Assembly: GCF_000768685.1 (NCBI RefSeq) | Contig: NZ_AVPK01000004.1 | Coordinates: 1 to 64,000 of the forward strand | Length of the DNA: 64,000 nucleotides | DNA from: Knoellia subterranea KCTC 19937 | Lineage (GTDB): Bacteria; Actinomycetota; Actinomycetes; Actinomycetales; Dermatophilaceae | Direction: 5' to 3' | Shown: positions 1 to 64,000 of the stretch, in pieces | How the letters are laid out: every line of letters starts with the position of its first letter | How positions within the stretch are numbered: the stretch's first letter is position 1 | Program-made: the position numbers and the translations under genes | Notes under the pieces: generated by a model | The model's database searches: none | Seen by the model: only the letters and a program-made list of their open reading frames with translations | What the model was told of the DNA's origin: nothing

Positions 1-764
1 CGCCGCCGTCCCCGGCTGCGCCCGAGTCCCCGGCTGCGCCCGAGCGGGCGGCATCGGCACCGGCACACGCACCAGCTCCGACTCCGGCCGTGTCCCCGTC
101 GACCGAGCCCAGCGCCGGCGCCCCCGAGGACCTCGCACACACGCAGGCCCTGCCGTTCCCCGAGCGGTCGCCCATGGCCGGCCCGACCGTGCGGACCGCG
201 CCGCCCACACCGCCCGGGCCGACCGCGGTGGGGCGCAAGCAGTCACCGAGCACAGGGCGAGGCCGGATCGCCGCGATGTTCGCGACCTTCGTCGTCCTCA
301 CGATCCTGGGCACGTGGGCGCTGACCCAGCTGTTCGGTTCCAACCCCGCGCCGACGACCGACGCGAGCGGCAGTCAGTCCACCTCGACTTCGGCCCCACC
401 CTCCGCAGGATCGCCCTCGCCGACGACTCCCTCGGAGACGAGCTCTCCCTCCGCCTCGAGCAGCGCCACGCTGCCGGCCGGTGCCCCCGAACCGCGACTC
501 ACGGACGCACCCAAGCTGTGCAACAAGAGCGGGAGCGACGCCGTCGCGTCGGCATGGTCCGGCAACCGCGACACGTCGTGCGCCTTCTCGGAAGCGGTGC
601 GGGCGGCATACCGGAAGCTCGACGACACCACCGGGACGTTCCGGACCTACAGCACCGTCACGAAGCGCTGGTACGACGTGACGTGCCTCGACGCCGACGG
701 CGCCCAACGGCCGTTGCGCTGCCACAGCGCCGACGGAAACGCCGTCGTCTTCCTCGGTCCCTGA
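1..764 (+). CDS. C-terminal part of a membrane-anchored protein, 5' truncated
   Basis: The reading frame is open from the first bases of the window, so the gene begins upstream; a GTG at 90 is only an internal candidate. The visible part has a Pro/Ala/Ser-rich linker, one hydrophobic membrane segment (about 285-345, FATFVVLTILGTWAL), a Ser/Thr/Pro-rich spacer and an outer domain of about 85 residues with four cysteines, probably two disulfides. The TSCxF...V..AY pattern resembles small extracytoplasmic domains at the ends of actinobacterial kinases and secreted proteins. No catalytic domain is visible, so the function of the whole protein is unknown. Confidence 0.6.
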   Translation, partial: PPSPAAPESPAAPERAASAPAHAPAPTPAVSPSTEPSAGAPEDLAHTQALPFPERSPMAGPTVRTAPPTPPGPTAVGRKQSPSTGRGRIAAMFATFVVLTILGTWALTQLFGSNPAPTTDASGSQSTSTSAPPSAGSPSPTTPSETSSPSASSSATLPAGAPEPRLTDAPKLCNKSGSDAVASAWSGNRDTSCAFSEAVRAAYRKLDDTTGTFRTYSTVTKRWYDVTCLDADGAQRPLRCHSADGNAVVFLGP

Positions 765-916
765 CCCGGCCCAACCCACAGAGGTCGCTGCTCCGGCAGA
801 CCAGACGATGTGCGATTTTCACGAATCCACTGCGGGGTTCGGAGGATCTCCCTAGGCTGCGCTCACTCGACCGCGGTGGTCGACGTCGGGCCGTTTTCGT
901 GAACGTGGGGCATCAC

Positions 917-2662
917 ATGGTCAATCGCCTGCGCGCCGTTGGAGCATCACTCCTGTTGTCGGTTCTGACTCTCGTGGGAGTCATCGCCGCAGCACCGCCC
1001 ACTCAGGCGGTCCCCACGACGCCGGGCGCGTTCCGGTCGCTGCAACCCGCCCGCCTCCTCGACACGAGGACGGGGATCGGTGCTGCCGCGGTGAAGATCC
1101 CGGCGCGCGGGACGCTGCGACTGCAGGTGACCGGGCGGGGTGGCGTGGGTGCCACCGGGACCGTCTCGGCTGCAGTGCTCAACGTGACCGTCGTTGCGCC
1201 CTCGGCGTCGGGCTACATCACGGCCTACCCCGACGGTGCCGGTCGGCCGAACGCGTCGAACGTGAACTTCGGGTCGAACCAGACGATCGCGAACCTCGGT
1301 GCGGTCCGGGTCGGGACGAACGGGCGGGTGGCGTTCTACAACGGATCCGAGGGCTCGATCCACCTCCTCGTCGATGTGTCCGGCTATTACCTCAGCGGCA
1401 CGCCCTCGGCCGCCGGCGCGTTCCGGTCGCTGCAGCCGGCCCGACTCCTCGACACGAGGACGGGCATCGGTGCGGCGGCGGTGAAGATCCCGGCGCGCGG
1501 GACGTTGCGACTGCAGGTGACCGGGCGGGGCGGCGTGGGTGCGACGGGCACGGTGTCTGCGGCAGCCCTCAACGTGACCGTTGCCTCCCCGACGATGTCG
1601 GGCTACATCACGGCCTACCCGGATGGTGCCGCCCGGCCGAACGCGTCGAACGTGAATTTCGGGGCGGGGCAGACGATCGCGAACCTGGGTGCGGTCCGGG
1701 TCGGGACGAACGGGCGAGTGGCGTTCTACAACGGGTCCGAGGGGTCGATCCACCTGCTCGTCGACGTGTCCGGCTCCTACAACGCGGGGACGGCCACGGC
1801 CGAGGGGACGTTCCGGTCGCTGCAGCCGGCCCGCCTGCTCGACACCCGCGGTGGAGTGGGTGGGACCACGGTTCCCCCGCGAGGCACTCTGCAGCTCCAG
1901 GTGACCGGTCTCGGCGGCGTGGGTGCCACGGGCAGTGTTTCGGCCGCTGCGCTGAACGTGACCGTCGTGTCCCCGTCCGAATCGGGCTACATCACGGCCT
2001 ATCCCGCGGGTGCGGCGCGACCCAACGCGTCACAGGTGAACTTCGGTCCCGGCCAGACAATCGCCAACCTGGGCATGGTCCGTGTCGGGAGCAACGGCAA
2101 GGTCTCCCTCTACAACGGGTCGGAAGGCACGATCGAGCTCCTCGCGGATGTCTCGGGCTACCACGTGCAACCGGTGACCTACCGGACGTTCGGTGCCGGG
2201 ACCAAGAGGGTCGGCATCGACATCGCCGCCGGAACCTATCGACTCCGAACCCAACCGTCCTACTGCTACTGGGAGCGGCTCAGCGGATTCTCGGGCGAGT
2301 TCGAGGACATCATCGCCAACAACTTCACGTCGGTTCGAGACGTCGTGACCATTGAGCCGACCGACGCCGGCTTCAGTTCCGATGATTGCGGCACCTGGAC
2401 CTCGGACCTCTCACGCGTGACGGCCTCTCCGACGTCCGGGTTCGGTGCCGGGATGATGATCGTCAACACCGACGTCGCACCCGGACTGTGGCGCGCCCCG
2501 GGTGGTTCCGAGTGCTACTGGGAGCGAGTCTCCGGGTTCACGCATGAGTTCGACGAGCTTCTCGCCAACGACTACGGCCCGACCGGCCCGACCGTGAGCA
2601 TCGATGCCAGTGACGCCGGGTTCTTCTCCGAGGACTGCGGCACCTGGACCAAGATCGGCTGA
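917..2662 (+). CDS. secreted repeat protein: three beta-rich repeats plus two CYWER/CGTW modules
   Basis: The ATG at 917 has a GTGGGG ribosome-binding site six bases upstream and opens a clear signal peptide (RLRAV, then a hydrophobic core, cut near PTQA-VP). The product has 581 residues. Residues about 38-158, 168-288 and 299-415 are three copies of a domain beginning FRSLQPARLLDTR and ending LVDVSGYY. Residues about 424-498 and 508-581 are two copies of a 70-residue module with CYWER...AGF...CGTW, each with two cysteines likely to pair. There is no LPXTG signal or transmembrane anchor. The repeat domain type is common in actinobacterial exported proteins, but the function is unknown. Adhesion or cell-wall contact is only a guess. 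Confidence 0.85.
   Translation: MVNRLRAVGASLLLSVLTLVGVIAAAPPTQAVPTTPGAFRSLQPARLLDTRTGIGAAAVKIPARGTLRLQVTGRGGVGATGTVSAAVLNVTVVAPSASGYITAYPDGAGRPNASNVNFGSNQTIANLGAVRVGTNGRVAFYNGSEGSIHLLVDVSGYYLSGTPSAAGAFRSLQPARLLDTRTGIGAAAVKIPARGTLRLQVTGRGGVGATGTVSAAALNVTVASPTMSGYITAYPDGAARPNASNVNFGAGQTIANLGAVRVGTNGRVAFYNGSEGSIHLLVDVSGSYNAGTATAEGTFRSLQPARLLDTRGGVGGTTVPPRGTLQLQVTGLGGVGATGSVSAAALNVTVVSPSESGYITAYPAGAARPNASQVNFGPGQTIANLGMVRVGSNGKVSLYNGSEGTIELLADVSGYHVQPVTYRTFGAGTKRVGIDIAAGTYRLRTQPSYCYWERLSGFSGEFEDIIANNFTSVRDVVTIEPTDAGFSSDDCGTWTSDLSRVTASPTSGFGAGMMIVNTDVAPGLWRAPGGSECYWERVSGFTHEFDELLANDYGPTGPTVSIDASDAGFFSEDCGTWTKIG
1030..2165 (+). repeat. three tandem ~390-bp intragenic repeats
   Basis: The three copies start near 1030, 1420 and 1811. 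The first two are nearly identical at DNA level over long stretches (for example ATCCCGGCGCGCGGGACG in both) and the third is more diverged, which suggests recent duplication or gene conversion between copies one and two. Confidence 0.85.
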
Positions 2663-2738
2663 TCCCCGACCGGCCGGGAGCTTCGCCAGCGCCCCCACCA
2701 CCCAGCCCCACCCCACCACGCAGCCCCATTATCGGGCG

Positions 2739-2799
2739 ACCCGACAAAGGACCGCCCGACCCGATGTGCCACTTCGGGTCGAGCGGTCCAAAGTCGGGT
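2739..2799. terminator. convergent hairpin between the secreted repeat protein and ino1
   Basis: Two 24-base arms (2739-2762 and 2776-2799) pair at 20 positions around a 13-base loop, between the 3' ends of two convergent genes. It is probably a bidirectional terminator. Beside it the 10-mer GTCAGCGCTC occurs three times (2819, 2832, 2844); the last copy spans the ino1 stop codon. Confidence 0.55.
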
Positions 2800-2844
2800 C
2801 AAGCCCGACGAGTGCTTCGTCAGCGCTCTGTGTCAGCGCTCGGG

Positions 2845-3936
2845 TCAGCGCTCTTCGGAGCCCTCGATGAACGCCTCGAGCTTGGCGCGACCGAGGTCGT
2901 CGGGACGCTGCTCCGGCGGGGACTTCATGAGGTAGGACGACGCGGACAGCAGGGCGCCACCGACGCCACGGTCCTTGGCGATCTTCGCCGCGCGGATGGC
3001 GTCGATGATGATGCCGGCCGAGTTGGGGGAGTCCCAGACCTCGAGCTTGTACTCGAGGTTCAGCGGAACGTCACCGAACGCGCGACCCTCGAGGCGGACG
3101 TAGGCCCACTTGCGGTCGTCGAGCCACGCGACGTAGTCCGACGGGCCGATGTGGACGTTCTTGTCCTCGACCTTGCCGGCGAGCGAGCCGGTGAGGTTGG
3201 ACGTGACGGCCTGGGTCTTGGAGACCTTCTTGGACTCGAGGCGCTCGCGCTCGAGCATGTTCTTGAAGTCCATGTTGCCGCCGACGTTGAGCTGGTACGT
3301 GCGGTCCAGCGTGACGCCGCGGTCCTCGAACAGCTTGGCCATGACGCGGTGCGTGATGGTCGCGCCGACCTGCGACTTGATGTCGTCACCGATGATCGGG
3401 ACGCCGGCGGCCTCGAACTTCGCGGCCCACTCGGGGTCGGAGGCGATGAAGACGGGGAGGGCGTTGACGAAGGCGACGCCCGCGTCGATGGCGCACTGGG
3501 CGTAGAACTTGTCGGCCTGCTCCGAACCCACCGGGAGGTAGGACACGAGCACGTCGACCTGGGCGTCCTTGAGGGCGGCGACGACGTCGACCGGCTCCGC
3601 AGCGGACTCGTCGATCGTCAGCGCGTAGTACTTGCCGATGCCGTCGAGCGTGTGGCCGCGCTGGACCGTGACGCCAGTGGTGGGGACGTCGGCGATCTTG
3701 ATGGTGTTGTTCTCGGAGGCGTTGATGGCCTCGGACAGGTCCTTGCCGACCTTCTTGTCGTCGACGTCGAACGCTGCGACGAACTGGACGTCCTTGACGT
3801 GGTAGTCGCCGAACTGGACGTGCATGAGACCGGGCACTGACGACTCAGCGCTCGCGTCCTTGTAGTACTCGACTCCCTGCACGAGCGAGCTCGCGCAGTT
3901 GCCGACGCCGACGATGGCGACGCGAATCGAACCCAT
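2845..3936 (-). CDS. ino1: inositol-3-phosphate synthase (mycobacterial type)
   Basis: Converts glucose 6-phosphate to 1D-myo-inositol 3-phosphate with NAD, the entry to phosphatidylinositol and mycothiol in actinobacteria. The N-terminal Rossmann motif is [16 protein letters not shown]. Family features further on include [12 protein letters not shown] and [11 protein letters not shown], and [11 protein letters not shown] near the middle. The 363-residue length matches mycobacterial Ino1. The start at 3936 is chosen because AAGGAGA lies ten bases upstream; a longer frame to 3966 lacks such a site. It follows padR on the same strand by 93 bases, so the two are probably cotranscribed, as in mycobacteria (Rv0046c/Rv0047c). 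A GTATGCCG copy lies 35 bases upstream of the start. Confidence 0.95.
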
Positions 3937-4029
3937 GGTGGTGTTCTCCTTCAGTGGTGGTGCCAAGCCGGTATGCCGGGTGGCCGGGTGTGGTCTGTCA
4001 GGTCAGGTGGTCTGTGGTCCGGGATGCAG

Positions 4030-4644
4030 TCAGGGCTGCGGGCCGGGGTCGTTGGGGTGGCGGCGCTCGGCGTCGATGAGCTCGGTGAGCCAGCGGACCT
4101 CGCGCTCGGTGCTCTCCTCGCCATGGCGCTGGAGGGCCTGGGTCCAGGAGTCGAGGCGCTCGCGGCTGCGGGCGGAGTTGGTGCGGACCGTCTGGAGCTG
4201 CTCCTCGACGCGGGAGCGGCGGCCCTCGAGGATGCGGAGCCGGACGTCGGCCTCGGTGCGGCCGAAGAAGGCGAGGCGCACGCCGAACCCGTCGTCCTCG
4301 TAGGCCGCGGTGTCGATGCGGCGCGCGGCCTCCTCGAAGGCTTCCTTGCCGGCGGCGGTGATCTCGTAGGAGATGCGGTTGCGGCCGGCGCTCTTGGTGA
4401 CGGTCTTGCCGGCGACAGCCCGAGCAGAACCGGTGGTCCCGGCAGGCCGGGCCGGAGCAGCCGACTGTGCGATGAGCCCGCGCTCGAGCAGTCCGGACAG
4501 CGCGGGATAGAGCGTCCCGTAGGACAGGGCCCGGAACGCGCCCAGGGCTTCGTTGAGCCGACGGCGCAGCTCGTAGCCGTGCGTCGGGCCCTCGTGGAGC
4601 AGCCCGAGGAGGGCGAAGTCGAGCAGCTCGGATCGCTTGCTCAT
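4030..4644 (-). CDS. PadR family transcriptional regulator
   Basis: A 204-residue regulator with the PadR winged helix at residues about 8-95 (LLDFALLGLLHEGPTHGYELRRRL, then YGTLYPALSGLLERGLI) and a helical C-terminal dimerisation region (residues 130-195, rich in Arg and Glu). Its position directly upstream of ino1 on the same strand is conserved in mycobacteria, so control of ino1 and of itself is the likely role. The inducer is not known. An insertion of about 20 Ala/Gly/Arg residues separates the helix-turn-helix from the wing end, longer than in most family members. Confidence 0.9.
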   Translation of the reverse strand: MSKRSELLDFALLGLLHEGPTHGYELRRRLNEALGAFRALSYGTLYPALSGLLERGLIAQSAAPARPAGTTGSARAVAGKTVTKSAGRNRISYEITAAGKEAFEEAARRIDTAAYEDDGFGVRLAFFGRTEADVRLRILEGRRSRVEEQLQTVRTNSARSRERLDSWTQALQRHGEESTEREVRWLTELIDAERRHPNDPGPQP

Positions 4645-4699
4645 CGCACCTCCTGCGGGACTGGCGTCAGCCTCCGCGAGCGCGGCGTCGCTGACAAAC

Positions 4700-4747
4700 T
4701 CGGACCTTGTTAGTCCGACAGTACCTCACAGTTATATCGACGCGATA
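4700..4747. promoter_or_regulatory. candidate operator region of padR-ino1
   Basis: Two dyads stand out in the otherwise GC-rich leader upstream of padR: TCGGAC-N7-GTCCGA at 4700-4718 and TATCG-ACG-CGATA at 4735-4747, in an unusually AT-rich stretch. Their place 55-105 bases before the start codon fits autoregulation. No binding consensus was matched. Confidence 0.35.
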
Positions 4748-4783
4748 CATCGAACGGTGTGGAACTCGAGACCGGAGGGAAAC

Positions 4784-4853
4784 TGAAGGGTCCGGAGGGC
4801 ACATAAGCCTCCGGACCCTTCACGTTCCCTCATGGGGAGCAAAAGTTGGGGCG
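4784..4853. repeat. palindromic repeat family A, copy 1 (terminator-like)
   Basis: A perfect 15-base stem (TGAAGGGTCCGGAGG, 4784-4798, with 4808-4822) and a 9-base loop are followed by GGGAGCAAAAGTTGGGGC. The same unit recurs inverted at 60818-60887 and in diverged form at 12319-12395. This copy lies immediately 3' of the hydrolase gene, which is on the minus strand. Confidence 0.8.
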
Positions 4854-4856
4854 CGG

Positions 4857-5543
4857 TCAGGGGGTGGGGGCGGCGTCGACGAGGAGTTCGGCGAGGCGCT
4901 GGGGCTGGGTGTACATCGGCCAGTGGCCCGAGTCGATGTCCACCAGTTCGAGCTTCTCCATCCGAGCCAGCTCGGGCGTGTCCCCGCCGTCGATCCATTC
5001 GCGAGCCTGCTCGGGCGAGAACTCCGGGCACACGAGAACTCCGGGGACGGCATACCGGCGCTCGTCCTTCAGGTGCACGATCCCGCGACTCACGCCGACG
5101 GGCACGGGCACCATCGCCGCCTCGACCGACGTCTTGAGCTCGTCGGACATGTCGTCGCTGTCCGGCCCCTCGAACTTCGCCCACCCCGGGAAGCCCATGA
5201 GCCCGTCGACCGGCTCGAAGAAGTCGGCGTACGTCGCGCCGTCCTGCTCGGGGAATCCGCCGATGAACACGACCGACGAGACCTTCTCCGGCCGGGCATC
5301 CGCCGCGAGCCACGCGAGGCTGCATGCACCCGAATGTCCCACGACGACAACGGAATCGGGAGCCTCGTCCACGGCCGCGACGACGGCAGCCACCTGGTCG
5401 TCGAGCGTCGCGTCGCTGGTCCCGTCGCCCTGTCCGGGCAGCGTGATCGGCACGGCGGTGTGGCCGAGTGCCGTGATCTCGGGGACGACGGCGTCCCACG
5501 CCGAGCCGGTGAGCCAGAGTCCGCCGATGAGGACGATGTGCAT
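4857..5543 (-). CDS. alpha/beta hydrolase
   Basis: A 228-residue alpha/beta-hydrolase. The oxyanion region is IVLIGGLWLTG near the N terminus, the nucleophile elbow is VVGHSGAC (about residue 70), and the catalytic His is in DSGHWPM near the C terminus. It has no signal peptide, so it is cytosolic. The substrate cannot be told from the sequence; similar short members act on small esters. It is divergent from the WYL regulator gene with 110 bases between, which suggests that regulator controls it. The pair interrupts the ino1-padR to ponA order known from mycobacteria. Confidence 0.85.
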   Translation of the reverse strand: MHIVLIGGLWLTGSAWDAVVPEITALGHTAVPITLPGQGDGTSDATLDDQVAAVVAAVDEAPDSVVVVGHSGACSLAWLAADARPEKVSSVVFIGGFPEQDGATYADFFEPVDGLMGFPGWAKFEGPDSDDMSDELKTSVEAAMVPVPVGVSRGIVHLKDERRYAVPGVLVCPEFSPEQAREWIDGGDTPELARMEKLELVDIDSGHWPMYTQPQRLAELLVDAAPTP

Positions 5544-5653
5544 GGTGTGCGCTCCTGGTTTTCGAGAGTGACGGTGGCCGTGTTCTCTGACCGTAGGGTG
5601 TGTTGCGGACGAAACCCTTCCGGTATGCCGTCCGCTCTGGAATCGTGGTCGTC

Positions 5654-6661
5654 ATGCCTTCCCAGTCGGCCCGGTCCAGCGAGGTGAGTCCGGCGGCTCG
5701 GGCCCTGCTCACGCTGGAGATCCTGCAGAACCGACCCGGGGTAACGGCGACGGAGATCGCCCGCCGATTGGGAGTGACCGAGCGCGCGACGCGACGGCAC
5801 ATCGCGATCCTGCGTGAGGCCGGCATACCCGTCGAGTCCACGCGAGGACCACACGGCGGCTACACGCTGGGGCGGGGTGCCGCCCTCGCGCCGGTCGTCT
5901 TCACCGAGACCGAGGCGCTCAGCCTGGTGATGGCGGTCATCGACGCCCACCCGGGCGCTGCCACGGCGGGGGAGGGTGAGGACGTCGGGTCCGCGCTCGG
6001 CAAGGTGATCCGCGCGCTGCCCAGGGCCGCCGGGCACCAGGCCGCCGCGCTGCGCGACCACGCCTCGGCGACGCCGGACCGCTACCCGAGCCGGCCGGAT
6101 CCCGCGACGACGAGCGCCCTCGTCGCGGCGAGTGCGGCCCGGCGGCAGGTGCGCCTCACCTATGCGAGCGAGGCGGGGAAGTCGTGGGAGGACGTCGTCG
6201 ACCCGTGGGCCGTCGTCGTGCGGCACAGCCGGTGGTACCTCCTGTGCCACGTCCATCGCGTCGACGGCGTCCGGACCTATCGCATCGACCGGGTGCGTGA
6301 CGTCGTCGAACTCGAGGACCTGTTCGAGCCGCCGGCCGACCTCGACCCCGTCGCCTCGCTCGAGCAGCACCTCGGGATCGGGTGGGAGCACGCGACCCGC
6401 GTCGTGTTCGAGGCCCCTCCGGAGGACGTCGCGCGCTGGGTGCACCCGGCCATGGGAGTCCTCGGACGGCATACGGAAGGGTCTGTTCTGGAGGGAAGCA
6501 CGAGCAATCCGACCATGTACGCGCGCGAGTGGTTGGCCCGCATCCCCGTGCCGTTCCGCGTCGAGGGCGGACCCGAACTTCTCGACGCGGTCCGCACGGC
6601 CGCAGCCCAACTCAGCCGGGCCGTCGACGGGTGGCCTGAGGGCCCTGCGACCGCTTCCTGA
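5654..6661 (+). CDS. YafY-type HTH and WYL-domain transcriptional regulator
   Basis: A 335-residue regulator. The N-terminal helix-turn-helix (TATEIARRLGVTERATRRHI) lies at about residues 34-55, followed by a wing (ESTRGPHGGYTLGRG). The WYL ligand-binding domain is in the middle (VRHSRWYLLCHVH, then RTYRIDRV), and the C-terminal WCX extension follows. WYL regulators often sense nucleic acid or nucleotide ligands, but not always. The ATG at 5654 is preferred over an upstream start because the motif-rich leader with a GTATGCCGTCCGCTC copy (5623) then stays non-coding. The likely target is the divergent hydrolase. Confidence 0.88.
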   Translation: MPSQSARSSEVSPAARALLTLEILQNRPGVTATEIARRLGVTERATRRHIAILREAGIPVESTRGPHGGYTLGRGAALAPVVFTETEALSLVMAVIDAHPGAATAGEGEDVGSALGKVIRALPRAAGHQAAALRDHASATPDRYPSRPDPATTSALVAASAARRQVRLTYASEAGKSWEDVVDPWAVVVRHSRWYLLCHVHRVDGVRTYRIDRVRDVVELEDLFEPPADLDPVASLEQHLGIGWEHATRVVFEAPPEDVARWVHPAMGVLGRHTEGSVLEGSTSNPTMYAREWLARIPVPFRVEGGPELLDAVRTAAAQLSRAVDGWPEGPATAS

Positions 6662-6760
6662 ACGTCGCTCTCAGGTTTGGGGCGTCATACTGGGTGAGGC
6701 GCCCCCTGCCCGGTGGGTGGAGTGCGCCCTCGTCCGCACTGTCTGTCCCGAAAGGTGTTC

Positions 6761-9058
6761 ATGAGCACCGCACCCCCTTCGCGCGCCGAGGCCCGCCTGC
6801 TCCAGGAAGGCCGTTCGAGCCGTGGCTCCGGCCGTGGCTCCGGTCGTGGTTCCGGCCAGGGTTCCGGTCGAGGACCCCAGCGCCGTGGCCTGTCCTGGCC
6901 GCGCCGGATCCTCTACACCCTGATCGGGCTCTTCGTGCTCGGTGTGGCCGGTCTCGGTGTCGCGTACGCCATGACCGACGTGCCCGACGCCAATGCGGAC
7001 GCGGTCTCGCAGGCCAACATCATCTATTACGTCGACGGCAAGACCGAGATCGGCCGCATCTCCGAACTCAACCGCGAGAACGTCAAGCTCGAGCAGATCC
7101 CGGCGCACGTGCAGCACGCGATGCTTGCGGCCGAGGACCACAACTTCTACCAGAACAACGGCATCTCCCCCTCGGGCATCGCCCGCGCCGTGTGGGTCGC
7201 CGTCAAGGGTGGCGAGGCGACGCAGGGTGGCTCGACGATCACCCAGCAGTACGTCAAGAACTACTTCCTGAGCCAGGACCGGACGCTGTCGCGCAAGGCC
7301 CGCGAGATCCTCATCTCGATCAAGATCGACAAGCAGCAGTCCAAGGACGAGATCCTTCAGAACTACTTCAACACGATCTATTACGGCCGCGGTGCCTACG
7401 GCATCCAGACGGCGGCCAAGGCCTACTTCGACAAGGACGTCTCCCAGTTGACGCCGGCCGAGGGCGCCTTCCTCGCGTCCGCGATCCGTGGCCCGTCCTA
7501 TTACGACCCGCGCCTGGGTGACCAGCAGAAGAGCAACGCCGAGACCCGGTCCGGCTACATCCTCGACGCCATGGTGCGCGAGGGCTGGCTCACGCCGGAG
7601 CAGCGAGCGGCCGCGACGTTCCCCACGACGTTCAAGAAGTACCAGCCGCCGACAGTGACCGGCACGAACGGCTACCTCGTCGAAGAGGTCAAGAAGGAAC
7701 TCGCGAGGACGCTCAAGCTGAGCGAGCAGGACATCTCCAAGGGTGGCCTCAAGATCGTCACGACGATCGACAAGAAGAAGCAGGACGCAGCAGTCGACGC
7801 GATCGACGAGCGGATCCCCGAGTCCGAGAAGGACCTCAAGGTCGGTCTCGTGTCGATCAAGCCCGGCGACGGCGCGATCCAGACCCTCTACGGCGGCGCC
7901 GACTACGCCAAGCGTCAGCAGAGCACCGCGACGCAGGACACGATGCAGGCCGGATCGACGTTCAAGATCTTCGCCCTCATCGCGGCCCTGCAGAGCGAGA
8001 AGGTCAGCATCCGCAACACCTTCGACGGGTCGAGCCCGCAGTACTTCGAGGAGTTCGAGGACGAGGCGGCCAAGACCGAGTTCAACCGTCGTGGTGGAGT
8101 CCGCAACTTCAACAACCAGGACTACGGCCGGATCACGGTCCCGACCGCCACTGCCAACTCCGTCAACACCGTCTACGCCCAGCTCAACATCATCGCCGGC
8201 CCGGAGAAGACGGCCGCGGCGGCGAAGTCGGCCGGCATCACGACGAAGATCCAGACGAACCCCGGAAACGTGCTCGGCTCGGACAACGTCAGGGTCATCG
8301 ACATGGCCAACGCCTACGCGACCCTCGCGGCCAAGGGCATCAAGAGCACGCCCTACATCGTGAAGTCCGCGCAGTCGAACGACGGAACCTTCGACTACAA
8401 GGCCAAGCCGCAGACGACGCGCGTCTTCGATGCGGACCTCGTCTCCGACGTCGTCTACTCGATGGAGCAGGTCATCGAGCGCGGCAGTGGTGAATACGCC
8501 GGGTCGCGCCTCAACCGCGCGGCCGCCGGCAAGACCGGAACGTCCAGTGACAACTACTCTGCGTGGTTCGACGGCTTCACGCCGCAGCTCGCCACCGCGG
8601 TGGGGATGTACAAGGGCGACGGCAGCGTGGTCAAGCCCGACGGGACTCCGAACGAGGAGAACCAGATGGACGACGTCGAGGGCTGGGGTGCCATCACCGG
8701 TGGCACCATCCCCGTCCGCATCTGGACCGACTACATGCGCATCGCGACCCAGGGCATGGAGAAGCTGAAGTTCCCGGAGCCGGCCTACATCAACAAGGAC
8801 GCCGCCCCGAAGCAGACGTCCAGGCCACGCGACGCGAACACGTCCAGGCCACGCGACGCGAACACGTCCCGGCCGACCAGCCGTCCGTCACAGACCGAGG
8901 CCCCCTCCTCAACGGCTCCGCCGACGACGTCGGATCCCACTCCGACGGAGCCGACCGAGCCGCCGCCGAGCGAGAAGCCGAAGCCGACGAAGACGCCGAA
9001 GCCGACAATCTCGATCCCGCTCCCACCGTCCCCGGGCACCGACCAAACCCCCGGCTGA
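6761..9058 (+). CDS. ponA: class A penicillin-binding protein (transglycosylase/transpeptidase)
   Basis: Polymerises and cross-links peptidoglycan outside the membrane. The 765-residue protein has a Gly/Ser/Arg-rich cytoplasmic tail, one membrane anchor (about residues 50-72), a GT51 domain with catalytic Glu in AAEDHNFY (about residue 123), and QGGSTITQQ and KAREI motifs. The transpeptidase domain has STFK with Ser399, the SVN motif at 467 and KTGT at 591. The C-terminal tail is Pro/Ser/Thr-rich, with a 24-base unit in tandem (8818-8870, giving RPRDANTS twice). Its place before a GT gene and rpsF matches mycobacterial ponA1 (Rv0050). Confidence 0.96.
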   Translation: MSTAPPSRAEARLLQEGRSSRGSGRGSGRGSGQGSGRGPQRRGLSWPRRILYTLIGLFVLGVAGLGVAYAMTDVPDANADAVSQANIIYYVDGKTEIGRISELNRENVKLEQIPAHVQHAMLAAEDHNFYQNNGISPSGIARAVWVAVKGGEATQGGSTITQQYVKNYFLSQDRTLSRKAREILISIKIDKQQSKDEILQNYFNTIYYGRGAYGIQTAAKAYFDKDVSQLTPAEGAFLASAIRGPSYYDPRLGDQQKSNAETRSGYILDAMVREGWLTPEQRAAATFPTTFKKYQPPTVTGTNGYLVEEVKKELARTLKLSEQDISKGGLKIVTTIDKKKQDAAVDAIDERIPESEKDLKVGLVSIKPGDGAIQTLYGGADYAKRQQSTATQDTMQAGSTFKIFALIAALQSEKVSIRNTFDGSSPQYFEEFEDEAAKTEFNRRGGVRNFNNQDYGRITVPTATANSVNTVYAQLNIIAGPEKTAAAAKSAGITTKIQTNPGNVLGSDNVRVIDMANAYATLAAKGIKSTPYIVKSAQSNDGTFDYKAKPQTTRVFDADLVSDVVYSMEQVIERGSGEYAGSRLNRAAAGKTGTSSDNYSAWFDGFTPQLATAVGMYKGDGSVVKPDGTPNEENQMDDVEGWGAITGGTIPVRIWTDYMRIATQGMEKLKFPEPAYINKDAAPKQTSRPRDANTSRPRDANTSRPTSRPSQTEAPSSTAPPTTSDPTPTEPTEPPPSEKPKPTKTPKPTISIPLPPSPGTDQTPG

Positions 9059-9062
9059 TCCC

Positions 9063-10373
9063 GTGTCCGTCCCCGTCCAGGTGTCGCCGCACTCGCGGGA
9101 CCGGCCACGCTGGACCGACGCCGGCCTCGCGCCGGCAGCGCTGCTCGCGGGGCTGCCGGTGCTCGCCGCTGTCTGGAAGCAGGGGCCGTGCCTCGAGAAC
9201 GGCTGGGGCGGCACGGAGCCGTTCTGGCGCTATTGCTATTCCGACCTGGCCGTCGGCGTGCAGACGGCGGGAGCGGAAGCCGGCCTCACGGCATACCTTC
9301 GTGGTGACGTGCCCCTCGACCAACCACCGCTGACAGGCAGTCTTGTGTCCCTCATCGCCGGTCTCGGACCGGGCTCGGGGGCGCTCTCGACCCAGCGGTG
9401 GGTGCTTGCCGTGTGGGCCGTCCTCGCCGTCGTCGGACTCGTCCTCATGGCGTGGTGGGTGCGGACGTCGCCGGGGCGGCCCGATCCGCTGCACGTCGTC
9501 CTCGCGCCCGTCGCCGCATTGACGATCCTGCTCTCGCCGGATCTCCTCGGCGTCGTCCTCGCGACGGGCGGTTTGTGGGCGTGGGGGCGGCGTCGTCCGG
9601 CGCTCGCGGGGGCGCTGCTCGGTGCGGGATTCATGGCGCGGACCTATCCCGTGCTGCTCCTCGTCGCCGTCGCGCTGCTCGCGTGGCGCACGGGGCGCGA
9701 GCGGGAGCTGCCCCGACTGGGCGGTGGCGCGCTCGCTGCCGTCGCCGTGATCGGGGTGCCGCTGCTGGCGTTGGCCCCCGAGAACGTGACCCGGGCATGG
9801 TCGACGTGGCTCGAGACGCCGGCCGGGCTGGGGTCGGTCTGGTACATCCCCACCCTCGCCGGCCACCCCTGGTCCACGTCGGTGGTCACGACCGTCGCGG
9901 TCCTCGGCATGCTCGTGGCGGTCGTGCTCGTCGGCCTGCTCGTGCTGGGGGCGCCTCGCGTCCCTCGGCTCGGCGCCGTCGCCCTTGTGGGCGTCGCGGT
10001 GGTGCTCGTGACGGGCACGGCCTTCCCGGTGCAGTCGTCGCTGTGGCTCGTGCCGCTCGTGGCAATGGCCGGCCTGCGATGGCGCGACCACCTGCTCTGG
10101 GCGCTCGCCGAGGGGGTGCACTTCGTCGCGGTCTGGCTCTATCTCGGCGGGCTCCAGGACGCGAACCGCTCCCTGCCGCCGGGCTGGTACTCCTTCGCAC
10201 TCCTCCTGCGCGTCTCCGCGGTCGTGTACCTCGCCGTCCGGGCCTGGCAGACCGCCACCTCAACTTTCCCGCCCGAAGTGGGTTCCTCTCACCTCGCCTC
10301 GCCTCCGCGACCAAGCGAAGAGAGAACTTCCGACGCGGAGTCGGCTCACCTCGAGAGCCCCTCGTCGATTTAG
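9063..10373 (+). CDS. polytopic membrane glycosyltransferase (GT87-like, Rv0051 position)
   Basis: A 436-residue protein with about nine to ten hydrophobic segments. An outer loop early in the protein carries ENGWGG and a DLAVGVQTAG segment, typical of polyprenol-phosphate-sugar dependent enzymes of the GT-C fold. It starts with GTG four bases after ponA, so the two are cotranscribed. The same order occurs in mycobacteria (Rv0050-Rv0051). The donor and acceptor are unknown; a cell-envelope glycan role is inferred. The last 35 or so residues (from TFPPEVGSSHLAS) are encoded by palindromic repeat B1 and look acquired rather than functional. Confidence 0.8.
   Translation: MSVPVQVSPHSRDRPRWTDAGLAPAALLAGLPVLAAVWKQGPCLENGWGGTEPFWRYCYSDLAVGVQTAGAEAGLTAYLRGDVPLDQPPLTGSLVSLIAGLGPGSGALSTQRWVLAVWAVLAVVGLVLMAWWVRTSPGRPDPLHVVLAPVAALTILLSPDLLGVVLATGGLWAWGRRRPALAGALLGAGFMARTYPVLLLVAVALLAWRTGRERELPRLGGGALAAVAVIGVPLLALAPENVTRAWSTWLETPAGLGSVWYIPTLAGHPWSTSVVTTVAVLGMLVAVVLVGLLVLGAPRVPRLGAVALVGVAVVLVTGTAFPVQSSLWLVPLVAMAGLRWRDHLLWALAEGVHFVAVWLYLGGLQDANRSLPPGWYSFALLLRVSAVVYLAVRAWQTATSTFPPEVGSSHLASPPRPSEERTSDAESAHLESPSSI
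10264..10341. repeat. palindromic repeat family B, copy 1
   Basis: The segment starts TTTCCCGCCCGAAGTGGG, followed by TTCCTCTCACCTCGC and CAAGCGAAGAGAGAAC, a decayed version of the repeat seen intact at 16923-17000. Here it lies inside the 3' end of a coding sequence because the family's usual in-repeat TGA reads CGA. Confidence 0.75.
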
Positions 10374-10511
10374 CCGGTATGCCGTGCAGCCGGTACCCTT
10401 GCGAGGTTGCCTGTGCCCTGTGGACAACTTCACGGCGGTGTCGGCAGCAATGCATACCCTCCTGTCACGGAGAGACCGTGACCGTTCAGACCGAAGGAGG
10501 CGGGTTAACGC

Positions 10512-10799
10512 ATGCGCCAGTACGAACTCATGGTCATCCTCGACCCGGAACTCGACGACCGCACGGTTCAGCCGTCGCTCGACAAGTTCCTCACCGTCAT
10601 CACCAAGGACGGTGGCACCGTCGACAACGTCGACATCTGGGGCCGCCGTCGCCTGGCCTACGAGATCAAGAAGAAGGCCGAGGGCATCTACGCCGTCGTC
10701 AACTTCACCTCGGAGCCGGCCACTGCCAAGGAGCTGGACCGTCAGCTCGGGCTCAACGAGACGATCATGCGGACGAAGCTCCTTCGTCCCGGCTCCTGA
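10512..10799 (+). CDS. rpsF: 30S ribosomal protein S6
   Basis: A 95-residue S6 with the N-terminal [14 protein letters not shown] and [16 protein letters not shown] motifs that bind 16S rRNA together with S18. A strong GAAGGAGG ribosome-binding site lies upstream. It is the first gene of the rpsF-ssb-rpsR-rplI operon, in the standard actinobacterial order. Confidence 0.98.
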
Positions 10800-10900
10800 T
10801 CGAATCCACCGGGCACGACCCAGCGATCAACGGCTGAGCAGCCCACCCGCACCACCTGATATCCGTCGCAACTGCACCCAGACCAAAGGGGATCTGATTC

Positions 10901-11512
10901 ATGGCAGGCGAGACCGTCATCACGATCGTCGGGAACCTCACCGGGGACCCCGAGCTGCGCTTCACTCCGTCCGGAGCTGCTGTCGCGAACTTCACCGTGG
11001 CCTCCACGCCGCGCACGTTCGACCGGCAGTCCAACGAGTGGAAGGACGGCGAGACGCTCTTCATGCGTTGCTCCGTCTGGCGTGATGCGGCGGAGAACGT
11101 CGCCGAGTCCCTTCAGCGGGGCACGCGCGTCATGGTCACCGGCCGACTGAAGTCTCGTTCGTACGAGACCAAGGAAGGCGAGAAGCGCACCGTCATCGAG
11201 ATGGACGTCGACGAGGTCGGCCCGTCCCTCAAGTACGCCACGGCGAAGGTCAACAAGACCTCGCGCGGTGGCGGCGGTGGTTTCGGCGGCGACCAGGGCG
11301 GCTTCGGCGGCGGCCAGCAGCAGGACCCGTGGGCGACCGGCGGCTCCGCACCTCAGGGTGGGGCTCCGCAGGGAGGCCAGGGTGGTCAGCAGGGCGGCCA
11401 GGGCGGCTGGAACCAGCCGCAGGGTGGTCAGCAGGGTCAGGCCCCACAGGGTCAGCAGGGCGGCCAGGGAGGCTGGGGCAACGCTCCGGCCTACGACGAG
11501 CCCCCTTTCTGA
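10901..11512 (+). CDS. ssb: single-stranded DNA-binding protein
   Basis: Binds and protects single-stranded DNA in replication and repair. Residues 1-110 form the OB fold ([21 protein letters not shown], with [12 protein letters not shown]). A Gly/Gln-rich flexible linker follows to residue 197, and the protein-interaction tip is YDEPPF. At 203 residues the length is usual for actinobacteria. The start has AAAGGGGAT upstream. It sits between rpsF and rpsR as expected. Confidence 0.97.
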
Positions 11513-11592
11513 TCTAAAAGACACAGATTCACACCATCCCTGGGAGACCAGGGCTCATCCGCTGAACGATTCAGCAGAAGGAGAGCACCACG

Positions 11593-11829
11593 ATGGCCAA
11601 GCCAGTTGTGCGCAAGCCCAAGAAGAAGGCCAACCCGCTCAAGGCGGCGAAGGTCGAGAACATCGACTACAAGGACACTGCGCTGCTGCGCAAGTTCATC
11701 TCCGACCGCGGCAAGATCCGCGCTCGTCGGGTGACCGGCGTGTCCGTCCAGGAGCAGCGTCTGATCGCGAACGCGGTCAAGAACGCCCGCGAGATGGCGC
11801 TCCTGCCCTACTCCAGCTCGTCCCGCTGA
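11593..11829 (+). CDS. rpsR: 30S ribosomal protein S18
   Basis: A 78-residue S18 with [19 protein letters not shown] and [29 protein letters not shown]. It has no cysteines, so it is the zinc-independent form. AGAAGGAGAG upstream is a good ribosome-binding site. It precedes rplI by 34 bases. Confidence 0.97.
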
Positions 11830-11863
11830 CGCGCGACCCAGCATCGACAAGGAGAGCTGAACA

Positions 11864-12310
11864 ATGAAGGTGATTCTCACCCACGAGGTCTCGAACCTCG
11901 GCACCGCCGGTGACGTCGTCGACGTCAAGGACGGCTACGCCCGGAACTTCCTCTTCCGTCGCGGTCTCGCGACGGCGTGGACCAAGGGCGCCCAGAAGCA
12001 GGTCGACTCCATCGCCAAGGGCCGTCAGGTCCGCGAGGTGAAGTCGCTCGAGGAGGCCCAGTCGATCAAGGGCAACCTCGAGAGCAAGCCGGTCAACGTG
12101 CCCGCGCACGCCGGCAAGGAGGGTCGCCTCTTCGGCGCCGTCTCCACCGCCGACATCGCGGCCGCCGTCAAGGAGGCCATCGGCACCGAGCTCGACAAGC
12201 GCAAGATCGAGGTTCCGACCCCGATCAAGACCACGGGTGCCCACGAGGCCCTCGTCCGTCTGCACCCCGAGGTGCAGGCCAAGGTCGCGCTCAACGTCGT
12301 CGCCGGCTGA
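11864..12310 (+). CDS. rplI: 50S ribosomal protein L9
   Basis: A 148-residue L9 of usual length. The N-terminal rRNA-binding domain ([28 protein letters not shown]) is joined by a long helix to the C-terminal domain ending in [12 protein letters not shown]. It is the last gene of the rpsF operon and is followed by a repeat-type terminator. Confidence 0.97.
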
Positions 12311-12318
12311 CGCACCTC

Positions 12319-12395
12319 AACATTTCCTCCCCATGAGGGGAGGTGAAGGGTCCGGAGGGTTATGTGCCCTCCGGACCCTTCATGTTTCCTCCGGT
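12319..12395. repeat. palindromic repeat family A, copy 2 (rplI terminator)
   Basis: A perfect 16-base stem (12344-12359 with 12367-12382) with a 7-base loop shares TGAAGGGTCCGGAGG with copies 1 and 3. The upstream CAACATTTCCTCCCCATG is a diverged version of their flanking segment. It begins nine bases after the rplI stop and is the natural terminator of the operon. Confidence 0.8.
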
Positions 12396-12452
12396 GGTGA
12401 GCGATCTGCGGGTGTCGGCGGGACGGCATACGGTCTGCTGGTGCCGTTCGCG

Positions 12453-13592
12453 ATGACCCTCACCCGACCGAACTCCGTCCTCCACGCCGTCGTCGGCGTC
12501 CGGGTCGTCAACCGGCTCGGTGGCTTCGGCATGAGCTTCCTCGGGCTGCGCCTCGCCCGCGACCTCGGCATGTCGCTCGGCGCGGTCGGCCTCGTGCTTG
12601 CCGTCTTCGGTGCCTGCACGATCCCGAGTCGCATCCTCGGTGGCGTCCTCGCGACCCGCCTCGGCACCCGCCCGACGATCATCGGCGGGCTCCTCGTGTG
12701 CGCCGCCGCCCTCTTCGCCATCGGTCTCGCGGACACCGTGCCGGTCGTCGTCGCCGCCGTCCTCTGCCTCGGCCTGGCCTACGAGCTCATCGAACCCGCC
12801 ACCCAGGCCGTCATCGCCGAGACCATCGACCCGGCCCGGCAGGCGTCGGCGTTCGCCCTCCTCTGGTCCACGCTGTCGGTGGCCGGGGTCGTGTCGGGGC
12901 TGCTCGCGGCCCTCCTCGGTCGGTGGGGAGTGTCCGCGATCTTCGTGTGCGACGCCGTGTCGAGCGTCCTCGCTGCCGGTGCCGCCGTCGTGCTCCTGCC
13001 GTCCGCTCGAGCCGAGCGCCATCCCTCGCCGTGGCGCGCCGCTCTCACTCCGCGCCTCATCGCGTGGACGGGTGTGGGCACGGTCTATGCGACGCTCGTC
13101 ATGATCATCGTCTTCATGCTCCCTCTCGCGGTCGACGCCGCCGGACACACGACCTCGACGACGGGCTGGCTGCTCGCCGTCGCTGCCGCTGCCGCGATTG
13201 CCGCTCAGCGGCTCCTACGCAGAACCGAGCTCCGTATGCCGCCCGCCACCGCTCTCGTCCTCGGTCACCTCGTGCTCGCGGCCGGGTTGGGACTGTGGGC
13301 GACGGGTCATTTTGCGGGACTGCTCGGTGGGGCGGTGCTCGAGGGGGCGAGCGGGGCGTTCCTGCTCGGGACCTACCAGGCGCGGGCCGCGGCGATGGGT
13401 GGCCCGGGCCTCGGTGCGGCCGTCATGACCGTGTTCGGCCTGTCGTGGGGAGTGGCCACGGTCGTGGCGCCCCTCGTCGGCGCACCCCTGCTGGCCCATG
13501 GCGACGCGACGCTGTGGCTCACCTGCGCGGGCCTGTCGCTGGCACTCGCCCTCGGCCACGCAGCGACCCGCCGACCCTCCGCCTCAGGGTGA
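12453..13592 (+). CDS. MFS transporter
   Basis: About 379 residues with roughly ten to twelve hydrophobic segments and the MFS loop motif GGVLATRLGTRPTIIGG after segment two. It belongs to the drug/sugar-efflux type with short loops; the substrate cannot be read from the sequence. The start is uncertain: ATG at 12453 or GTG at 12441, neither with a strong ribosome-binding site. A GTATGCCGTCC copy lies 29 bases upstream (12424). The HAD gene follows after 82 bases, so a link to the disaccharide pathway is possible but unproven. Confidence 0.8.
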   Translation: MTLTRPNSVLHAVVGVRVVNRLGGFGMSFLGLRLARDLGMSLGAVGLVLAVFGACTIPSRILGGVLATRLGTRPTIIGGLLVCAAALFAIGLADTVPVVVAAVLCLGLAYELIEPATQAVIAETIDPARQASAFALLWSTLSVAGVVSGLLAALLGRWGVSAIFVCDAVSSVLAAGAAVVLLPSARAERHPSPWRAALTPRLIAWTGVGTVYATLVMIIVFMLPLAVDAAGHTTSTTGWLLAVAAAAAIAAQRLLRRTELRMPPATALVLGHLVLAAGLGLWATGHFAGLLGGAVLEGASGAFLLGTYQARAAAMGGPGLGAAVMTVFGLSWGVATVVAPLVGAPLLAHGDATLWLTCAGLSLALALGHAATRRPSASG

Positions 13593-13674
13593 GTTGCGGG
13601 GAGGCTGGCCGGGGCTCGCCACTCTCCCGAGTCACCCTCACTGCAGGCGGGTGGAAACCTTTACGCTTTCTCGC

Positions 13675-14394
13675 ATGACTCGCCTCGACTGGGACGACTA
13701 CGCCGCTGCCCTCTTCGACCTCGACGGGGTCGTCACGCCCACGGCGGAGGTGCACATGCGGGCGTGGTCTCAGATGTTCAACGACTTCCTGACGGCGCGC
13801 GGCGTGGCCGAGCCCTACACCGACGAGGACTACTTCGCCCACGTCGACGGCAAGCCGCGCTACGAAGGAGTTGCGGCCTTCCTCGCGTCCCGTGGCATTG
13901 ACCTTCCGCAGGGCGACCCCAGCGACAACCCTGACCAGGACACGGTCTGCGGGCTGGGCAACCGCAAGAACGACGCCTTCAACGAGGTCCTCGCCCGGGA
14001 CGGCGTCGAGGCCTACCCCGGATCGGTGCGCCTGCTCGAGGCCCTTGCCGAGCGCAACCTCCCGATGGCGATCGTGTCCTCCTCCAAGAACGCACCGGCC
14101 GTCCTCGAGGCCGCCGGAGTCGACCACTTCTTCGGCTTCGTCATGCACGGTGGCGTGGCCGCCGAGCGCGGCATCGCCGGCAAGCCCGCACCCGACACGT
14201 TCCTCGCCGCTGCCGAAGAGCTCGGCGTCGAGCCCGCGCAGGCCGTGGTCCTCGAGGATGCCCTGAGCGGCGTCGAGGCCGGCGCCGCCGGACACTTCGG
14301 GCTCGTCATCGGGGTCGACCGCGGTGCCGGGGAGCAGGCCCTCACCGGCGCCGGCGCGACCCTTGTCGTCGAGGACCTCGGGGAGCTGCTGTGA
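13675..14394 (+). CDS. HAD hydrolase, beta-phosphoglucomutase family
   Basis: A 239-residue HAD protein with the nucleophile and acid/base pair in FDLDGVVT (Asp15, Asp17), a helical cap domain, the motif II region IVSSSKN, GKPAPD and the metal-binding VLEDALSGVEAG. It ends on a TGA that overlaps the GTG of the GH65 gene by four bases, so translation is coupled. Beta-phosphoglucomutase converts beta-glucose 1-phosphate, the product of inverting GH65 phosphorylases, to glucose 6-phosphate. This assignment rests on that pairing and on the motifs. Confidence 0.88.
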   Translation: MTRLDWDDYAAALFDLDGVVTPTAEVHMRAWSQMFNDFLTARGVAEPYTDEDYFAHVDGKPRYEGVAAFLASRGIDLPQGDPSDNPDQDTVCGLGNRKNDAFNEVLARDGVEAYPGSVRLLEALAERNLPMAIVSSSKNAPAVLEAAGVDHFFGFVMHGGVAAERGIAGKPAPDTFLAAAEELGVEPAQAVVLEDALSGVEAGAAGHFGLVIGVDRGAGEQALTGAGATLVVEDLGELL

Positions 14395-16934
14395 ACGCGA
14401 TGCCGCTCGACGTCGACCACGACCCCCTCGACCGCAGCCGCTTCCCGGTCGACGAATGGGCGCTCACCGAGACGCGCTTCGACGCCGACGACCTCGGGGT
14501 GACCGAGTCGCTCTTCAGCGTCGGCAACGGCTACCTCGGGCTGCGCGGCAACTACGAGGAGAGCCGCGACGCCCACGTCGACGGGTCCTACGTCAACGGC
14601 TTCCACGAGACCTGGCCGATCACCCACGCCGAAGAGGCCTACGGCTTCGCCCGCATCGGTCAGACGATCGTCAACGTCCCCGACGCCAAGGTCATCCGCC
14701 TCTACGTCGACGACGAGCCGCTCCAGCTCTCCACGGCCGATCTGCTCGACTACCGGCGCACACTCGACTTCCGCACCGGGGTCCTCTCCCGCACCCTGCT
14801 CTGGCGCACCCCGAGCGGCACCCGCATCGAGGTCAAGAGCACCCGCATGGTCTCCCTGACCCAACGTCACCTCGCCGTCATGACCTTCGAGGTGACCCTG
14901 CTCGACGGCCACGGTCCGGTCCAGATCTCCTCGCAGGTCCTCAACCGACAGGACCTCCCCAAGGAGGGCCCGGAGGCCAAGGCCGCCGCCGGCATCGCCG
15001 ACCCGCGCAAGGCCGAGGCCTTCCGCGGCCGCGTCCTCCTGCCCCGGGAGAGCAGGGGTGACGTCGAGACCGGCCGCCTGACCCTCGGCTACCAGACCGC
15101 CGCCAGCGGGATGACTCTCGGCATGGTCACCGACCACATCCTCGACACCGCGAACCCCTACCGCGCCACCGTCCACGCCGACGACGACTCGGCCAAGATG
15201 ATCTACCGGATCCAGGCCCAGCCGGGCGTGCCGATCCGGCTCACCAAGCTCGTCTCGACCCACACTGCGGACAGCGTGCCGCCGCGCGAGCTCATCGACC
15301 GCTGCGAACGCACCCTCGACCGGGTCGCCGAGGCCGGCGTCGACCAGCAGTACGTCGAGCAGCGCGAGTGGCTCGACGCCTTCTGGGCGCGGTGCGACAT
15401 CGAGATCCCGGGCCAGCCGGAGATCCAGCAGGCGACGCGCTGGAACCTCCTCGCCATCGCGCAGGCCTCGGCCCGCGCCGAGACCTACGGCGTGCCCGCG
15501 AAGGGAGTGACGGGCTCCGGCTACGGCGGTCACTACTTCTGGGACACCGAGATCTACGTGATGCCGTTCCTCACCTACACGATGCCGTATGCCGCCCGCA
15601 ACGCCTTGCGCTTCCGGCTGTCCCTTCTCGACTACGCCCGGACCAGAGCGGGGGAGCTCTCGCAGAAGGGTGCGCTCTTCCCGTGGCGCACGATCAACGG
15701 CCATGAGGCGTCGGCGTACTACGCCGCCGGCACCGCGCAGTACCACATCGATGCGGACATCGCCTATGCCCTGAGCCAGTACGTCGGCGCAACTGGCGAC
15801 ACCGAGTTCCTCGACCAGGCCATCGACATCTTCGTCGAGACGGCACGGCTCTGGGCCGACCTGGGCTTCTGGCGCACCCAACCCTCGGGGGAGCGGACCT
15901 TCCACATCCACGGCGTCACCGGGCCGGACGAATACACCGCCGTCGTCAACGACAACCTCTACACGAACGTGCTCGCCCGCTTCAATCTGCGGCGAGCCGT
16001 CGAAGCGGTGGAGGCGCTCGCGGAAGGCGACCCTGCGGCATACGCCGACATGGTCCGCAGGACCGGGCTGGAAGGTGACGAGGTCACCGAGTGGGGTGAG
16101 TGTGCGCAGGGGATGTTCATCCCGTTCGACGAGCACCTCGGCATCCACCCGCAGGACGACCACTTCCTCGAGCGGGAAATGTGGGACCTCGCGAACACGC
16201 CCGCGTCGGTGCGGCCGCTGCTGCTGCACCACCACCCGCTCGTGATCTATCGGTTCCAGGTGCTCAAGCAGGCCGACGTCGTGCTCGCGCTGTATCTCCA
16301 GGGCGAGGACTTCACGCCGGAGGAGAAGCTCAAGGACTTCGAGTACTACGACCCGATCACCACGGGGGACTCGACGCTGTCGGCGGTCGTGCAGTCGATC
16401 ATCGCGGCGGAGGTGGGCTACCAGGACCTGGCGTACCGCTACTTCCTGTCGGCGCTCTACGTCGACCTCGCCAACCGACACGCCAACACCGCGGACGGCG
16501 TGCACGTCGCGTCGACCGGCGGCCTGTGGAGTGCCCTAGTGGGTGGGTTCGGCGGGTTCCGGGATCACGGGTCGGACGAGCGCGAGGCGCAGTTCACGAT
16601 CGACCCGCGACTGCCGGAGCAGTGGGAGTCGCTCACGTATCGAATCACCCTGAGCGGCAACCGAATTCGCGTCACGGTGCGTCCGACGGAGCTGGAGCTG
16701 ATCGTCGAGGAGGGCGAGGGGTCGGTGACGTTCGTCGTCCGCGGCGAGTCGGTGACGGTGAGTGGTGCGGCGCCGGTGACGGTGGCGCTCGATGGCCAGG
16801 GGCCGCGCATCCCCGGGTCGCCGAAGGCGCCGAGCGAGATCGTCCGCGAGGACGGCACCGTCATCTCGAGCGTCGTCCCGACCGGAGACACCCGCCGCAT
16901 GCCCGTCCCCACCGGCCACACCTTTCCCGCCTGA
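14391..16934 (+). CDS. glycoside hydrolase family 65 disaccharide phosphorylase
   Basis: An 847-residue GH65 enzyme. The N-terminal beta-sandwich contains ESLFSVGNGYLGLRGN. The (alpha/alpha)6 barrel contains GSGYGGHYFWDTE and the catalytic acid Glu514 in GVTGPDEYTA. The phosphate-site region HHHPLVIYRFQVLKQADVV follows, then C-terminal sheet domains. It uses phosphate to split maltose, trehalose, kojibiose or a similar alpha-glucoside into beta-glucose 1-phosphate and glucose; which one cannot be told. It is coupled to the upstream HAD phosphomutase gene. The start is GTG. The TGA stop lies inside palindromic repeat B2. Confidence 0.92.
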   Translation: MNAMPLDVDHDPLDRSRFPVDEWALTETRFDADDLGVTESLFSVGNGYLGLRGNYEESRDAHVDGSYVNGFHETWPITHAEEAYGFARIGQTIVNVPDAKVIRLYVDDEPLQLSTADLLDYRRTLDFRTGVLSRTLLWRTPSGTRIEVKSTRMVSLTQRHLAVMTFEVTLLDGHGPVQISSQVLNRQDLPKEGPEAKAAAGIADPRKAEAFRGRVLLPRESRGDVETGRLTLGYQTAASGMTLGMVTDHILDTANPYRATVHADDDSAKMIYRIQAQPGVPIRLTKLVSTHTADSVPPRELIDRCERTLDRVAEAGVDQQYVEQREWLDAFWARCDIEIPGQPEIQQATRWNLLAIAQASARAETYGVPAKGVTGSGYGGHYFWDTEIYVMPFLTYTMPYAARNALRFRLSLLDYARTRAGELSQKGALFPWRTINGHEASAYYAAGTAQYHIDADIAYALSQYVGATGDTEFLDQAIDIFVETARLWADLGFWRTQPSGERTFHIHGVTGPDEYTAVVNDNLYTNVLARFNLRRAVEAVEALAEGDPAAYADMVRRTGLEGDEVTEWGECAQGMFIPFDEHLGIHPQDDHFLEREMWDLANTPASVRPLLLHHHPLVIYRFQVLKQADVVLALYLQGEDFTPEEKLKDFEYYDPITTGDSTLSAVVQSIIAAEVGYQDLAYRYFLSALYVDLANRHANTADGVHVASTGGLWSALVGGFGGFRDHGSDEREAQFTIDPRLPEQWESLTYRITLSGNRIRVTVRPTELELIVEEGEGSVTFVVRGESVTVSGAAPVTVALDGQGPRIPGSPKAPSEIVREDGTVISSVVPTGDTRRMPVPTGHTFPA

Positions 16935-17000
16935 AGTGGGTTCCTCTCACTTCGCTTGATCGCCGCAGTCAAGCGAAGTGAGAGGAACCCCTGTCGGGCT
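16923..17000. repeat. palindromic repeat family B, copy 2 (terminator-like, best preserved)
   Basis: A perfect 22-base stem (16938-16959 with 16969-16990, around CCTCTCACTTCGCTTGA) has a 9-base loop and is flanked by TTTCCCGCCTGAAGTGG. The TGA of the GH65 gene (16932-16934) lies within the flank. Related copies are at 10264, 30929 and 63578. Confidence 0.85.
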
Positions 17001-17057
17001 GACGGCACATCGACGGCGGCCACCCCGGTGTCGGTGGGGTCGCCTAGGTTTGCCGGC

Positions 17058-18446
17058 ATGGCAGCGAAAGGCAACCGGCCGGCATACCGGTGTTCGGAGT
17101 GCGGGTGGACGACCGCGAAGTGGGTCGGGCGCTGCGGTGAGTGCCAGGCCTGGGGGTCGGTGACCGAGGTCGGTGCCGTGTCGACCCGCACAACGGCGGC
17201 GCGATCCGTCGCGCGGCCAGCCATCCCCATCGGTGACGTCGATGCGAGCCGGGCCGAGGCTCAGGGCACGGGTGTGCCCGAGTTCGACCGGGTGCTCGGC
17301 GGTGGGCTCGTGCCCGGTGCCGTCGTCCTCGTCGCGGGCGAGCCCGGCATCGGCAAGTCGACGCTGCTGCTCGACGTCGCCGGACGGGCCGCGCGTGAGG
17401 GTGCCGCGGGCCAGGAGCGACGGGTCCTCTACGTCAGCGGTGAGGAGTCGGCGGCGCAGGTGCGCAGCCGGGCAGAGCGCATCGAGGCGATGGCGCGCAC
17501 GCTCTACCTCGCGTCGGAGACCGATCTCGCGACCGTCCTGGGCCAGATCGAGCAGATCGAGCCAGACCTCGTCGTCATCGACTCCGTCCAGACGATCAGC
17601 AGCGCCGAGGTCGAGGGTGCCGCGGGCAACGTCGCGCAGGTGCGCGAGGTCGCCGCCAGCATCATCGCCACGGCCAAGTCCCGCGGCATCGCGACTCTCC
17701 TCGTCGGCCACGTCACCAAGGACGGCTCCATCGCCGGTCCGCGGGTGCTCGAACACCTCGTCGACGTTGTGGTGCAGTTCGAGGGCGACCGGCACTCGCG
17801 GCTGCGGCTCGTGAGGGCGGTGAAGAACCGCTACGGTCCGACCGACGAGGTCGGCTGTTTCGACCTCTCCGATGTCGGCATCACCGGACTCGCCGACCCC
17901 AGTGGGTTGTTCCTGTCCAACCGCACGGTCGCCGTGCCGGGGACCTGCGTCACCGTGACCCTCGAGGGGCGACGGCCACTCGTCACAGAGGTGCAGGCAC
18001 TCATCGACCAGACCGAGATGCCCAACCCCCGACGTGCCACGAGCGGTCTCGACTCCTCCCGCGTCGGCATGATCCTCGCCGTCCTCGGCACGCGCGCCCG
18101 GGCACCGATCGGCCGCAAGGACGTCTTCATGTCCACGGTCGGCGGGGTGCGCATCACCGAGCCCGCGGCCGACCTCGCGCTCACCCTCGCCCTCGCCAGC
18201 GCACTCACCGACCAGGCTCTCGCGATGGGGACCGTGGCGTTCGGTGAGGTCGGGCTCGCCGGTGAGCTGCGCCCCGTGACCGGCGCCCACCGACGCCTCG
18301 CCGAGGCCGCGCGCCTCGGCTTCACGACAGCGATCGTCCCGCCGGGCGTTCTCGGCGGCGGGCCCGTGCCTGACGGACTGCGCGTCATCGAAGTGGCGAC
18401 CGTGCTCGAGGCCGTCCAGGTCGCCGCAGGGGTCCCCACGCGCTAG
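17058..18446 (+). CDS. radA: DNA repair protein RadA
   Basis: A 462-residue RadA/Sms protein, a branch-migration ATPase of recombination. A four-cysteine zinc finger (Cys12, 15, 26, 29) is followed by the Walker A motif GEPGIGKST at residues 94-102, the RadA-specific KNRYG motif and a Lon-protease-like C-terminal domain (from about residue 280). The start at 17058 is chosen because the zinc finger normally begins within 15 residues; the upstream frame runs through repeat B2. In mycobacteria RadA lies beside disA and its protein restrains DisA, so the order here suggests the same link. Confidence 0.96.
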   Translation: MAAKGNRPAYRCSECGWTTAKWVGRCGECQAWGSVTEVGAVSTRTTAARSVARPAIPIGDVDASRAEAQGTGVPEFDRVLGGGLVPGAVVLVAGEPGIGKSTLLLDVAGRAAREGAAGQERRVLYVSGEESAAQVRSRAERIEAMARTLYLASETDLATVLGQIEQIEPDLVVIDSVQTISSAEVEGAAGNVAQVREVAASIIATAKSRGIATLLVGHVTKDGSIAGPRVLEHLVDVVVQFEGDRHSRLRLVRAVKNRYGPTDEVGCFDLSDVGITGLADPSGLFLSNRTVAVPGTCVTVTLEGRRPLVTEVQALIDQTEMPNPRRATSGLDSSRVGMILAVLGTRARAPIGRKDVFMSTVGGVRITEPAADLALTLALASALTDQALAMGTVAFGEVGLAGELRPVTGAHRRLAEAARLGFTTAIVPPGVLGGGPVPDGLRVIEVATVLEAVQVAAGVPTR

Positions 18447-18477
18447 GCCGACCTCCGGGTCTCGTGAACTCACCGAT

Positions 18478-18563
18478 CCGGCTCGCGAGCCGAGTGAGTC
18501 CTCCCGAGCCTCATCGATGCAGCTCGCGAGAGGCCATCAGGCTCGCGAGCCGAGTTCGGCAGT
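18478..18563. repeat. palindromic repeat family C, copy 1
   Basis: The palindrome GGCTCGCGAGCC occurs at both ends (from 18480 and 18540), enclosing CCTCAT-GATG and GCTCGCGA. The same arrangement is found at 32589-32665. It lies 32 bases 3' of radA. The remaining sequence up to the disA start holds a GGACGGCATAC motif (18639-18649) and no other gene. Confidence 0.7.
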
Positions 18564-18715
18564 CAGGTTCGGCAGTCGGGTAGGGGCGCCGGCTTCGGCA
18601 ACCGGAAGCGCGACGGGCCGAGTGTGGTCTCCGGGACCGGACGGCATACCCGCGCCGTTAGACTCGGCACGCAGGTCAGATACCCCTGACCTGCGACGAA
18701 ACCGAAGGGATTCCC

Positions 18716-19798
18716 GTGGCCACGCCCCTCGTCGACGACGAGTTGATGCGCACGACGCTCGCCGCCGTCGCGCCCGGCACTGCGCTGCGCGACGGCCTCG
18801 AACGCATTCTGCGCGGTCGCACCGGCGCGCTCATCGTCTTCGGCATGGACCGTGTCGTCGATGAGATCGCCACGGGCGGCTTCCCGATGGACATCGAGTT
18901 CTCGGCGACGCGACTGCGTGAGCTCGCCAAGATGGACGGCGCCATCATCTGCGACCGCGACGGCACCCGCATCCTGCGCGCCGCCACCCAGCTCGTGCCC
19001 GACGCCACGATCGAGACGAGCGAGTCCGGCACCCGCCACCGCACGGCCGAGCGGGTCGCGAAGCAGACCGGCTTCCCTGTCGTCTCGGTGAGCCAGTCGA
19101 TGCGGATCGTCGCGCTCTATGTCGGCGGCAACCGCTTCGTCCTCGAGGACTCGAGCCAGATCCTGTCGCGCGCCAATCAGGCGCTGCAGACGCTCGAGCG
19201 CTACAAGCAGCGTCTTGACGAGGTCACCGGAACCCTCTCCGCGCTCGAGATCGAGGACCTCGTCACCGTCCGCGACGTCGCCAACGTCCTCCAGCGCCTC
19301 GAGATGGTGCGACGGATCAAGGACGAGATCGGCGACTACGTCCTCCAGCTCGGCACCGACGGTCGCCTCCTCAGCCTCCAGCTCGAGGAGCTCACCGGCG
19401 GGCTCTCCGACGACCTCGGGCTCGTCATCCGCGACTACCTCCACGAGTCGCGCGGCGAGCACGACCTCGACCAGGCGATCGCCAACCTCACCGACATCGA
19501 CGCCGGCGAGATGCTTGACCCGGCTGCGGGCGCCAAGGCGCTCGGCTTCACCGTAGTCGGTGATGCGCTCGACTCCTCCGTGAGTCCGCTCGGCTACCGC
19601 ATGCTCAGCAAGGTGCCGCGCCTTCCCGGGGCCATCGTCGACCGGCTCGTCGACCACTTCGGCAGCCTCCAGAAGCTCCTCGCCGCCGGCGTCGACGACC
19701 TCATGGGCGTCGAGGGTGTCGGCGAGGGGCGCGCTCGCCTCGTGCGCGAGGGCCTGTCGCGGTTGGCCGAGAGCAGCATCCTCGAGCGCTACGTCTGA
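18716..19798 (+). CDS. disA: diadenylate cyclase, DNA integrity scanning protein DisA
   Basis: Makes cyclic di-AMP from two ATP and is slowed by branched DNA. The 360-residue protein has the DAC domain at residues 1-140 with the catalytic DGA motif (74-76) and GTRHRTA (105-111), a helical spine and a C-terminal helix-hairpin-helix DNA-binding domain (AAGVDDLMGVEGVGEGRA). The start is GTG at 18716 with CGAAGGGA upstream. It lies between radA and mutY, as in mycobacteria, linking second-messenger synthesis to repair. Confidence 0.96.
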   Translation: MATPLVDDELMRTTLAAVAPGTALRDGLERILRGRTGALIVFGMDRVVDEIATGGFPMDIEFSATRLRELAKMDGAIICDRDGTRILRAATQLVPDATIETSESGTRHRTAERVAKQTGFPVVSVSQSMRIVALYVGGNRFVLEDSSQILSRANQALQTLERYKQRLDEVTGTLSALEIEDLVTVRDVANVLQRLEMVRRIKDEIGDYVLQLGTDGRLLSLQLEELTGGLSDDLGLVIRDYLHESRGEHDLDQAIANLTDIDAGEMLDPAAGAKALGFTVVGDALDSSVSPLGYRMLSKVPRLPGAIVDRLVDHFGSLQKLLAAGVDDLMGVEGVGEGRARLVREGLSRLAESSILERYV

Positions 19799-19816
19799 CC
19801 CGGGGCGCGTGGTGTC

Positions 19817-20752
19817 GTGAGCCCGTCGCTGCCGTCTCGCTCTTCACTGTCGCCAGCCGTCGACGTCCCCGGACTGCACCGGGACGTCCTTGATTGGTAT
19901 GCCGTGCATGCCCGTGCTCTGCCCTGGCGCGACCCGTCGTGCTCACCGTGGGGCGTGCTGCTCTCCGAGGTGATGGCGCAGCAGACGCCGCTGGCACGGG
20001 TCGAACCGGCGTGGCGCGAGTGGATGGAGCGCTGGCCCACTCCGGAGGTGCTGGCTGCTGCCTCGCCGGCGGACGTCGTGCGGGCCTGGGGGCGCCTGGG
20101 CTATCCGCGCCGGGCGCTACGCCTACGGGAGGCGGCGATCGCCATCGTCGAGCGGCATGGCGGCGAGGTGCCGCGGGCGCAGGACGACCTGCTCTCGCTG
20201 CCGGGCATCGGCGACTACACCGCAGCGGCCGTGGCGGCCTTCGCCTTTGGTGACCGGTCCGTCGTGGTGGACACCAACGTCCGTCGCGTCGAGGCCCGCC
20301 TCATCTCTGGGCAGGAGCAGGCGGCGCCGTCGCTGACCCGCGCCGAGAAGGACCTTGCCCGCAACCTGCTCCCGGTCGTTGATCACGACGCGGCCGTGTG
20401 GAACGTTGCCGTCATGGAGCTCGGGGCCCTCGTCTGCACTGCCCGGGCCCCCCGTTGCCCCGACTGTCCCGTTCGCGGACGGTGCGCGTGGCTCCTGGGT
20501 GGGCGGCCGGCATACGACGGACCAGCGCGCCGTGGGCAGAAGTGGCACGGCACAGATCGGCAGGTGCGCGGCATCATCGTGCAGACGTTGCGCGACGCGC
20601 ACGTGCCCGTCGACCGCGGCGACCTCGCGCCCGGTCGGGACGAAGTCCAGGTCGACCGCTGCCTCGCCGGTCTCATCGAGGATGGGCTCGTGGAACCCGT
20701 TGGGGCACACCACTTTTCGCTCCCCGGGCATGATGAGGCACAGGCCGGATGA
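19817..20752 (+). CDS. mutY: A/G-specific adenine glycosylase MutY
   Basis: Removes adenine mispaired with 8-oxoguanine. The 311-residue HhH-GPD protein has Glu51 in LLSEVMAQQT, the hairpin LPGIGDYTAAAVAAFAFG, catalytic Asp152 in VVVDTNVRRV and a [4Fe-4S] cluster with Cys207, 214, 217 and 223. The C-terminal MutT-like recognition domain is short, as in other actinobacteria. The GTG start is 18 bases after disA. Its last codons overlap the next gene by four bases. Confidence 0.94.
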   Translation: MSPSLPSRSSLSPAVDVPGLHRDVLDWYAVHARALPWRDPSCSPWGVLLSEVMAQQTPLARVEPAWREWMERWPTPEVLAAASPADVVRAWGRLGYPRRALRLREAAIAIVERHGGEVPRAQDDLLSLPGIGDYTAAAVAAFAFGDRSVVVDTNVRRVEARLISGQEQAAPSLTRAEKDLARNLLPVVDHDAAVWNVAVMELGALVCTARAPRCPDCPVRGRCAWLLGGRPAYDGPARRGQKWHGTDRQVRGIIVQTLRDAHVPVDRGDLAPGRDEVQVDRCLAGLIEDGLVEPVGAHHFSLPGHDEAQAG

Positions 20753-22296
20753 GCATGCCCGACCGTCCCAGGGATCCGCAGCGCGACCCGCAGCCCCAGC
20801 AGCCCGATGGGCCGAACGGCTCAGGCAAGCGGACCCCACCCGACCCCTACGGGGTGCGCGCCGGAGCCACCCGCGTGATGCGCGTCGTGCGCCGCGGGAC
20901 CGTCAGCGGTGCGCGGGTCGCGGGCCGGGGGAGCAGGGCCGGCACACAAAAGGCACGCGCCTTCGTGAACTCGGCAGGCGCCGACGAGAGCGGTCTCGCG
21001 CGACTCGTCGAGCTGCATTTCGTCAACGTCTGTGCCGATGCCGCCCTCACGGTGAGTCTCGCCGGAACGATCTTCGCCATCCCGACCGACGAGGCCCGGG
21101 CCCAGGTGGCGCAGTTCCTCGCGCTGACGATGGCGCCGTTCGCGCTCCTGGCTCCCTTCATCGGGCCGCTGCTCGACCGGTTCCGGCACGGCCGACGGTG
21201 GGCGATCGGAACGACACTCGCCCTGCGCGCCTTCCTCTGCTGGATCCTCGCGGGAGCGGTCGTCACCAATTCGGCCTGGCTCTTCCCCGCCGCCCTCGGG
21301 TGTCTGGTCGCCTCGAAGGCGTATGGCGTGACGCGCTCGGCAGCCATCCCCAGGTTGCTGCCCCCTGGCTTCACGCTGGTCAACGCGAATTCACGCATGG
21401 CCCTCGTCGGCGTGGCGGGCATGGCCGTGGGCGGTGGTCTCGCCGGCGCCCTCGCACGCATCGGACCGGACTGGTCACTCCGGCTCGCGTTCGCCATCTA
21501 TGTCGTCGGGACCGTGCTCGCGATCCGGCTTCCGTCGCGGGTCGACTCCGCCGCCGGCGAACTCGACCTCGAGGACACCAAGCCGATGCCCCCGGCCGCG
21601 TCCCAGTTGCGCCCCGCGCCGACCGGCGTCGAACCGTGGCAGCTCGCCGACACCGTGGCGCTGGAACGGCCCGACGCCGAACCCCTCCAGGAGCAGCATC
21701 GGGTCAAGGGACTGTTCGCGCGGCTTCGAGCGCGCATCCTCGGACTCCCGGTGTCTGTCCGGGCGGCCCTCGTCGGGGCGATGGGTGCCCGCCTGCTGAC
21801 CGGCTTCCTCACGCTCTTCATGGCCTTCCTCATGCGCGAGCACCCGATCGACGGCTACAGCGGCACGCTCGTCCTGGCCCTCGTCGTCGGTGCGGCCGGC
21901 TCGGGCAACGCCCTCGGCACGGTGGTCGGCAACGCCGCCCGCCGCCTGCCACCCGAACGGCTCGTCGCCATCGCCCTCATCGTCATCGTCCTCGCGGCCC
22001 TGTCGACAGCGTTGTTCTATGGGCTGGTGACGCTGCTCGTCCTCGGTCTGTGCGCCGGACTCTGCGCACAGGTCGTCAAGCTCAGTGTCGATGCGATCAT
22101 CCAGCGCGACATCGCCGAGAACGTCCGCACGCAGACCTTCGCGTGGTCCGAGACCGTCCTGCAGATCGCCTGGGTCATCGGTGGCGGACTCGGCATTGCG
22201 CTGCCGCTCATCCCGGAGCTCGGGTTCGGCGTGATCAGCGGACTCCTCGTCCTCGTACTGCTCGCCTCGGTCCAGCTCCGCCGGCGAGGCTCCTGA
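20749..22296 (+). CDS. MFS-like multipass membrane protein
   Basis: A 515-residue protein. The first 90 residues are Pro/Gln/Arg-rich and cytoplasmic. About ten to twelve hydrophobic segments follow, in two halves separated by a charged loop (about residues 265-330, with EDTKPMPPAAS). Loop residues after segment two (LLDRFRHGRRWAIG) resemble the MFS motif A. It overlaps mutY by ATGA, so it is translated from the same message. The substrate is unknown. The long disordered start is unusual for a carrier. Confidence 0.75.
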   Translation: MSMPDRPRDPQRDPQPQQPDGPNGSGKRTPPDPYGVRAGATRVMRVVRRGTVSGARVAGRGSRAGTQKARAFVNSAGADESGLARLVELHFVNVCADAALTVSLAGTIFAIPTDEARAQVAQFLALTMAPFALLAPFIGPLLDRFRHGRRWAIGTTLALRAFLCWILAGAVVTNSAWLFPAALGCLVASKAYGVTRSAAIPRLLPPGFTLVNANSRMALVGVAGMAVGGGLAGALARIGPDWSLRLAFAIYVVGTVLAIRLPSRVDSAAGELDLEDTKPMPPAASQLRPAPTGVEPWQLADTVALERPDAEPLQEQHRVKGLFARLRARILGLPVSVRAALVGAMGARLLTGFLTLFMAFLMREHPIDGYSGTLVLALVVGAAGSGNALGTVVGNAARRLPPERLVAIALIVIVLAALSTALFYGLVTLLVLGLCAGLCAQVVKLSVDAIIQRDIAENVRTQTFAWSETVLQIAWVIGGGLGIALPLIPELGFGVISGLLVLVLLASVQLRRRGS

Positions 22297-22299
22297 CCG

Positions 22300-22854
22300 T
22301 CAGAGGACGCGGAGCATTCGGGTGTTGCCCAACGTGTTCGGCTTGACCCGCTCGAGGTCGAGGAACTCCGCGACACCTTCGTCATACGACCGCAGCAGCT
22401 CGGCATAGACCTCGGGCTCGACGGCCTGCCCCTCGATGGGCTCGAACCCGTGCCGCTCAAAGAAGTCCGTCTCGAACGTCAGGCAGAACAAGCGCTCCAC
22501 ACCCAGCTCGCGCGCCCGCTCCATGAGGCGCTCCATGAGGCGCGAGCCGATGCCGTGCCCCAGCGCCGACGAGGCGACCGCGAGGGTGCGGATCTCGGCG
22601 AGGTCCTCCCACAGCACGTGCACCGCTCCGCACCCGATGATCTCGCCGTCGCGTTCGGCGACGACGAAGTCACCGACGGACTCGTAGTACGCCACGGCTT
22701 CCTTCTGGAGCAGCACCCGCTGCTCGGCCAACGGCGCCACCAGAGCCCGCATCGCGCGGACGTCCGCGGTGCGGGCCGGACGGATGCGTATGCCGTCCGC
22801 CCCCGTCGTGACCGAAAGCGGCGGTGAGGTGGGCGCGGACTCAGCGGACGGCAT
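22300..22854 (-). CDS. argA: N-acetylglutamate synthase-type GNAT acetyltransferase
   Basis: A 184-residue GNAT enzyme. IRIRPARTADVRAMRALV opens the fold, the acetyl-CoA loop is VASSALGHGIGSRLMERL, and TFETDFFERHGFEPIEG follows. It matches the short actinobacterial ArgA (Rv2747 type) that acetylates glutamate for arginine synthesis; the specific role is likely rather than certain. The start at 22854 is chosen because a longer frame to 22899 would begin inside a hairpin. That ATG lies within a GTATGCCGTCCGCT repeat, and a second copy is at 22788. Confidence 0.82.
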   Translation of the reverse strand: MPSAESAPTSPPLSVTTGADGIRIRPARTADVRAMRALVAPLAEQRVLLQKEAVAYYESVGDFVVAERDGEIIGCGAVHVLWEDLAEIRTLAVASSALGHGIGSRLMERLMERARELGVERLFCLTFETDFFERHGFEPIEGQAVEPEVYAELLRSYDEGVAEFLDLERVKPNTLGNTRMLRVL

Positions 22855-22884
22855 ACAGGCAAGTATTGCTCCACACGCGCGAAC

Positions 22885-22915
22885 CGGCCGCCCGTGCACG
22901 AAGCACGGACGGCCG
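22885..22915. terminator. hairpin upstream of argA
   Basis: CGGCCGCCCGTGC (22885-22897) and GCACGGACGGCCG (22903-22915) pair with one mismatch around a 5-base loop. It lies between argA (start 22854) and the LVIVD gene (stop 22961), both on the minus strand, so it probably ends the LVIVD transcript. Confidence 0.5.
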
Positions 22916-22927
22916 ATCCGAGGGGGT

Positions 22928-22959
22928 GGTTCGAGCGCCCCGGCTGAGGCGCTCGAACC
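22928..22959 (-). terminator. terminator of the LVIVD gene
   Basis: A perfect 12-base stem GGTTCGAGCGCC/GGCGCTCGAACC with an 8-base loop begins right after the stop codon of the LVIVD gene. It lacks a clear T-run, as is common in actinobacteria. Confidence 0.6.
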
Positions 22960-22960
22960 G

Positions 22961-24388
22961 TCAGCGGGTCGCGTAGACCGGCTGGCTCTGCGGGTTGAGC
23001 TGGTCCATCTTCACCAGCGCGGCCTTCTTGAGGCTCGGGTCGGTGATCTTCAGGACGTCGAAGCCCTTGCCGAGGTCGGAGGAGTAGACGTGGCCGTTGT
23101 AGTAGTACGACGACCAGGTGCCACCGCCGCCACCACCGACGTTGCCGTTCGGGCCGCGCTCGAAGTAGCCGATCTCGCGCGGGTTCTCACTGTCGGTGAA
23201 GTCCCAGAAGGACGTGCCACCCATGTACCAGGACTGCACCATGACGTCGCGTCCCGGCAGCGGGATGAGCGAGCCGTTGTGGGCGACGCAGTTCTCGGAG
23301 TCGTTCTGGTGACGCTGGATCTTGTAGTACGACTTGAAGGTCAGCTGGTTGTCCTTCGACAGGTCGAAGATCGCGTTGGCGCCACGGTTCGGGCCGACGG
23401 TGGTGTTGCACGTCGCGCGACCGCCGCCACCGAGCTCGTCGGTGAAGACGACCTTGGTGCCCTTGTTGTTGAAGGTCGCCGAGTGCCAGAACGCGAAGTT
23501 GGTCGTGTCCTGAACGGTCTCGATGACGCGAGGCGCCTCGGGGTTGGCGATGTCGAAGATGACGCCGTCACCCATGCACGCGCCGGCCGCGATCTTGCGG
23601 CTCGGGTAGGCCGTGATGTCGTGGCAACCGGTCGTGGCCGAGTAGCCGTCACCCGACGGCTGGGTGCCACCGGGGTTGCCGCCATCCGGGAAGAGGTTCG
23701 GCGTGGCGACCACGGCCGCGTCGGTCGGGTTGGCCGTCGGCACCTTGATGATGCTGATCGAGTCGTGCGGCGGCTGGCAGTCGGGGTAGTCCGCGCGCGG
23801 CGAGTAGCTCGACACGTAGAGGTAGTCCGTGCCGGCACCACCCGGGACCAGCGTGTGCGTGTGCGAACCACAGGCGGTCTCGACCGACTTGAGGTAGCGC
23901 GGCGCCGTCGGGTCGGACACGTCGAAGATCTTGATGCCCTCCCACGAGTCCTTGATCGTCGCGGGCTGGGCCACTGACTGGCACGAGTCGTCGCTGCGCG
24001 AGGAGTCGGTCGACAGGTAGAGCAGGTTGCCGGACACCGTGATGTCGTTCTGCGAACCCGGGCAGCTCACCGTGGAGAGCGTGCTGGGCGAGGCCGGGTT
24101 CGACACGTCGTAGATGACGAAGCCGTTGTAGTTGCCGACGAACGCCTTGTTGCCCGCGAACGCGATGTCGGAGCCCGTGGCGCCGGCGAGCGGTCCGGCG
24201 TGAGGCGTGTTGAACAGGTGCTGCACGTTGGCGCTCCGACCGATCTGGTCGGGCGCGAGGTCGAGGCCGGACTTGCCGACGAGGGGTGGTGGCACGTCAC
24301 TGGTCGCGGCGAACGCCCCGACCATGCTGGTACCTGTGACGGTGAGGGCGGCGATGGCCGCCACCCCCAAGGTGCGCAGGATCCTCAT
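22961..24388 (-). CDS. exported LVIVD-repeat beta-propeller protein
   Basis: A 475-residue secreted protein with a signal peptide (residues 1-28, cut near AFA-AT) and repeated propeller blades of LVIVD type, such as NGFVIYDVSNPASPS, EGIKIFDVSDPTAPRYL and DGVIFDIANPEAPRVI. Cysteines occur in pairs (SCPGSQ, SCQSV, TACGSH, DCQPP), fitting an oxidised, extracellular protein. The ribosome-binding site GAGGAATC is good. The function is unknown. It is divergent from a DUF305 lipoprotein gene, and the two may act together at the cell surface. Confidence 0.85.
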   Translation of the reverse strand: MRILRTLGVAAIAALTVTGTSMVGAFAATSDVPPPLVGKSGLDLAPDQIGRSANVQHLFNTPHAGPLAGATGSDIAFAGNKAFVGNYNGFVIYDVSNPASPSTLSTVSCPGSQNDITVSGNLLYLSTDSSRSDDSCQSVAQPATIKDSWEGIKIFDVSDPTAPRYLKSVETACGSHTHTLVPGGAGTDYLYVSSYSPRADYPDCQPPHDSISIIKVPTANPTDAAVVATPNLFPDGGNPGGTQPSGDGYSATTGCHDITAYPSRKIAAGACMGDGVIFDIANPEAPRVIETVQDTTNFAFWHSATFNNKGTKVVFTDELGGGGRATCNTTVGPNRGANAIFDLSKDNQLTFKSYYKIQRHQNDSENCVAHNGSLIPLPGRDVMVQSWYMGGTSFWDFTDSENPREIGYFERGPNGNVGGGGGGTWSSYYYNGHVYSSDLGKGFDVLKITDPSLKKAALVKMDQLNPQSQPVYATR

Positions 24389-24569
24389 GATTCCTCCTCA
24401 AGTGGGTCGCACCCTCCCGCGGCTGCGTCCCAGGTGAATGTGCGGTGCCGTCCAGCCTCGCGCAAAAGTTTCGGGGCGAGGGTAAAGGTTTGGTAAGAAC
24501 TCCCTACTCGCCAGTTCTGTCCGGATCGGACAGCGCGGTGGTCAGAGGTCTCCAACTACAGTGCGGCAC

Positions 24570-25265
24570 ATGCCAATTCGTCGCGTATGCCGTCCGCTCG
24601 CCTTCCGCGCCCTGCTCACCGTGAGCTGCGTGGCGGCGCTCGCGAGCGGCTGCACCGGCGATGGCGAGGAGCCGCTTCCCGCGACGACGGCACCGACGGC
24701 GAGTGGTCCGGTGCTCCAGCCCGGCCGACCGGGTGAACCCAACGCGACCCTGTCGGGGAGCGCGGCGGCACCCATCACGACACCGACGACCCGGCCCGGC
24801 GACGCGAAGTTCTATCAGGACATGATCGTCCACCACGCGCAGGCCATCGTCATGGTCGAGACCGCCCTGCCGCGCCTGTCCGACACCCAGGTCAAGGCGC
24901 TCGCCGACCGGATGCAGGCCGAGCAGAAGCCCGAGATCCTCGCCATGAAGACGTGGCTCGAGGAGCACAAGCAGACCGTCCCGCCGCAGGCGACGAACCC
25001 GCGTCTCGGCGATCACGACCACGCGGGCATGCCCGGCATGGCGACCGAGGCGCAGCTCGCCGAACTCGGGCGCGCCTCAGGTGTCGAGGCGGATCGGCTG
25101 TTCCTCACGCTCATGACGGCTCACCACCAGGGTGCCCTGACGATGGTCGGCGAGCACGCGAAGCTCCCGGCGGACGAGTTCGTCGAGGAGATGGCCAACG
25201 ACATCAACGTCACCCAGTCCAAGCAGATCCAGCAGATGCAGGCCATGCTCGCCCGCCTCTCCTGA
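24570..25265 (+). CDS. DUF305 lipoprotein
   Basis: About 231 residues. A lipobox (LASGC) ends the signal peptide, so the protein is membrane-anchored outside. After a Thr/Pro-rich linker come two ferritin-like DUF305 halves with His-His pairs: FYQDMIVHHAQAIVM and LTLMTAHHQGALTM, plus HDHAGMPGMA between them. The Met/His content suggests metal, perhaps copper, binding. The start is ATG 24570 or GTG 24561; neither has a clear ribosome-binding site, so a leaderless message is possible. A GTATGCCGTCCGCTC copy lies within codons 6-10. Confidence 0.85.
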   Translation: MPIRRVCRPLAFRALLTVSCVAALASGCTGDGEEPLPATTAPTASGPVLQPGRPGEPNATLSGSAAAPITTPTTRPGDAKFYQDMIVHHAQAIVMVETALPRLSDTQVKALADRMQAEQKPEILAMKTWLEEHKQTVPPQATNPRLGDHDHAGMPGMATEAQLAELGRASGVEADRLFLTLMTAHHQGALTMVGEHAKLPADEFVEEMANDINVTQSKQIQQMQAMLARLS

Positions 25266-25286
25266 CCCCCTGGTTCCCGGCTGCCC

Positions 25287-25366
25287 GTCCCGAACTCACC
25301 CAATTCCCGGGTTGGGGACGTTGAAACTTGCATGTCCCCAACCCGGGAATTGGGTGACTTCGGGAC
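25287..25366. repeat. palindromic repeat family D, copy 1 (33-base stem)
   Basis: Arms 25287-25319 and 25334-25366 pair at 32 of 33 positions around a 14-base loop. The arm ends read GTCCCGAA-TCACCCAATT. A half copy of the arm is found at 47020-47038. It sits just 3' of the DUF305 gene and may end its transcript. Confidence 0.8.
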
Positions 25367-25371
25367 AAAAG

Positions 25372-25425
25372 GACTCAGGCGCGGTATGCCGGGAAGTTGC
25401 CTTCCCGGCATACCGCGCCTGAGTC
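25372..25425 (-). terminator. clpC terminator built on two GTATGCCG motifs
   Basis: A perfect 25-base stem (25372-25396 with 25401-25425) has a TTGC loop and contains one GTATGCCG in each arm. On the minus strand it lies 34 bases beyond the clpC stop and is followed by CTTTTG, so it is a good intrinsic terminator. Confidence 0.8.
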
Positions 25426-25459
25426 GTTCGGTCGGCTCACCCGAAGGTGAGCCGGGAGA

Positions 25460-28009
<2,550 letters not shown>

Positions 28010-28212
28010 TGCTGGCTCCTGACTGTTTCTTAGTCACCTCGATGCTATCTCCGCTCCCTGTATGCCGTTCGCTCCCTTTCACAGGTGCGTGGCAGTCGAG
28101 GGGTGGTCGGGGCCCAAGCCGAGGCGTGTCACCGCGTCCAACGCGGCAGGAGTACATCGTGTTCCACGGGCTGAGTCGAGGCGACTCATGTTCGCTCTCG
28201 GCGGACTCGTGG

Positions 28213-28596
28213 TCACGTGCGGGCGTCGATGACCCAGTCGAATCCGAGTGCCAGGAGCTGCCGGTCAGCGGTCACTAGCCGGCACCGTTCCACGGCAGCC
28301 TGAGCGAGCAGGGCCCGATCAAATGGATCGTGTCGCGCGAGCGAGGTGAAGCGCTCGATCGCGATCGCGTGTTCCGGGGTCAGAGGAAGGGGGGTGAGCC
28401 CTTGTGCGACGAAGACCTGGTCCAGTTCTGGGGGCACGTCGAGGCGACCAATCATGCGCTTGACCGACGTCTCGAGGAGCGACACTGCCGAGAAATAGAC
28501 CGTGGCGGCAGAGTCAATCGCATGCCGTGCCCCGGCGCCGACGCGCTTCGGATCGTGCAACAACCACAAGGCGACGTGTGTGTCGAGCAGGATCAC
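28213..28596 (-). CDS. PIN-domain toxin (VapC-like)
   Basis: A 127-residue PIN-domain ribonuclease. The acidic residues expected for the metal site are visible: Asp in ILLDTHVALW, Glu in SLLETSVKR, and Asp residues in RHDPFDRALLAQA and LVTADRQL. It overlaps the antitoxin gene by ATGA and is therefore made after it in the usual order. Such toxins cut tRNA or other RNA when released. The exact target is unknown. Confidence 0.88.
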   Translation of the reverse strand: MILLDTHVALWLLHDPKRVGAGARHAIDSAATVYFSAVSLLETSVKRMIGRLDVPPELDQVFVAQGLTPLPLTPEHAIAIERFTSLARHDPFDRALLAQAAVERCRLVTADRQLLALGFDWVIDART

Positions 28597-28868
28597 GTGT
28601 CGATACCTGCGGGTGCCGTGTTCGCCGACTCGTCACTCAGAGGCTCGTCCCACATCTTGGCGATCTCCGCGTCGGCAGCGTCGAAGGCGTCGTAGTCGAT
28701 GTCGATCTGACCAGCCATCGCTCCCCACGTGATGTCCACCCGTGAGACAGGAGTGAGCTCCACGATCGGTCGTCCGGCTTTGGCAATGACGATGCGCTCA
28801 CCTGCCTGGGCGCGTTCAAGCAGCCGAGACAGGTGGGTCTTGGCTTCCTGGATGTTGACCGTGGTCAT
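28593..28868 (-). CDS. Phd/YefM family antitoxin
   Basis: A 91-residue antitoxin. The N-terminal DNA-binding part is VNIQEAKTHLSRLLERAQAGERIVIAKAGRPI, typical of Phd/YefM. The acidic C-terminal part (residues 50-91) should wrap the PIN toxin. It precedes the toxin gene with a four-base overlap. Its start is preceded by TACGAT six bases upstream, which suggests a leaderless message and self-repression, with a (CAGAC)8 tract just beyond. Confidence 0.88.
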   Translation of the reverse strand: MTTVNIQEAKTHLSRLLERAQAGERIVIAKAGRPIVELTPVSRVDITWGAMAGQIDIDYDAFDAADAEIAKMWDEPLSDESANTAPAGIDT

Positions 28869-28886
28869 GCCGCAATCGTACCGGAA

Positions 28887-28926
28887 CAGACCAGACCAGA
28901 CCAGACCAGACCAGACCAGACCAGAC
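28887..28926. repeat. (CAGAC)8 pentamer tandem repeat upstream of the antitoxin gene
   Basis: Eight perfect units begin 19 bases upstream of the antitoxin start codon, next to the probable -10 element TACGAT (28874-28879). The tract lies where a -35 element or an operator would be, so a change in unit number could alter expression of the pair. Confidence 0.9.
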
Positions 28927-28936
28927 CAAGTTGACC

Positions 28937-29764
28937 CTAACTCGTGGCTGCTGCTCGGCCTGTCTTGAGAATGCGGAGCGTCGTCGTGGTGCCCTTGTCG
29001 GCGACGACAGCAACCTGATCGCCTGCGGCCAGCGTCGACACTTTGTCCTTGAGGCGCTTCTGGGAGTCGGCGCCGATCGTGTAGGTCGAGGTGAAGCCAT
29101 CGGTGCTCTTGACCGTCAGCTTGTCAGCAGTGACCTCAGTGACGTCGCCGCGCTGGAAGAGCACGGTTTGCGGGCTGCCGTTGTCGCCGGGGATGACCAA
29201 TTCGCCGTGGAGACCAGGGCCGAGGCCCAATCCGCCGGCACCGGGGAGCTCGTCCGCACCGTTGTCGTCCTGACCATTGCCGCGTTGACCGGGGAGCTGA
29301 CCCGGCGGGAGCTGGTTGGGTCCGCGGTCGCCCGGGTACATCCGGTCCGGCATCGGGGCTCGCTCGGAGCTCCCGGCCCAAGGACCGCGCCCACGGTCGC
29401 CATCCGCGTGGCGGACCACGGCGAACGCGGCCAGTCCGGTGCCGACCAACAGGATGAAACCGAGACTCGCTGCGGCAATCGCGATGGCGATCTTGCCGCC
29501 CGTCGTCGACGTCGCCTCGCCCCAGGTCGAGTTGCTACGGGGAGCCTGGCCCGGGACACCCTGAGCCTGCGACTGCGCCGGGGACGCCTGCGCTCCCGGT
29601 GGGGAAGCCTGCGGCGCCACCGGCCACTGTTGCGTCGGCGGAACCGGCGGCGGTCCCGCTGGTGCGGCGGGTGGAGTAGGCGTTGTTGGCGCCTCGATGT
29701 TCTCGGGGGTTCCGGCAGTGTCGTCGCGATCGGGGGTCGCCGGCTGTTCCGGGGTCTGGCTCAT
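28937..29764 (-). CDS. single-pass membrane protein with a DUF5666-like outer domain
   Basis: A 275-residue protein. Residues 1-90 are Pro/Gln/Ala-rich and cytoplasmic. One membrane segment follows (about residues 93-117, GGKIAIAIAAASLGFILLVG), then a Gly/Pro/Arg/Asn-rich stretch, and a C-terminal beta domain (GDVTEVTADKLTVKSTDG, ending in LRILKTGRAA) like DUF5666. The start at 29764 has GGAAGGATC upstream; a longer frame to 29917 would run through a terminator hairpin and is rejected. The function is unknown. It is probably transcribed after the slipin gene or from its own promoter. Confidence 0.75.
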   Translation of the reverse strand: MSQTPEQPATPDRDDTAGTPENIEAPTTPTPPAAPAGPPPVPPTQQWPVAPQASPPGAQASPAQSQAQGVPGQAPRSNSTWGEATSTTGGKIAIAIAAASLGFILLVGTGLAAFAVVRHADGDRGRGPWAGSSERAPMPDRMYPGDRGPNQLPPGQLPGQRGNGQDDNGADELPGAGGLGLGPGLHGELVIPGDNGSPQTVLFQRGDVTEVTADKLTVKSTDGFTSTYTIGADSQKRLKDKVSTLAAGDQVAVVADKGTTTTLRILKTGRAAATS

Positions 29765-29869
29765 GGTGGGATCCTTCCGCTCGGCGTCAGGATCCTCCTC
29801 GAACCTGTGACGACGCCGAACGTTCCCTGCCAAGCTCAGGGGAGGGGACGGCATACCCACAAAGGAATG

Positions 29870-29907
29870 TCCGGGGAGGTGGTCACCCCTGCGACCACCT
29901 CCCCGGA
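29870..29907 (-). terminator. terminator of the slipin gene
   Basis: A perfect 15-base stem TCCGGGGAGGTGGTC/GACCACCTCCCCGGA with an 8-base loop begins seven bases beyond the slipin stop. A GGACGGCATAC motif lies 13 bases further on (29846-29856). Confidence 0.75.
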
Positions 29908-29913
29908 CAGGTC

Positions 29914-30585
29914 TCACTCCGCCGACTCGACTCCCGAGTCGAGCTTGATGGTGAGCTGTGCGCCGTACGGCATCGCCTGGACGAGCCGCATCCGGGCGAG
30001 CGCCGGGTGCTCGTCCAGGAGCTTGGCGCCGTTGGCGAGCGAACGCAGCGCCGCCGTCTCGGCACGGGCCATCTCGAGCTGCGCCGCACCACGCGAGCGG
30101 GCGGTCGCGAGCTCGAGCGTCGCCGCACGCACCTCCGAGGGCAGGATGACGTCCTTGACGACGACCTCGGTGACCTCGACCCCGACCGGCCGGGCCACCG
30201 AGGCGACCGCCGCCGTGAGGGCGGCGGCGTCGAGTCCGGCGCCACGCTGCGACACCGTCTCGAGCGTCAGCCCGGCGACGGCGTCACGCAGCGCGACCTG
30301 CATCCCGAGGTAGACCAGACCGAGCGGGTCGGTCGCGCGCTGCAGCCACGCGATCGGGTCCGCGACGGTCCACCGCACCGCCGCCGAGACGCGCACCTGC
30401 ACGCCGTCGACGGTGAGGATCTCCTGCGGGGAGATGGCGAGCAGCTGCTCGCGCAGGTCCACGGAGACGTAGGTCGCCCGCCACGTCCGCTGGTGACGGC
30501 CCGCCTCGAGCACCCGCTCGGGGATGCCGTGGACGAACTCGACCGCGACGGTGTGGGCCGGGACGGTGATGTGGAACAGGAACAT
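29914..30585 (-). CDS. SPFH/band 7 (slipin-like) protein
   Basis: A 223-residue SPFH-domain protein: VAVEFVHGIPERVLEAGRH, VDLREQLLAISPQEILTVDG, VRWTVADPIAWL and a helical C-terminal part with EVVVKDVILPSEVRAA. It lacks a clear hydrophobic N-terminal segment beyond FLFHITVPA, so it may associate peripherally with the membrane. The start at 30585 is fixed by an excellent AAGGAGG ribosome-binding site at 30595-30601. SPFH proteins organise membrane microdomains; no partner NfeD gene lies next to it. Confidence 0.85.
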   Translation of the reverse strand: MFLFHITVPAHTVAVEFVHGIPERVLEAGRHQRTWRATYVSVDLREQLLAISPQEILTVDGVQVRVSAAVRWTVADPIAWLQRATDPLGLVYLGMQVALRDAVAGLTLETVSQRGAGLDAAALTAAVASVARPVGVEVTEVVVKDVILPSEVRAATLELATARSRGAAQLEMARAETAALRSLANGAKLLDEHPALARMRLVQAMPYGAQLTIKLDSGVESAE

Positions 30586-30601
30586 GATGGGCAACCTCCT
30601 T

Positions 30602-31033
30602 CGGGTGCGCCGTGGTGGGTGAGCGGTCAGGACGTGATGGCTGGTGATGGCACCGGTCGGCGGAGCGTCGCGCGGGGCGTCGGGCGTCGTGCTGACCGCC
30701 CGGGCCGCAGAACGCTGCGATCCGTGGGTCCGACCGGTACCACCTGTCTGATGAGCGGGAGCCGAACCCGAAGCCGTGACAGGGCATGCCAGTGGATCCA
30801 TCGACGAGAGGCAATGCGCAGGACCGGTGGCGGCACGCCGCTTCGGCTGCTTCCTCTCGCCTGTCCGTGGTCCAGTGTGGAGATTCCGGTATGCCGTCCG
30901 CCACCGAATTTCGTGCGCCGCCCCACCATTCCCGCCTGAAGTGGGTTCCTCTCACATCGCTTGGTCGCGGCGATCAAGCGAAGTCAGAACAAGCCACTTC
31001 GGGCGGGAAAGGTGAGACTCGGGGCAGGCGCGG
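30602..31033. other. 432-base gene-free stretch upstream of the slipin gene
   Basis: It holds the slipin promoter region (no clear -35/-10 seen), one GTATGCCGTCCGCC copy at 30889 and palindromic repeat B3 at 30929-31009. The long frames that cross it start in the repeat or have no ribosome-binding site and unlikely composition, so I see no gene. Confidence 0.6.
30929..31009. repeat. palindromic repeat family B, copy 3
   Basis: The outer arms TTCCCGCCTGAAGTGG (30929-30944) and its inverted partner (30994-31009) pair with one mismatch. The inner arms retain CGCTTG-TCGC and GCGATCAAGCGAAG. It lies 25 bases 3' of the nei gene, which is on the minus strand, so it may act as that gene's terminator. 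Confidence 0.8.
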
Positions 31034-31870
31034 TCAGCCGCGACGTTGGCAGTTGCCGCACCAGAAGAGGTTGCGGCCGGCGACGATCTGGGTGCGGATG
31101 CGCGAGCCGCACACCAGGCAGGCCTCGCCCGCGCGGCGATAGACATAGGAGTCGCGCTCGGTGAGCGTGACGTCGTCGCCGGCCTCCATCGCCTCTGCGA
31201 TGGCTTCGACCTGGTCGTGCACGGTGACGATCTTGGAGGTTGCGACACCGAGCGGGAGCAGCGTCACGAACTCGTCCCACATGGCCCGCCAGTACTTGCG
31301 CTGGAGCTTGTTGCCGGGCCGAAAAGGGTTGACCCGCAGCCGAAACAGCACTTCCGACCGATAGACGTTGCCCACTCCTGCGAGCACTTCCTGGTCCATG
31401 AGCAGCTCGGCGATGGGCTTGCTCGACCGTTGGATCCGCTTCCACGCCAGGTCGGGGTCGGAGCGAACATCGTTGGGGCGCAACGGATCCGGGCCCAACC
31501 GGTCGAGGATCGAACCGACCTTCTCCGGCGTGACGACGTCGCACACCATCGGCCCACGCAGATCGGCCACATGCTCTTCGGTCGCGAAGCGGCACCGGAC
31601 CTGACCCACGACAGGCACCTCACCGGCATACGCGATGTTGTCGATCCGGAAGGTGCCGATCAGCCCAAGGTGCACCCACAACCACCGTTCCCCGGCGAAC
31701 TCGACGAAGAGGTGCTTGCCCCTCGACGTCGCGCCGAGCACCTCGTGCCCGGACAGCAGCGCGGCACCGGCGGCGAACTTCCCCTGCGGGCTCGTCACGA
31801 CCGGCGACGTGCCGCGGAAGGCGGCGTCGAGGTCGCGGGCGAGGGCGTAGAGGGTGTGGCCTTCGGGCAT
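31034..31870 (-). CDS. nei: Fpg/Nei family DNA glycosylase (endonuclease VIII type)
   Basis: Removes oxidised bases and cuts the strand by beta,delta-elimination. The 278-residue protein begins PEGHT, with the Pro2 nucleophile and Glu3; Lys52 is in SRGKHLFVEF. The helix-two-turn-helix is LLMDQEVLAGVGNVYRSEVLF and the zinc finger has Cys251, 254, 271 and 274. The start at 31870 is forced by the need for a free N-terminal proline. It is divergent from a PadR gene with 34 bases between the two starts. Confidence 0.93.
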   Translation of the reverse strand: MPEGHTLYALARDLDAAFRGTSPVVTSPQGKFAAGAALLSGHEVLGATSRGKHLFVEFAGERWLWVHLGLIGTFRIDNIAYAGEVPVVGQVRCRFATEEHVADLRGPMVCDVVTPEKVGSILDRLGPDPLRPNDVRSDPDLAWKRIQRSSKPIAELLMDQEVLAGVGNVYRSEVLFRLRVNPFRPGNKLQRKYWRAMWDEFVTLLPLGVATSKIVTVHDQVEAIAEAMEAGDDVTLTERDSYVYRRAGEACLVCGSRIRTQIVAGRNLFWCGNCQRRG

Positions 31871-31904
31871 GGCCCCATCATCGGCCACGGCTAGGCTGCG
31901 GCTC

Positions 31905-32546
31905 ATGGCAGCCACCGAGACCCGCTTGCTGCTGCTCGGCACCGTGATGCTCTTCGAGCCGGTGAACGGGTACCAGCTGCGCCGCGAGCTGCTTTCGTGG
32001 CAGGTCGAGGACTGGGCGCACGTCAATCCTGGCTCGATCTACTCGGGGCTCGCGACGCTCGCCAGGCAGGGCAACCTCGACCGGCACGACCTCGTCGACG
32101 GGACGCGTGAGGTGGCGGTCTACACGAGTACGCCTCAGGGTCGTGAGGAGTTCGAGCGGCTGTGGTTCGCGGCCGTCGAGACCGTGGATCTGTTGTCCCC
32201 GTTGCCTTTTCACACCGGCCTGTCCCTCATGCCACTCATCGAACGCGACCGCATCGTCAAGGCGTTGCGCTCGCGATTGGCCAATCTGGACGCCAAGGTG
32301 CGGGAGCAGCTGGAGGCGCCGCGCGACCTCGGCTCGATGCCGCCGCACGTCGGCGCGATGGCCGATCTGTGGATGGGTCTGGCGCAGACCGAGCGCGAGT
32401 GGGTGGCCAATGCGCTGGGCCGGATCGACCGCGGCGAGATGGGGCTCGCGGGCGACTCGACGTCGTGGGAGGCGCCCGCGGACGACCCGGGTTGGCAGAT
32501 GGCGAACGACCGGGAGCGCTACCGCCGCCTCATTCGCGGTCGCTGA
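31905..32546 (+). CDS. PadR family regulator of the adjacent ABC exporter
   Basis: A 213-residue PadR protein. The winged helix spans residues 1-80 (RLLLLGTVMLFEPVNGYQLRRELL, then VNPGSIYSGLATLARQGNLDRH), followed by a helical C-terminal effector domain. It lies 227 bases upstream of a DrrAB-type ABC exporter on the same strand. Two AT-rich TGTTCAA palindromes before the exporter are its probable operators. It likely represses drug efflux until a ligand binds. Confidence 0.88.
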   Translation: MAATETRLLLLGTVMLFEPVNGYQLRRELLSWQVEDWAHVNPGSIYSGLATLARQGNLDRHDLVDGTREVAVYTSTPQGREEFERLWFAAVETVDLLSPLPFHTGLSLMPLIERDRIVKALRSRLANLDAKVREQLEAPRDLGSMPPHVGAMADLWMGLAQTEREWVANALGRIDRGEMGLAGDSTSWEAPADDPGWQMANDRERYRRLIRGR

Positions 32547-32588
32547 CTTTCGGACGTTCCTTCGCGTATGCCGTCCGCTCGCCTACCC

Positions 32589-32665
32589 GGCTCGGGAGCC
32601 GGTGAGGCGCTCGAGAACCTCATTGATGAGGCTCGCGACGAGAGAAGGGGCTCGGGAGCCGGGTT
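32589..32665. repeat. palindromic repeat family C, copy 2
   Basis: GGCTCGGGAGCC occurs at both ends (32589 and 32649), with CCTCAT-TGATGAGG and GCTCGCGA inside, matching the unit at 18478-18563. It lies 43 bases 3' of the PadR gene. Confidence 0.7.
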
Positions 32666-32716
32666 GGGTGTCAGGGGCGGGTTCTAGCGTGGATCGGCGG
32701 CCGGGTTGACGTGGAG

Positions 32717-32755
32717 TGTTCAATATTGAACACTGCATGTGTTCAAGTTTGAACA
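32717..32755. promoter_or_regulatory. twin operator before the ABC exporter
   Basis: TGTTCAATATTGAACA (32717-32732) is a perfect 16-base palindrome. TGTTCAAGTTTGAACA (32740-32755) is the same site with a different centre. Their centres are 23 bases apart, and the second ends 18 bases before the start codon at 32774. AT-rich twin sites in a GC-rich genome next to a PadR gene are strong operator candidates. Confidence 0.8.
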
Positions 32756-32773
32756 TCAACGAGGGAGATCGTC

Positions 32774-33820
32774 ATGATCCACGCACGAGGACTCGTGCAG
32801 ACCTTCCAGTCCAGGGAAGGCAAGAAGAAGACCGTGGTGCGCGCCGTCGACGGTGTCGACCTCGACGTCGCCGAGGGCGAGGTCGTCGGATTCCTCGGCC
32901 CCAACGGTGCCGGCAAGACCACGACGCTGCGCATGTTGACGACGCTGCTGCGGCCGACGGAGGGCACGGCGACCGTCGCCGGCTTCGACGTCGTGCGCGA
33001 GTCGGAGCAGGTGCGCCGCTCGATCGGTTACGTGTCGCAAGCGGGTGGGGCGTTCAGTGCCGCGCGGGCCGGCGACGAGGTCGTCGACCACGGGATGCTC
33101 TACGGGATGCGCGGGGCCGACGCCAAGAAGCGCGGCCAGGAGCTCTTCGAGCAGCTCGACCTCGACGGACTGTGGACCCGCATGCCCAAGAACATGTCCG
33201 GTGGCCAGCGCCGTCGCCTCGACATCGTCATGGGCCTCATCCACGACCCGACGCTCGTCTTCCTCGACGAGCCGACGACCGGCCTCGACCCGCAGGCGCG
33301 GGCCAACCTCTGGGAGCACATCGCCGACCTGCGCCGGAAGCGCGGAGCAACGGTGTTCCTCACGACCCACTACCTCGACGAGGCCGACCACCTCAGCGAC
33401 CGGATCGTCATCATCGACCACGGCCGCATCGTCGCCAGCGACACGTCCGAGAACCTCAAGGCCAACGTCTCCGGCGACCTCGTCGACCTCCAGCTCGCCG
33501 ACTCCGCCGACGTGCAGAGCGCGGCGACCCGTCTCGGGTCCATTGCCGAGGCCGGCCGTTCCGGCAGCGAGGCCGTCGAGATCGACGGCAACCACGTGCG
33601 CGCCCGCGTTGCCCGCGCCGGTCGTGCCGTCCCCGGCCTGCTCGCTGATCTCGGTTCCGCCGGCATCACCCTCGAGTCCATCGAGGTCCACCGCCCCACT
33701 CTCGACGACGTCTTCCTCACCCTCACCGGCCGCTCGCTGCGCGACGCCCAGGAGACGACCAAGGACGAGAACCAGACCGCCCCCGACGCAGAGCTCGTCG
33801 CGGCCGGACAGGAGAAGTGA
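32774..33820 (+). CDS. ABC transporter ATP-binding protein (DrrA type)
   Basis: A 348-residue ATPase with Walker A GPNGAGKTTTL, Q-loop SQAGGAF, signature MSGGQRRRL and Walker B LVFLDEPTTGLDPQ, plus the C-terminal extension typical of the daunorubicin-resistance family (up to residue 348, ending with a polar tail). A GAGGGAG ribosome-binding site precedes the ATG. It overlaps the permease gene by ATGA. The exported compound is unknown; drug or toxic compound efflux is inferred. Confidence 0.93.
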   Translation: MIHARGLVQTFQSREGKKKTVVRAVDGVDLDVAEGEVVGFLGPNGAGKTTTLRMLTTLLRPTEGTATVAGFDVVRESEQVRRSIGYVSQAGGAFSAARAGDEVVDHGMLYGMRGADAKKRGQELFEQLDLDGLWTRMPKNMSGGQRRRLDIVMGLIHDPTLVFLDEPTTGLDPQARANLWEHIADLRRKRGATVFLTTHYLDEADHLSDRIVIIDHGRIVASDTSENLKANVSGDLVDLQLADSADVQSAATRLGSIAEAGRSGSEAVEIDGNHVRARVARAGRAVPGLLADLGSAGITLESIEVHRPTLDDVFLTLTGRSLRDAQETTKDENQTAPDAELVAAGQEK

Positions 33821-34575
33821 TGACCTTCCCTCGCGAGTGCTTCATCGTCTTCCGCCGACAGCTGCGGATGAACCTGCGCAACCCCGCCTGGGTCATCATC
33901 GGCATGCTCCAGCCGATCATGTACCTCTTCCTCTTCGGTCCCCTCCTCAAGCCGATCATCCAAGAGCTCGGGGTCGACAACGAGTACACGTTCTTCGTGC
34001 CCGGCATGCTCGTCCAGCTCGGCATCTTCGGGGCGTTCTTCGCCGGCTTCAGCCTCATTGGTGAGTGGCGCGAGGGTGTCATCGAGGCCGAGCGGGTCAC
34101 CCCGGCCAGCCGTACGGCACTGCTCGTCGGTCGGCTCATCCGTGACCTCGTCCAGCTCTTCGTCCAGGCACTGATCCTCGTCGGCCTCGGCTACGCCCTG
34201 GGCATGACGGGATCGGTCAAGGGCATCGTCTTCGGCGTGCTGCTCACGATGCTGGTCGGCGGCGCCTGTGCCGCCGCCTCCAACGCGCTCGCTCTGACGA
34301 CGAAGTCCGAGGATGTCATGGCGCCCGTCATCAACATGGTGATGATGCCGGTGCTCCTGCTCTCGGGAATCCTGCTGCCGATGACGATGGGCCCGAAGTG
34401 GCTCCAGTCGGTCTCGGACTGGATGCCCTTCCGATGGATCACCGACGGCGTGCGCACCTCGTTCTCGGGTGACTTCGCCCGCGACCCGATGGTCTACGGA
34501 ACCGCTTGGGCCGCAGTGCTTTTCGTCCTCGCGCTGTGGTGGGGCACGTCGACCTTCCGCAAGGAGAACGCCTGA
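33817..34575 (+). CDS. ABC-2 type transporter permease (DrrB type)
   Basis: A 252-residue permease with six predicted membrane segments. The family ABC-2 signature is GEWREGVIEAERVTPASRTALLVGR, in the loop after segment two. It partners the upstream ATPase gene (overlap of four bases) and should form a heteromeric or dimeric exporter. Confidence 0.92.
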   Translation: MMTFPRECFIVFRRQLRMNLRNPAWVIIGMLQPIMYLFLFGPLLKPIIQELGVDNEYTFFVPGMLVQLGIFGAFFAGFSLIGEWREGVIEAERVTPASRTALLVGRLIRDLVQLFVQALILVGLGYALGMTGSVKGIVFGVLLTMLVGGACAAASNALALTTKSEDVMAPVINMVMMPVLLLSGILLPMTMGPKWLQSVSDWMPFRWITDGVRTSFSGDFARDPMVYGTAWAAVLFVLALWWGTSTFRKENA

Positions 34576-34597
34576 GTCCCCGCCCCGCTGGGAGACG

Positions 34598-34641
34598 AAG
34601 AACGCCTCGTATGCCGGCCACCCGGCATACGAGGCGTTCTT
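34598..34641. terminator. convergent terminator with GTATGCCG in both arms
   Basis: A perfect 20-base stem (34598-34617 with 34622-34641) has a 4-base loop. Each arm contains one GTATGCCG. It lies between the permease gene (+) and ku (-) and is followed by TGCGTTTG on the plus strand, so it can serve both. Confidence 0.8.
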
Positions 34642-34651
34642 GCGTTTGTCG

Positions 34652-35548
34652 TCAGCTGGCCTTCTTGCTCGACTTCTTGGCCGGGGCCTTCTTCGCTGCG
34701 GCCTTCTTCGCCGGCTTGTCCGCGGATGCCTTGGTCTCGGCCTTGGCGGCGGGCTTGCTCGGGGCCTCGCCGCGGGACGCCTTGGCCTTCTCGACGGACT
34801 TGGCCAGGGCCGCGAGCAGGTCGACGACCTCGCCGGACTCCTCTGCCTCGACCGTGGGGGCCTGCACCTCTCCACCCTCGACCTTGGCCTTGACGAGCGC
34901 CTGGAGGGCGGTGGCGTAGTCGTCCTCGTAGTCGTCGGCGTCGTAGTCGCCCGCAAGCTGCTCGATGAGGAGCTTGGCCATCGCCATCTCCTTGTCGGTC
35001 GCCTCGGCAGCTTCGTCGACGCTGGCGAAGTCGGCCGCGCGAATCTCGTCGGGCCAGAGCATCGTCTGCATGACGATGACGCCGTCGCGCACACGCAGGA
35101 CGGCCATCGTCATGCGCGTGCGGATCGAGACGGTCACGACGGCCATGCGGCCCTCGGACTCGAGCGCCTCGCGCAGCAGGATGTAGGGCTTGGTCGCCGT
35201 CTTGTCGGGCTCGAGGTAGTAGCTCTTGTCGAGCAGCATCGGGTCGATCTGGTCCGCGGGAACGAACTTCTCGACGTTGATTTCCTTGGAGGACTTGCTC
35301 GGCAGGTCCTTGAAGTCCTCGTCGGTGAGGATGACCATGTCGCCGTCCTCGGTCTCGTAGCCCTTGGCGATGTCGTCGTAGGCGACTTCCTCTCCGTCCA
35401 TCGAGCAGATCCGCTTGTACTTGATCCGCCCGCCGTCCTCGCGGTGCACCTGACGGAACTGCACGTCGTGATTCTCGGTCGCGGAGTAGAGCCGCACCGG
35501 CACGTTGACGAGCCCGAACGAGACCGCGCCCTTCCAGATCGCACGCAT
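34652..35548 (-). CDS. ku: non-homologous end joining protein Ku
   Basis: Binds DNA double-strand ends and recruits the ligase. The 298-residue protein has the Ku core (IWKGAVSFGLVNVPVRLYSATE, then DIAKGYETEDGDMVILTDEDF) and a Lys/Ala-rich basic C-terminal tail (residues 255-298, KKAAAKKAPAKKSS), typical of actinobacterial Ku that binds DNA in the tail. A GTATGCCG lies 10 bases upstream of the start. The LigD-like ligase and polymerase genes are 1.3 kb away on the other strand. Confidence 0.96.
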   Translation of the reverse strand: MRAIWKGAVSFGLVNVPVRLYSATENHDVQFRQVHREDGGRIKYKRICSMDGEEVAYDDIAKGYETEDGDMVILTDEDFKDLPSKSSKEINVEKFVPADQIDPMLLDKSYYLEPDKTATKPYILLREALESEGRMAVVTVSIRTRMTMAVLRVRDGVIVMQTMLWPDEIRAADFASVDEAAEATDKEMAMAKLLIEQLAGDYDADDYEDDYATALQALVKAKVEGGEVQAPTVEAEESGEVVDLLAALAKSVEKAKASRGEAPSKPAAKAETKASADKPAKKAAAKKAPAKKSSKKAS

Positions 35549-35617
35549 GGAACCACTGTATGCCGGGTGCTCGCCCAGACCCCCTTTCCCGCCTGATCGT
35601 CGTTAGGGTTCGGGACC

Positions 35618-36403
35618 ATGACGGACAAGAAGGTCGTGCGGGCGGAGAGTGCGGACAAGCCGGAGAAGGGGTCGGACTCCGGGCCCGATTGGGCGCCGAG
35701 TGAGGGGGCGAACGCGCAGGCGACGAAGTTCCGGATCATCGCTTTCGTGCTGTGGCTGCTCGCGATCGCGGCGGAGCTCTACCTGATCTTCGGTGTGCTG
35801 ATGTCGGGTCGTCCGGTGACGACGGCCGTCATGGTCATCCTCATCGTGGGCTTGGTGCTGATCGCGGCGCTCGCGATTGGTGGCTCGATGTTGTGGAAGA
35901 AGGCCAACCGCCTCGACCCGGCGCGCAAGAGCGAGACGGTGAAGTTCTTTGTGCAGAACCAGCTCGGCGCGTTCATGGCGCTGCTCGCGTTCCTGCCGCT
36001 CATCGTCGTGATCCTCCTCGACAAGGACATGAGCAAGGGGCAGAAGGCCCTCGCCGGCGGGGTCGGCATCGTGCTGGCGGTGCTCGCGACCTACATGGGG
36101 GCGGACTTCAACCCGCCGTCGGTGGAGCAGTACACCGAGGAGCAGAACTCCGTCATCGATGCCGTCGGTCAGGACCACGTGTTCTGGACCAAGCAGGGCG
36201 AGGTCTTCCACATCTGCGCCGAGGCCTCGGACCTGCAGCGTGAGTCCAAGGACAACACGATCTACGAGGGCACCGTCGCCGACGCGCACGCGGCCGGCAA
36301 GGAGCGCCTGACCCTCAAGGTCGACCAGGAGCTCAAGCAGTGCGGGCTCGAGCCGGCGAACGGCGCCTCGAGCGAGCCCACCCCCGAGCCCAGCACCAGC
36401 TGA
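35618..36403 (+). CDS. four-segment membrane protein of unknown function
   Basis: A 261-residue protein with a hydrophilic N terminus (35 residues), four hydrophobic segments (about residues 39-60, 68-93, 110-134 and 145-160) and a hydrophilic C-terminal domain with two Cys (FHICAEAS, KQCGLEP), ending in a Pro/Ser/Thr tail. I do not recognise the family. The gene lies between ku and the ligD genes, but a role in repair cannot be inferred from this alone. Confidence 0.7.
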   Translation: MTDKKVVRAESADKPEKGSDSGPDWAPSEGANAQATKFRIIAFVLWLLAIAAELYLIFGVLMSGRPVTTAVMVILIVGLVLIAALAIGGSMLWKKANRLDPARKSETVKFFVQNQLGAFMALLAFLPLIVVILLDKDMSKGQKALAGGVGIVLAVLATYMGADFNPPSVEQYTEEQNSVIDAVGQDHVFWTKQGEVFHICAEASDLQRESKDNTIYEGTVADAHAAGKERLTLKVDQELKQCGLEPANGASSEPTPEPSTS

Positions 36404-36414
36404 ACCCTCGCCTC

Positions 36415-36455
36415 GTGTGCCTGAGCGGTCCCGATATGGGACCGCTCAGGCACAC
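36415..36455. terminator. hairpin, repeat family E copy 1
   Basis: A perfect 18-base stem GTGTGCCTGAGCGGTCCC with its inverse (36438-36455) has a GATAT loop, between two convergent genes. Its ends (CTCGCCTCGTGTG and CACACAAGGCAGGT) recur at the hairpin at 62297-62346. Confidence 0.75.
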
Positions 36456-36463
36456 AAGGCAGG

Positions 36464-36811
36464 TCAGAAGAGACCGTCGAGGCTGACGATCAGGATGTAG
36501 AAGGCGAGGGGTGCCGCCACGACGAGCAGCGCGAGGGTGGCCAGCGCAAGCAGCCATCCCACGATCCCTCGCGCGACGCGGTCCCGTGGAGAGAGCTCGA
36601 GATGCAGTTCGCCGACGAGCCAGACGAGGGCGAAAGGCGCGAGGACCAAAGCGAGCACCGTCAGGGCGTAAGCCGGCTTGTTCGTGCCCTGATCGCCGAA
36701 CACGGCCTCTGCCACCGGCACACCGAAGAAGAACAGCCCCATGACGACCCCGGCGAACAGCCCGGCCCAGAGGAGGTTGCCCTCCCGCTCCGGCTTCGCG
36801 ACCGACTCCAT
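36464..36811 (-). CDS. small membrane protein of unknown function
   Basis: A 115-residue protein with three hydrophobic segments (residues about 10-35, 45-65 and 82-108). No family is recognised. The start at 36811 is chosen to avoid overlap with the divergent ligase start; a longer frame to 36859 exists. There is no strong ribosome-binding site. It is convergent with the four-segment membrane protein gene, with a hairpin between them. Confidence 0.6.
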   Translation of the reverse strand: MESVAKPEREGNLLWAGLFAGVVMGLFFFGVPVAEAVFGDQGTNKPAYALTVLALVLAPFALVWLVGELHLELSPRDRVARGIVGWLLALATLALLVVAAPLAFYILIVSLDGLF

Positions 36812-36858
36812 GCGTTCATCCAACACCCCTGCCCGTGCGTGTGCGTCAGGATGGGCCA

Positions 36859-37800
36859 ATGCAGCCGATGCTCGCGTCCGTCGCCGACGGCGTCCCTCGC
36901 GGCGACGACTGGGTGCACGAGGTGAAGTGGGACGGCATGCGCGTCCTCGCCGACGTCCACGACGGTCGGCTCCAACTCCTCAGCCGCACCGGCCGTGACG
37001 TGTCGGTGAGCTTCCCCGAGCTCGCCGGACTCGCGACCACCTATGACGACCTGCTTCTCGACGGCGAAGTCGTCGCTCTGGACCGCGGCATCCCGTCGTT
37101 CTCCGCGCTCGCCGAACGGATGCACGTGTCCTCGCCGCGCAAGGCCGCGACCCTCGCGACGCAGCGCCCGGTGACGTTCATGGCCTTCGACCTGCTCCGC
37201 CTCTTCGGCCAGGACCTCACGAGCCAGCCCTGGTCGGCCCGCCGTGAGCTCCTCGAGCGCCTCGACCTCAGCTCCAGCGCCTGGCAGGTCCCGCCCGTCT
37301 ATGACGACGGCGAGGGTCTCTTCGAGGCAACCCGCGACCAGGGACTCGAGGGCATCGTGAGCAAGCGCCGCGCCTCGCCCTACGCCCCCGGCCGACGCTC
37401 ACCGGACTGGCGCAAGTCCCCGCACCGCGCAACCCTCTCGGTCGTCATCGGTGGCTGGCGCCCCGAGACCGGGACGACGAACCGCCTGGGCGCCGTTCTC
37501 GTCGGCACTCCCGACGGAGCCGGGGGATGGGAGTATGCCGGCCGCGTCGGTGCCGGACTCGCCGGCACCGCGGGTGCCCGGCTGGGGAAACTGCTGGAAC
37601 CGTTGTCCCGCAACGCATCTCCGTTCACGAACGAGGTGCCACGCGAGGATGCTGTCGGTGCGACCTGGACGGAGCCGCGCCTCGTCGTGGAGGTGCAATC
37701 GCTGGGACGTGGGTCGACCGGCAAACTGCGGCAGCCGGCATACCTCGGCATTCGCACCGACCTCACTCCCGCCGACCTGCACGAGGTGACCGATGCCTGA
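36859..37800 (+). CDS. ATP-dependent DNA ligase (LigD ligase module as a separate protein)
   Basis: Seals DNA ends. The 313-residue protein has the nucleotidyl-transfer Lys23 in VHEVKWDGMR (motif I), a LDGEVVALD motif, the LFGQDL region, EGIVSKR (motif IV) and WRKSP (motif V), followed by an OB-fold. It is the size of a LigD ligase domain rather than a full LigD. The next gene, the polymerase module, overlaps by eight bases. The length and domains suggest a split LigD working with Ku. Confidence 0.92.
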   Translation: MQPMLASVADGVPRGDDWVHEVKWDGMRVLADVHDGRLQLLSRTGRDVSVSFPELAGLATTYDDLLLDGEVVALDRGIPSFSALAERMHVSSPRKAATLATQRPVTFMAFDLLRLFGQDLTSQPWSARRELLERLDLSSSAWQVPPVYDDGEGLFEATRDQGLEGIVSKRRASPYAPGRRSPDWRKSPHRATLSVVIGGWRPETGTTNRLGAVLVGTPDGAGGWEYAGRVGAGLAGTAGARLGKLLEPLSRNASPFTNEVPREDAVGATWTEPRLVVEVQSLGRGSTGKLRQPAYLGIRTDLTPADLHEVTDA

Positions 37801-38674
37801 GAAGTTCGTCCCGGAGATCACGCGAGTCGACGTCGGCGGGCGGACGATGAAGCTGTCGAGCCTGTCCAAGATCATGTATCCGGCGACCGAGACGACCAAG
37901 GGTGAGGTCCTCAACTACTTCGTCCGGGTCGCGCCAATTCTGTTGCGGCACATCGCTGCTCGACCCGTGACGCGAGTGCGATGGCCGCACGGGGTCGCGG
38001 ACCAGAGCTTCTTCGAGAAGAACCTGCCCAGTGGGGCGCCGAGCTGGTTGCCCCGGGTGAAGGTCGACGACGTGACCTATCCGCTCGTCGAGGAGGTCGA
38101 CCAGCTCGTCTACCTCATCAACCTCAACTCGCTCGAGATCCACGTGCCCCAGTGGACCGTCACCGACGACGGAGAGCGGGAGAACCCGAACCGGCTCGTC
38201 ATCGACCTCGACCCCGGCAGCCCGGCCGGCCTCAAGGAGTGCGCCCAAGTCGCGTTGGTGCTGCGCGAGCGGCTCGACGCCCTCGGGCTCGAACTCTTCC
38301 CCGTGACCAGTGGCTCCAAGGGCATGCAGCTCTACGCGAGCCTCGGTGGCGACCTCACGAGCGATCAGGTGCGTGACCTCGCGCAGCAGCTCGCGCAGGA
38401 GATGACGAAGAAGCACCCGGACCTCGTCCTGTGGAAGATGACCAAGTCACTGCGGCCGGGCAAGATCTTCCTCGACTGGAGCCAGAACGTCGCGGCCAAG
38501 ACGACGATCAGCCCCTATTCGCTGCGGGGCAAGGAGCTGCCCTGCGTCGCGGCGCCCCGCACGTGGGACGAGGTCGAGCGGGGTGCCGAGGGAGAGACGT
38601 TCGAGCAGGTGCTGTTCGACGACATGCTCGAGCGGCTCGACACCCATGGGGACTTGCTCGCCGACCTTCTCTGA
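37793..38674 (+). CDS. LigD polymerase module (archaeo-eukaryotic primase family)
   Basis: A 293-residue protein that fills gaps during end joining. The metal-binding motif is LVIDLDPGS (Asp138, Asp140); other family landmarks are PVTRVRWPHGV, HVPQWTV, SGSKGMQLYA and KIFLDWSQN (third Asp). No nuclease or ligase domain is present. It overlaps the ligase gene, and Ku lies close by. The phosphoesterase (3'-end trimming) module of LigD is not seen in this window. Confidence 0.93.
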   Translation: MPEKFVPEITRVDVGGRTMKLSSLSKIMYPATETTKGEVLNYFVRVAPILLRHIAARPVTRVRWPHGVADQSFFEKNLPSGAPSWLPRVKVDDVTYPLVEEVDQLVYLINLNSLEIHVPQWTVTDDGERENPNRLVIDLDPGSPAGLKECAQVALVLRERLDALGLELFPVTSGSKGMQLYASLGGDLTSDQVRDLAQQLAQEMTKKHPDLVLWKMTKSLRPGKIFLDWSQNVAAKTTISPYSLRGKELPCVAAPRTWDEVERGAEGETFEQVLFDDMLERLDTHGDLLADLL

Positions 38675-38702
38675 AGCCTGCTCCGAACCTGCGCCGGACG
38701 GG

Positions 38703-38745
38703 CTTCGGCGTCGTGCGGCGGAGAACCCGCAGCACGACGCCGAAG
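38703..38745. terminator. convergent hairpin between the LigD polymerase and anti-sigma genes
   Basis: CTTCGGCGTCGTGC (38703-38716) and its perfect inverse (38732-38745) form a 14-base stem with a 15-base loop, just past the polymerase gene stop and just before the stop of the convergent gene. Confidence 0.65.
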
Positions 38746-38763
38746 TGACAGAGGGCCGGAGCC

Positions 38764-39402
38764 TCAGCCGGCGGCTGCACTCACGGCACTCGTGAGCGTC
38801 ACGGACTGGGCGAGCTCAGTGAGTTGTGCGTTGGTGAGGCCGACCGACTTCGGAACCTGGACGGTCAGGGACACGACGTCGCCCGGGCCATCGACCGATC
38901 GCGTCACGCTGACGACGCCGGCACCGCCCTTGGTGTTGATGCCCTCGGGCATGTCCTGAGTGGACGGGAGGGCGGTGATCTTGCCGGCGAAGTCCTGGGC
39001 GCTCTGGCTCACCCCACCCGCCGCCGGCACGAGGTTCCCTGCGAACTCCGAGCTGGCGCCGGACACCCACCCCTGGGGAACCTTGGCGAAGTGGAACGGG
39101 CCGGCGGCGACGTCCGCGTCCACGAGGACCGCGGTGGTCGCACTGTCGACCGACGAGACGCTCACGCCGGCACCAGCGGGTGCGGCCTTCTCTGCCGGTC
39201 CATTGAACAGGGCGGAACCGCCCACGATGGCACCGGCCGCGAGGGTGGCCGCCGCCACGCCACCCCCTGCAGCGGCGAGGCGACGACGCAGCAGGGCGCG
39301 GCGTCCGAGGCGGATGTCGGTGGCGATGTCGTGTGCGGGCTGCGCGTCGGCGGGCGAGCCCGCTCGGCTGGCGGTGTCGAGCAGGTCGTGGAGCTGGGTC
39401 AT
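38764..39402 (-). CDS. membrane protein downstream of an ECF sigma factor (probable anti-sigma factor)
   Basis: A 212-residue protein with a cytoplasmic N terminus of about 40 residues (TQLHDLLDTASRAGS), one membrane segment (about residues 42-64) and a secreted Ala/Ser/Val-rich domain with many beta-forming stretches. It overlaps the sigma gene by four bases. The zinc-binding anti-sigma motif HxxxCxxC is absent, so the role is inferred from the position alone. Confidence 0.6.
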   Translation of the reverse strand: MTQLHDLLDTASRAGSPADAQPAHDIATDIRLGRRALLRRRLAAAGGGVAAATLAAGAIVGGSALFNGPAEKAAPAGAGVSVSSVDSATTAVLVDADVAAGPFHFAKVPQGWVSGASSEFAGNLVPAAGGVSQSAQDFAGKITALPSTQDMPEGINTKGGAGVVSVTRSVDGPGDVVSLTVQVPKSVGLTNAQLTELAQSVTLTSAVSAAAG

Positions 39403-39938
39403 GACGATGTCCCTTCGGTGGTGAGGACGGGAGAGAGTTCGGGGAGGGCGTCGCGGAGCGCGGACAGTGCCTTGTGGTTCTGCGACTTCACGGCGCCGGT
39501 CGAGATGCCGAGTGCGTGGGCCGTCTGGTCGACCGACCAGTCGAGCCAGTGCCGCAGGACCACGACAGCCCGCTGCCCCGGAGGCAGTGAGGCCAGGGCC
39601 GTGAGCACCTGTTGGCGACGGATCGGATCTCCCGGTTCGTCTCCCTCGGCGATGACTTCTGACCGCGCCGGGTCATCCGTCGACCACTCCCGCTGCCGGT
39701 GGACCCGACGGCTGTCGTCGATGAAGCCGTTGACGAGTGCCCGATGGGCGTAGCGCACCGGGTCGTCAGCGCGGGCCACGTTCGGCCAACGCACGTAGAG
39801 CCGGACGAGGACCTGCTGGACGAGGTCCTCGGCCCGCGCCACGTCGCCGGTGGTGAGGAGTCGCGCCGATCGCAGCAGACCGGGTCTGGCCTGGGTGACG
39901 AACGCCGTGAACTCCTCGTCACGAGAACTGGAACGCAT
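39399..39938 (-). CDS. ECF sigma factor (SigE family)
   Basis: A 179-residue sigma-70 family factor. Region 2 is EEFTAFVTQARPGLLRSARLLTTGD to VRYAHRALVNGFIDD, and region 4 is LASLPPGQRAVVVLRHWLDWSVDQTAHALGISTGAVKSQ, both clear. The short linker and this motif match the actinobacterial SigE-type group. The start at 39938 has GGGGAAAGG upstream. Together with the downstream membrane protein it forms a signal-transduction pair; the target promoters are unknown. Confidence 0.88.
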   Translation of the reverse strand: MRSSSRDEEFTAFVTQARPGLLRSARLLTTGDVARAEDLVQQVLVRLYVRWPNVARADDPVRYAHRALVNGFIDDSRRVHRQREWSTDDPARSEVIAEGDEPGDPIRRQQVLTALASLPPGQRAVVVLRHWLDWSVDQTAHALGISTGAVKSQNHKALSALRDALPELSPVLTTEGTSS

Positions 39939-40076
39939 GCTTGCCTTTCCCCTGATGGATTTCCCCTTGCACCCACCATGACGGATCCACCCGCCGAAGG
40001 GGTTGCCTCGGCTCTCATCGCGACCCCATACGCCACTCACAGCCGACTCTGGGTCAGCCGCAGCAGGGTTCACGTC

Positions 40077-40334
40077 ATGGAGACGAACCAGCCACGGACC
40101 ACCGCCCGCCCGCTCCGCGTCCTCGGAGCCCTCACCTCTGCAGCCGCCGTGGCCGTCATCGGCACCGGCCTCCTCACCCCGGCCGCCGCCCAGGCCGCTG
40201 GCGTCGCCGCCGGTCACCGGGTTCCGGCCCCGCACGCATCACCGCTGGCCGACCCGGCCGCCATCACGACGACGACCGCAGGCGGCACGGTCGTGACCTA
40301 TCGCCTGCGCGGGACTCAGCTCGAACGGATCTGA
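40077..40334 (+). CDS. small secreted protein
   Basis: An 85-residue product with a signal peptide (LRVLGALTSAAAVAVIGTG, cut near AQA-AG) and a short beta-rich mature part (PHASPLADPAAITTTTAG, then VVTYRLRG). There is no good ribosome-binding site. It is divergent from the ECF sigma gene and might be one of its targets, but no promoter evidence is seen. The end overlaps the next convergent gene by 19 bases. Confidence 0.45.
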   Translation: METNQPRTTARPLRVLGALTSAAAVAVIGTGLLTPAAAQAAGVAAGHRVPAPHASPLADPAAITTTTAGGTVVTYRLRGTQLERI

Positions 40335-40747
40335 CCCGGGCCGAGCGAGTTGGATGTGCCATGCGAGGCGGGGCGAGCCGCGCAGCCGATCGCCGCGCCG
40401 ACGATTGCCGGCACGAACGACATCCCCGCGAGCATCGCCCAGAGCACGAACATCTCGCTCGTCCCGGACCAGTCCGGCGCTGCCCGATTCACGCCCCACA
40501 GCACCAGGGTGATGACCACCGGCACGGCCACCGCCACGGCGGCCCAGCGCACCCCGAGCCGGCCGAGTCCACGGCGTTCACGCAGGCCGTCGACGAGCGC
40601 CCAGACGAACGAGCCCACGACGAGCACGCCGAAGACGATGAGGCCAGCGCCGATGTTGGCGTCCGCGCCACCTCCGGCCAGGACGAGCGCGACGTGACCG
40701 AGCACGGCGACCACCGAGATGCCGATCGTTCTCACGATGATGTCCAT
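40316..40747 (-). CDS. small membrane protein of unknown function
   Basis: A 143-residue protein with four hydrophobic segments (residues about 5-25, 31-52, 65-85 and 95-120). The ribosome-binding site GGAGGAG supports the start at 40747. The family is not recognised. It follows the FhuF-like gene on the same strand after 48 bases, so the two may share a transcript. Confidence 0.6.
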   Translation of the reverse strand: MDIIVRTIGISVVAVLGHVALVLAGGGADANIGAGLIVFGVLVVGSFVWALVDGLRERRGLGRLGVRWAAVAVAVPVVITLVLWGVNRAAPDWSGTSEMFVLWAMLAGMSFVPAIVGAAIGCAARPASHGTSNSLGPGQIRSS

Positions 40748-40795
40748 GTGTCCACGCTCCTCCGTTCGTGCTGGGGCTGCCATGAGGGCGGCTAC

Positions 40796-41398
40796 TCAGG
40801 TGTGCCGCGCCAGTCGGGGGCAGCCGCCGCACTCGTGGCATCCGGGCAGCGCGAAGAGGAAGCAGCACGAGGTCCGCTCGACGACCGGGCCCCACCCATC
40901 GCCGGTAGCCGCTCTCGCCTCCCGAGCCGCGAGTTCCCACATGTCGTCGACCATTCCGAACCGTTGCCGGCTCGACATCTTGACGGCACTCTCGTAGCGC
41001 TCGGCGATCTGGCGCCCCAATTGCCGGTATGCCGTTCGCGCGGCGTCCAGACGAATCTCCCGATCCGTCCCGGCCGGCTCCACCGACGTGAATCCGAGCC
41101 GTTCGGGATAGAGGCCATCGGCGAGGTCGCAGGAGAGTGGCGAATCGTCCAGGGGCCCGAGGTGGGCCACCCATGGACCCGTCGCGGCAGCAAATGCGGC
41201 CACCTGCGCGGGAATGCTGAGAAGGTGCTGGAGAACAAAAGTTGCGCCGACCTGGGGAGGCGCGGGAACGGCATACAGTCTCGTATTCAACAATGTGAGG
41301 TCTGCACCCCATTGACGCGAATAGGTAAATGCGCTGGTCAGCGACCTGCTGAGCGATTCACCCCCGACGAATTCGAGATATCCGTGGTGCCGTGACAT
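40796..41398 (-). CDS. FhuF-like (2Fe-2S) siderophore-reductase family protein
   Basis: A 200-residue protein whose C terminus carries a cysteine cluster SCCFLFALPGCHECGGCPR like the [2Fe-2S] site of FhuF-type ferric siderophore reductases. The middle region (residues 80-160) is less conserved. No siderophore genes lie nearby. Ferric reductase activity is a family inference; the actual substrate is unknown. Confidence 0.75.
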   Translation of the reverse strand: MSRHHGYLEFVGGESLSRSLTSAFTYSRQWGADLTLLNTRLYAVPAPPQVGATFVLQHLLSIPAQVAAFAAATGPWVAHLGPLDDSPLSCDLADGLYPERLGFTSVEPAGTDREIRLDAARTAYRQLGRQIAERYESAVKMSSRQRFGMVDDMWELAAREARAATGDGWGPVVERTSCCFLFALPGCHECGGCPRLARHT

Positions 41399-41454
41399 GA
41401 GTGAGGCGACGACACCCGGGTCGGGTGCCGTCGCCTCACGAGGATCGTGCCAGG

Positions 41455-41784
41455 TCAGCTGTTGGCCTTGTCATAGGCGTCCTGGATCGCGGCCGGAATG
41501 CGGCCCCGCTCGCTGACGTCGTGGCCGTTCTTGCGGGCCCATTCGCGGACTGCGGAGACGTCCTTGCGACGTCCCGCGGCGCTGCCGCCACGGCCGGACA
41601 CCTTGCGGCCGCCCGAGCGACGGGCGTGGCCGACCCACGGCGCGAACGCGTCGCGCAATTTGGCGGCGTTGGCCTCGTTGAGGTCGATCTCGTAGGTCAC
41701 ACCGTCGAGGGCAAACGTCACGGTCTCGTCTGCGTCGCTGTTGTCGAGGTCGTCGACGAGCAGCACCTGAACTCGCTGTGCCAT
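41455..41784 (-). CDS. lsr2: nucleoid-associated protein Lsr2
   Basis: A xenogeneic silencer that binds AT-rich DNA. The 109-residue protein has an N-terminal dimerisation domain ([30 protein letters not shown]) and a C-terminal DNA-binding domain with the AT-hook-like RGR at residues 93-95 ([12 protein letters not shown]). It follows the 56-residue membrane protein gene and lysS on the same strand. Confidence 0.96.
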
Positions 41785-41827
41785 CTGGAATTCCCTTCAC
41801 CACATCGAATATGTCGATGCGAGATTA

Positions 41828-41998
41828 TCAGCGGGAATTGTCCTTCGGGGTTTTGTCGCTCTCCTTTTCCCATTGGCTCTGGGCGAGGCGCTCGCGGCGA
41901 TCACCCTCGAGGATGGTCTTCATGAGGAAGTAGAAGAGGATCGCGACGATGATCGTCGGAAGGATGGCGGCCAGATAGGGCCAGATGGTGTCCCACAT
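41828..41998 (-). CDS. 56-residue membrane protein between lysS and lsr2
   Basis: A short gene with ATG at 41998, two bases after the lysS stop. The product starts WDTIWPYLAAILPTIIV, a single membrane span (residues 4-26), and ends in a charged tail (GDRRERLAQSQWEKE). Its position between lysS and lsr2 and the tight junction support it as a real gene; the function is unknown. The TGA is at 41828-41830. Confidence 0.75.
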   Translation of the reverse strand: MWDTIWPYLAAILPTIIVAILFYFLMKTILEGDRRERLAQSQWEKESDKTPKDNSR

Positions 41999-42000
41999 GG

Positions 42001-43503
42001 TCAGGCCTCCGGCTTGAGGTGGGGGAAGAGAATTGTCTCGCGGATATTCGCGCCGGTGAAGAGCATGACGAGCCGGTCGACGCCGAGGCCGAGGCCACCC
42101 ATCGGGGGCGCGCCGTATTCGAGCGCGCGCAGGAAGTCCTCATCGAGCTGCATCGCCTCGGGGTCGCCACCGGCCGCCTTGATCGACTGGTCGGTGAGGA
42201 CCTGCCGCTGGATCTCGGGGTCGATGAGCTCGGAGAAGCCGGTGCCGCGCTCGACGCCGTCGATGATGAGGTCCCAGGCCTCGATGAGGCCGGGCTCGCT
42301 GCGGTGCGGACGAGCGAGCGGCTGGGCGCTCGCGGGGTAGTCGCACAGGAACGTCGGCTGGATGAGGGTCGGCTCGACGAGTTCGCCGAGGAGCTCGAGG
42401 AAGACCTTGTCGCGGTCCCACGCCGGGTCGATCGCGACGTCGTGCTTGGCGGCCAGGACGCGCAGTGTGTCGACGTCGGTGTCGATCGTGACGGTCTCGC
42501 CGACGACCTCACTCACGGCCTGGTGCACCGGCAGCCAACGCCACTCGCCGTCGAGGTCGATCGTGCCGCTCTCGGTCTGGATCTGGCGGCTGCCGAACGC
42601 GTCGGCGGCGGCGAGGTAGAGGTCGCGGATCAGCCCGGCGATCGTCGTCTGGTCGCCCCACGCCTGATAGGCCTCGAGCATCGTGAACTCGGGGGAGTGG
42701 GTCGCATCGACGCCTTCGTTGCGGAAGATGCGGCCCATCTCATAGACGCGGTCGACACCACCGACGATTGCCTTCTTGAGGTTGAGCTCGAGGGCGATGC
42801 GCAGGGTCATGTCCTGACCGAACGCGTTGAGGTGCGTCCGGAACGGGCGCGCCGCGGCACCACCGTGGATGAGCTGGAGGATCGGCGTCTCGACCTCGAG
42901 GTAGCCCTGACGCTCCAGCTCGTGACGCATCGCGCTGAGGATGTGCGCCTTGGTGCGGACCATGTCGCGTGCCTCCTGGCGCACGATGAGGTCGGCGTAG
43001 CGCTGACGCACGCGGCTCTCCTCGGACAGCTCCTTGTGCAGGACCGGCATGGGTCGCAGAGCCTTGGACGCCATGGTCCAGCCGGTCGCCATGACGGAGA
43101 GCTCGCCGCGGCGGCTGCTGATGACGCGGCCCGTGACGGAGACGTGGTCGCCGAGGTCGACGTCGGACTTCCACGCGGCGAGGCTGTCCTCGCCCACCTC
43201 GGCGAGGCTGAGCATCACCTGGAGGCGGGTGCCGATGCCCTCCTGGAGGGTCGCGAACGCGAGCTTGCCGGTGTTGCGGATGAAGACGACTCGGCCCGCG
43301 ACCGAGACGACGTCGTCGGTCTCCTGCCCGGTCTCCAGGTGGGCCCAGCTGGTGCGCACCTGGGCGAGGCTGTGGGTCCGGTCGACCGACACGGGGTATG
43401 CCGCCGTGCCCGACTCGAGCAGTCGGGTGCGCTTCTCGCGGCGGATCCGCTGCTGCTCGGACAGGTCGATCTCGGGTGCGGAGGGCTGGTCACTCACACG
43501 CAC
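42001..43503 (-). CDS. lysS: lysyl-tRNA synthetase, class II
   Basis: A 500-residue class II enzyme with the OB-fold anticodon-binding domain (residues 60-170) and a catalytic core. Motif 2 is RVYEMGRIFRNEGVDATHSPEFTMLE, and motif 3 is GAPPMGGLGLGVDRLVMLF. It has the KAHILSAMRHELERQG motif 1 region. The start codon is GTG, with no clear ribosome-binding site. It heads a group with the small membrane protein and lsr2 genes. Confidence 0.96.
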   Translation of the reverse strand: MRVSDQPSAPEIDLSEQQRIRREKRTRLLESGTAAYPVSVDRTHSLAQVRTSWAHLETGQETDDVVSVAGRVVFIRNTGKLAFATLQEGIGTRLQVMLSLAEVGEDSLAAWKSDVDLGDHVSVTGRVISSRRGELSVMATGWTMASKALRPMPVLHKELSEESRVRQRYADLIVRQEARDMVRTKAHILSAMRHELERQGYLEVETPILQLIHGGAAARPFRTHLNAFGQDMTLRIALELNLKKAIVGGVDRVYEMGRIFRNEGVDATHSPEFTMLEAYQAWGDQTTIAGLIRDLYLAAADAFGSRQIQTESGTIDLDGEWRWLPVHQAVSEVVGETVTIDTDVDTLRVLAAKHDVAIDPAWDRDKVFLELLGELVEPTLIQPTFLCDYPASAQPLARPHRSEPGLIEAWDLIIDGVERGTGFSELIDPEIQRQVLTDQSIKAAGGDPEAMQLDEDFLRALEYGAPPMGGLGLGVDRLVMLFTGANIRETILFPHLKPEA

Positions 43504-43572
43504 AAGGGTACGAGGCGGGGCTGGGTGTTCCGAACTCGCGGGCTGTGAGTCCGCTGACCCTGCCGTTGTTGG

Positions 43573-44097
43573 TCAATTGGGGTTGGCGCGGCGGATGGTC
43601 ACGGTCGGTGGGGTGGCGAGGCTCTGGCCCACGACGCAGTAGCGCTCGGTGCTGCGCGCGAGGCGCTCGAGGTCGGCGTCGGATGCGTCGGTCTCGAGGG
43701 TGGCCGTGATGCTGAGCCCGGTGACGCCAACGGGAACCTCGCGGTCGATGCCGAGGGTGCCTCGGGCGTCGAACTCGCCGTCCGCCCGCAGGTCGGCGCG
43801 GGTGATGGACAGGCCCATGGCCGTGGCGACGGAGCGCATGGTCACGCCGGCGCAGGCGATGAGGGCCTCGAGCAGCATGTCGCCGGAGCAGGCATCGTCG
43901 CCGTCACCACCGGTGGCCGGGTGCAGTCCGGCGCGGGTCCGTCCCGACCAGACGTCGACGTTGGTCGTGATGCCGTGGTCGCGCCAGTCGGCCCGGGCCG
44001 AGATAGGGGTGTGCGCCTCGTGCGGGTCCTCGCGGTAGAGCTCCTTGAGGGGTGCCTGGAGGGCGCGCAGGCCGGCGGCGTCGATCGGTGCATCCAT
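43573..44097 (-). CDS. OsmC family protein
   Basis: A 174-residue OsmC/Ohr-fold protein (thiol peroxidase family) with the conserved helix around CSGDMLLEALIACAGVTMR, which carries two cysteines, and a second region RYCVVGQSLATPPTV with one. Family members reduce organic peroxides. The start at 44097 matches the family's N terminus; a longer frame to 44217 runs through the gntR terminator hairpin. Confidence 0.85.
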   Translation of the reverse strand: MDAPIDAAGLRALQAPLKELYREDPHEAHTPISARADWRDHGITTNVDVWSGRTRAGLHPATGGDGDDACSGDMLLEALIACAGVTMRSVATAMGLSITRADLRADGEFDARGTLGIDREVPVGVTGLSITATLETDASDADLERLARSTERYCVVGQSLATPPTVTIRRANPN

Positions 44098-44160
44098 GCG
44101 CACAGTCTCGCCCACGCGTGCACCGACTGATGGTGTGTTGGCATCGGCCGCACCCTTCGA

Positions 44161-44229
44161 CTTCTTGCGCTGTTGGGACACGGGCAGCAGCGCGTAACGC
44201 CGAGCCCCGTGTCCCAACAGCGCAAGAAG
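44161..44229 (-). terminator. gntR terminator, 24-base stem
   Basis: Arms 44161-44184 (CTTCTTGCGCTGTTGGGACA and on) and 44206-44229 pair perfectly around a 21-base loop, eight bases beyond the gntR stop. It separates gntR from the osmC-like gene on the same strand. Confidence 0.8.
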
Positions 44230-44237
44230 TGGGCTGT

Positions 44238-44978
44238 TCAGCGTTCGTCGACCATGAGGTCGATCGTGTAGTCCTCCGCGCGATAGGAGTGGTCACCGAA
44301 CTCCACAGGTGCGCCCGCCCCGTCGAACGCGCTGCGGGTCATCGTCAGGACCGGCTGCGTCCCGCGGATGCGCAGGTGCTTGCGCTCGACCGGCGTCGGC
44401 ATGCGCGCGGCGATCGACTGGTGCGCCACGACGGCGTGCACTCCACGTGCGCGCAGCGCGGCATAGAGACCGGTCGCCTCGAGCTCGTCCCGCGAGATGT
44501 CCCCGTATGCCGGCGGCAGCCAGTTCCGCATGACCGCGAGCGGAGCGTCCGCAGCCAGTCTCAGACGGACGATCGCGAGGAGCGGGGTGTCCGGGGGGAG
44601 ATCGAGTGCAGCGGCAGCATCCGACTCGGTGACGGTGTCGTGTTCGAGCAGGACGGTACGGGGCGCTCGGCCCTCGCGGGAGAGGTCGTCGAAGAGGCTG
44701 CTCAGGGCGACGCGCCGGTGGACCTTGCGGTTGGCGACGGTCGTGCCGAGACCGCGGCGCCGGACGAGGAGGCCCTTGTCGACCATCTCCTGGATGGCTC
44801 GGCGCACGGTTGGCCTCGAGAGCGAAAGCCGTTGCGAGAGAGCGACTTCGTTCTCGAACGGATCCCCTGGCTGGAGGCGTCCGTCGGTGATCGCGGCACA
44901 GAGTTGCTCGGACAGCTGGTGGTAGAGCGGGACCGGCGACGTGCGGTCGATGCTCACGTCCACGAGCTGGGCGGCCAT
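44238..44978 (-). CDS. GntR family (HutC/UTRA) regulator, probable repressor of the iol operon
   Basis: A 246-residue regulator with the GntR winged helix at residues 15-75 (PLYHQLSEQLCAAITDGRLQPG, LSLSRPTVRRAIQEMVDKGLL) and a UTRA effector domain (LLEHDTVTESDAAAALDLPP, RMPTPVERKHLRI). It is divergent from the iol operon with 88 bases between. It is probably the iol repressor released by an inositol-derived ligand. A frame extending to 45368 would overlap iolG and is not used. Confidence 0.88.
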   Translation of the reverse strand: MAAQLVDVSIDRTSPVPLYHQLSEQLCAAITDGRLQPGDPFENEVALSQRLSLSRPTVRRAIQEMVDKGLLVRRRGLGTTVANRKVHRRVALSSLFDDLSREGRAPRTVLLEHDTVTESDAAAALDLPPDTPLLAIVRLRLAADAPLAVMRNWLPPAYGDISRDELEATGLYAALRARGVHAVVAHQSIAARMPTPVERKHLRIRGTQPVLTMTRSAFDGAGAPVEFGDHSYRAEDYTIDLMVDER

Positions 44979-45000
44979 GTCGGGCACAGTAGCGAAGCTG

Positions 45001-45066
45001 TGGACAAATGACCATATGTCCTGACAAAGGTTGACACGTCGTGGGGCAGACGGAACAGTTCTCGGC
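45001..45066 (+). promoter_or_regulatory. iol operon promoter and operator candidate
   Basis: TTGACA at 45031-45036 is a perfect -35 element, followed by AACAGT (45054-45059, 17-base spacing) seven bases before the iolG ATG, so the message is probably leaderless. Upstream, GGACA (45002-45006) and TGTCC (45017-45021) form an inverted repeat with a 10-base centre. It lies between gntR and the promoter and could bind GntR. Confidence 0.65.
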
Positions 45067-46095
45067 ATGAGGATCGGACTGGCCGGTGTGGGCCGCATCG
45101 GCGCCTTCCACGCGAGCACTCTGGCGGGCATCGACGCCGTCGAGGAGGTCGTCGTGGCGGACCTCGATACAGACCTCGCCCAGCACGTGGCCGCTGACCA
45201 GGGCCTCTCGATGGCTCCGGACATCGACTCGCTCCTCGCCTCCGACCCCGACGCCTTCGTCATCACGACGGCGACCACGGCGCACGCCGAGCTGATCCGC
45301 AAGGCGGTGGCGGCCGGCATACCCACGTTCTGTGAGAAGCCGGTTGCCGCAACGCTCGACGAGACCATCGCGCTCAGCGAACTCGTCGAGGGCCTCGGCG
45401 TTCCGGTGCACGTCGGGTTCCAGCGGCGCTTCGACGCGGGCTATCGCCGTGCGCGGGCCGCCGTCGAGAGCGGCGAGCTCGGCACCATCCACGCACTGCG
45501 CGCCCTGACGCACGACCGGCAGCCGCCCCACGCGGCCTACATCCCGACGAGCGGTGGGATCTTCCGCGACTGCTCCGTGCACGACTTCGACATCGTTCGC
45601 TTCGTCACCGGCCACGACGTCGCGACGGTCCATGCCACGGGCGGCAACAAGGGCGCCGACTTCTTCGCCGAGGCGGGGGACGTCGACACCGGCGCCGCGA
45701 TCCTCACCCTCGACGACGGCACGATCGTCACCGCCACGGCGACGCGATACAGCGGCGCCGGGCACGACGTGCGCCTCGAGGTCATGGGGTCGGAGGGCAG
45801 CATCGCCGTGGGCCTCGACGACACCCTCGCGCTTCGCTCGGCGGAGGAGGGCGTGACCTTCCCGGCGGGACCTCCGCACGACAGCTTCATGCAGCGGTTC
45901 CATGCGGCCTACGTCGCCGAACTCACCGCCTTCTGTGACGTCGCGGCCGGTCGGGCGCCGGTCCCGTGCACAGTCCGCGACGCCCTCCAGGCATTCCGGG
46001 TGGCGGAGGCGTGCGAGCGATCGCGGGCCGAAGGTCGCGCCGTCGCGATGGCCGAGATTGCCGACGCGCCCGCGCTCGCGGGGGTCGAGAAGTGA
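45067..46095 (+). CDS. iolG: inositol 2-dehydrogenase
   Basis: First step of myo-inositol degradation, to scyllo-inosose, with NAD. The 342-residue Gfo/Idh/MocA protein has the Rossmann motif LAGVGRIGAFHAS, the CEKPVA motif with the catalytic Lys, and the DFDIVRFVTG region. The start at 45067 matches the family's first residue (MRIGLAGVGRIG). It begins the iol operon. A second member, at 51799, shares the fold. Confidence 0.9.
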   Translation: MRIGLAGVGRIGAFHASTLAGIDAVEEVVVADLDTDLAQHVAADQGLSMAPDIDSLLASDPDAFVITTATTAHAELIRKAVAAGIPTFCEKPVAATLDETIALSELVEGLGVPVHVGFQRRFDAGYRRARAAVESGELGTIHALRALTHDRQPPHAAYIPTSGGIFRDCSVHDFDIVRFVTGHDVATVHATGGNKGADFFAEAGDVDTGAAILTLDDGTIVTATATRYSGAGHDVRLEVMGSEGSIAVGLDDTLALRSAEEGVTFPAGPPHDSFMQRFHAAYVAELTAFCDVAAGRAPVPCTVRDALQAFRVAEACERSRAEGRAVAMAEIADAPALAGVEK

Positions 46096-47102
46096 TGGGG
46101 GAGGACGAGATCGTCGTGTCCGGGATGGCTCCGCACGCGCCGGCTCCGCTCCTCGACCGCATTGCCGCGGCTCCGATCTCGTGGGGAGTGTGCGAGGTCC
46201 CGGGCTGGGGCCACCAGCTCGACGTCGACACCGTCCTGACGCAGATGCGTGAACTCGGCGTCGTGGCAACGGAATTCGGACCGGATGGCTTCCTGCCGGA
46301 CGCGCCCGAGGACAAAGCGCGGGTCCTTGCCGATGCCGGGCTGCGGGCCGTTGGCCAGTTCGTCCCCGTCGTCCTCCACGACCCGTCGCACGACCCGCTG
46401 CCCGAGGTCGAGGTGGCGATGGAGTCCCTCGTCGCGGCCCGGGCCAACGTCGTCGTCGTTGCGGCAGCCACCGGCGTCGAGGGTTACGACGAGCGGCCGG
46501 ACCTCACGGACGCACAGTGGGACACACTCCTGGCCAACCTCGACCGCATCACCGACGCGGCCGTCGCTCACGGCCTCCTCGCGGCACTGCACCCCCACGT
46601 GGGCACCCTCGTCGAGTCCGGGGTGGAGACCGAACGCGTCCTCGCCGGCTCGCGCATCGGCCTCTGTCTCGACACCGGGCATCTCCTCATCGGTGGCGGT
46701 GACCCCGTGGCGCTCGCGCGCTCCCACCCGGATCGCATCGGCCACGTGCACCTCAAGGACGTGCGTGCCGACCTCGCGCGGGAGGTCCAGGAGGGTCGGC
46801 GCACCTATACGGACGCAGTGGCTGCGGGGATGTACGTCCCGCTCGGCGGGGGTGACGTCGACGTCGCCGCGATCGTCGGATCGCTCGAGGGCAGTGGGTA
46901 TGCCGGGTGGTACGTCCTCGAGCAGGACACCGTTCTCGACGGGCCACCTTCGCAGACGGGTGTCGACCCAGTGGCCGACGTGAGGACGTCCCTTCAGTTC
47001 ATGGGCAACCTCTCCCCGCGTCCCGAAGTCACCCAATTGGACAGGCACGCGCGACCCGGCGGAGGCGAGGAAGCGAAGCGGGGGAGCGACGGCGATGGGT
47101 GA
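46095..47102 (+). CDS. iolE: myo-inosose-2 dehydratase family TIM-barrel protein
   Basis: Converts scyllo-inosose to a trihydroxycyclohexanedione. The 335-residue protein carries the family N-terminal ISWGVCEVPGWGHQLD, a metal-binding TIM barrel with LCLDTGHLLIGGG and VHLKDV. Its start ATG shares one base with the iolG stop. The last 25 or so residues (from SPRPEVTQLD) come from a half copy of repeat D plus a Gly/Lys-rich tail, and are probably not functional. It overlaps iolC by eight bases. Confidence 0.9.
   Translation: MGEDEIVVSGMAPHAPAPLLDRIAAAPISWGVCEVPGWGHQLDVDTVLTQMRELGVVATEFGPDGFLPDAPEDKARVLADAGLRAVGQFVPVVLHDPSHDPLPEVEVAMESLVAARANVVVVAAATGVEGYDERPDLTDAQWDTLLANLDRITDAAVAHGLLAALHPHVGTLVESGVETERVLAGSRIGLCLDTGHLLIGGGDPVALARSHPDRIGHVHLKDVRADLAREVQEGRRTYTDAVAAGMYVPLGGGDVDVAAIVGSLEGSGYAGWYVLEQDTVLDGPPSQTGVDPVADVRTSLQFMGNLSPRPEVTQLDRHARPGGGEEAKRGSDGDG
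47020..47038. repeat. half copy of repeat family D inside iolE
   Basis: Nineteen bases (GTCCCGAAGTCACCCAATT) are identical to an arm end of the hairpin at 25287-25366, here without its partner arm. They encode part of the IolE tail. Confidence 0.6.
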
Positions 47103-48084
47103 GCGGACGGCATACGAGGGTCGTGAGTTCTTTGATCTCGTGGCGATCGGGCGGACGGGTGTCGACATCTATCCACTGCAGCACGGCGTGGGGCTCGAGG
47201 ACGTCAGCACGTTCCAGAAGTTCCTCGGCGGCAGCGCCACGAACGTCGCGGTGGCGACGGCGCAACACGGGCACCGGGTGGCGCTCGTGACGCGGGTCGG
47301 GCCGGACGCGTTCGGTCGATATGTGCGGCTCGAGGCGGAGCGGCTCGGGGTCGATCCGCTGCACATCCGCGCGATCGAGGGGGAGCCGGGGCGCGTGCCG
47401 CCGACGCCGGTGACGCTGTGCGAGGTCCACCCGCCGGACGACTTCCCGCTGACGTTCTATCGCTACCCCACAGCTCCGGACCTCATGGTCGAACCCGATG
47501 ACGCCATGGTCGCCGACGTCGCGGCGGCCCGCGTCCACTGGTCGACCGTCACCGGCCTGTCCCAGGAGCCCTCTCGCGCAACGCATTTCGAGTTGTGGGG
47601 CGCGCGTGGACGCGCCGAGCACACCGTCCTCGACCTCGACTGGCGACCGATGTTCTGGGACTCGCCCGCCCAGGCCACGGCCCAGGTCGAGCGGGCACTG
47701 GAGCACGTCACCGTCGCTGTCGGCAACGGTGAGGAGTGCGAGGTCGCAGTCGGGGAGAGCGACCCTCAGCGTGCCGCGGACGCGTTGTTGGAGCGTGGGG
47801 TGGAGCTCGCCGTCGTCAAGCAGGGGCCTCGCGGAGTCCTCGCAGCGACGCGAGATGAGCGCGTCGAGGTGCCCGCCTTCCCGGTCGATGTCGTCAATGG
47901 GCTCGGCGCCGGTGACGGCTTCGGTGGGGCGCTCGTCCATGGGCTGCTCGCCGGCTGGGACCTGAAGCGGCTCATCGAGTTCGCCAACGTCGCGGGGGCG
48001 ATCGTCGCGGGACGGCTGGAGTGTTCGACGGCCATGCCCACGAGTTCCGAGGTTGACGCCGCACTGGCAGCAGGGAGGGCCTGA
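47095..48084 (+). CDS. iolC: 5-dehydro-2-deoxygluconokinase
   Basis: Phosphorylates the ring-opened inositol intermediate. The 329-residue PfkB-type kinase has the GGSATNVAVA motif near the N terminus and NGLGAGDGFGGAL with the catalytic Asp near the C terminus. It starts with ATG inside the iolE tail. A GTATGCCGTCCGCTC copy (reverse strand) lies in codons 3-7 (GERTAY). Confidence 0.93.
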   Translation: MGERTAYEGREFFDLVAIGRTGVDIYPLQHGVGLEDVSTFQKFLGGSATNVAVATAQHGHRVALVTRVGPDAFGRYVRLEAERLGVDPLHIRAIEGEPGRVPPTPVTLCEVHPPDDFPLTFYRYPTAPDLMVEPDDAMVADVAAARVHWSTVTGLSQEPSRATHFELWGARGRAEHTVLDLDWRPMFWDSPAQATAQVERALEHVTVAVGNGEECEVAVGESDPQRAADALLERGVELAVVKQGPRGVLAATRDERVEVPAFPVDVVNGLGAGDGFGGALVHGLLAGWDLKRLIEFANVAGAIVAGRLECSTAMPTSSEVDAALAAGRA

Positions 48085-48983
48085 TGGACGAGCCGATCAC
48101 AGACCTCGACGGCCTCACCCGAGTCCGGGCGACGAACCCGGACCGCATTACCTCGGCCTGGGCGGAGCGCGGCCGGCGCCCTCTCGTGCGTGACGACGCC
48201 CGACTGCTGCTCATCGCAGCGGACCACCCGGCGCGCGGTGCTCTCGGAGTGCGCGACGACGCGCTCGCCATGGGCAGCCGGCGTGATCTGCTCGATCGTC
48301 TGGTGGCGGCACTGGCTCGACCCGGCGTGGACGGCGTCCTCGCCACGGCCGACGTCCTCGACGACCTCGCCCTCCTCGGCGCACTCGACGGCAAGGTCGT
48401 CATCGGTTCGATGAACCGCGGCGGCTTGCAGGGAGCGGCGTTCGAGCTCGACGACCGTTTCACCGGCTGGACCGCCGACGAGATCGCTGCCCGCGGACTC
48501 GACGGCGGCAAGATGCTCACCCGGATCTGCCTCGATGACCCCGGCACCGCAGCGACGCTCGAGGCGAGCGGACGGGCCGTCACCGAACTGGCTGCCCGCG
48601 GACTGGTCGCCCTCGTCGAACCCTTCCTGTCCGTCGTCGAGGGCGGACGCGTTCGCAATCTCCTCGACCCCGACTCCGTCATCCGGTCGGTCGCCGTCGC
48701 GAGCGGCCTCGGTGCCAGTTCCGCGCACACCTGGCTCAAGCTCCCCGTTGTCGACGACCTGGCTCGGGTCATGGAAGCGACGACCCTCCCGACGCTCCTG
48801 CTCGGCGGAGACCCGGTCGGCGATCCGGAGGACACGTATGCCGCGTGGTCCGACGCGCTGCTCCTCCCGTCCGTGACCGGTCTCGTCGTCGGACGGGCGC
48901 TGCTCTACCCGCCGGATGGGGACGTCGAGGCGGCGGTCGACATCGCCTCCGGTCTCGTCCACGGCACGGGTCTGTCGTCATGA
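48084..48983 (+). CDS. Cgl0159-family (beta/alpha)8 protein, probable aldolase of the iol pathway
   Basis: A 299-residue TIM-barrel protein (LLIAADHPARGALG near the N terminus, VIGSMNRGGL, GGKMLTRI with a possible Schiff-base Lys, WLKLPVV). It resembles the Cgl0159 family found in actinobacterial iol clusters. The pathway still needs an aldolase for 2-deoxy-5-keto-gluconate 6-phosphate, and no IolJ is present, so this gene may supply that step; this is inference. Its start shares a base with the iolC stop. Confidence 0.75.
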   Translation: MDEPITDLDGLTRVRATNPDRITSAWAERGRRPLVRDDARLLLIAADHPARGALGVRDDALAMGSRRDLLDRLVAALARPGVDGVLATADVLDDLALLGALDGKVVIGSMNRGGLQGAAFELDDRFTGWTADEIAARGLDGGKMLTRICLDDPGTAATLEASGRAVTELAARGLVALVEPFLSVVEGGRVRNLLDPDSVIRSVAVASGLGASSAHTWLKLPVVDDLARVMEATTLPTLLLGGDPVGDPEDTYAAWSDALLLPSVTGLVVGRALLYPPDGDVEAAVDIASGLVHGTGLSS

Positions 48984-49870
48984 GTCCCAGCGGATACGGA
49001 GCAGACAACCATCGGTGGTTCCGGCCGATGGGAACTCTGGACGACGGCGAGTTCCAGGTTGCGGTCACGCCGACGGCGACGAACCCGGTCGAGGGTTGGG
49101 AGCACACGTCGTTGCGGGTGGCCTGGCTGGCTCCGGGCGGGCTCGTGGAGCACGAGACCGGTGACGAGGAGATCGTCGTCGTGCCGTTGGTCGGCTCCTT
49201 CGACATCGAGGTGGAGGGCTTCGACGCGATCTCGCTCGACGGGAGGGTGAGCGTCTTCGACGGACCGAGCGACACGGCATACCTCCCGCGACGGCGCACG
49301 ATTACGGTGCGCAACAACGGAACTGGCGACGCGCGGGTCGCTCTGTGCGGTGCGCGCGCGACGACTGAACGCGAACCGCGACGCATCGCCGCCGACGAGG
49401 CGACGCCGGAGCAGCGCGGCGCGGGCAACGCGAGCCGCGAAGTGCGCGCGTTCGGGCTGCCGCCGGTGCTCGACGCTGACTCGATCCTCGTCTGCGAGGT
49501 CATCACGCCCGCCGGCAACTGGAGCTCGTGGCCGCCGCACAAGCACGACGAGGATCGGCTCGGCGAGGAGTCGGAGCTCGAGGAGATCTACTACTTCGAG
49601 ACGCGGTCGACGGACCCGCGAGGCACGGATCCCTTGGGGTACCAACGGGTCTACGGCTCGGGTGCGCGACCGATCGACGTGCTCGCCGAGGTCCGCACCG
49701 GCGACGTCGTCCTCGTCCCGCACGGCTGGCACGGACCGGCGATGGCCGCTCCGGACGCCGACCTCTACTACCTCAACGTCATGGCCGGGCCCGGTGCCGA
49801 GAGAGCATGGCTCATCACCGACGACCCGGCGCACGCGTGGGTGCGCGAGACCTGGAGTGAGCAGGAGTGA
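48980..49870 (+). CDS. iolB: 5-deoxy-glucuronate isomerase
   Basis: A 296-residue bicupin enzyme. The first cupin carries GLVEHETGDEEIVVVPL and the second PPHKHDEDRLGEESELEEIYYFE, with His and Glu metal ligands, and VLVPHGWHGPAMA. It isomerises the product of IolD. The ATG overlaps the preceding stop (ATGA). Confidence 0.93.
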   Translation: MSPSGYGADNHRWFRPMGTLDDGEFQVAVTPTATNPVEGWEHTSLRVAWLAPGGLVEHETGDEEIVVVPLVGSFDIEVEGFDAISLDGRVSVFDGPSDTAYLPRRRTITVRNNGTGDARVALCGARATTEREPRRIAADEATPEQRGAGNASREVRAFGLPPVLDADSILVCEVITPAGNWSSWPPHKHDEDRLGEESELEEIYYFETRSTDPRGTDPLGYQRVYGSGARPIDVLAEVRTGDVVLVPHGWHGPAMAAPDADLYYLNVMAGPGAERAWLITDDPAHAWVRETWSEQE

Positions 49871-49876
49871 GCGGGC

Positions 49877-51802
49877 ATGAGTGACACAGTGCGGTTGACG
49901 GTCGGGCAGGCGGTCGTCCGCTTCCTCGGGCAGCAGTGGTCCGAGCGAGACGGCGAAAGGCAGCGGCTCTTCGCCGGGTGCCTCGGCATCTTCGGCCACG
50001 GCAACGTCGCCGGTCTCGGCCAGGGTCTGCTCGAGGACGAGCTCGGCTCTGGTGCGTTGCCGTATGTCCTCGTCCGCAACGAGCAGGCGATGGTGCACAC
50101 GGCGGTCGGCTTCGCGCGCCAACGCGACCGCCTCCAGACGTGGGCGTGCACCGCCTCGGTCGGCCCCGGCTCGACAAACATGCTGACGGGTGCCGCGCTC
50201 GCGACGATCAACCGCATCCCGGTGTTGCTCCTGCCTTCTGGCACCTTCGCGACGCGGGTCGCCGCCCCGGTGCTCCAGGAGCTCGAGACGTCGTATGCCG
50301 GTGACGTCACCGTCAATGACGCCTTCCGTCCGCTGTCGCGCTTCTTCGACGAAGTGCAGCGACCCGAGCAGCTACCGTCGGCGCTCCTGTCGGCGATGCG
50401 GGTGCTCACGGACCCGGCCGAGACGGGCGCCGTGACGATCTCACTGCCACAGGACGTGCAGGCAGAGGCGTACGGCTGGCCGGTCGAGCTCTTCGACGAG
50501 CGGGTGTGGCACGTGGCCCGGCCGGTGCCCGAGGCGTCGCGGATCTCGGCTGCTGCGGATCTCATCCGCAGTGCACGCAAGCCGCTCCTCGTGGCCGGCG
50601 GCGGCGTTCACTACTCTGGTGCGGAGGAGGTGCTGGCCGAATTCGCCTCTGCCACAGGCGTTCCCGTGGCAGAGACGCAGGCGGGGAAGGGCTCGCTGCT
50701 GCACGGGCACCCACAACTCGTCGGAGCCGTTGGGTCGACCGGCACCACCGCGGCCAACGCGCTCGCTGGCGAAGCTGATGTCGTTATCGGTATCGGCACC
50801 CGCTGGTCGGACTTCACGACCGCATCACGAACAGCATTCGCGCGCAGGGGAGTTCGCTTCGTCAACATCAACATCGCCGGGTTCGACGCGGGGAAGCTCG
50901 CCGGGCTCTCCGTCGTGGGCGACGCCCGCGAGGCCCTGGTCGCGCTCGCCGAGGCCCTGTCGGACTGGTCCGTGTCCGACGCCTATCGCAAGCGTCAGGG
51001 CACCCTGTGGCGCCGATGGGACAAAGCCGTGCGGACGGCATACGCACCGCCTGCGGAGGTGACCGACGCCCTGGCGAGCGGCTTGCTCACGCAGGCGAGC
51101 GTCATCGGTGCCGTCAACGAGCTGAGCGACCCACGGGACGTCGTCCTGTGCGCCGCGGGATCGATGCCCGGCGACCTCCACAAGCTGTGGCGGGTGCGGG
51201 ACCGCAAGGGCTATCACGTGGAGTACGGCTACTCCTGCATGGGCTACGAAGTGCCCGCGTCAATCGGCATCCGGTGGGCGGATCCGACCCGGGATGTCTT
51301 CGCGATGGTCGGAGACGCCGGCTACCTCATGATGCCGACCGAGCTCGTCACTGCCGTGCAGGAGCGGGTCAAGGTCATCGTCGTCCTCGTGCAGAACCAC
51401 GGTTTCCACTCCATCGGGTCGCTGTCGGAAAGCCTTGGCTCGCAACGGTTCGGGACGGCCTATCGCATGCGCGACGAGGGATCACATCGACTCGAGGGCG
51501 ACCGTCTGCCCGTCGACCTCGCCGCCAACGCCCGCAGCCTCGGCGCCCACGTCATCGAGGTTCACTCGCGCGAGGAGCTCGCCGACGCGATCGCCGAGGC
51601 CAAAGCGTGGCCGAGTGATGGCGGCCCGGTCGTCATCCACGTCGAGACCGACCCCCGGGTCTTCGCGCCCGACAGCGAGAGCTGGTGGGACGTGCCGGTG
51701 GCGCAGGTGAGCAACCTCGAGTCGACGCGTTCCGCGCACGACGCCTATGTACAGCACAAGGCTGCGCAGCGTCCGTTCGTCACACCCAGCGAGTCGTCAT
51801 GA
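49877..51802 (+). CDS. iolD: 3D-(3,5/4)-trihydroxycyclohexane-1,2-dione hydrolase
   Basis: A thiamine-diphosphate enzyme that opens the inositol ring. The 641-residue protein has the N-terminal domain with the catalytic Glu in RNEQAMVHTAVG, a middle domain, and the C-terminal ThDP-binding domain with GDAGYLMMPTELVTA...VVLVQN. The start is near the iolB stop (six bases). One GTATGCCG motif lies in the middle (50293) and one at 51036. Confidence 0.95.
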   Translation: MSDTVRLTVGQAVVRFLGQQWSERDGERQRLFAGCLGIFGHGNVAGLGQGLLEDELGSGALPYVLVRNEQAMVHTAVGFARQRDRLQTWACTASVGPGSTNMLTGAALATINRIPVLLLPSGTFATRVAAPVLQELETSYAGDVTVNDAFRPLSRFFDEVQRPEQLPSALLSAMRVLTDPAETGAVTISLPQDVQAEAYGWPVELFDERVWHVARPVPEASRISAAADLIRSARKPLLVAGGGVHYSGAEEVLAEFASATGVPVAETQAGKGSLLHGHPQLVGAVGSTGTTAANALAGEADVVIGIGTRWSDFTTASRTAFARRGVRFVNINIAGFDAGKLAGLSVVGDAREALVALAEALSDWSVSDAYRKRQGTLWRRWDKAVRTAYAPPAEVTDALASGLLTQASVIGAVNELSDPRDVVLCAAGSMPGDLHKLWRVRDRKGYHVEYGYSCMGYEVPASIGIRWADPTRDVFAMVGDAGYLMMPTELVTAVQERVKVIVVLVQNHGFHSIGSLSESLGSQRFGTAYRMRDEGSHRLEGDRLPVDLAANARSLGAHVIEVHSREELADAIAEAKAWPSDGGPVVIHVETDPRVFAPDSESWWDVPVAQVSNLESTRSAHDAYVQHKAAQRPFVTPSESS

Positions 51803-52923
51803 GCGGGGGCGTGGGCAGCAACGACGTCGTGCGGGTCGGGATCGTCGGCGTCGGAATCATGGGTGCCGACCACGCCGAGCGGCTCGCCCGCCGGATCGCA
51901 GGCGCGAGGCTCGTGGCCGTCGCGGACCCGGACGAGGGGCGCGCTCGGGACCTTGCCGCGCGCTTCGAGGGCGTCCGGGCGGGCGCCGACGCGCTCGAGC
52001 TCATCGCTGCGGACGATGTCGACGCGGTGTTGCTGGCGTCACCCGGTTTCGTCCACGAGGACCAGGTGCTTGCCTGCCTCGCGGCGGACAAGCCGGTGTT
52101 GTGCGAGAAGCCGCTCACGATGGACTCGGAGTCGTCGTTGCGTCTCGTCGCCGCCGACCGGGAGGCGGAGGAGCGTGTGGGTCGACGTCTCGTCCAGGTC
52201 GGCTTCATGCGGCGGTTCGACCCGGAGTATGCCGGTCTGCGGACCCTGTTGGAGAGCGGCGAGTTGGGGCGCACCCTCCTGCTCCACAACGTCCACCGCA
52301 ACGCGTCCGTCCCGAACGCCGACTTCCGCTCGGAGATGATCGTGCGCGACAGCCTCGTCCACGAGGTCGACGTCGCACGGTTCCTCTTCGGCGAAGAGGT
52401 CGTCGCGATCCAGGTCCTCTCACCCGCACCGACGTCGCACGCCGCCGACGGGGTCATCGACCCTCAGGTCGCGATCTTCACGATGGCCGGGGGCGGGATC
52501 GTCACCAACGAGGTGTTCGTCAACAGCCAGGTCGGCTACGAAGTGCGTTGCGAGGCGGTGGCCGAACGCGGCTCAGCCGTCATCGGTCGCCCGTCCTCGA
52601 GCACCTACACGACGGCGCTCGCCGTCGACGGGCTCGGTCGCTGGGGTGGAGAGGTGCCGGCGGACTACCGCACGAGGTTCGCCACGGCATACGACCTCGA
52701 AGTCCAGGCGTGGGTCGACTCGGTGAGGTCCGGCACTCCGGTGGGCCCCACGGCCTGGGACGGGTACGCCGCCACGGCGGTCTCGACCGCGGGGATGGCG
52801 TCGCTCGCCTCCGGGGAACGCGTCGACATCGCCCTCGCCGACCCACAGACCCTGTCCCACAGCGCATCCAGCCCCGACACTGACACCAGCGAGAACGCAC
52901 CCAGCACGAAGGAACAGCCATGA
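51799..52923 (+). CDS. Gfo/Idh/MocA family oxidoreductase, second inositol dehydrogenase
   Basis: A 374-residue NAD-dependent enzyme: VRVGIVGVGIMGADHAERLAR (Rossmann), CEKPLTMDSE (catalytic Lys), and IVRDSLVHEVDVARFLFG. It overlaps iolD by ATGA and iolA by ATGA, so it belongs to the operon. It may act on scyllo- or chiro-inositol in place of myo-inositol; this is inferred from the common presence of two such genes. Confidence 0.88.
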   Translation: MSGGVGSNDVVRVGIVGVGIMGADHAERLARRIAGARLVAVADPDEGRARDLAARFEGVRAGADALELIAADDVDAVLLASPGFVHEDQVLACLAADKPVLCEKPLTMDSESSLRLVAADREAEERVGRRLVQVGFMRRFDPEYAGLRTLLESGELGRTLLLHNVHRNASVPNADFRSEMIVRDSLVHEVDVARFLFGEEVVAIQVLSPAPTSHAADGVIDPQVAIFTMAGGGIVTNEVFVNSQVGYEVRCEAVAERGSAVIGRPSSSTYTTALAVDGLGRWGGEVPADYRTRFATAYDLEVQAWVDSVRSGTPVGPTAWDGYAATAVSTAGMASLASGERVDIALADPQTLSHSASSPDTDTSENAPSTKEQP

Positions 52924-54416
52924 GCACGCGCATCACCCACCTCATCGCCGGCGACCCCTGGGAGGGCGCCGCGGAGCGGACGAGCCCTGTCTTCAACCCC
53001 GCCACGGGTGAGGAGACCGGCGCACTCGACCTGGCCTCGGCCGACCTCGTCGGCGAGGTCGTGGCCCGGGCCAAGGAGGCGTGGGCGTCGGAGTGGGGCT
53101 CGTCGTCGCTCTCGAAGCGCACCCAGGTGCTGTTCCGGTTCCGCGAACTCCTCAACGAGCGCAAGGAGGAGATCGCGGCGCTCATCACGGCCGAGCACGG
53201 CAAGGTGCTCTCGGACGCGATCGGCGAAGTGAGCCGTGGTCTCGAAGTGGCCGAATTCGCCTGTGGCATACCGCATCTGCTCAAGGGCGGATACACCGAG
53301 AACGCCTCCACGAACGTCGACGTCTACTCGATCCGTCAGCCGCTCGGTGTCGTCGCAGTCATCTCACCGTTCAACTTCCCGGCCATGGTGCCGCTGTGGT
53401 TCGTACCGGTCGCGGTGGCGTGCGGCAACGCCGTCGTCATCAAGCCGTCGGAGAAGGACCCGTCCGCCGTCAACGCCGTCGCCGCCCTGTGGCGCGAAGC
53501 CGGTCTGCCGGACGGTGTCGTCAATGTCGTCCACGGCGACAAGGAGGCGGTCGACGCACTCCTCGTCCACCCGGACGTGAGCGCCGTCTCCTTCGTCGGG
53601 TCCACACCCATCGCCCGCTACGTCTACGAGACAGCAACGGCTCACGGCAAGCGCGTCCAGGCTCTCGGCGGCGCCAAGAACCACATGCTCGTCCTCCCCG
53701 ATGCCGACCTCGATCTGGCTGCCGACGCGGCCGTCAACGCGGGGTTCGGCTCCGCCGGCGAACGCTGCATGGCGATCTCCGCCCTCGTCGCGGTCGAACC
53801 CATCGCCGACGACCTCATCGAGAAGATCAAGGACCGCGTCGGCAAGCTCGTCACCGGCGACGGCACGCGCGGCACCGACATGGGACCGCTCGTCACCCAG
53901 GCGCACCGCGACAAGGTCGCCGGCTATCTCGACTCGGGCGTGGAGGCCGGGGCCGAGCTCGTCGTCGACGGACGCGAGGGCGACGTCGACGCCGAGGACG
54001 GCGGATTCTTCCTGCGGCCGACGCTCTTCGACAAGGTGCAGCCCGGCATGTCGGTCTATGACGACGAGATCTTCGGGCCGGTGCTGTCCGTCGTGCGAGT
54101 CCAGTCCTACGACGAGGGCCTCGACCTCATCAACGCCAACCCCTATGGCAACGGCACGGCGATCTTCACCAACGACGGTGGGGCGGCCCGCCGCTTCCAG
54201 AACGAGGTCGAAGTGGGCATGGTGGGCATCAACGTGCCGATTCCGGTGCCCATGGCCTACTACTCGTTCGGCGGGTGGAAGAACTCGCTCTTCGGTGACA
54301 GCCACGCGCACGGCATGGAGGGCGTGAACTTCTACACCCGCGGCAAGGTCGTCACCTCCCGCTGGCTCGACCCCAGCCACGGCGGTCTCAACCTCGGGTT
54401 CCCGCAGAACACCTGA
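52920..54416 (+). CDS. iolA: methylmalonate-semialdehyde dehydrogenase (CoA acylating)
   Basis: Converts malonate semialdehyde to acetyl-CoA. The 498-residue aldehyde dehydrogenase has the FNFPAMVPLWF and FVGSTPIARYVYE motifs (NAD site), GSAGERCMAISA with the catalytic Cys, and the typical C-terminal FYTRGKVVTSRW. It is the last gene of the operon. Two convergent genes follow, with 48 bases between, holding a GTATGCCGTCC copy (54440) and a small hairpin. Confidence 0.95.
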   Translation: MSTRITHLIAGDPWEGAAERTSPVFNPATGEETGALDLASADLVGEVVARAKEAWASEWGSSSLSKRTQVLFRFRELLNERKEEIAALITAEHGKVLSDAIGEVSRGLEVAEFACGIPHLLKGGYTENASTNVDVYSIRQPLGVVAVISPFNFPAMVPLWFVPVAVACGNAVVIKPSEKDPSAVNAVAALWREAGLPDGVVNVVHGDKEAVDALLVHPDVSAVSFVGSTPIARYVYETATAHGKRVQALGGAKNHMLVLPDADLDLAADAAVNAGFGSAGERCMAISALVAVEPIADDLIEKIKDRVGKLVTGDGTRGTDMGPLVTQAHRDKVAGYLDSGVEAGAELVVDGREGDVDAEDGGFFLRPTLFDKVQPGMSVYDDEIFGPVLSVVRVQSYDEGLDLINANPYGNGTAIFTNDGGAARRFQNEVEVGMVGINVPIPVPMAYYSFGGWKNSLFGDSHAHGMEGVNFYTRGKVVTSRWLDPSHGGLNLGFPQNT

Positions 54417-54464
54417 GCGCGGTCGCGGAGGCGGGCGGACGGCATACGCCTCCGTCGTCCCGAC

Positions 54465-54794
54465 TCAGTCGTCCTCGAGGTCGCCGAGGTCGTCGCGGGT
54501 CAGCCGCGAGCGGTCGATGTGGCCCGCCCGCAGCGCCGCGCGACCCAGCATGTGCGCCGACACGGGTGCGGTGACGAGCTGGAAGATCGCGGCCAGCGCG
54601 AGGATCGTCAGGGCGCTGCGGTCCTCGATGCGCAGGGCGAGCCCGGCGAGGACGAGGAGGATCCCGAGCGACTGGGGCTTGGCGGCGGCGTGGAGCCGGG
54701 TGAGCACGTCGGGGAAGCGCACGAGGCCGATGCCGGCCACGAGAGCGAGCAACGAGCCGAGGATGAGGAAGGCACCCGAGAGGATGCCGGTCAT
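54465..54794 (-). CDS. mnhG: Na+/H+ antiporter subunit G
   Basis: A 109-residue protein with three membrane segments (FLILGSLLALVAGIGLVRFPDVLTRLHAA at the start) and the family LHAAAKPQSLG motif. It is the last gene of the mnh operon, overlapping mnhF by ATGA. Its acidic tail (DDLGDLEDD) faces the cytoplasm. Confidence 0.9.
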   Translation of the reverse strand: MTGILSGAFLILGSLLALVAGIGLVRFPDVLTRLHAAAKPQSLGILLVLAGLALRIEDRSALTILALAAIFQLVTAPVSAHMLGRAALRAGHIDRSRLTRDDLGDLEDD

Positions 54795-55084
54795 CGGTGC
54801 TCACCGTCCTCGAGGTGCGGGCTGCCGTCGCCGTCACGGGCCGCGAACCGGGCGATGCTCACCGAGCCGAGGAAGCCGACGAGCGACAGGGCCAGCAGGA
54901 CCGAAACCGTCGTCGAGTAGCGGCCCACCGCGGCGTGGACGCCGACCGCCCCGATGATCGAGGCGACGAACACGTCACTCGCAACGGTGCGGTCGAGCAT
55001 CGAGGGCCCGCGGACGATGCGATACAGACAGAGGATGCCGGCCACCGCGAGGATGGCCGAGCAGATGATGCCGACGATGGTCAT
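54791..55084 (-). CDS. mnhF: Na+/H+ antiporter subunit F
   Basis: A 97-residue protein with three membrane segments and the family region YRIVRGPSMLDRTVASDVF. The ATG at 55084 overlaps the mnhE stop. It is required for the assembly of the Mrp complex. Confidence 0.9.
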   Translation of the reverse strand: MTIVGIICSAILAVAGILCLYRIVRGPSMLDRTVASDVFVASIIGAVGVHAAVGRYSTTVSVLLALSLVGFLGSVSIARFAARDGDGSPHLEDGEHR

Positions 55085-55605
55085 GCGACCCCCTGGCCAC
55101 AGACGGCGTCTCGTTCCGCGCGCGGGGCGAAGGCCTTGACGACGCGCTCCTCCTGGGCGAGTACCGAGCGGCGGAACTGTTCGATGCGTTCGGGACTCTC
55201 GGCGTCGAGGACGTGGAGATAGATGGCGCCCTCCTCGGGCACGAGCTCGACGAGCAGCGAGCCCGGGACGAGACAGACGAGCTCGGACGTGATCGTCATG
55301 ATGAGTTCGGAGCGGCTGCGCAGGTCGATGCGGAGCAGTGCGCTCGCCGGGGCGCCGCTCGGGCGGATGGCGAACCACGACACCTCGACGCTGGCGCGCA
55401 GGAGGTCCCAGAGGAAGCGGACGGCGAGCACGAGCGTCGGCCAGGGGCGGATGACCCAGGTCCACGGCGCCTGGGGGAAGGGGAACACGGCCACCACCAG
55501 CAAGGCTGCGAGGACACCTCCGACGACGATGGTCGGCGTGACCGCGCCCCACAGGAGGACCCAGACGATCGTCAGGCCGACGACCATGGGCAGGCGACCA
55601 CTCAT
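55081..55605 (-). CDS. mnhE: Na+/H+ antiporter subunit E
   Basis: A 174-residue protein with two N-terminal membrane segments, then a cytoplasmic domain with PEEGAIYLHVLDAESP (family motif). It overlaps mnhD by four bases. Confidence 0.9.
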   Translation of the reverse strand: MSGRLPMVVGLTIVWVLLWGAVTPTIVVGGVLAALLVVAVFPFPQAPWTWVIRPWPTLVLAVRFLWDLLRASVEVSWFAIRPSGAPASALLRIDLRSRSELIMTITSELVCLVPGSLLVELVPEEGAIYLHVLDAESPERIEQFRRSVLAQEERVVKAFAPRAERDAVCGQGVA

Positions 55606-57206
55606 GGCGTCCCACCTCCGTCACCGAGCACGGCCTGGATGTAGGGCGTCCGCTGCAACAACTCGGACGCGGCCCGGTCGGTGACCCCGAACAACGGCCC
55701 CGCGAACACGGTCAGTCCCACGCTGAAGGCGACGAGCAGGACGGTGGGCAGGCCCATGGCCATCGGCAGGCGCTGCTTCGTGGCGACCTGCTCCCACATC
55801 GTCATGACCTGCGTTCCCGTCGACACCTGTCCGTGGCCGTGGAGGGGACCGTGTGACCAGTCGTCCTGGTCCTCGACCTCGGCCTCCGGGTCGGCCGGCT
55901 GCCAGAAGGCGCGGTTCCACACCTTGGCGATCGCATAGAGCGTCAGCAGGCTCGTGAGGATCGACGCGGCGACGGTCGTGAGGGCGAGCCAGTCGCCCGC
56001 GGCCACACCGGCCTGCCCCAGGGCGAGCTTGCCGAGGAAGCCCGAGAAGGGCGGGATGCCGGCGAGGTTCATCGCGGGCACGAAGAACACGACGGACAGC
56101 ACGGGAGCGGTGCGGGCCAGACCCCCGAGGCGGTTGAGATTGGTTGTGCCGCTGCGGTATTCGATGAGCCCGGCGACGAGGAACAGCACCGTCTGCACCG
56201 TGATGTGGTGCGCGATGTAGAAGATCGCACCGGTCAGTCCGAGCTCGGTCGCGAAGGCGATGCCGAACAGCATGAAGCCGATGTGGCTGACCAGCGTGAA
56301 GGACAGGATTCGTTTGATGTCCGACTGCGCGACGGCGCCGAGGATGCCGATGACCATGGTGAGGATCGAGGCCCACAGCAGGAGACCACGCAACCCGTCG
56401 CCGGGGAAGAGCAGCGTCTCGGTGCGCACGATGGCATAGATGCCGACCTTGGTGAGCAAGCCGGCGAACACGGCGGTCACGGGGGCAGGCGCCGTCGGGT
56501 AGGAGTCCGGCAGCCATGCCGAGAGCGGGAACACCGCAGCCTTGATGCAGAACGTCGTCAGCAGCAGGAGGTGCAGCATCTGGGCGATCCCCGACGGCAG
56601 GTCGTCCATCCGCCCGGCGAGCTCGGCGAAGTTCACGGTGCCGGTCGCGGCGTAGATGCTCGAGATCGCGATGAGGAAGATCGTCGACGAGATGAGGCTG
56701 ACGATGATGTAGATCGTGCCCGCCCGGATCCGCGCCTCCGTGCCGCCCAGGGTGATGAGCACATAGCTGGCCGCGAGCAGGATCTCGAAGCCGACGAAGA
56801 GGTTGAACAGGTCGGCGGAGAGGAAGGCGTTGGACACGCCCGCGCTCAGCACGAGGAACGTCGGGTGGAAGACGGACAGCGGTGTCTCGCGCCCGTATTC
56901 GACGATTCCCTGACCGAACGAATAGAGCAGCACGCACAGTGTCACGAACGTCGACACGAGCAGCATGAGCGCCGAGAGCCGGTCGGCGATGAGCGAGATC
57001 CCGATGTCGGGCCCCCATCCGCCGATCTGGACCGACTGCGGCCCGTAGCGGTCCGCGCGGAACAGCAGCGTGGCCGCCGTGATGACGACGGCGGTGAGCA
57101 CGACGATCGAGATGAGCCGTTGCGCGCGCGCCGAGCGACCGAACACGAGGCACAGGCCGGCCCCCAGCAGCGGCAGGAGCACAGGCAGGACGACGATCTG
57201 GGTCAT
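55602..57206 (-). CDS. mnhD: Na+/H+ antiporter subunit D
   Basis: A 534-residue proton-translocating subunit of the NuoN/MrpD type with about 14 membrane segments. The conserved charged residues lie in FEILLAASYVLI and in KAAVFPLSAWLPDSYPTAPAPVTAVFAGLLTKVG. A hydrophilic insert follows near residues 430-460 (WQPADPEAEVEDQDD). It overlaps mnhC by four bases. Confidence 0.93.
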   Translation of the reverse strand: MTQIVVLPVLLPLLGAGLCLVFGRSARAQRLISIVVLTAVVITAATLLFRADRYGPQSVQIGGWGPDIGISLIADRLSALMLLVSTFVTLCVLLYSFGQGIVEYGRETPLSVFHPTFLVLSAGVSNAFLSADLFNLFVGFEILLAASYVLITLGGTEARIRAGTIYIIVSLISSTIFLIAISSIYAATGTVNFAELAGRMDDLPSGIAQMLHLLLLTTFCIKAAVFPLSAWLPDSYPTAPAPVTAVFAGLLTKVGIYAIVRTETLLFPGDGLRGLLLWASILTMVIGILGAVAQSDIKRILSFTLVSHIGFMLFGIAFATELGLTGAIFYIAHHITVQTVLFLVAGLIEYRSGTTNLNRLGGLARTAPVLSVVFFVPAMNLAGIPPFSGFLGKLALGQAGVAAGDWLALTTVAASILTSLLTLYAIAKVWNRAFWQPADPEAEVEDQDDWSHGPLHGHGQVSTGTQVMTMWEQVATKQRLPMAMGLPTVLLVAFSVGLTVFAGPLFGVTDRAASELLQRTPYIQAVLGDGGGTP

Positions 57207-57805
57207 CGCACCTCCCCGTTGGTGTCGGTTCCTTCTCCGGTATGCCGTCCGCTCGCCGAATCGTCCGGCTCACCGGGCCCGACCCACTGTGACCGGGTGG
57301 CGGCGCGCTCCTCGGCGAGGTCCTCCGCGGCGAGTTGCTCCGACAGCTCATCGTCCGTGACGGCGATCGAGGGCGTGGGGAGGTCCTCGCCCTCCTCGTC
57401 CGGGACACCGGCCTCCAGGTCGTCGAACGTGGCGGACGTGTGATCGAGGTCGGCGCGGCGGCGCACGAGGTCGTCCTCGACGTCGTCCTGCACGTCGTCG
57501 TGGCCGGTCAGCTGCCAGGCGCGATAGGCCAGGGCGAGCCCGAATGCCGTCACGCCGAGGGTGATGACGATGGCCGTGAGGACCATGGCCTGCGGCAGGG
57601 GATCGGTCATCGTGCTGTCGTCGCCGGCGCCGATGATCGGGGCGCCCCCGGCGGGGCCCGAGGCGACGAGGTAGGTGAGGTTGACGCCGTTCCCGAGCAT
57701 GACGAACCCGACGAGGATGCGGGAGAGGCTGCGCTCGAGGACGAGCACCGTGCCGCAGGCGACGAGGATGACGATCGCGATGATGAGGACGTAGTTCGTG
57801 GCCAT
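57203..57805 (-). CDS. mnhC: Na+/H+ antiporter subunit C with a long acidic tail
   Basis: A NuoK-like subunit: the first 115 residues hold three membrane segments (NYVLIIAIVILVACGTVLVL, VGFVMLGNGVNLTYLVASG, QAMVLTAIVITLGVTAFGLAL). The family is usually about 115 residues, but here an extra 85-residue acidic tail (VQDDVEDDLVRRR onward) is present, whose end is read through a GTATGCCGTCCGCTC copy. The start at 57805 has GAGGGGC upstream. The tail may be recent. Confidence 0.88.
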   Translation of the reverse strand: MATNYVLIIAIVILVACGTVLVLERSLSRILVGFVMLGNGVNLTYLVASGPAGGAPIIGAGDDSTMTDPLPQAMVLTAIVITLGVTAFGLALAYRAWQLTGHDDVQDDVEDDLVRRRADLDHTSATFDDLEAGVPDEEGEDLPTPSIAVTDDELSEQLAAEDLAEERAATRSQWVGPGEPDDSASGRHTGEGTDTNGEVR

Positions 57806-57842
57806 CAGCAGCTGCCCCTCGTCCGGCGTCGTCGTGGGGTGG

Positions 57843-60701
57843 TCATGCGATGGCCACCTCTCCGGTGTCGGTGTCGACCTCGCCGCTCTCCTCACCCTGC
57901 TTGTCGATGCCGCCGCCGAGGCTGCGCAGGACGTCGAGGGAGAGGCCGACGACGACGAGATAGACGCCGAGGTCGAAGAAGAGCGACGTCACGAGGTGGA
58001 CCTCGTAGCCGAAGAGTCCGGTGGGCACGTCGAAGATGCCGCTCTGGAAGGCGTTGTGCCCCAACAGTGCCGGCACGATCCCGGACACGGCGGCGATGAC
58101 GAGGCCGCCGCCGAGCACCGCACCGGCGTCGATGGGTGCGGCCGAGTCGAGCTCGGCCCGCCCACCGGCGAGGTAGCGCACCATGAGGGCCAGGCCGGCG
58201 ATGAGACCTCCCGCGAAACCGCCTCCGGGCAGGTTGTGCCCGGCGAAGGTCAGGTAGATCGAGAAGATCATGAGCACCGGGAACACGATCCGGGTCACGA
58301 TCTCGAAGACGACCGAGCGACGACGGTCGGCAATGAGTCCGGCCCCGCGCAGCCACCCCGGGCTCGCCTCGACGCGCTTGCGCCGGGTCTCACGGTGGGA
58401 CGTCGCGCGGTCGGTGAGCAGGAAGATCAGGCTGGCGACACCGGTGGCCGCGACGACGAGCACCGAGATCTCGCCGAAGGTGTCCCAGACCCGGATGTCG
58501 ACAAGGGTCACGTTGACGATGTTGTTGCCGCCGCCGTAGTCGTGGGCAGGACCGGCGAACTCCTCACCAACGGGCCGTGCCGTGCGAGCGTTGGCCGCCA
58601 CCAGGGCATAGCCACCGACCGCCAGACCGACGAGGACACCCACCGCGACCCGAATCCGACGGGCGGCAGTGAACGGCCGCGACGAGAAGAACGGGGGGAG
58701 CCGGCGCATGACAAGGACGAACGTGACGACGGAGAACGTCTCGACGAGCACCTGCGTCAGGGCGAGGTCGGGGGCGCCGTGTGCCACGAAGAGCAGTGCC
58801 GTGCCATATCCCGTGATGCCGAGGAGCAGGACGGCGCGCAACCGGCGGCGGGACCGGACCGTCATGACCGCTGCCAGTGACACGACGAGGACGATCGCGA
58901 CCTGGAGGAGGTTGTCGGGTCCACGCAGGTTCACCTCGTCCCACGCCTGCACGAGGGCGATGCCGGGGATCGTCACGAGGACGACGAGGATGATGCCGAC
59001 ATAGACGGGCAGCGAACCGCGCTGGGTGCGACCGGTGACCTCGATCGAGAGCCGATCCACCCCTCGGATGATCGCGTGATAGACGACCTCGGCCTCCGGC
59101 AGGTGCAAACCCTCGACGACCCGCCGCTGGGCCGACGCCACTGCCCGACGCCCGATCCACAGGAGCAGGCCGCCCGCGATGGCCAGGGCCGACAGGCCGA
59201 GGGCCGGGGTGAAGCCGTGCCACAGCGTCAGCTGGGGTGCGTGGGCTCCGGAAGGCAACTCACCGGCATACGCCATCAGTCGTGGCGTGAGGAAACCACC
59301 CGCGAAGCCACCGACGAGCGACAACCCGGCCAGCAGCACCGGCGCCACGACGAAGCCCACGCGCTGCGGGGTGACCGGACGCGCCTCGACGTTGCGGACA
59401 CCGAACGCGCCCCACACGAAGCGCGCTGTGTAGGCCACGGTCAGCGTCGCGCCGACGACGAGCCCGACGAGTGCGACCACACCCCACGCACCGAGGTCGG
59501 CGTCGTGACCGAGGTCGAGGTACGCCGCGAGCGCGGCCTCCTTCGCGGTGAAGCCGAGGAGCGGGGGGAGTCCGGCCATCGATGCGGCGGCAAGGACTGC
59601 AGCGACGAACAGGACGGGGAGGGAGCGGTAGAGGCCCGTGAGCTCGCGCAGGTCACGCGTGCCGGTCGCACGGTCGATGACGCCGACAACGAGGAAGAGG
59701 GTGGACTTGAAGAGGGCGTGACCGAGGACGAGCGCGAGGCCCGCGAACGTCGCCGCGCGCGTGCCGGCCCCGACGACCGCGATGAGGAATCCGAGCTGGC
59801 TGACGGTGCCGTAGGCGAGGAGCAGTTTGATGTCGTACTGACGCAGCGCACGCAGCCCGCCGATGATCATCGTGACGGTGCCGGTGGCGAGGAGGAGCGG
59901 CCGCCAGCCCGGGATGTCGGAGAACGCAGGCGCGAGCAGCGCGACGAGGAAGACGCCGGCCTTGACCATCGCCGCGGCGTGGAGATAGGCGCTCACGGGG
60001 GTTGGTGCGGCCATGGCGCCGGGCAGCCAGAAGTGGAATGGCACGAGCGCCGACTTGCTGATCGCCCCGACGAGGATGAGGAGGACGGCGATCGTCGTGG
60101 TCGTGCCCTGCGGCGGGTCGGCGAGGATCTCGGAGACGCGCGCGGTGCCGGCCTCGTGCCCGAGCAGGAAGAGGCCTATGAGCATGACGAGTCCGCCGAA
60201 GGTCGTCACGATGAGGGCGTTCATCGCGGCGCGACGGTTGGCCTTGCGCTCCGGGTTGTGACCGATGAGGAGGAACGACAGGATCGTCGTCAGTTCCCAG
60301 AAGACGAAGAGGATGTAGAGGTTGTCGGAGACGACGAGCCCGAGCATCGACCCTGCGAACCCGGTGAGCACCGCCGAGAAGCGCCACAACTCGAGGTCGC
60401 CCTCTCGGAAGTACCACCGGCAATAGGCCAGCACGAGCGCCCCGACCCCGGTGACGATGAGCGCCATCACGGCGTTGAGGGGCGTCAGCGCGAAGTCGAG
60501 GTGCAGGTCGATCGTGGGGATCCACGGGATCCGCTCGGTGCGGACGTCGCCGTCGAAGGCCCGCTGCGCCGGCGCGAGCAGCCACAGGAACGACCCGAAC
60601 GGGATGAGTGCGAGGACCCAGAACGCGCGTCGTTCGATGCGCCGGACGAGGACGGGGGCGAGCGCGGCCGCGACGAAGTGCAGCGTCACGATCACGAGCA
60701 T
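57843..60701 (-). CDS. mnhA: Na+/H+ antiporter subunit A fused to subunit B
   Basis: A 952-residue protein. The N-terminal part (about residues 1-500) is the proton-pumping NuoL-like module, with the key regions FVFWELTTILSFLLIGH and SKSALVPFHFWLPGAMAAPTPVSAYLHAA. A middle MnhA-specific extension and a C-terminal MnhB module (FSIYLTFAGHNLPGGGFAGGLIAG) follow, so MnhA and MnhB form one chain, as in many actinobacteria. The start at 60701 has GGAGG seven bases upstream; longer frames are not needed. It is the first gene of the mnh operon. Confidence 0.93.
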   Translation of the reverse strand: MLVIVTLHFVAAALAPVLVRRIERRAFWVLALIPFGSFLWLLAPAQRAFDGDVRTERIPWIPTIDLHLDFALTPLNAVMALIVTGVGALVLAYCRWYFREGDLELWRFSAVLTGFAGSMLGLVVSDNLYILFVFWELTTILSFLLIGHNPERKANRRAAMNALIVTTFGGLVMLIGLFLLGHEAGTARVSEILADPPQGTTTTIAVLLILVGAISKSALVPFHFWLPGAMAAPTPVSAYLHAAAMVKAGVFLVALLAPAFSDIPGWRPLLLATGTVTMIIGGLRALRQYDIKLLLAYGTVSQLGFLIAVVGAGTRAATFAGLALVLGHALFKSTLFLVVGVIDRATGTRDLRELTGLYRSLPVLFVAAVLAAASMAGLPPLLGFTAKEAALAAYLDLGHDADLGAWGVVALVGLVVGATLTVAYTARFVWGAFGVRNVEARPVTPQRVGFVVAPVLLAGLSLVGGFAGGFLTPRLMAYAGELPSGAHAPQLTLWHGFTPALGLSALAIAGGLLLWIGRRAVASAQRRVVEGLHLPEAEVVYHAIIRGVDRLSIEVTGRTQRGSLPVYVGIILVVLVTIPGIALVQAWDEVNLRGPDNLLQVAIVLVVSLAAVMTVRSRRRLRAVLLLGITGYGTALLFVAHGAPDLALTQVLVETFSVVTFVLVMRRLPPFFSSRPFTAARRIRVAVGVLVGLAVGGYALVAANARTARPVGEEFAGPAHDYGGGNNIVNVTLVDIRVWDTFGEISVLVVAATGVASLIFLLTDRATSHRETRRKRVEASPGWLRGAGLIADRRRSVVFEIVTRIVFPVLMIFSIYLTFAGHNLPGGGFAGGLIAGLALMVRYLAGGRAELDSAAPIDAGAVLGGGLVIAAVSGIVPALLGHNAFQSGIFDVPTGLFGYEVHLVTSLFFDLGVYLVVVGLSLDVLRSLGGGIDKQGEESGEVDTDTGEVAIA

Positions 60702-60817
60702 GTGTGCCTCCATCCGCGCAGTGGACCTGTGGGTATGGGGGTTGACTGAGGTCACTCGCCGTGACGAGTAGCTCCCCGGGACAACATCCCTGGTGGGTCA
60801 AGTATGACGGGTGCCCG

Positions 60818-60887
60818 GCCCCAACTTTTGCTCCCCATGCGAGTACGTGAAGGGTCCGGAGGCTTCGTAGCCCTCCGGACCCATCAC
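60818..60887. repeat. palindromic repeat family A, copy 3 (inverted)
   Basis: GCCCCAACTTTTGCTCCCCAT (here one base shorter is exact) precedes a stem (60847-60862 with 60872-60887, one mismatch) of GTGAAGGGTCCGGAGG. It is the inverse of the unit at 4784-4853 and lies 34 bases 3' of the desaturase gene. Confidence 0.8.
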
Positions 60888-60921
60888 GTTCCCACCCCTC
60901 GACGGGCGCTGGCCGCTCACC

Positions 60922-62274
60922 TCAGTAGCGGCGGCCCTGACCGCCCTTGCCCTTGATGGCCCTCTTGGCGGCGCGCAGGATCGTCGCGCGCCGGGTCGTG
61001 CCCTCACGCTTGGGCGGCAGCGACAGCTCGACGACCTTCCAGTAGACGCTCGCCACCTGCTTGGGCAGCGACCCGGTCACGTAGTGCAGGTCGTGGCGCT
61101 CCATGAGGTCACGGATCTTCGGAGCGATCTTGGCATAGCGGTTGCTCGGCATGTCCGGGAAGAGGTGGTGCTCGATCTGGTGGCTGAGGTTGCCGGTCAT
61201 GACGTGCATCGCCTTGGACCCGTGGATGTTGCCGGAGCCGAGCATCTGCCGGAGGTACCACTCGCCGCGCGTCTCACCCTCGATCGACGTCTTCTCGAAC
61301 GTCTCGATGTCGGGCGGGAAGTGGCCGCAGATGATGACCGTGTTGGTCCAGACGTTGCGGATGAGGTTGGCGACGATGTTGGCGGTGAGGGTATGCCGCG
61401 TGGACCCGGTGAACGTTGCGGCCGCCAGTGCGGGGTGGAGGACGTAGTCGCGGGTCGCCTGCCGCTTGATCTTGGCGACGACCTCCTGTGCGTTCTTGCG
61501 GAACTCGGCCTTGTCCTCGTCGGAGAGACGCTTGCGCTTGGCGAGGTAGCCGCCGAGCTCGAGGTCGTAGGCCGCGATGGAGTACTCGAAGATCGCCGCG
61601 TTGGCGACGTGCCAGATCGGCTGGAAGAGGTAGAAGAGCGTCCACTTCTGGTCCTCGTCGACGCGCAGGATCCCGTAGCCGAGGTCGTTGTCGCGCCCGA
61701 GCACGTTGGTGAACGTGTGGTGGATCTCGTTGTGGCTGTGCTTCCACTGGCTCGACGGGGAGGCGTTGTCCCACTCCCACGCGGTCGAGTGGATCTTGGG
61801 GTCGCGCATCCAGTCCCACTGGCCGTGCATGACGTTGTGCCCGATCTCCATGTTCTCGAGGATCTTGGAGACGCCGAGGCCGGCCGTGCCGATCCACCAG
61901 AACGGACGGACGCCCTTGTACTTCACGCCGGAGAAGAGGAGCGCAGCTCGGCTGCCCATCTCCAGGTAGCGCTGGGTCTTGATGACCTTGCGGATGTATG
62001 CCGCGTCGCTGGCTCCCCGGGACTCCATCACCTCCGCACGGATCGCGTCGAGCTCGTGCCCGATCTCCTCGATCTGCTCTGGGGTGAGGTGTGCGGCGGG
62101 GTTGGGGCGGCCGGACTTCTTGAACTCGGGCCGCTGCGGGCGCGGCTCGGCGCTCGTCACGGACAGGCGCGAGTTGACAGTGCCGGGCGCCGGCATGTTC
62201 GGGTTCTCGGTGCTGGGCAGCGGGCCCGTGGCAGTGCTGTCGGTGCTGGTGGTGCGCTCAGGTGCCAAAGTCAT
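60922..62274 (-). CDS. membrane fatty-acid (acyl-CoA) desaturase
   Basis: A 450-residue di-iron desaturase. The three His boxes are HNVMH (146-150), HSHNEIHH (179-186) and HQIEHH (366-371). The N-terminal 65 residues are Pro/Thr-rich and the C terminus is basic. It introduces a double bond, probably delta-9, into acyl-CoA or lipid. The start at 62274 has AAGGAGA nine bases upstream; the GTG at 62292 is less likely. It is cotranscribed with the upstream reductase. Confidence 0.93.
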   Translation of the reverse strand: MTLAPERTTSTDSTATGPLPSTENPNMPAPGTVNSRLSVTSAEPRPQRPEFKKSGRPNPAAHLTPEQIEEIGHELDAIRAEVMESRGASDAAYIRKVIKTQRYLEMGSRAALLFSGVKYKGVRPFWWIGTAGLGVSKILENMEIGHNVMHGQWDWMRDPKIHSTAWEWDNASPSSQWKHSHNEIHHTFTNVLGRDNDLGYGILRVDEDQKWTLFYLFQPIWHVANAAIFEYSIAAYDLELGGYLAKRKRLSDEDKAEFRKNAQEVVAKIKRQATRDYVLHPALAAATFTGSTRHTLTANIVANLIRNVWTNTVIICGHFPPDIETFEKTSIEGETRGEWYLRQMLGSGNIHGSKAMHVMTGNLSHQIEHHLFPDMPSNRYAKIAPKIRDLMERHDLHYVTGSLPKQVASVYWKVVELSLPPKREGTTRRATILRAAKRAIKGKGGQGRRY

Positions 62275-62296
62275 GGTGGTGGTCTCCTTCACTCTC

Positions 62297-62346
62297 GCCT
62301 TGTGTGTATGACGCCACGCCAGGGCGTGGGCTCATACACACAAGGC
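62297..62346 (-). repeat. hairpin between reductase and desaturase, repeat family E copy 2
   Basis: Arms 62297-62320 and 62323-62346 pair at 22 of 24 positions around GCCTTGTGTGTATGA. Its outer ends match the hairpin at 36415-36455. It lies 13 bases 3' of the reductase gene and 22 bases 5' of the desaturase start, so it may weaken or process the message. Confidence 0.65.
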
Positions 62347-62359
62347 AGGTTGTCGGGGG

Positions 62360-63481
62360 TCAGAGGTCGAGGTGGCAGGGGCCGGCGGCGGCGTTGACGC
62401 AGGTCTGGATCCGGACGTCGCCGGAGTTCTCGTCGGTCGTCGTGATCTCGCCGGAGCGCAGGTCGCGGACCGCACCCTCCCGCATCGTCACGACGCAGCC
62501 GAAACAGATGCCCATGCGGCACCCACTCGGCATGAGGACACCAGCCGCTTCGCCGGCGTCGAGGATGGGGGTGGCTCCGTCGGCGTCGACGGTGACGGAC
62601 GCCCTGTCGAACGTCACGGTGCCGCCCTCGCCCGGTTCGACGACGCTGGTGCGGAACCGCTCGACGTGCAGCTGGTCGGCGAGTCCCGCTGTCGCCCAAT
62701 GGGATTCGGCGGCATCGAGCAGACCGGTCGGACCGCACACCCACGTCTCGCGCTCGCGCCAGTCGGGGACGAGCTCGTCGAGCGAGGTGAGCGAGAGGAT
62801 CCCGGCCACGTTGTCGTGGTTCTCGTGCAGCGTGAGCCGGCTCGCGGCGGCATACCCGCGAAGTTCGTCCCGGAACATCACCGCGGATTCGGTCGGCGCG
62901 CAGTGCACGTGGACCACATCGCGCAGCGAGCCCAGGTGGTTGCGGAACATGCCGATGACGGGGGTGACGCCGGACCCGGCGGTGATGAACAGGGGTCGCT
63001 CCGGAAGCACCTCCGGTAGCGTGAAGTCGCCGGCCGCCTGGTCGAGCATCACGACCGTGCCGGGCTGGGCCATGTGGACGAGGTGGTTGCTCACGACGCC
63101 GTCGGGGATGGCCTTGGGGGTGATCGAGATGAGGTCGTCGGGCGTGCCGTCGCCGTGCGTCAGTGAGTAGGCGCGCCAGTGGCGGACGCCGTCGATGTCG
63201 ATGCCGATCCGGACGTACTGCCCTGGCACGTGCCCAGCCCATCCCCGCCCGGGCCGGATGGTGAGGGTGGCCGAGTCGGCGGTCTCGGCGGTGATGGACA
63301 CGATCCGGCCGCGCAGGTCGGCGCCGGCTCGCATCGGGTCGAGGAGGTCGAGGTAGTCGCCCGGCACGAGCGGCGTCGCCAGTGCCTCGGCAACCTTGCG
63401 CACCCCGTCAAGCAGCCCGGTGAGCCGGGAAGGACGAGGCGTATGCCGGGTCGTCGCGGTGCGTGGAAGGGTTGCGGTCAC
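62360..63481 (-). CDS. ferredoxin reductase-type electron donor of the desaturase
   Basis: A 373-residue flavoprotein with fused ferredoxin. FAD binding RAYS is at residues 103-106, the nucleotide site GSGVTP at 169-174, and the plant-type [2Fe-2S] ferredoxin domain has Cys321, 326, 329 and 361. It passes electrons from NAD(P)H to the adjacent desaturase, as does mycobacterial Rv3230c with DesA3. The start is GTG, 10 bases from an operator-like palindrome. Confidence 0.93.
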   Translation of the reverse strand: MTATLPRTATTRHTPRPSRLTGLLDGVRKVAEALATPLVPGDYLDLLDPMRAGADLRGRIVSITAETADSATLTIRPGRGWAGHVPGQYVRIGIDIDGVRHWRAYSLTHGDGTPDDLISITPKAIPDGVVSNHLVHMAQPGTVVMLDQAAGDFTLPEVLPERPLFITAGSGVTPVIGMFRNHLGSLRDVVHVHCAPTESAVMFRDELRGYAAASRLTLHENHDNVAGILSLTSLDELVPDWRERETWVCGPTGLLDAAESHWATAGLADQLHVERFRTSVVEPGEGGTVTFDRASVTVDADGATPILDAGEAAGVLMPSGCRMGICFGCVVTMREGAVRDLRSGEITTTDENSGDVRIQTCVNAAAGPCHLDL

Positions 63482-63490
63482 ATACGCGAG

Positions 63491-63516
63491 CGTAACCTAC
63501 GTTCCCGTAAGTTACG
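63491..63516. promoter_or_regulatory. operator candidate of the reductase-desaturase operon
   Basis: CGTAAC-C-TACG-TTCC-CGTA-A-GTTACG is a 26-base dyad with ten paired bases on each side, ending ten bases before the start codon. Further CGTA-type sites follow it to 63530. A TetR-type regulator is expected, but no regulator gene is nearby. Confidence 0.65.
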
Positions 63517-63577
63517 AGTCCGTAGGGTGTGCGCCACGGCACGCCATGGCCGCCCAGTCGGGGCGATCCGGAGAGAA

Positions 63578-63640
63578 CCTCTCGGTTCGCTTGACCGCGG
63601 CGATCAAGCGAACCGAGAGGAACCCACTTCCGGCGGGAAA
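63578..63640. repeat. palindromic repeat family B, copy 4
   Basis: A perfect 17-base stem (63578-63594 with 63604-63620, around TTCGCTTGA) has a 9-base loop and is followed by AACCCACTTCCGGCGGGAAA. It is 3' of the ABC ATPase gene (minus strand), and the arms keep the family sequence with compensatory GG/CC changes in place of the usual AC/GT. Confidence 0.8.
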
Positions 63641-63667
63641 GTTGGGACTGGCGTGGCGTGGGGCCGG

Positions 63668-64000
63668 TCAGTGGTGGTCGGAGTCTCCGGCCATGAGGCG
63701 GCCGATCTCGGTGCGGTCGGCATCCTTGCCGGCGACCTCGGCGACCACCTTGCCGCCGTGGATCACGGCGATCCGGTCCGACAGCGACAGGATCTCGTCG
63801 AGCTCGGCCGACACGAGCAGCACGGCCGCACCCGCGTCGCGGGCCTCGACGATGCGCCGGTGGATGAACTCGATCGAGCCGACGTCGACACCACGGGTTG
63901 GCTGCGCGGCCATGAGGAGCTGAGGCTTGGCCGACATCTCGCGGGCCACGACGACCTTCTGCTTGTTGCCGCCCGAGAGCGACCCGGCGGGCGCCTCGAC
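63668..64000 (-). CDS. ABC transporter ATP-binding protein, 5' truncated
   Basis: The C-terminal 110 residues of an importer ATPase of the sugar/nucleoside type. The signature [15 protein letters not shown], the [11 protein letters not shown] variant of Walker B/D-loop, and the switch [14 protein letters not shown] are visible. The frame is open to the window end, so the start is outside. The QPTRGVD motif is typical of the second half of double-domain ATPases such as RbsA or BMP-type nucleoside systems. The substrate is unknown. Confidence 0.9.

What the first reader, a model, noticed from the sequence alone, without database searches (positions are those of the whole stretch)
604..63448. 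Octamer GTATGCCG occurs 51 times in 64 kb, about twenty times expectation
Scanning both strands by eye I count 51 copies (26 forward, 25 reverse). Forward examples: 3971, 5623, 10377, 13234, 22788, 24585, 28060, 32566, 41027, 57240, 63441. Reverse examples: 604, 5048, 9289, 16036, 20508, 29849, 47108, 54440, 62849. At about 69 percent G+C chance predicts two to three copies. Copies occur in genes and between them, in any frame, with Tyr often encoded by TAT inside the motif, so it is selected at DNA level. None lies in the rpsF-rplI genes or in clpC. It might be a HIP1-like iterated motif, an uptake sequence or a modification site.
Basis: partly seen in the sequence, partly recalled or inferred. 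Interest (0 to 1): 0.85.

Follow-up and report, generated by a model that had tools for sequence, protein, structure and literature searches.

The report
Likely DNA-uptake signal word in actinobacteria
This bacterium repeats one exact eight-letter DNA word about 2,444 times across its genome, and relatives repeat the same word or a different one, which looks like the self-recognition tags that some bacteria use to choose which DNA to take up; if so, it would be a new case in a different branch of bacteria.

Summary
GTATGCCG occurs 51 times in the window (26+/25-; 0.79 expected) and 2,444 times in the 3.57 Mb genome, against 54 for the reversed word. Codon usage does not explain it: 37 coding copies in the window against 2.6 after synonymous shuffling. 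At least 400 copies occur in 106 of 186 family genomes; 229 sampled genomes of other families of the order have at most 177. Many family members without it carry another word at similar density: CGAAGGGGG (all 19 genomes of two genera), GTACGCCG (also Nocardioides), GGATGCCGG (one genome). All are nearly equal on both strands and occur inside and between genes. This is the anatomy of proteobacterial DNA uptake sequences and their dialects. Competence genes (comEC, comEA, Tad-type ATPases) are widespread. RecBCD Chi and orientation-polar motifs are excluded. Best reading: an uptake-sequence system in Actinomycetota, probably read by Tad pili. Against: near-miss copies show little or no excess, competence genes do not separate carriers from non-carriers, no receptor was found, several genera show no word, and no uptake was measured.

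The parts
604..611 (-). GTATGCCG copy, coding (GC3-based gene call)
3971..3978 (+). GTATGCCG copy, between called genes
5048..5055 (-). GTATGCCG copy, coding
5623..5630 (+). GTATGCCG copy, coding
5821..5828 (-). GTATGCCG copy, coding
6467..6474 (-). GTATGCCG copy, coding
9289..9296 (-). GTATGCCG copy, coding
10377..10384 (+). GTATGCCG copy, between called genes
12424..12431 (-). GTATGCCG copy, coding
13234..13241 (+). GTATGCCG copy, coding
15587..15594 (+). GTATGCCG copy, coding
16036..16043 (-). GTATGCCG copy, coding
17080..17087 (-). GTATGCCG copy, coding
18642..18649 (-). GTATGCCG copy, between called genes; kept in 2 of 3 aligned relatives
19897..19904 (+). GTATGCCG copy, coding; kept in 3 of 4 aligned relatives
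20508..20515 (-). GTATGCCG copy, coding; kept in 4 of 4 aligned relatives
22788..22795 (+). GTATGCCG copy, coding; kept in 7 of 8 aligned relatives
22849..22856 (-). GTATGCCG copy, coding; kept in 3 of 7 aligned relatives
24585..24592 (+). GTATGCCG copy with the tail TCCGCTCGCCTTCC; kept in 0 of 5 aligned relatives
25384..25391 (+). GTATGCCG copy, left arm of an inverted pair between convergent genes; kept in 6 of 6 aligned relatives
25406..25413 (-). GTATGCCG copy, right arm of the pair; kept in 3 of 6 aligned relatives (the other 3 are one-base alignment gaps)
25372..25425 (.). hairpin made of the inverted pair; RNA fold z -12.4
28060..28067 (+). GTATGCCG copy, between called genes; kept in 6 of 7 aligned relatives
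29849..29856 (-). GTATGCCG copy, between called genes
30889..30896 (+). GTATGCCG copy, between called genes
31624..31631 (-). GTATGCCG copy; kept in 1 of 1 aligned relative
32566..32573 (+). GTATGCCG copy, between called genes, tail TCCGCTCGCC
34609..34616 (+). GTATGCCG copy, left arm of an inverted pair between convergent genes
34623..34630 (-). GTATGCCG copy, right arm of the pair
34598..34641 (.). hairpin made of the inverted pair; RNA fold z -6.6 and -6.7 on the two strands
35558..35565 (+). GTATGCCG copy, between called genes
37533..37540 (+). GTATGCCG copy
37736..37743 (-). GTATGCCG copy
41027..41034 (+). GTATGCCG copy, between called genes
41269..41276 (-). GTATGCCG copy, between called genes
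43396..43403 (+). GTATGCCG copy, in a class II (D, K, N) tRNA synthetase gene
44505..44512 (+). GTATGCCG copy
45315..45322 (-). GTATGCCG copy
46898..46905 (+). GTATGCCG copy
47108..47115 (-). GTATGCCG copy
48836..48843 (+). GTATGCCG copy
49275..49282 (-). GTATGCCG copy
50293..50300 (+). GTATGCCG copy
51036..51043 (-). GTATGCCG copy
52227..52234 (+). GTATGCCG copy
52685..52692 (-). GTATGCCG copy
54440..54447 (-). GTATGCCG copy, between called genes
57240..57247 (+). GTATGCCG copy, tail TCCGCTCGCC
59264..59271 (-). GTATGCCG copy
61391..61398 (+). GTATGCCG copy
61996..62003 (+). GTATGCCG copy
62848..62855 (-). GTATGCCG copy
63441..63448 (+). GTATGCCG copy

Best explanation
GTATGCCG is the core of a DNA uptake sequence in an actinobacterial family (by inference Dermatophilaceae, alias Intrasporangiaceae). 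Shown: one exact word, with a weaker genus-specific flank, is kept at about 0.7 per kb across the genome, equally on both strands, in genes mostly where it reads Tyr-Ala or Ala-Tyr, somewhat more often between genes, and partly as inverted hairpin pairs; relatives carry, at similar density, a one-letter variant or an unrelated word instead. Inferred: a surface DNA receptor, most likely a minor pilin of a Tad/Flp competence pilus, binds the word on free DNA; the pilus hands the DNA to ComEA and ComEC; because DNA bearing the word is taken up and recombined preferentially, the word accumulates and is kept genome-wide, and DNA from species with another word is disfavoured.
For: 2,444 copies against 54 for the reversed word. 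Strand balance: of the 106 genomes with at least 400 copies, 1 has |z|>2. Between genes: 58 of 213 contexts in the 20 percent of the sample outside called genes. Close neighbours are inverted: 8 of 8 pairs within 60 bases have opposite strands; the three chosen for folding form strong hairpins. Mutually exclusive words: CGAAGGGGG is high in 19 of 186 family genomes, which have 7 to 41 GTATGCCG; GTACGCCG is high in genomes of five genera of the family and in 7 of 7 Nocardioides/Marmoricola genomes tested; GGATGCCGG in 1 of 37. Flanks differ by genus. No copy in the six bins under 65 percent G+C (15 kb, about 10 expected) and one in about 10.9 kb of acquired-looking DNA. Orthologous sites kept 35 of 51, against 36 percent. 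ComEC in 180 of 186; a ComEA-type protein in 26 of 27 comEC loci; a T2SSE ATPase in 50 of 50. Micrococcus luteus transforms with comEA/EC and two tad clusters (PMC4322843, passages). Neisseriaceae dialects and inverted pairs near terminators: PMC3630211 (passages).
Against: No uptake was measured. The genes looked for occur in genomes with and without the word, so none follows it. Six genomes without a ComEC match all have the word at 341 or more copies (drafts, 58 to 95 percent complete). No receptor was found; PilM of type IVa pili is in 3 of 79 genomes. Single-mismatch copies are at expectation here (242 against 235) and little above in two other sets (114 against 91; 129 against 121), whereas they are over-represented in Haemophilus and Neisseria (PMC1939737, passages). 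GTACGCCG is not denser between genes than in them in g34 and Nocardioides. Inverted pairs are few: 9 within 50 bases in 370 kb, where I estimate about 4 by chance. Eight genera (g5, g11, g12, g16, g31, g37, g46, g53) showed no clear word in 40 to 180 kb. In this genome one Tad ATPase gene appears in two pieces 14 kb apart.
Confidence: 0.67

Rival explanations
1. A chromosome-wide binding site for an intracellular protein (nucleoid, replication, repair or segregation) whose specificity changes between genera.
For: Fairly even spacing: gap CV 0.72 against 0.87 +- 0.06, 1 of 500 simulations as low. Exact word without near-miss excess, as for a sharp binding site. Kept at orthologous sites. The word is present in six drafts without a ComEC match.
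Against: No orientation bias genome-wide or, taken together, in sampled stretches, unlike polar sites such as KOPS (recalled). Close pairs are all inverted. An unrelated word replaces it in sister genera, which is hard for an essential site. Absence from low-GC DNA fits either view.
Confidence: 0.17
2. A Chi-like recombination hotspot read by a repair nuclease.
For: Exact non-palindromic octamer at high density.
Against: This genome and 10 others of 22 carriers lack RecC, and 16 of 28 non-carriers have it. Both strands are used equally. AdnAB-type nucleases were not tested.
Confidence: 0.06
3. A methylation or self-marking site of a conserved modification system.
For: Exact word; this genome has a DNA methylase gene beside a ResIII gene.
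Against: That pair lies in acquired-looking DNA poor in the word; restriction sites tend to be avoided rather than enriched (recalled). Methylases were not surveyed in the family, and there are no methylation data.
Confidence: 0.06
4. Remnants of a mobile or REP-like palindromic repeat.
For: A tail of about 12 bases follows many intergenic copies; some copies form long palindromes.
Against: Most copies lie in called genes, in few frames, with little beyond the 8 bases in common; many are kept at orthologous places.
Confidence: 0.04

Closest known systems
DNA uptake sequence (DUS) and its dialects, Neisseriaceae
   Same: Short non-palindromic word in thousands of copies, inverted pairs near gene ends, family-wide dialects, scarcity in islands (PMC3630211 and PMC7371117, passages). 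The commonest 11-mer here, GTATGCCGTCC (15 of 51 window copies), shares ATGCCGTC with the recalled Neisseria form ATGCCGTCTGAA; probably coincidence.
   Different: Another phylum; PilM in 3 of 79 genomes only; a ComP homologue was not searched for; core of 8; little or no near-miss excess; one group of genera uses an unrelated word.
Uptake signal sequence (USS), Pasteurellaceae
   Same: About 9-letter core, two types in the family, minor pilin proposed as receptor (PMC12616744, passages).
   Different: Different word and phylum; more words here; receptor unknown.
Micrococcus luteus Flp/Tad-dependent transformation
   Same: Actinobacterial competence through comEA/EC and two tad clusters (PMC4322843, passages); this genome has comEC with a ComEA-type ORF before it and at least two loci with Tad genes.
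   Different: 'Uptake sequence', 'uptake signal' and 'sequence-specific' do not occur in that paper's main text.
HIP1 (cyanobacteria)
   Same: Highly iterated octamer in and between genes (recalled).
   Different: HIP1 is palindromic (recalled); this is not, and relatives change the word.
Chi (RecBCD)
   Same: Exact non-palindromic octamer.
   Different: No orientation bias; RecC absent in half of the carriers tested.

Membership tests
DNA uptake sequence (DUS/USS) | Short word at hundreds to thousands of copies, far above chance | tested here: met
DNA uptake sequence (DUS/USS) | No orientation bias | tested here: met
DNA uptake sequence (DUS/USS) | Denser between genes | tested here: met
   GTATGCCG: 58 of 213 in 20 percent, 64 of 233 in 21 percent; CGAAGGGGG in g27: 17 of 47 in 15 percent. 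Not so for GTACGCCG in g34 or Nocardioides. Gene calls are a GC3 heuristic
DNA uptake sequence (DUS/USS) | Some copies as inverted pairs at gene ends | tested here: met
   8 of 8 close pairs inverted; two in the window between convergent genes; hairpins. Few in number: 9 in 370 kb
DNA uptake sequence (DUS/USS) | Clade-specific dialects | tested here: met
DNA uptake sequence (DUS/USS) | Scarce in foreign islands | tested here: met
   small sample: six bins and one island
DNA uptake sequence (DUS/USS) | Single-mismatch forms also over-represented (a trait of the known cases, not part of the definition) | tested here: not met
   242 against 235 here; 114 against 91 and 129 against 121 in two other sets
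DNA uptake sequence (DUS/USS) | Competence machinery present | tested here: met
   equally present in non-carriers, and no ComEC match in six incomplete genomes that have the word
DNA uptake sequence (DUS/USS) | Word-specific surface receptor | tested here: inconclusive
   no candidate found
DNA uptake sequence (DUS/USS) | Cells take up DNA with the word preferentially (the defining function) | not testable with these tools
   needs an uptake experiment
Chi site of RecBCD | RecBCD present in carriers | tested here: not met
   RecC in 11 of 22 carriers, absent in this genome
Chi / KOPS-type polar motif | Orientation bias along the replichore | tested here: not met
HIP1 | Palindromic octamer (recalled) | tested here: not met
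   the word itself
Restriction-modification site | Methylated by a cognate enzyme | not testable with these tools
   no methylation data

The most novel reading that the evidence does not exclude
Actinomycetota have their own family of DNA uptake 'languages', read by Tad-type competence pili: at least four words counted genome-wide (GTATGCCG, GTACGCCG, GGATGCCGG, CGAAGGGGG) and two more seen in samples (GTACGGCG, GGTCTACG), across this family and Nocardioides, including replacement of one word by an unrelated one throughout the genomes of some genera.
Probability: 0.58. Interest if true: 0.92.

Novelty: new variant of a known kind. Interest (0 to 1): 0.85.

Why it matters
[quoted passage not shown] If this is a further, independent case in another phylum and with another pilus, uptake specificity evolved more than once; several words among close relatives would make receptor-word coevolution directly testable, and the words would show which actinobacteria exchange DNA by transformation.

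Tried and rejected
Gene presence as a switch: ComEC, ComEA, the T2SSE ATPase family, PilM and RecC do not follow presence of the word. A clustering of ORFs at Tad loci (two sets of 20 loci) and a pairwise comparison of Tad loci between two dialect pairs gave no receptor candidate; ORF picking there was crude. Rfam: no match in the window. G113, the one of 31 species in its genus with background counts (50), has a weak ComEC match, which looked like a lost competence gene; but that locus is only 2,081 bases long in a 230-contig assembly, so the gene may just run off a contig; not used. A sample signal for GGATGCCG in g46 was not borne out genome-wide.

Literature: nine searches of the held library listed no report of an uptake sequence in actinobacteria. 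Listings were capped (20 of 643, 15 of 867, 15 of 2,347), and subscription papers and preprints are not held, so absence from print is not shown. Papers were seen as listings or passages, none in full.

Changes made when checking this report against the calls: the claim that every word is denser between genes was wrong and is withdrawn for GTACGCCG; the chance level of inverted pairs and the six word-bearing drafts without a ComEC match were added; confidence lowered from 0.70 to 0.67, and the probability of the novel case from 0.60 to 0.58, for these reasons.


Full report
Observation. GTATGCCG occurs 51 times in the window, 26 forward and 25 reverse, at the places given (one is off by one base); dinucleotide shuffles give 0.79. 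In the whole genome (G000, 3,566,056 bases, 33 contigs; window = C29:1-64000) there are 1,233 + 1,211 copies against 22 + 32 of the reversed word. Synonymous-codon shuffling of my 55 called window genes leaves 2.6 of 37 copies (maximum 7 in 200). Among 1,680 permutations of its letters it has the highest raw count, 51, the next being 39. In 370 kb of this genome there are 233 copies against 4.5 expected from an order-4 Markov model built with the copies masked.

Anatomy. All eight positions matter: the 24 single-mismatch words together occur 242 times against 235 expected. A weaker tail follows the core, clearest outside called genes: GTATGCCG(T/G)CCGC(T/C)C(G/A)CCT. Strands are balanced in this genome's stretches (chi-square 4.7 on 16); of the other sets the one odd case is a 20-kb locus of G085 with 7 against 1. 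Copies are spaced somewhat more evenly than random (gap CV 0.72 against 0.87 +- 0.06, 1 of 500 simulations as low; 15 loci, those under 15 kb left out, neighbours within 60 bases merged); in 19 loci of other carriers the effect is weaker (0.79 against 0.87 +- 0.05). In genes the word sits mostly in the frames that read Tyr-Ala (64 of 80 sense copies) or Ala-Tyr (50 of 75 antisense copies); in the window's called genes 12 of 79 TAT and 4 of 8 ATA codons lie in copies. Gene calls are a GC3 heuristic, so the coding/intergenic split is approximate: 58 of 213 contexts fell outside called genes, which cover 80 percent. All 8 neighbour pairs within 60 bases are on opposite strands. With two more loci, 9 such pairs within 50 bases are counted in 370 kb; by density I estimate about 4 by chance. 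Two pairs are in the window, both between convergent genes, and form hairpins (z -12.4; -6.6 and -6.7); a third chosen pair in L099 gives z -9.4.

Distribution. Of 186 genomes of the family (53 genera), 106 have 404 to 4,724 copies, 14 have 150 to 399 and 66 fewer than 150. In the 106 the count is at least 2.5 times that of the reversed word; a low ratio is expected where the flank spells the reversed word, as in G041 (GCCGTATGCCG). The 229 genomes from other families in the order sample have at most 177 copies (G395, reversed word 135). Among 80 named loci the word is dense (7 to 17 copies) in Pedococcus cremeus, P. bigeumensis, an uncultured Tetrasphaera, Arsenicicoccus bolidensis and one MAG, and at 0 to 3 copies in the other 75. 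The family name is my inference from these.

Dialects. Genomes without the word were sampled for other words. CGAAGGGGG is genome-wide high in all 16 genomes of genus g27 and all 3 of g35 (396 to 985 per strand, reversed word 3 to 20) and at most 80 copies in the other 167; the 19 have 7 to 41 GTATGCCG. In g27 samples 17 of 47 copies lie outside called genes and 3 inverted pairs occur; three named Janibacter loci have 30 GAAGGGGG in 63 kb. g35 contains Janibacter melonis and g11 Dermacoccus abyssi, inferred from identical counts of G092/G429 and G020/G428. GTACGCCG is high in g34 (3 of 3 genomes), g6 (1 tested), g7 (1), g3 (3 of 3, one only 391 + 394) and G083 (737 + 726), and in six Nocardioides and one Marmoricola genomes (1,168 to 2,859 per strand), against 46 to 344 per strand in the other 30 rows of that call, among them Aeromicrobium, Cellulomonas, Cellulosimicrobium and Mycobacterium. 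The word is also the common codon pair TAC GCC, so part of this is codon use, and in g34 and Nocardioides it is not denser between genes; yet its intergenic density there (69 and 43 per 100 kb) exceeds that in Cellulomonas (8), and inverted pairs occur (6 and 4, against 0). GGATGCCGG stands out in G178 only, 1,034 + 993, of 37 genomes. From samples only: GTACGGCG in G083 (66 in 120 kb, besides its GTACGCCG), whose genus-mates G084 and G085 use GTATGCCG, and GGTCTACG in G008 (42 in 100 kb), whose four genus-mates use GTATGCCG. Flanks of GTATGCCG differ by genus. Eight genera (g5, g11, g12, g16, g31, g37, g46, g53) gave no clear word in 40 to 180 kb; other low-count genera were sampled little or not at all.

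Conservation. With the loci (eight same-genus genomes), 10 of the 51 sites could be aligned; the word is kept in 35 of 51 site-by-genome comparisons, against 18,944 of 52,988 (36 percent) for other 8-mers; 3 of the 16 misses are one-base gaps in an otherwise kept copy. One site (24585) is kept in none of five, so there is turnover too.

Foreign DNA. Six 2.5-kb bins under 65 percent G+C have no copy; the other 140 have 231, or 0.66 per kb. In L208, DNA with ResIII, DNA-methylase and Abi_C genes and an integrase-core-like gene (this last below Pfam's cut-off) has one copy in about 10.9 kb.

Machinery. ComEC is matched in 180 of 186 genomes; the six without are drafts of 58 to 95 percent completeness and all have at least 341 copies of the word. 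A ComEA-type helix-hairpin-helix protein, sought by a sequence pattern, is in 26 of 27 loci around comEC (12 carriers, 15 non-carriers; the miss, L165, is a carrier); in this genome its ORF ends where comEC begins; domains were checked by Pfam in one (SLBB and HHH_3, L164). A T2SSE-family ATPase is in 50 of 50. TadE-like pilins pass Pfam's cut-off in L208 and L174. PilM is in 3 of 79, so the pilus, if any, is probably Tad/Flp, as in Micrococcus luteus (PMC4322843). These genes are as common in non-carriers, which fits 'all competent, words differ' but is no positive correlation. RecC is in 11 of 22 carriers, not in this genome, and in 16 of 28 non-carriers, which removes RecBCD Chi.

Interpretation. 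Number, balance, frames, tail, inverted neighbours, scarcity in islands and above all mutually exclusive dialects match DUS/USS as described in PMC3630211, PMC1939737, PMC7371117 and PMC12616744 (passages). The lack of a clear near-miss excess differs from Haemophilus and Neisseria and would mean a sharper receptor or another function. That it works like an uptake sequence is likely; that it is one is not established, because preferential uptake, the defining feature, cannot be tested here.

Noticed in passing
G000:C1:413745-428574 (partly L208): A T2SSE (Tad) ATPase gene appears in two pieces 14 kb apart; the part of the intervening DNA that was read holds ResIII, DNA-methylase and Abi_C genes and an integrase-core-like gene. 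If both tad clusters are needed, as in M. luteus, this strain may not be competent now.
   Followed up: partly
window 25284-25366: A palindrome of about 83 bp recurs at many places in same-genus genomes, most often in G076.
   Followed up: no
window 28887-28928: Perfect tandem array of CAGAC, 8.4 copies.
   Followed up: no
window 1013-2161: Tandem repeat of 390 bp, 3 copies, 80 percent matches.
   Followed up: no
L153, L186, L205, L237 (g31); g53 and g11 loci such as L121-L123 and L159: CCGCATCGA (21 against 2.9 in 80 kb of g31) and CGGGGGAG (26 against 3.9 in 180 kb of g53, 16 against 2.3 in 60 kb of g11) are moderately over-represented and might be further, weaker words.
   Followed up: no
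L124-L126, L152 (G092): Runs of nine C or G are about 20 times over expectation (45 against 2.2 in 80 kb).
   Followed up: no
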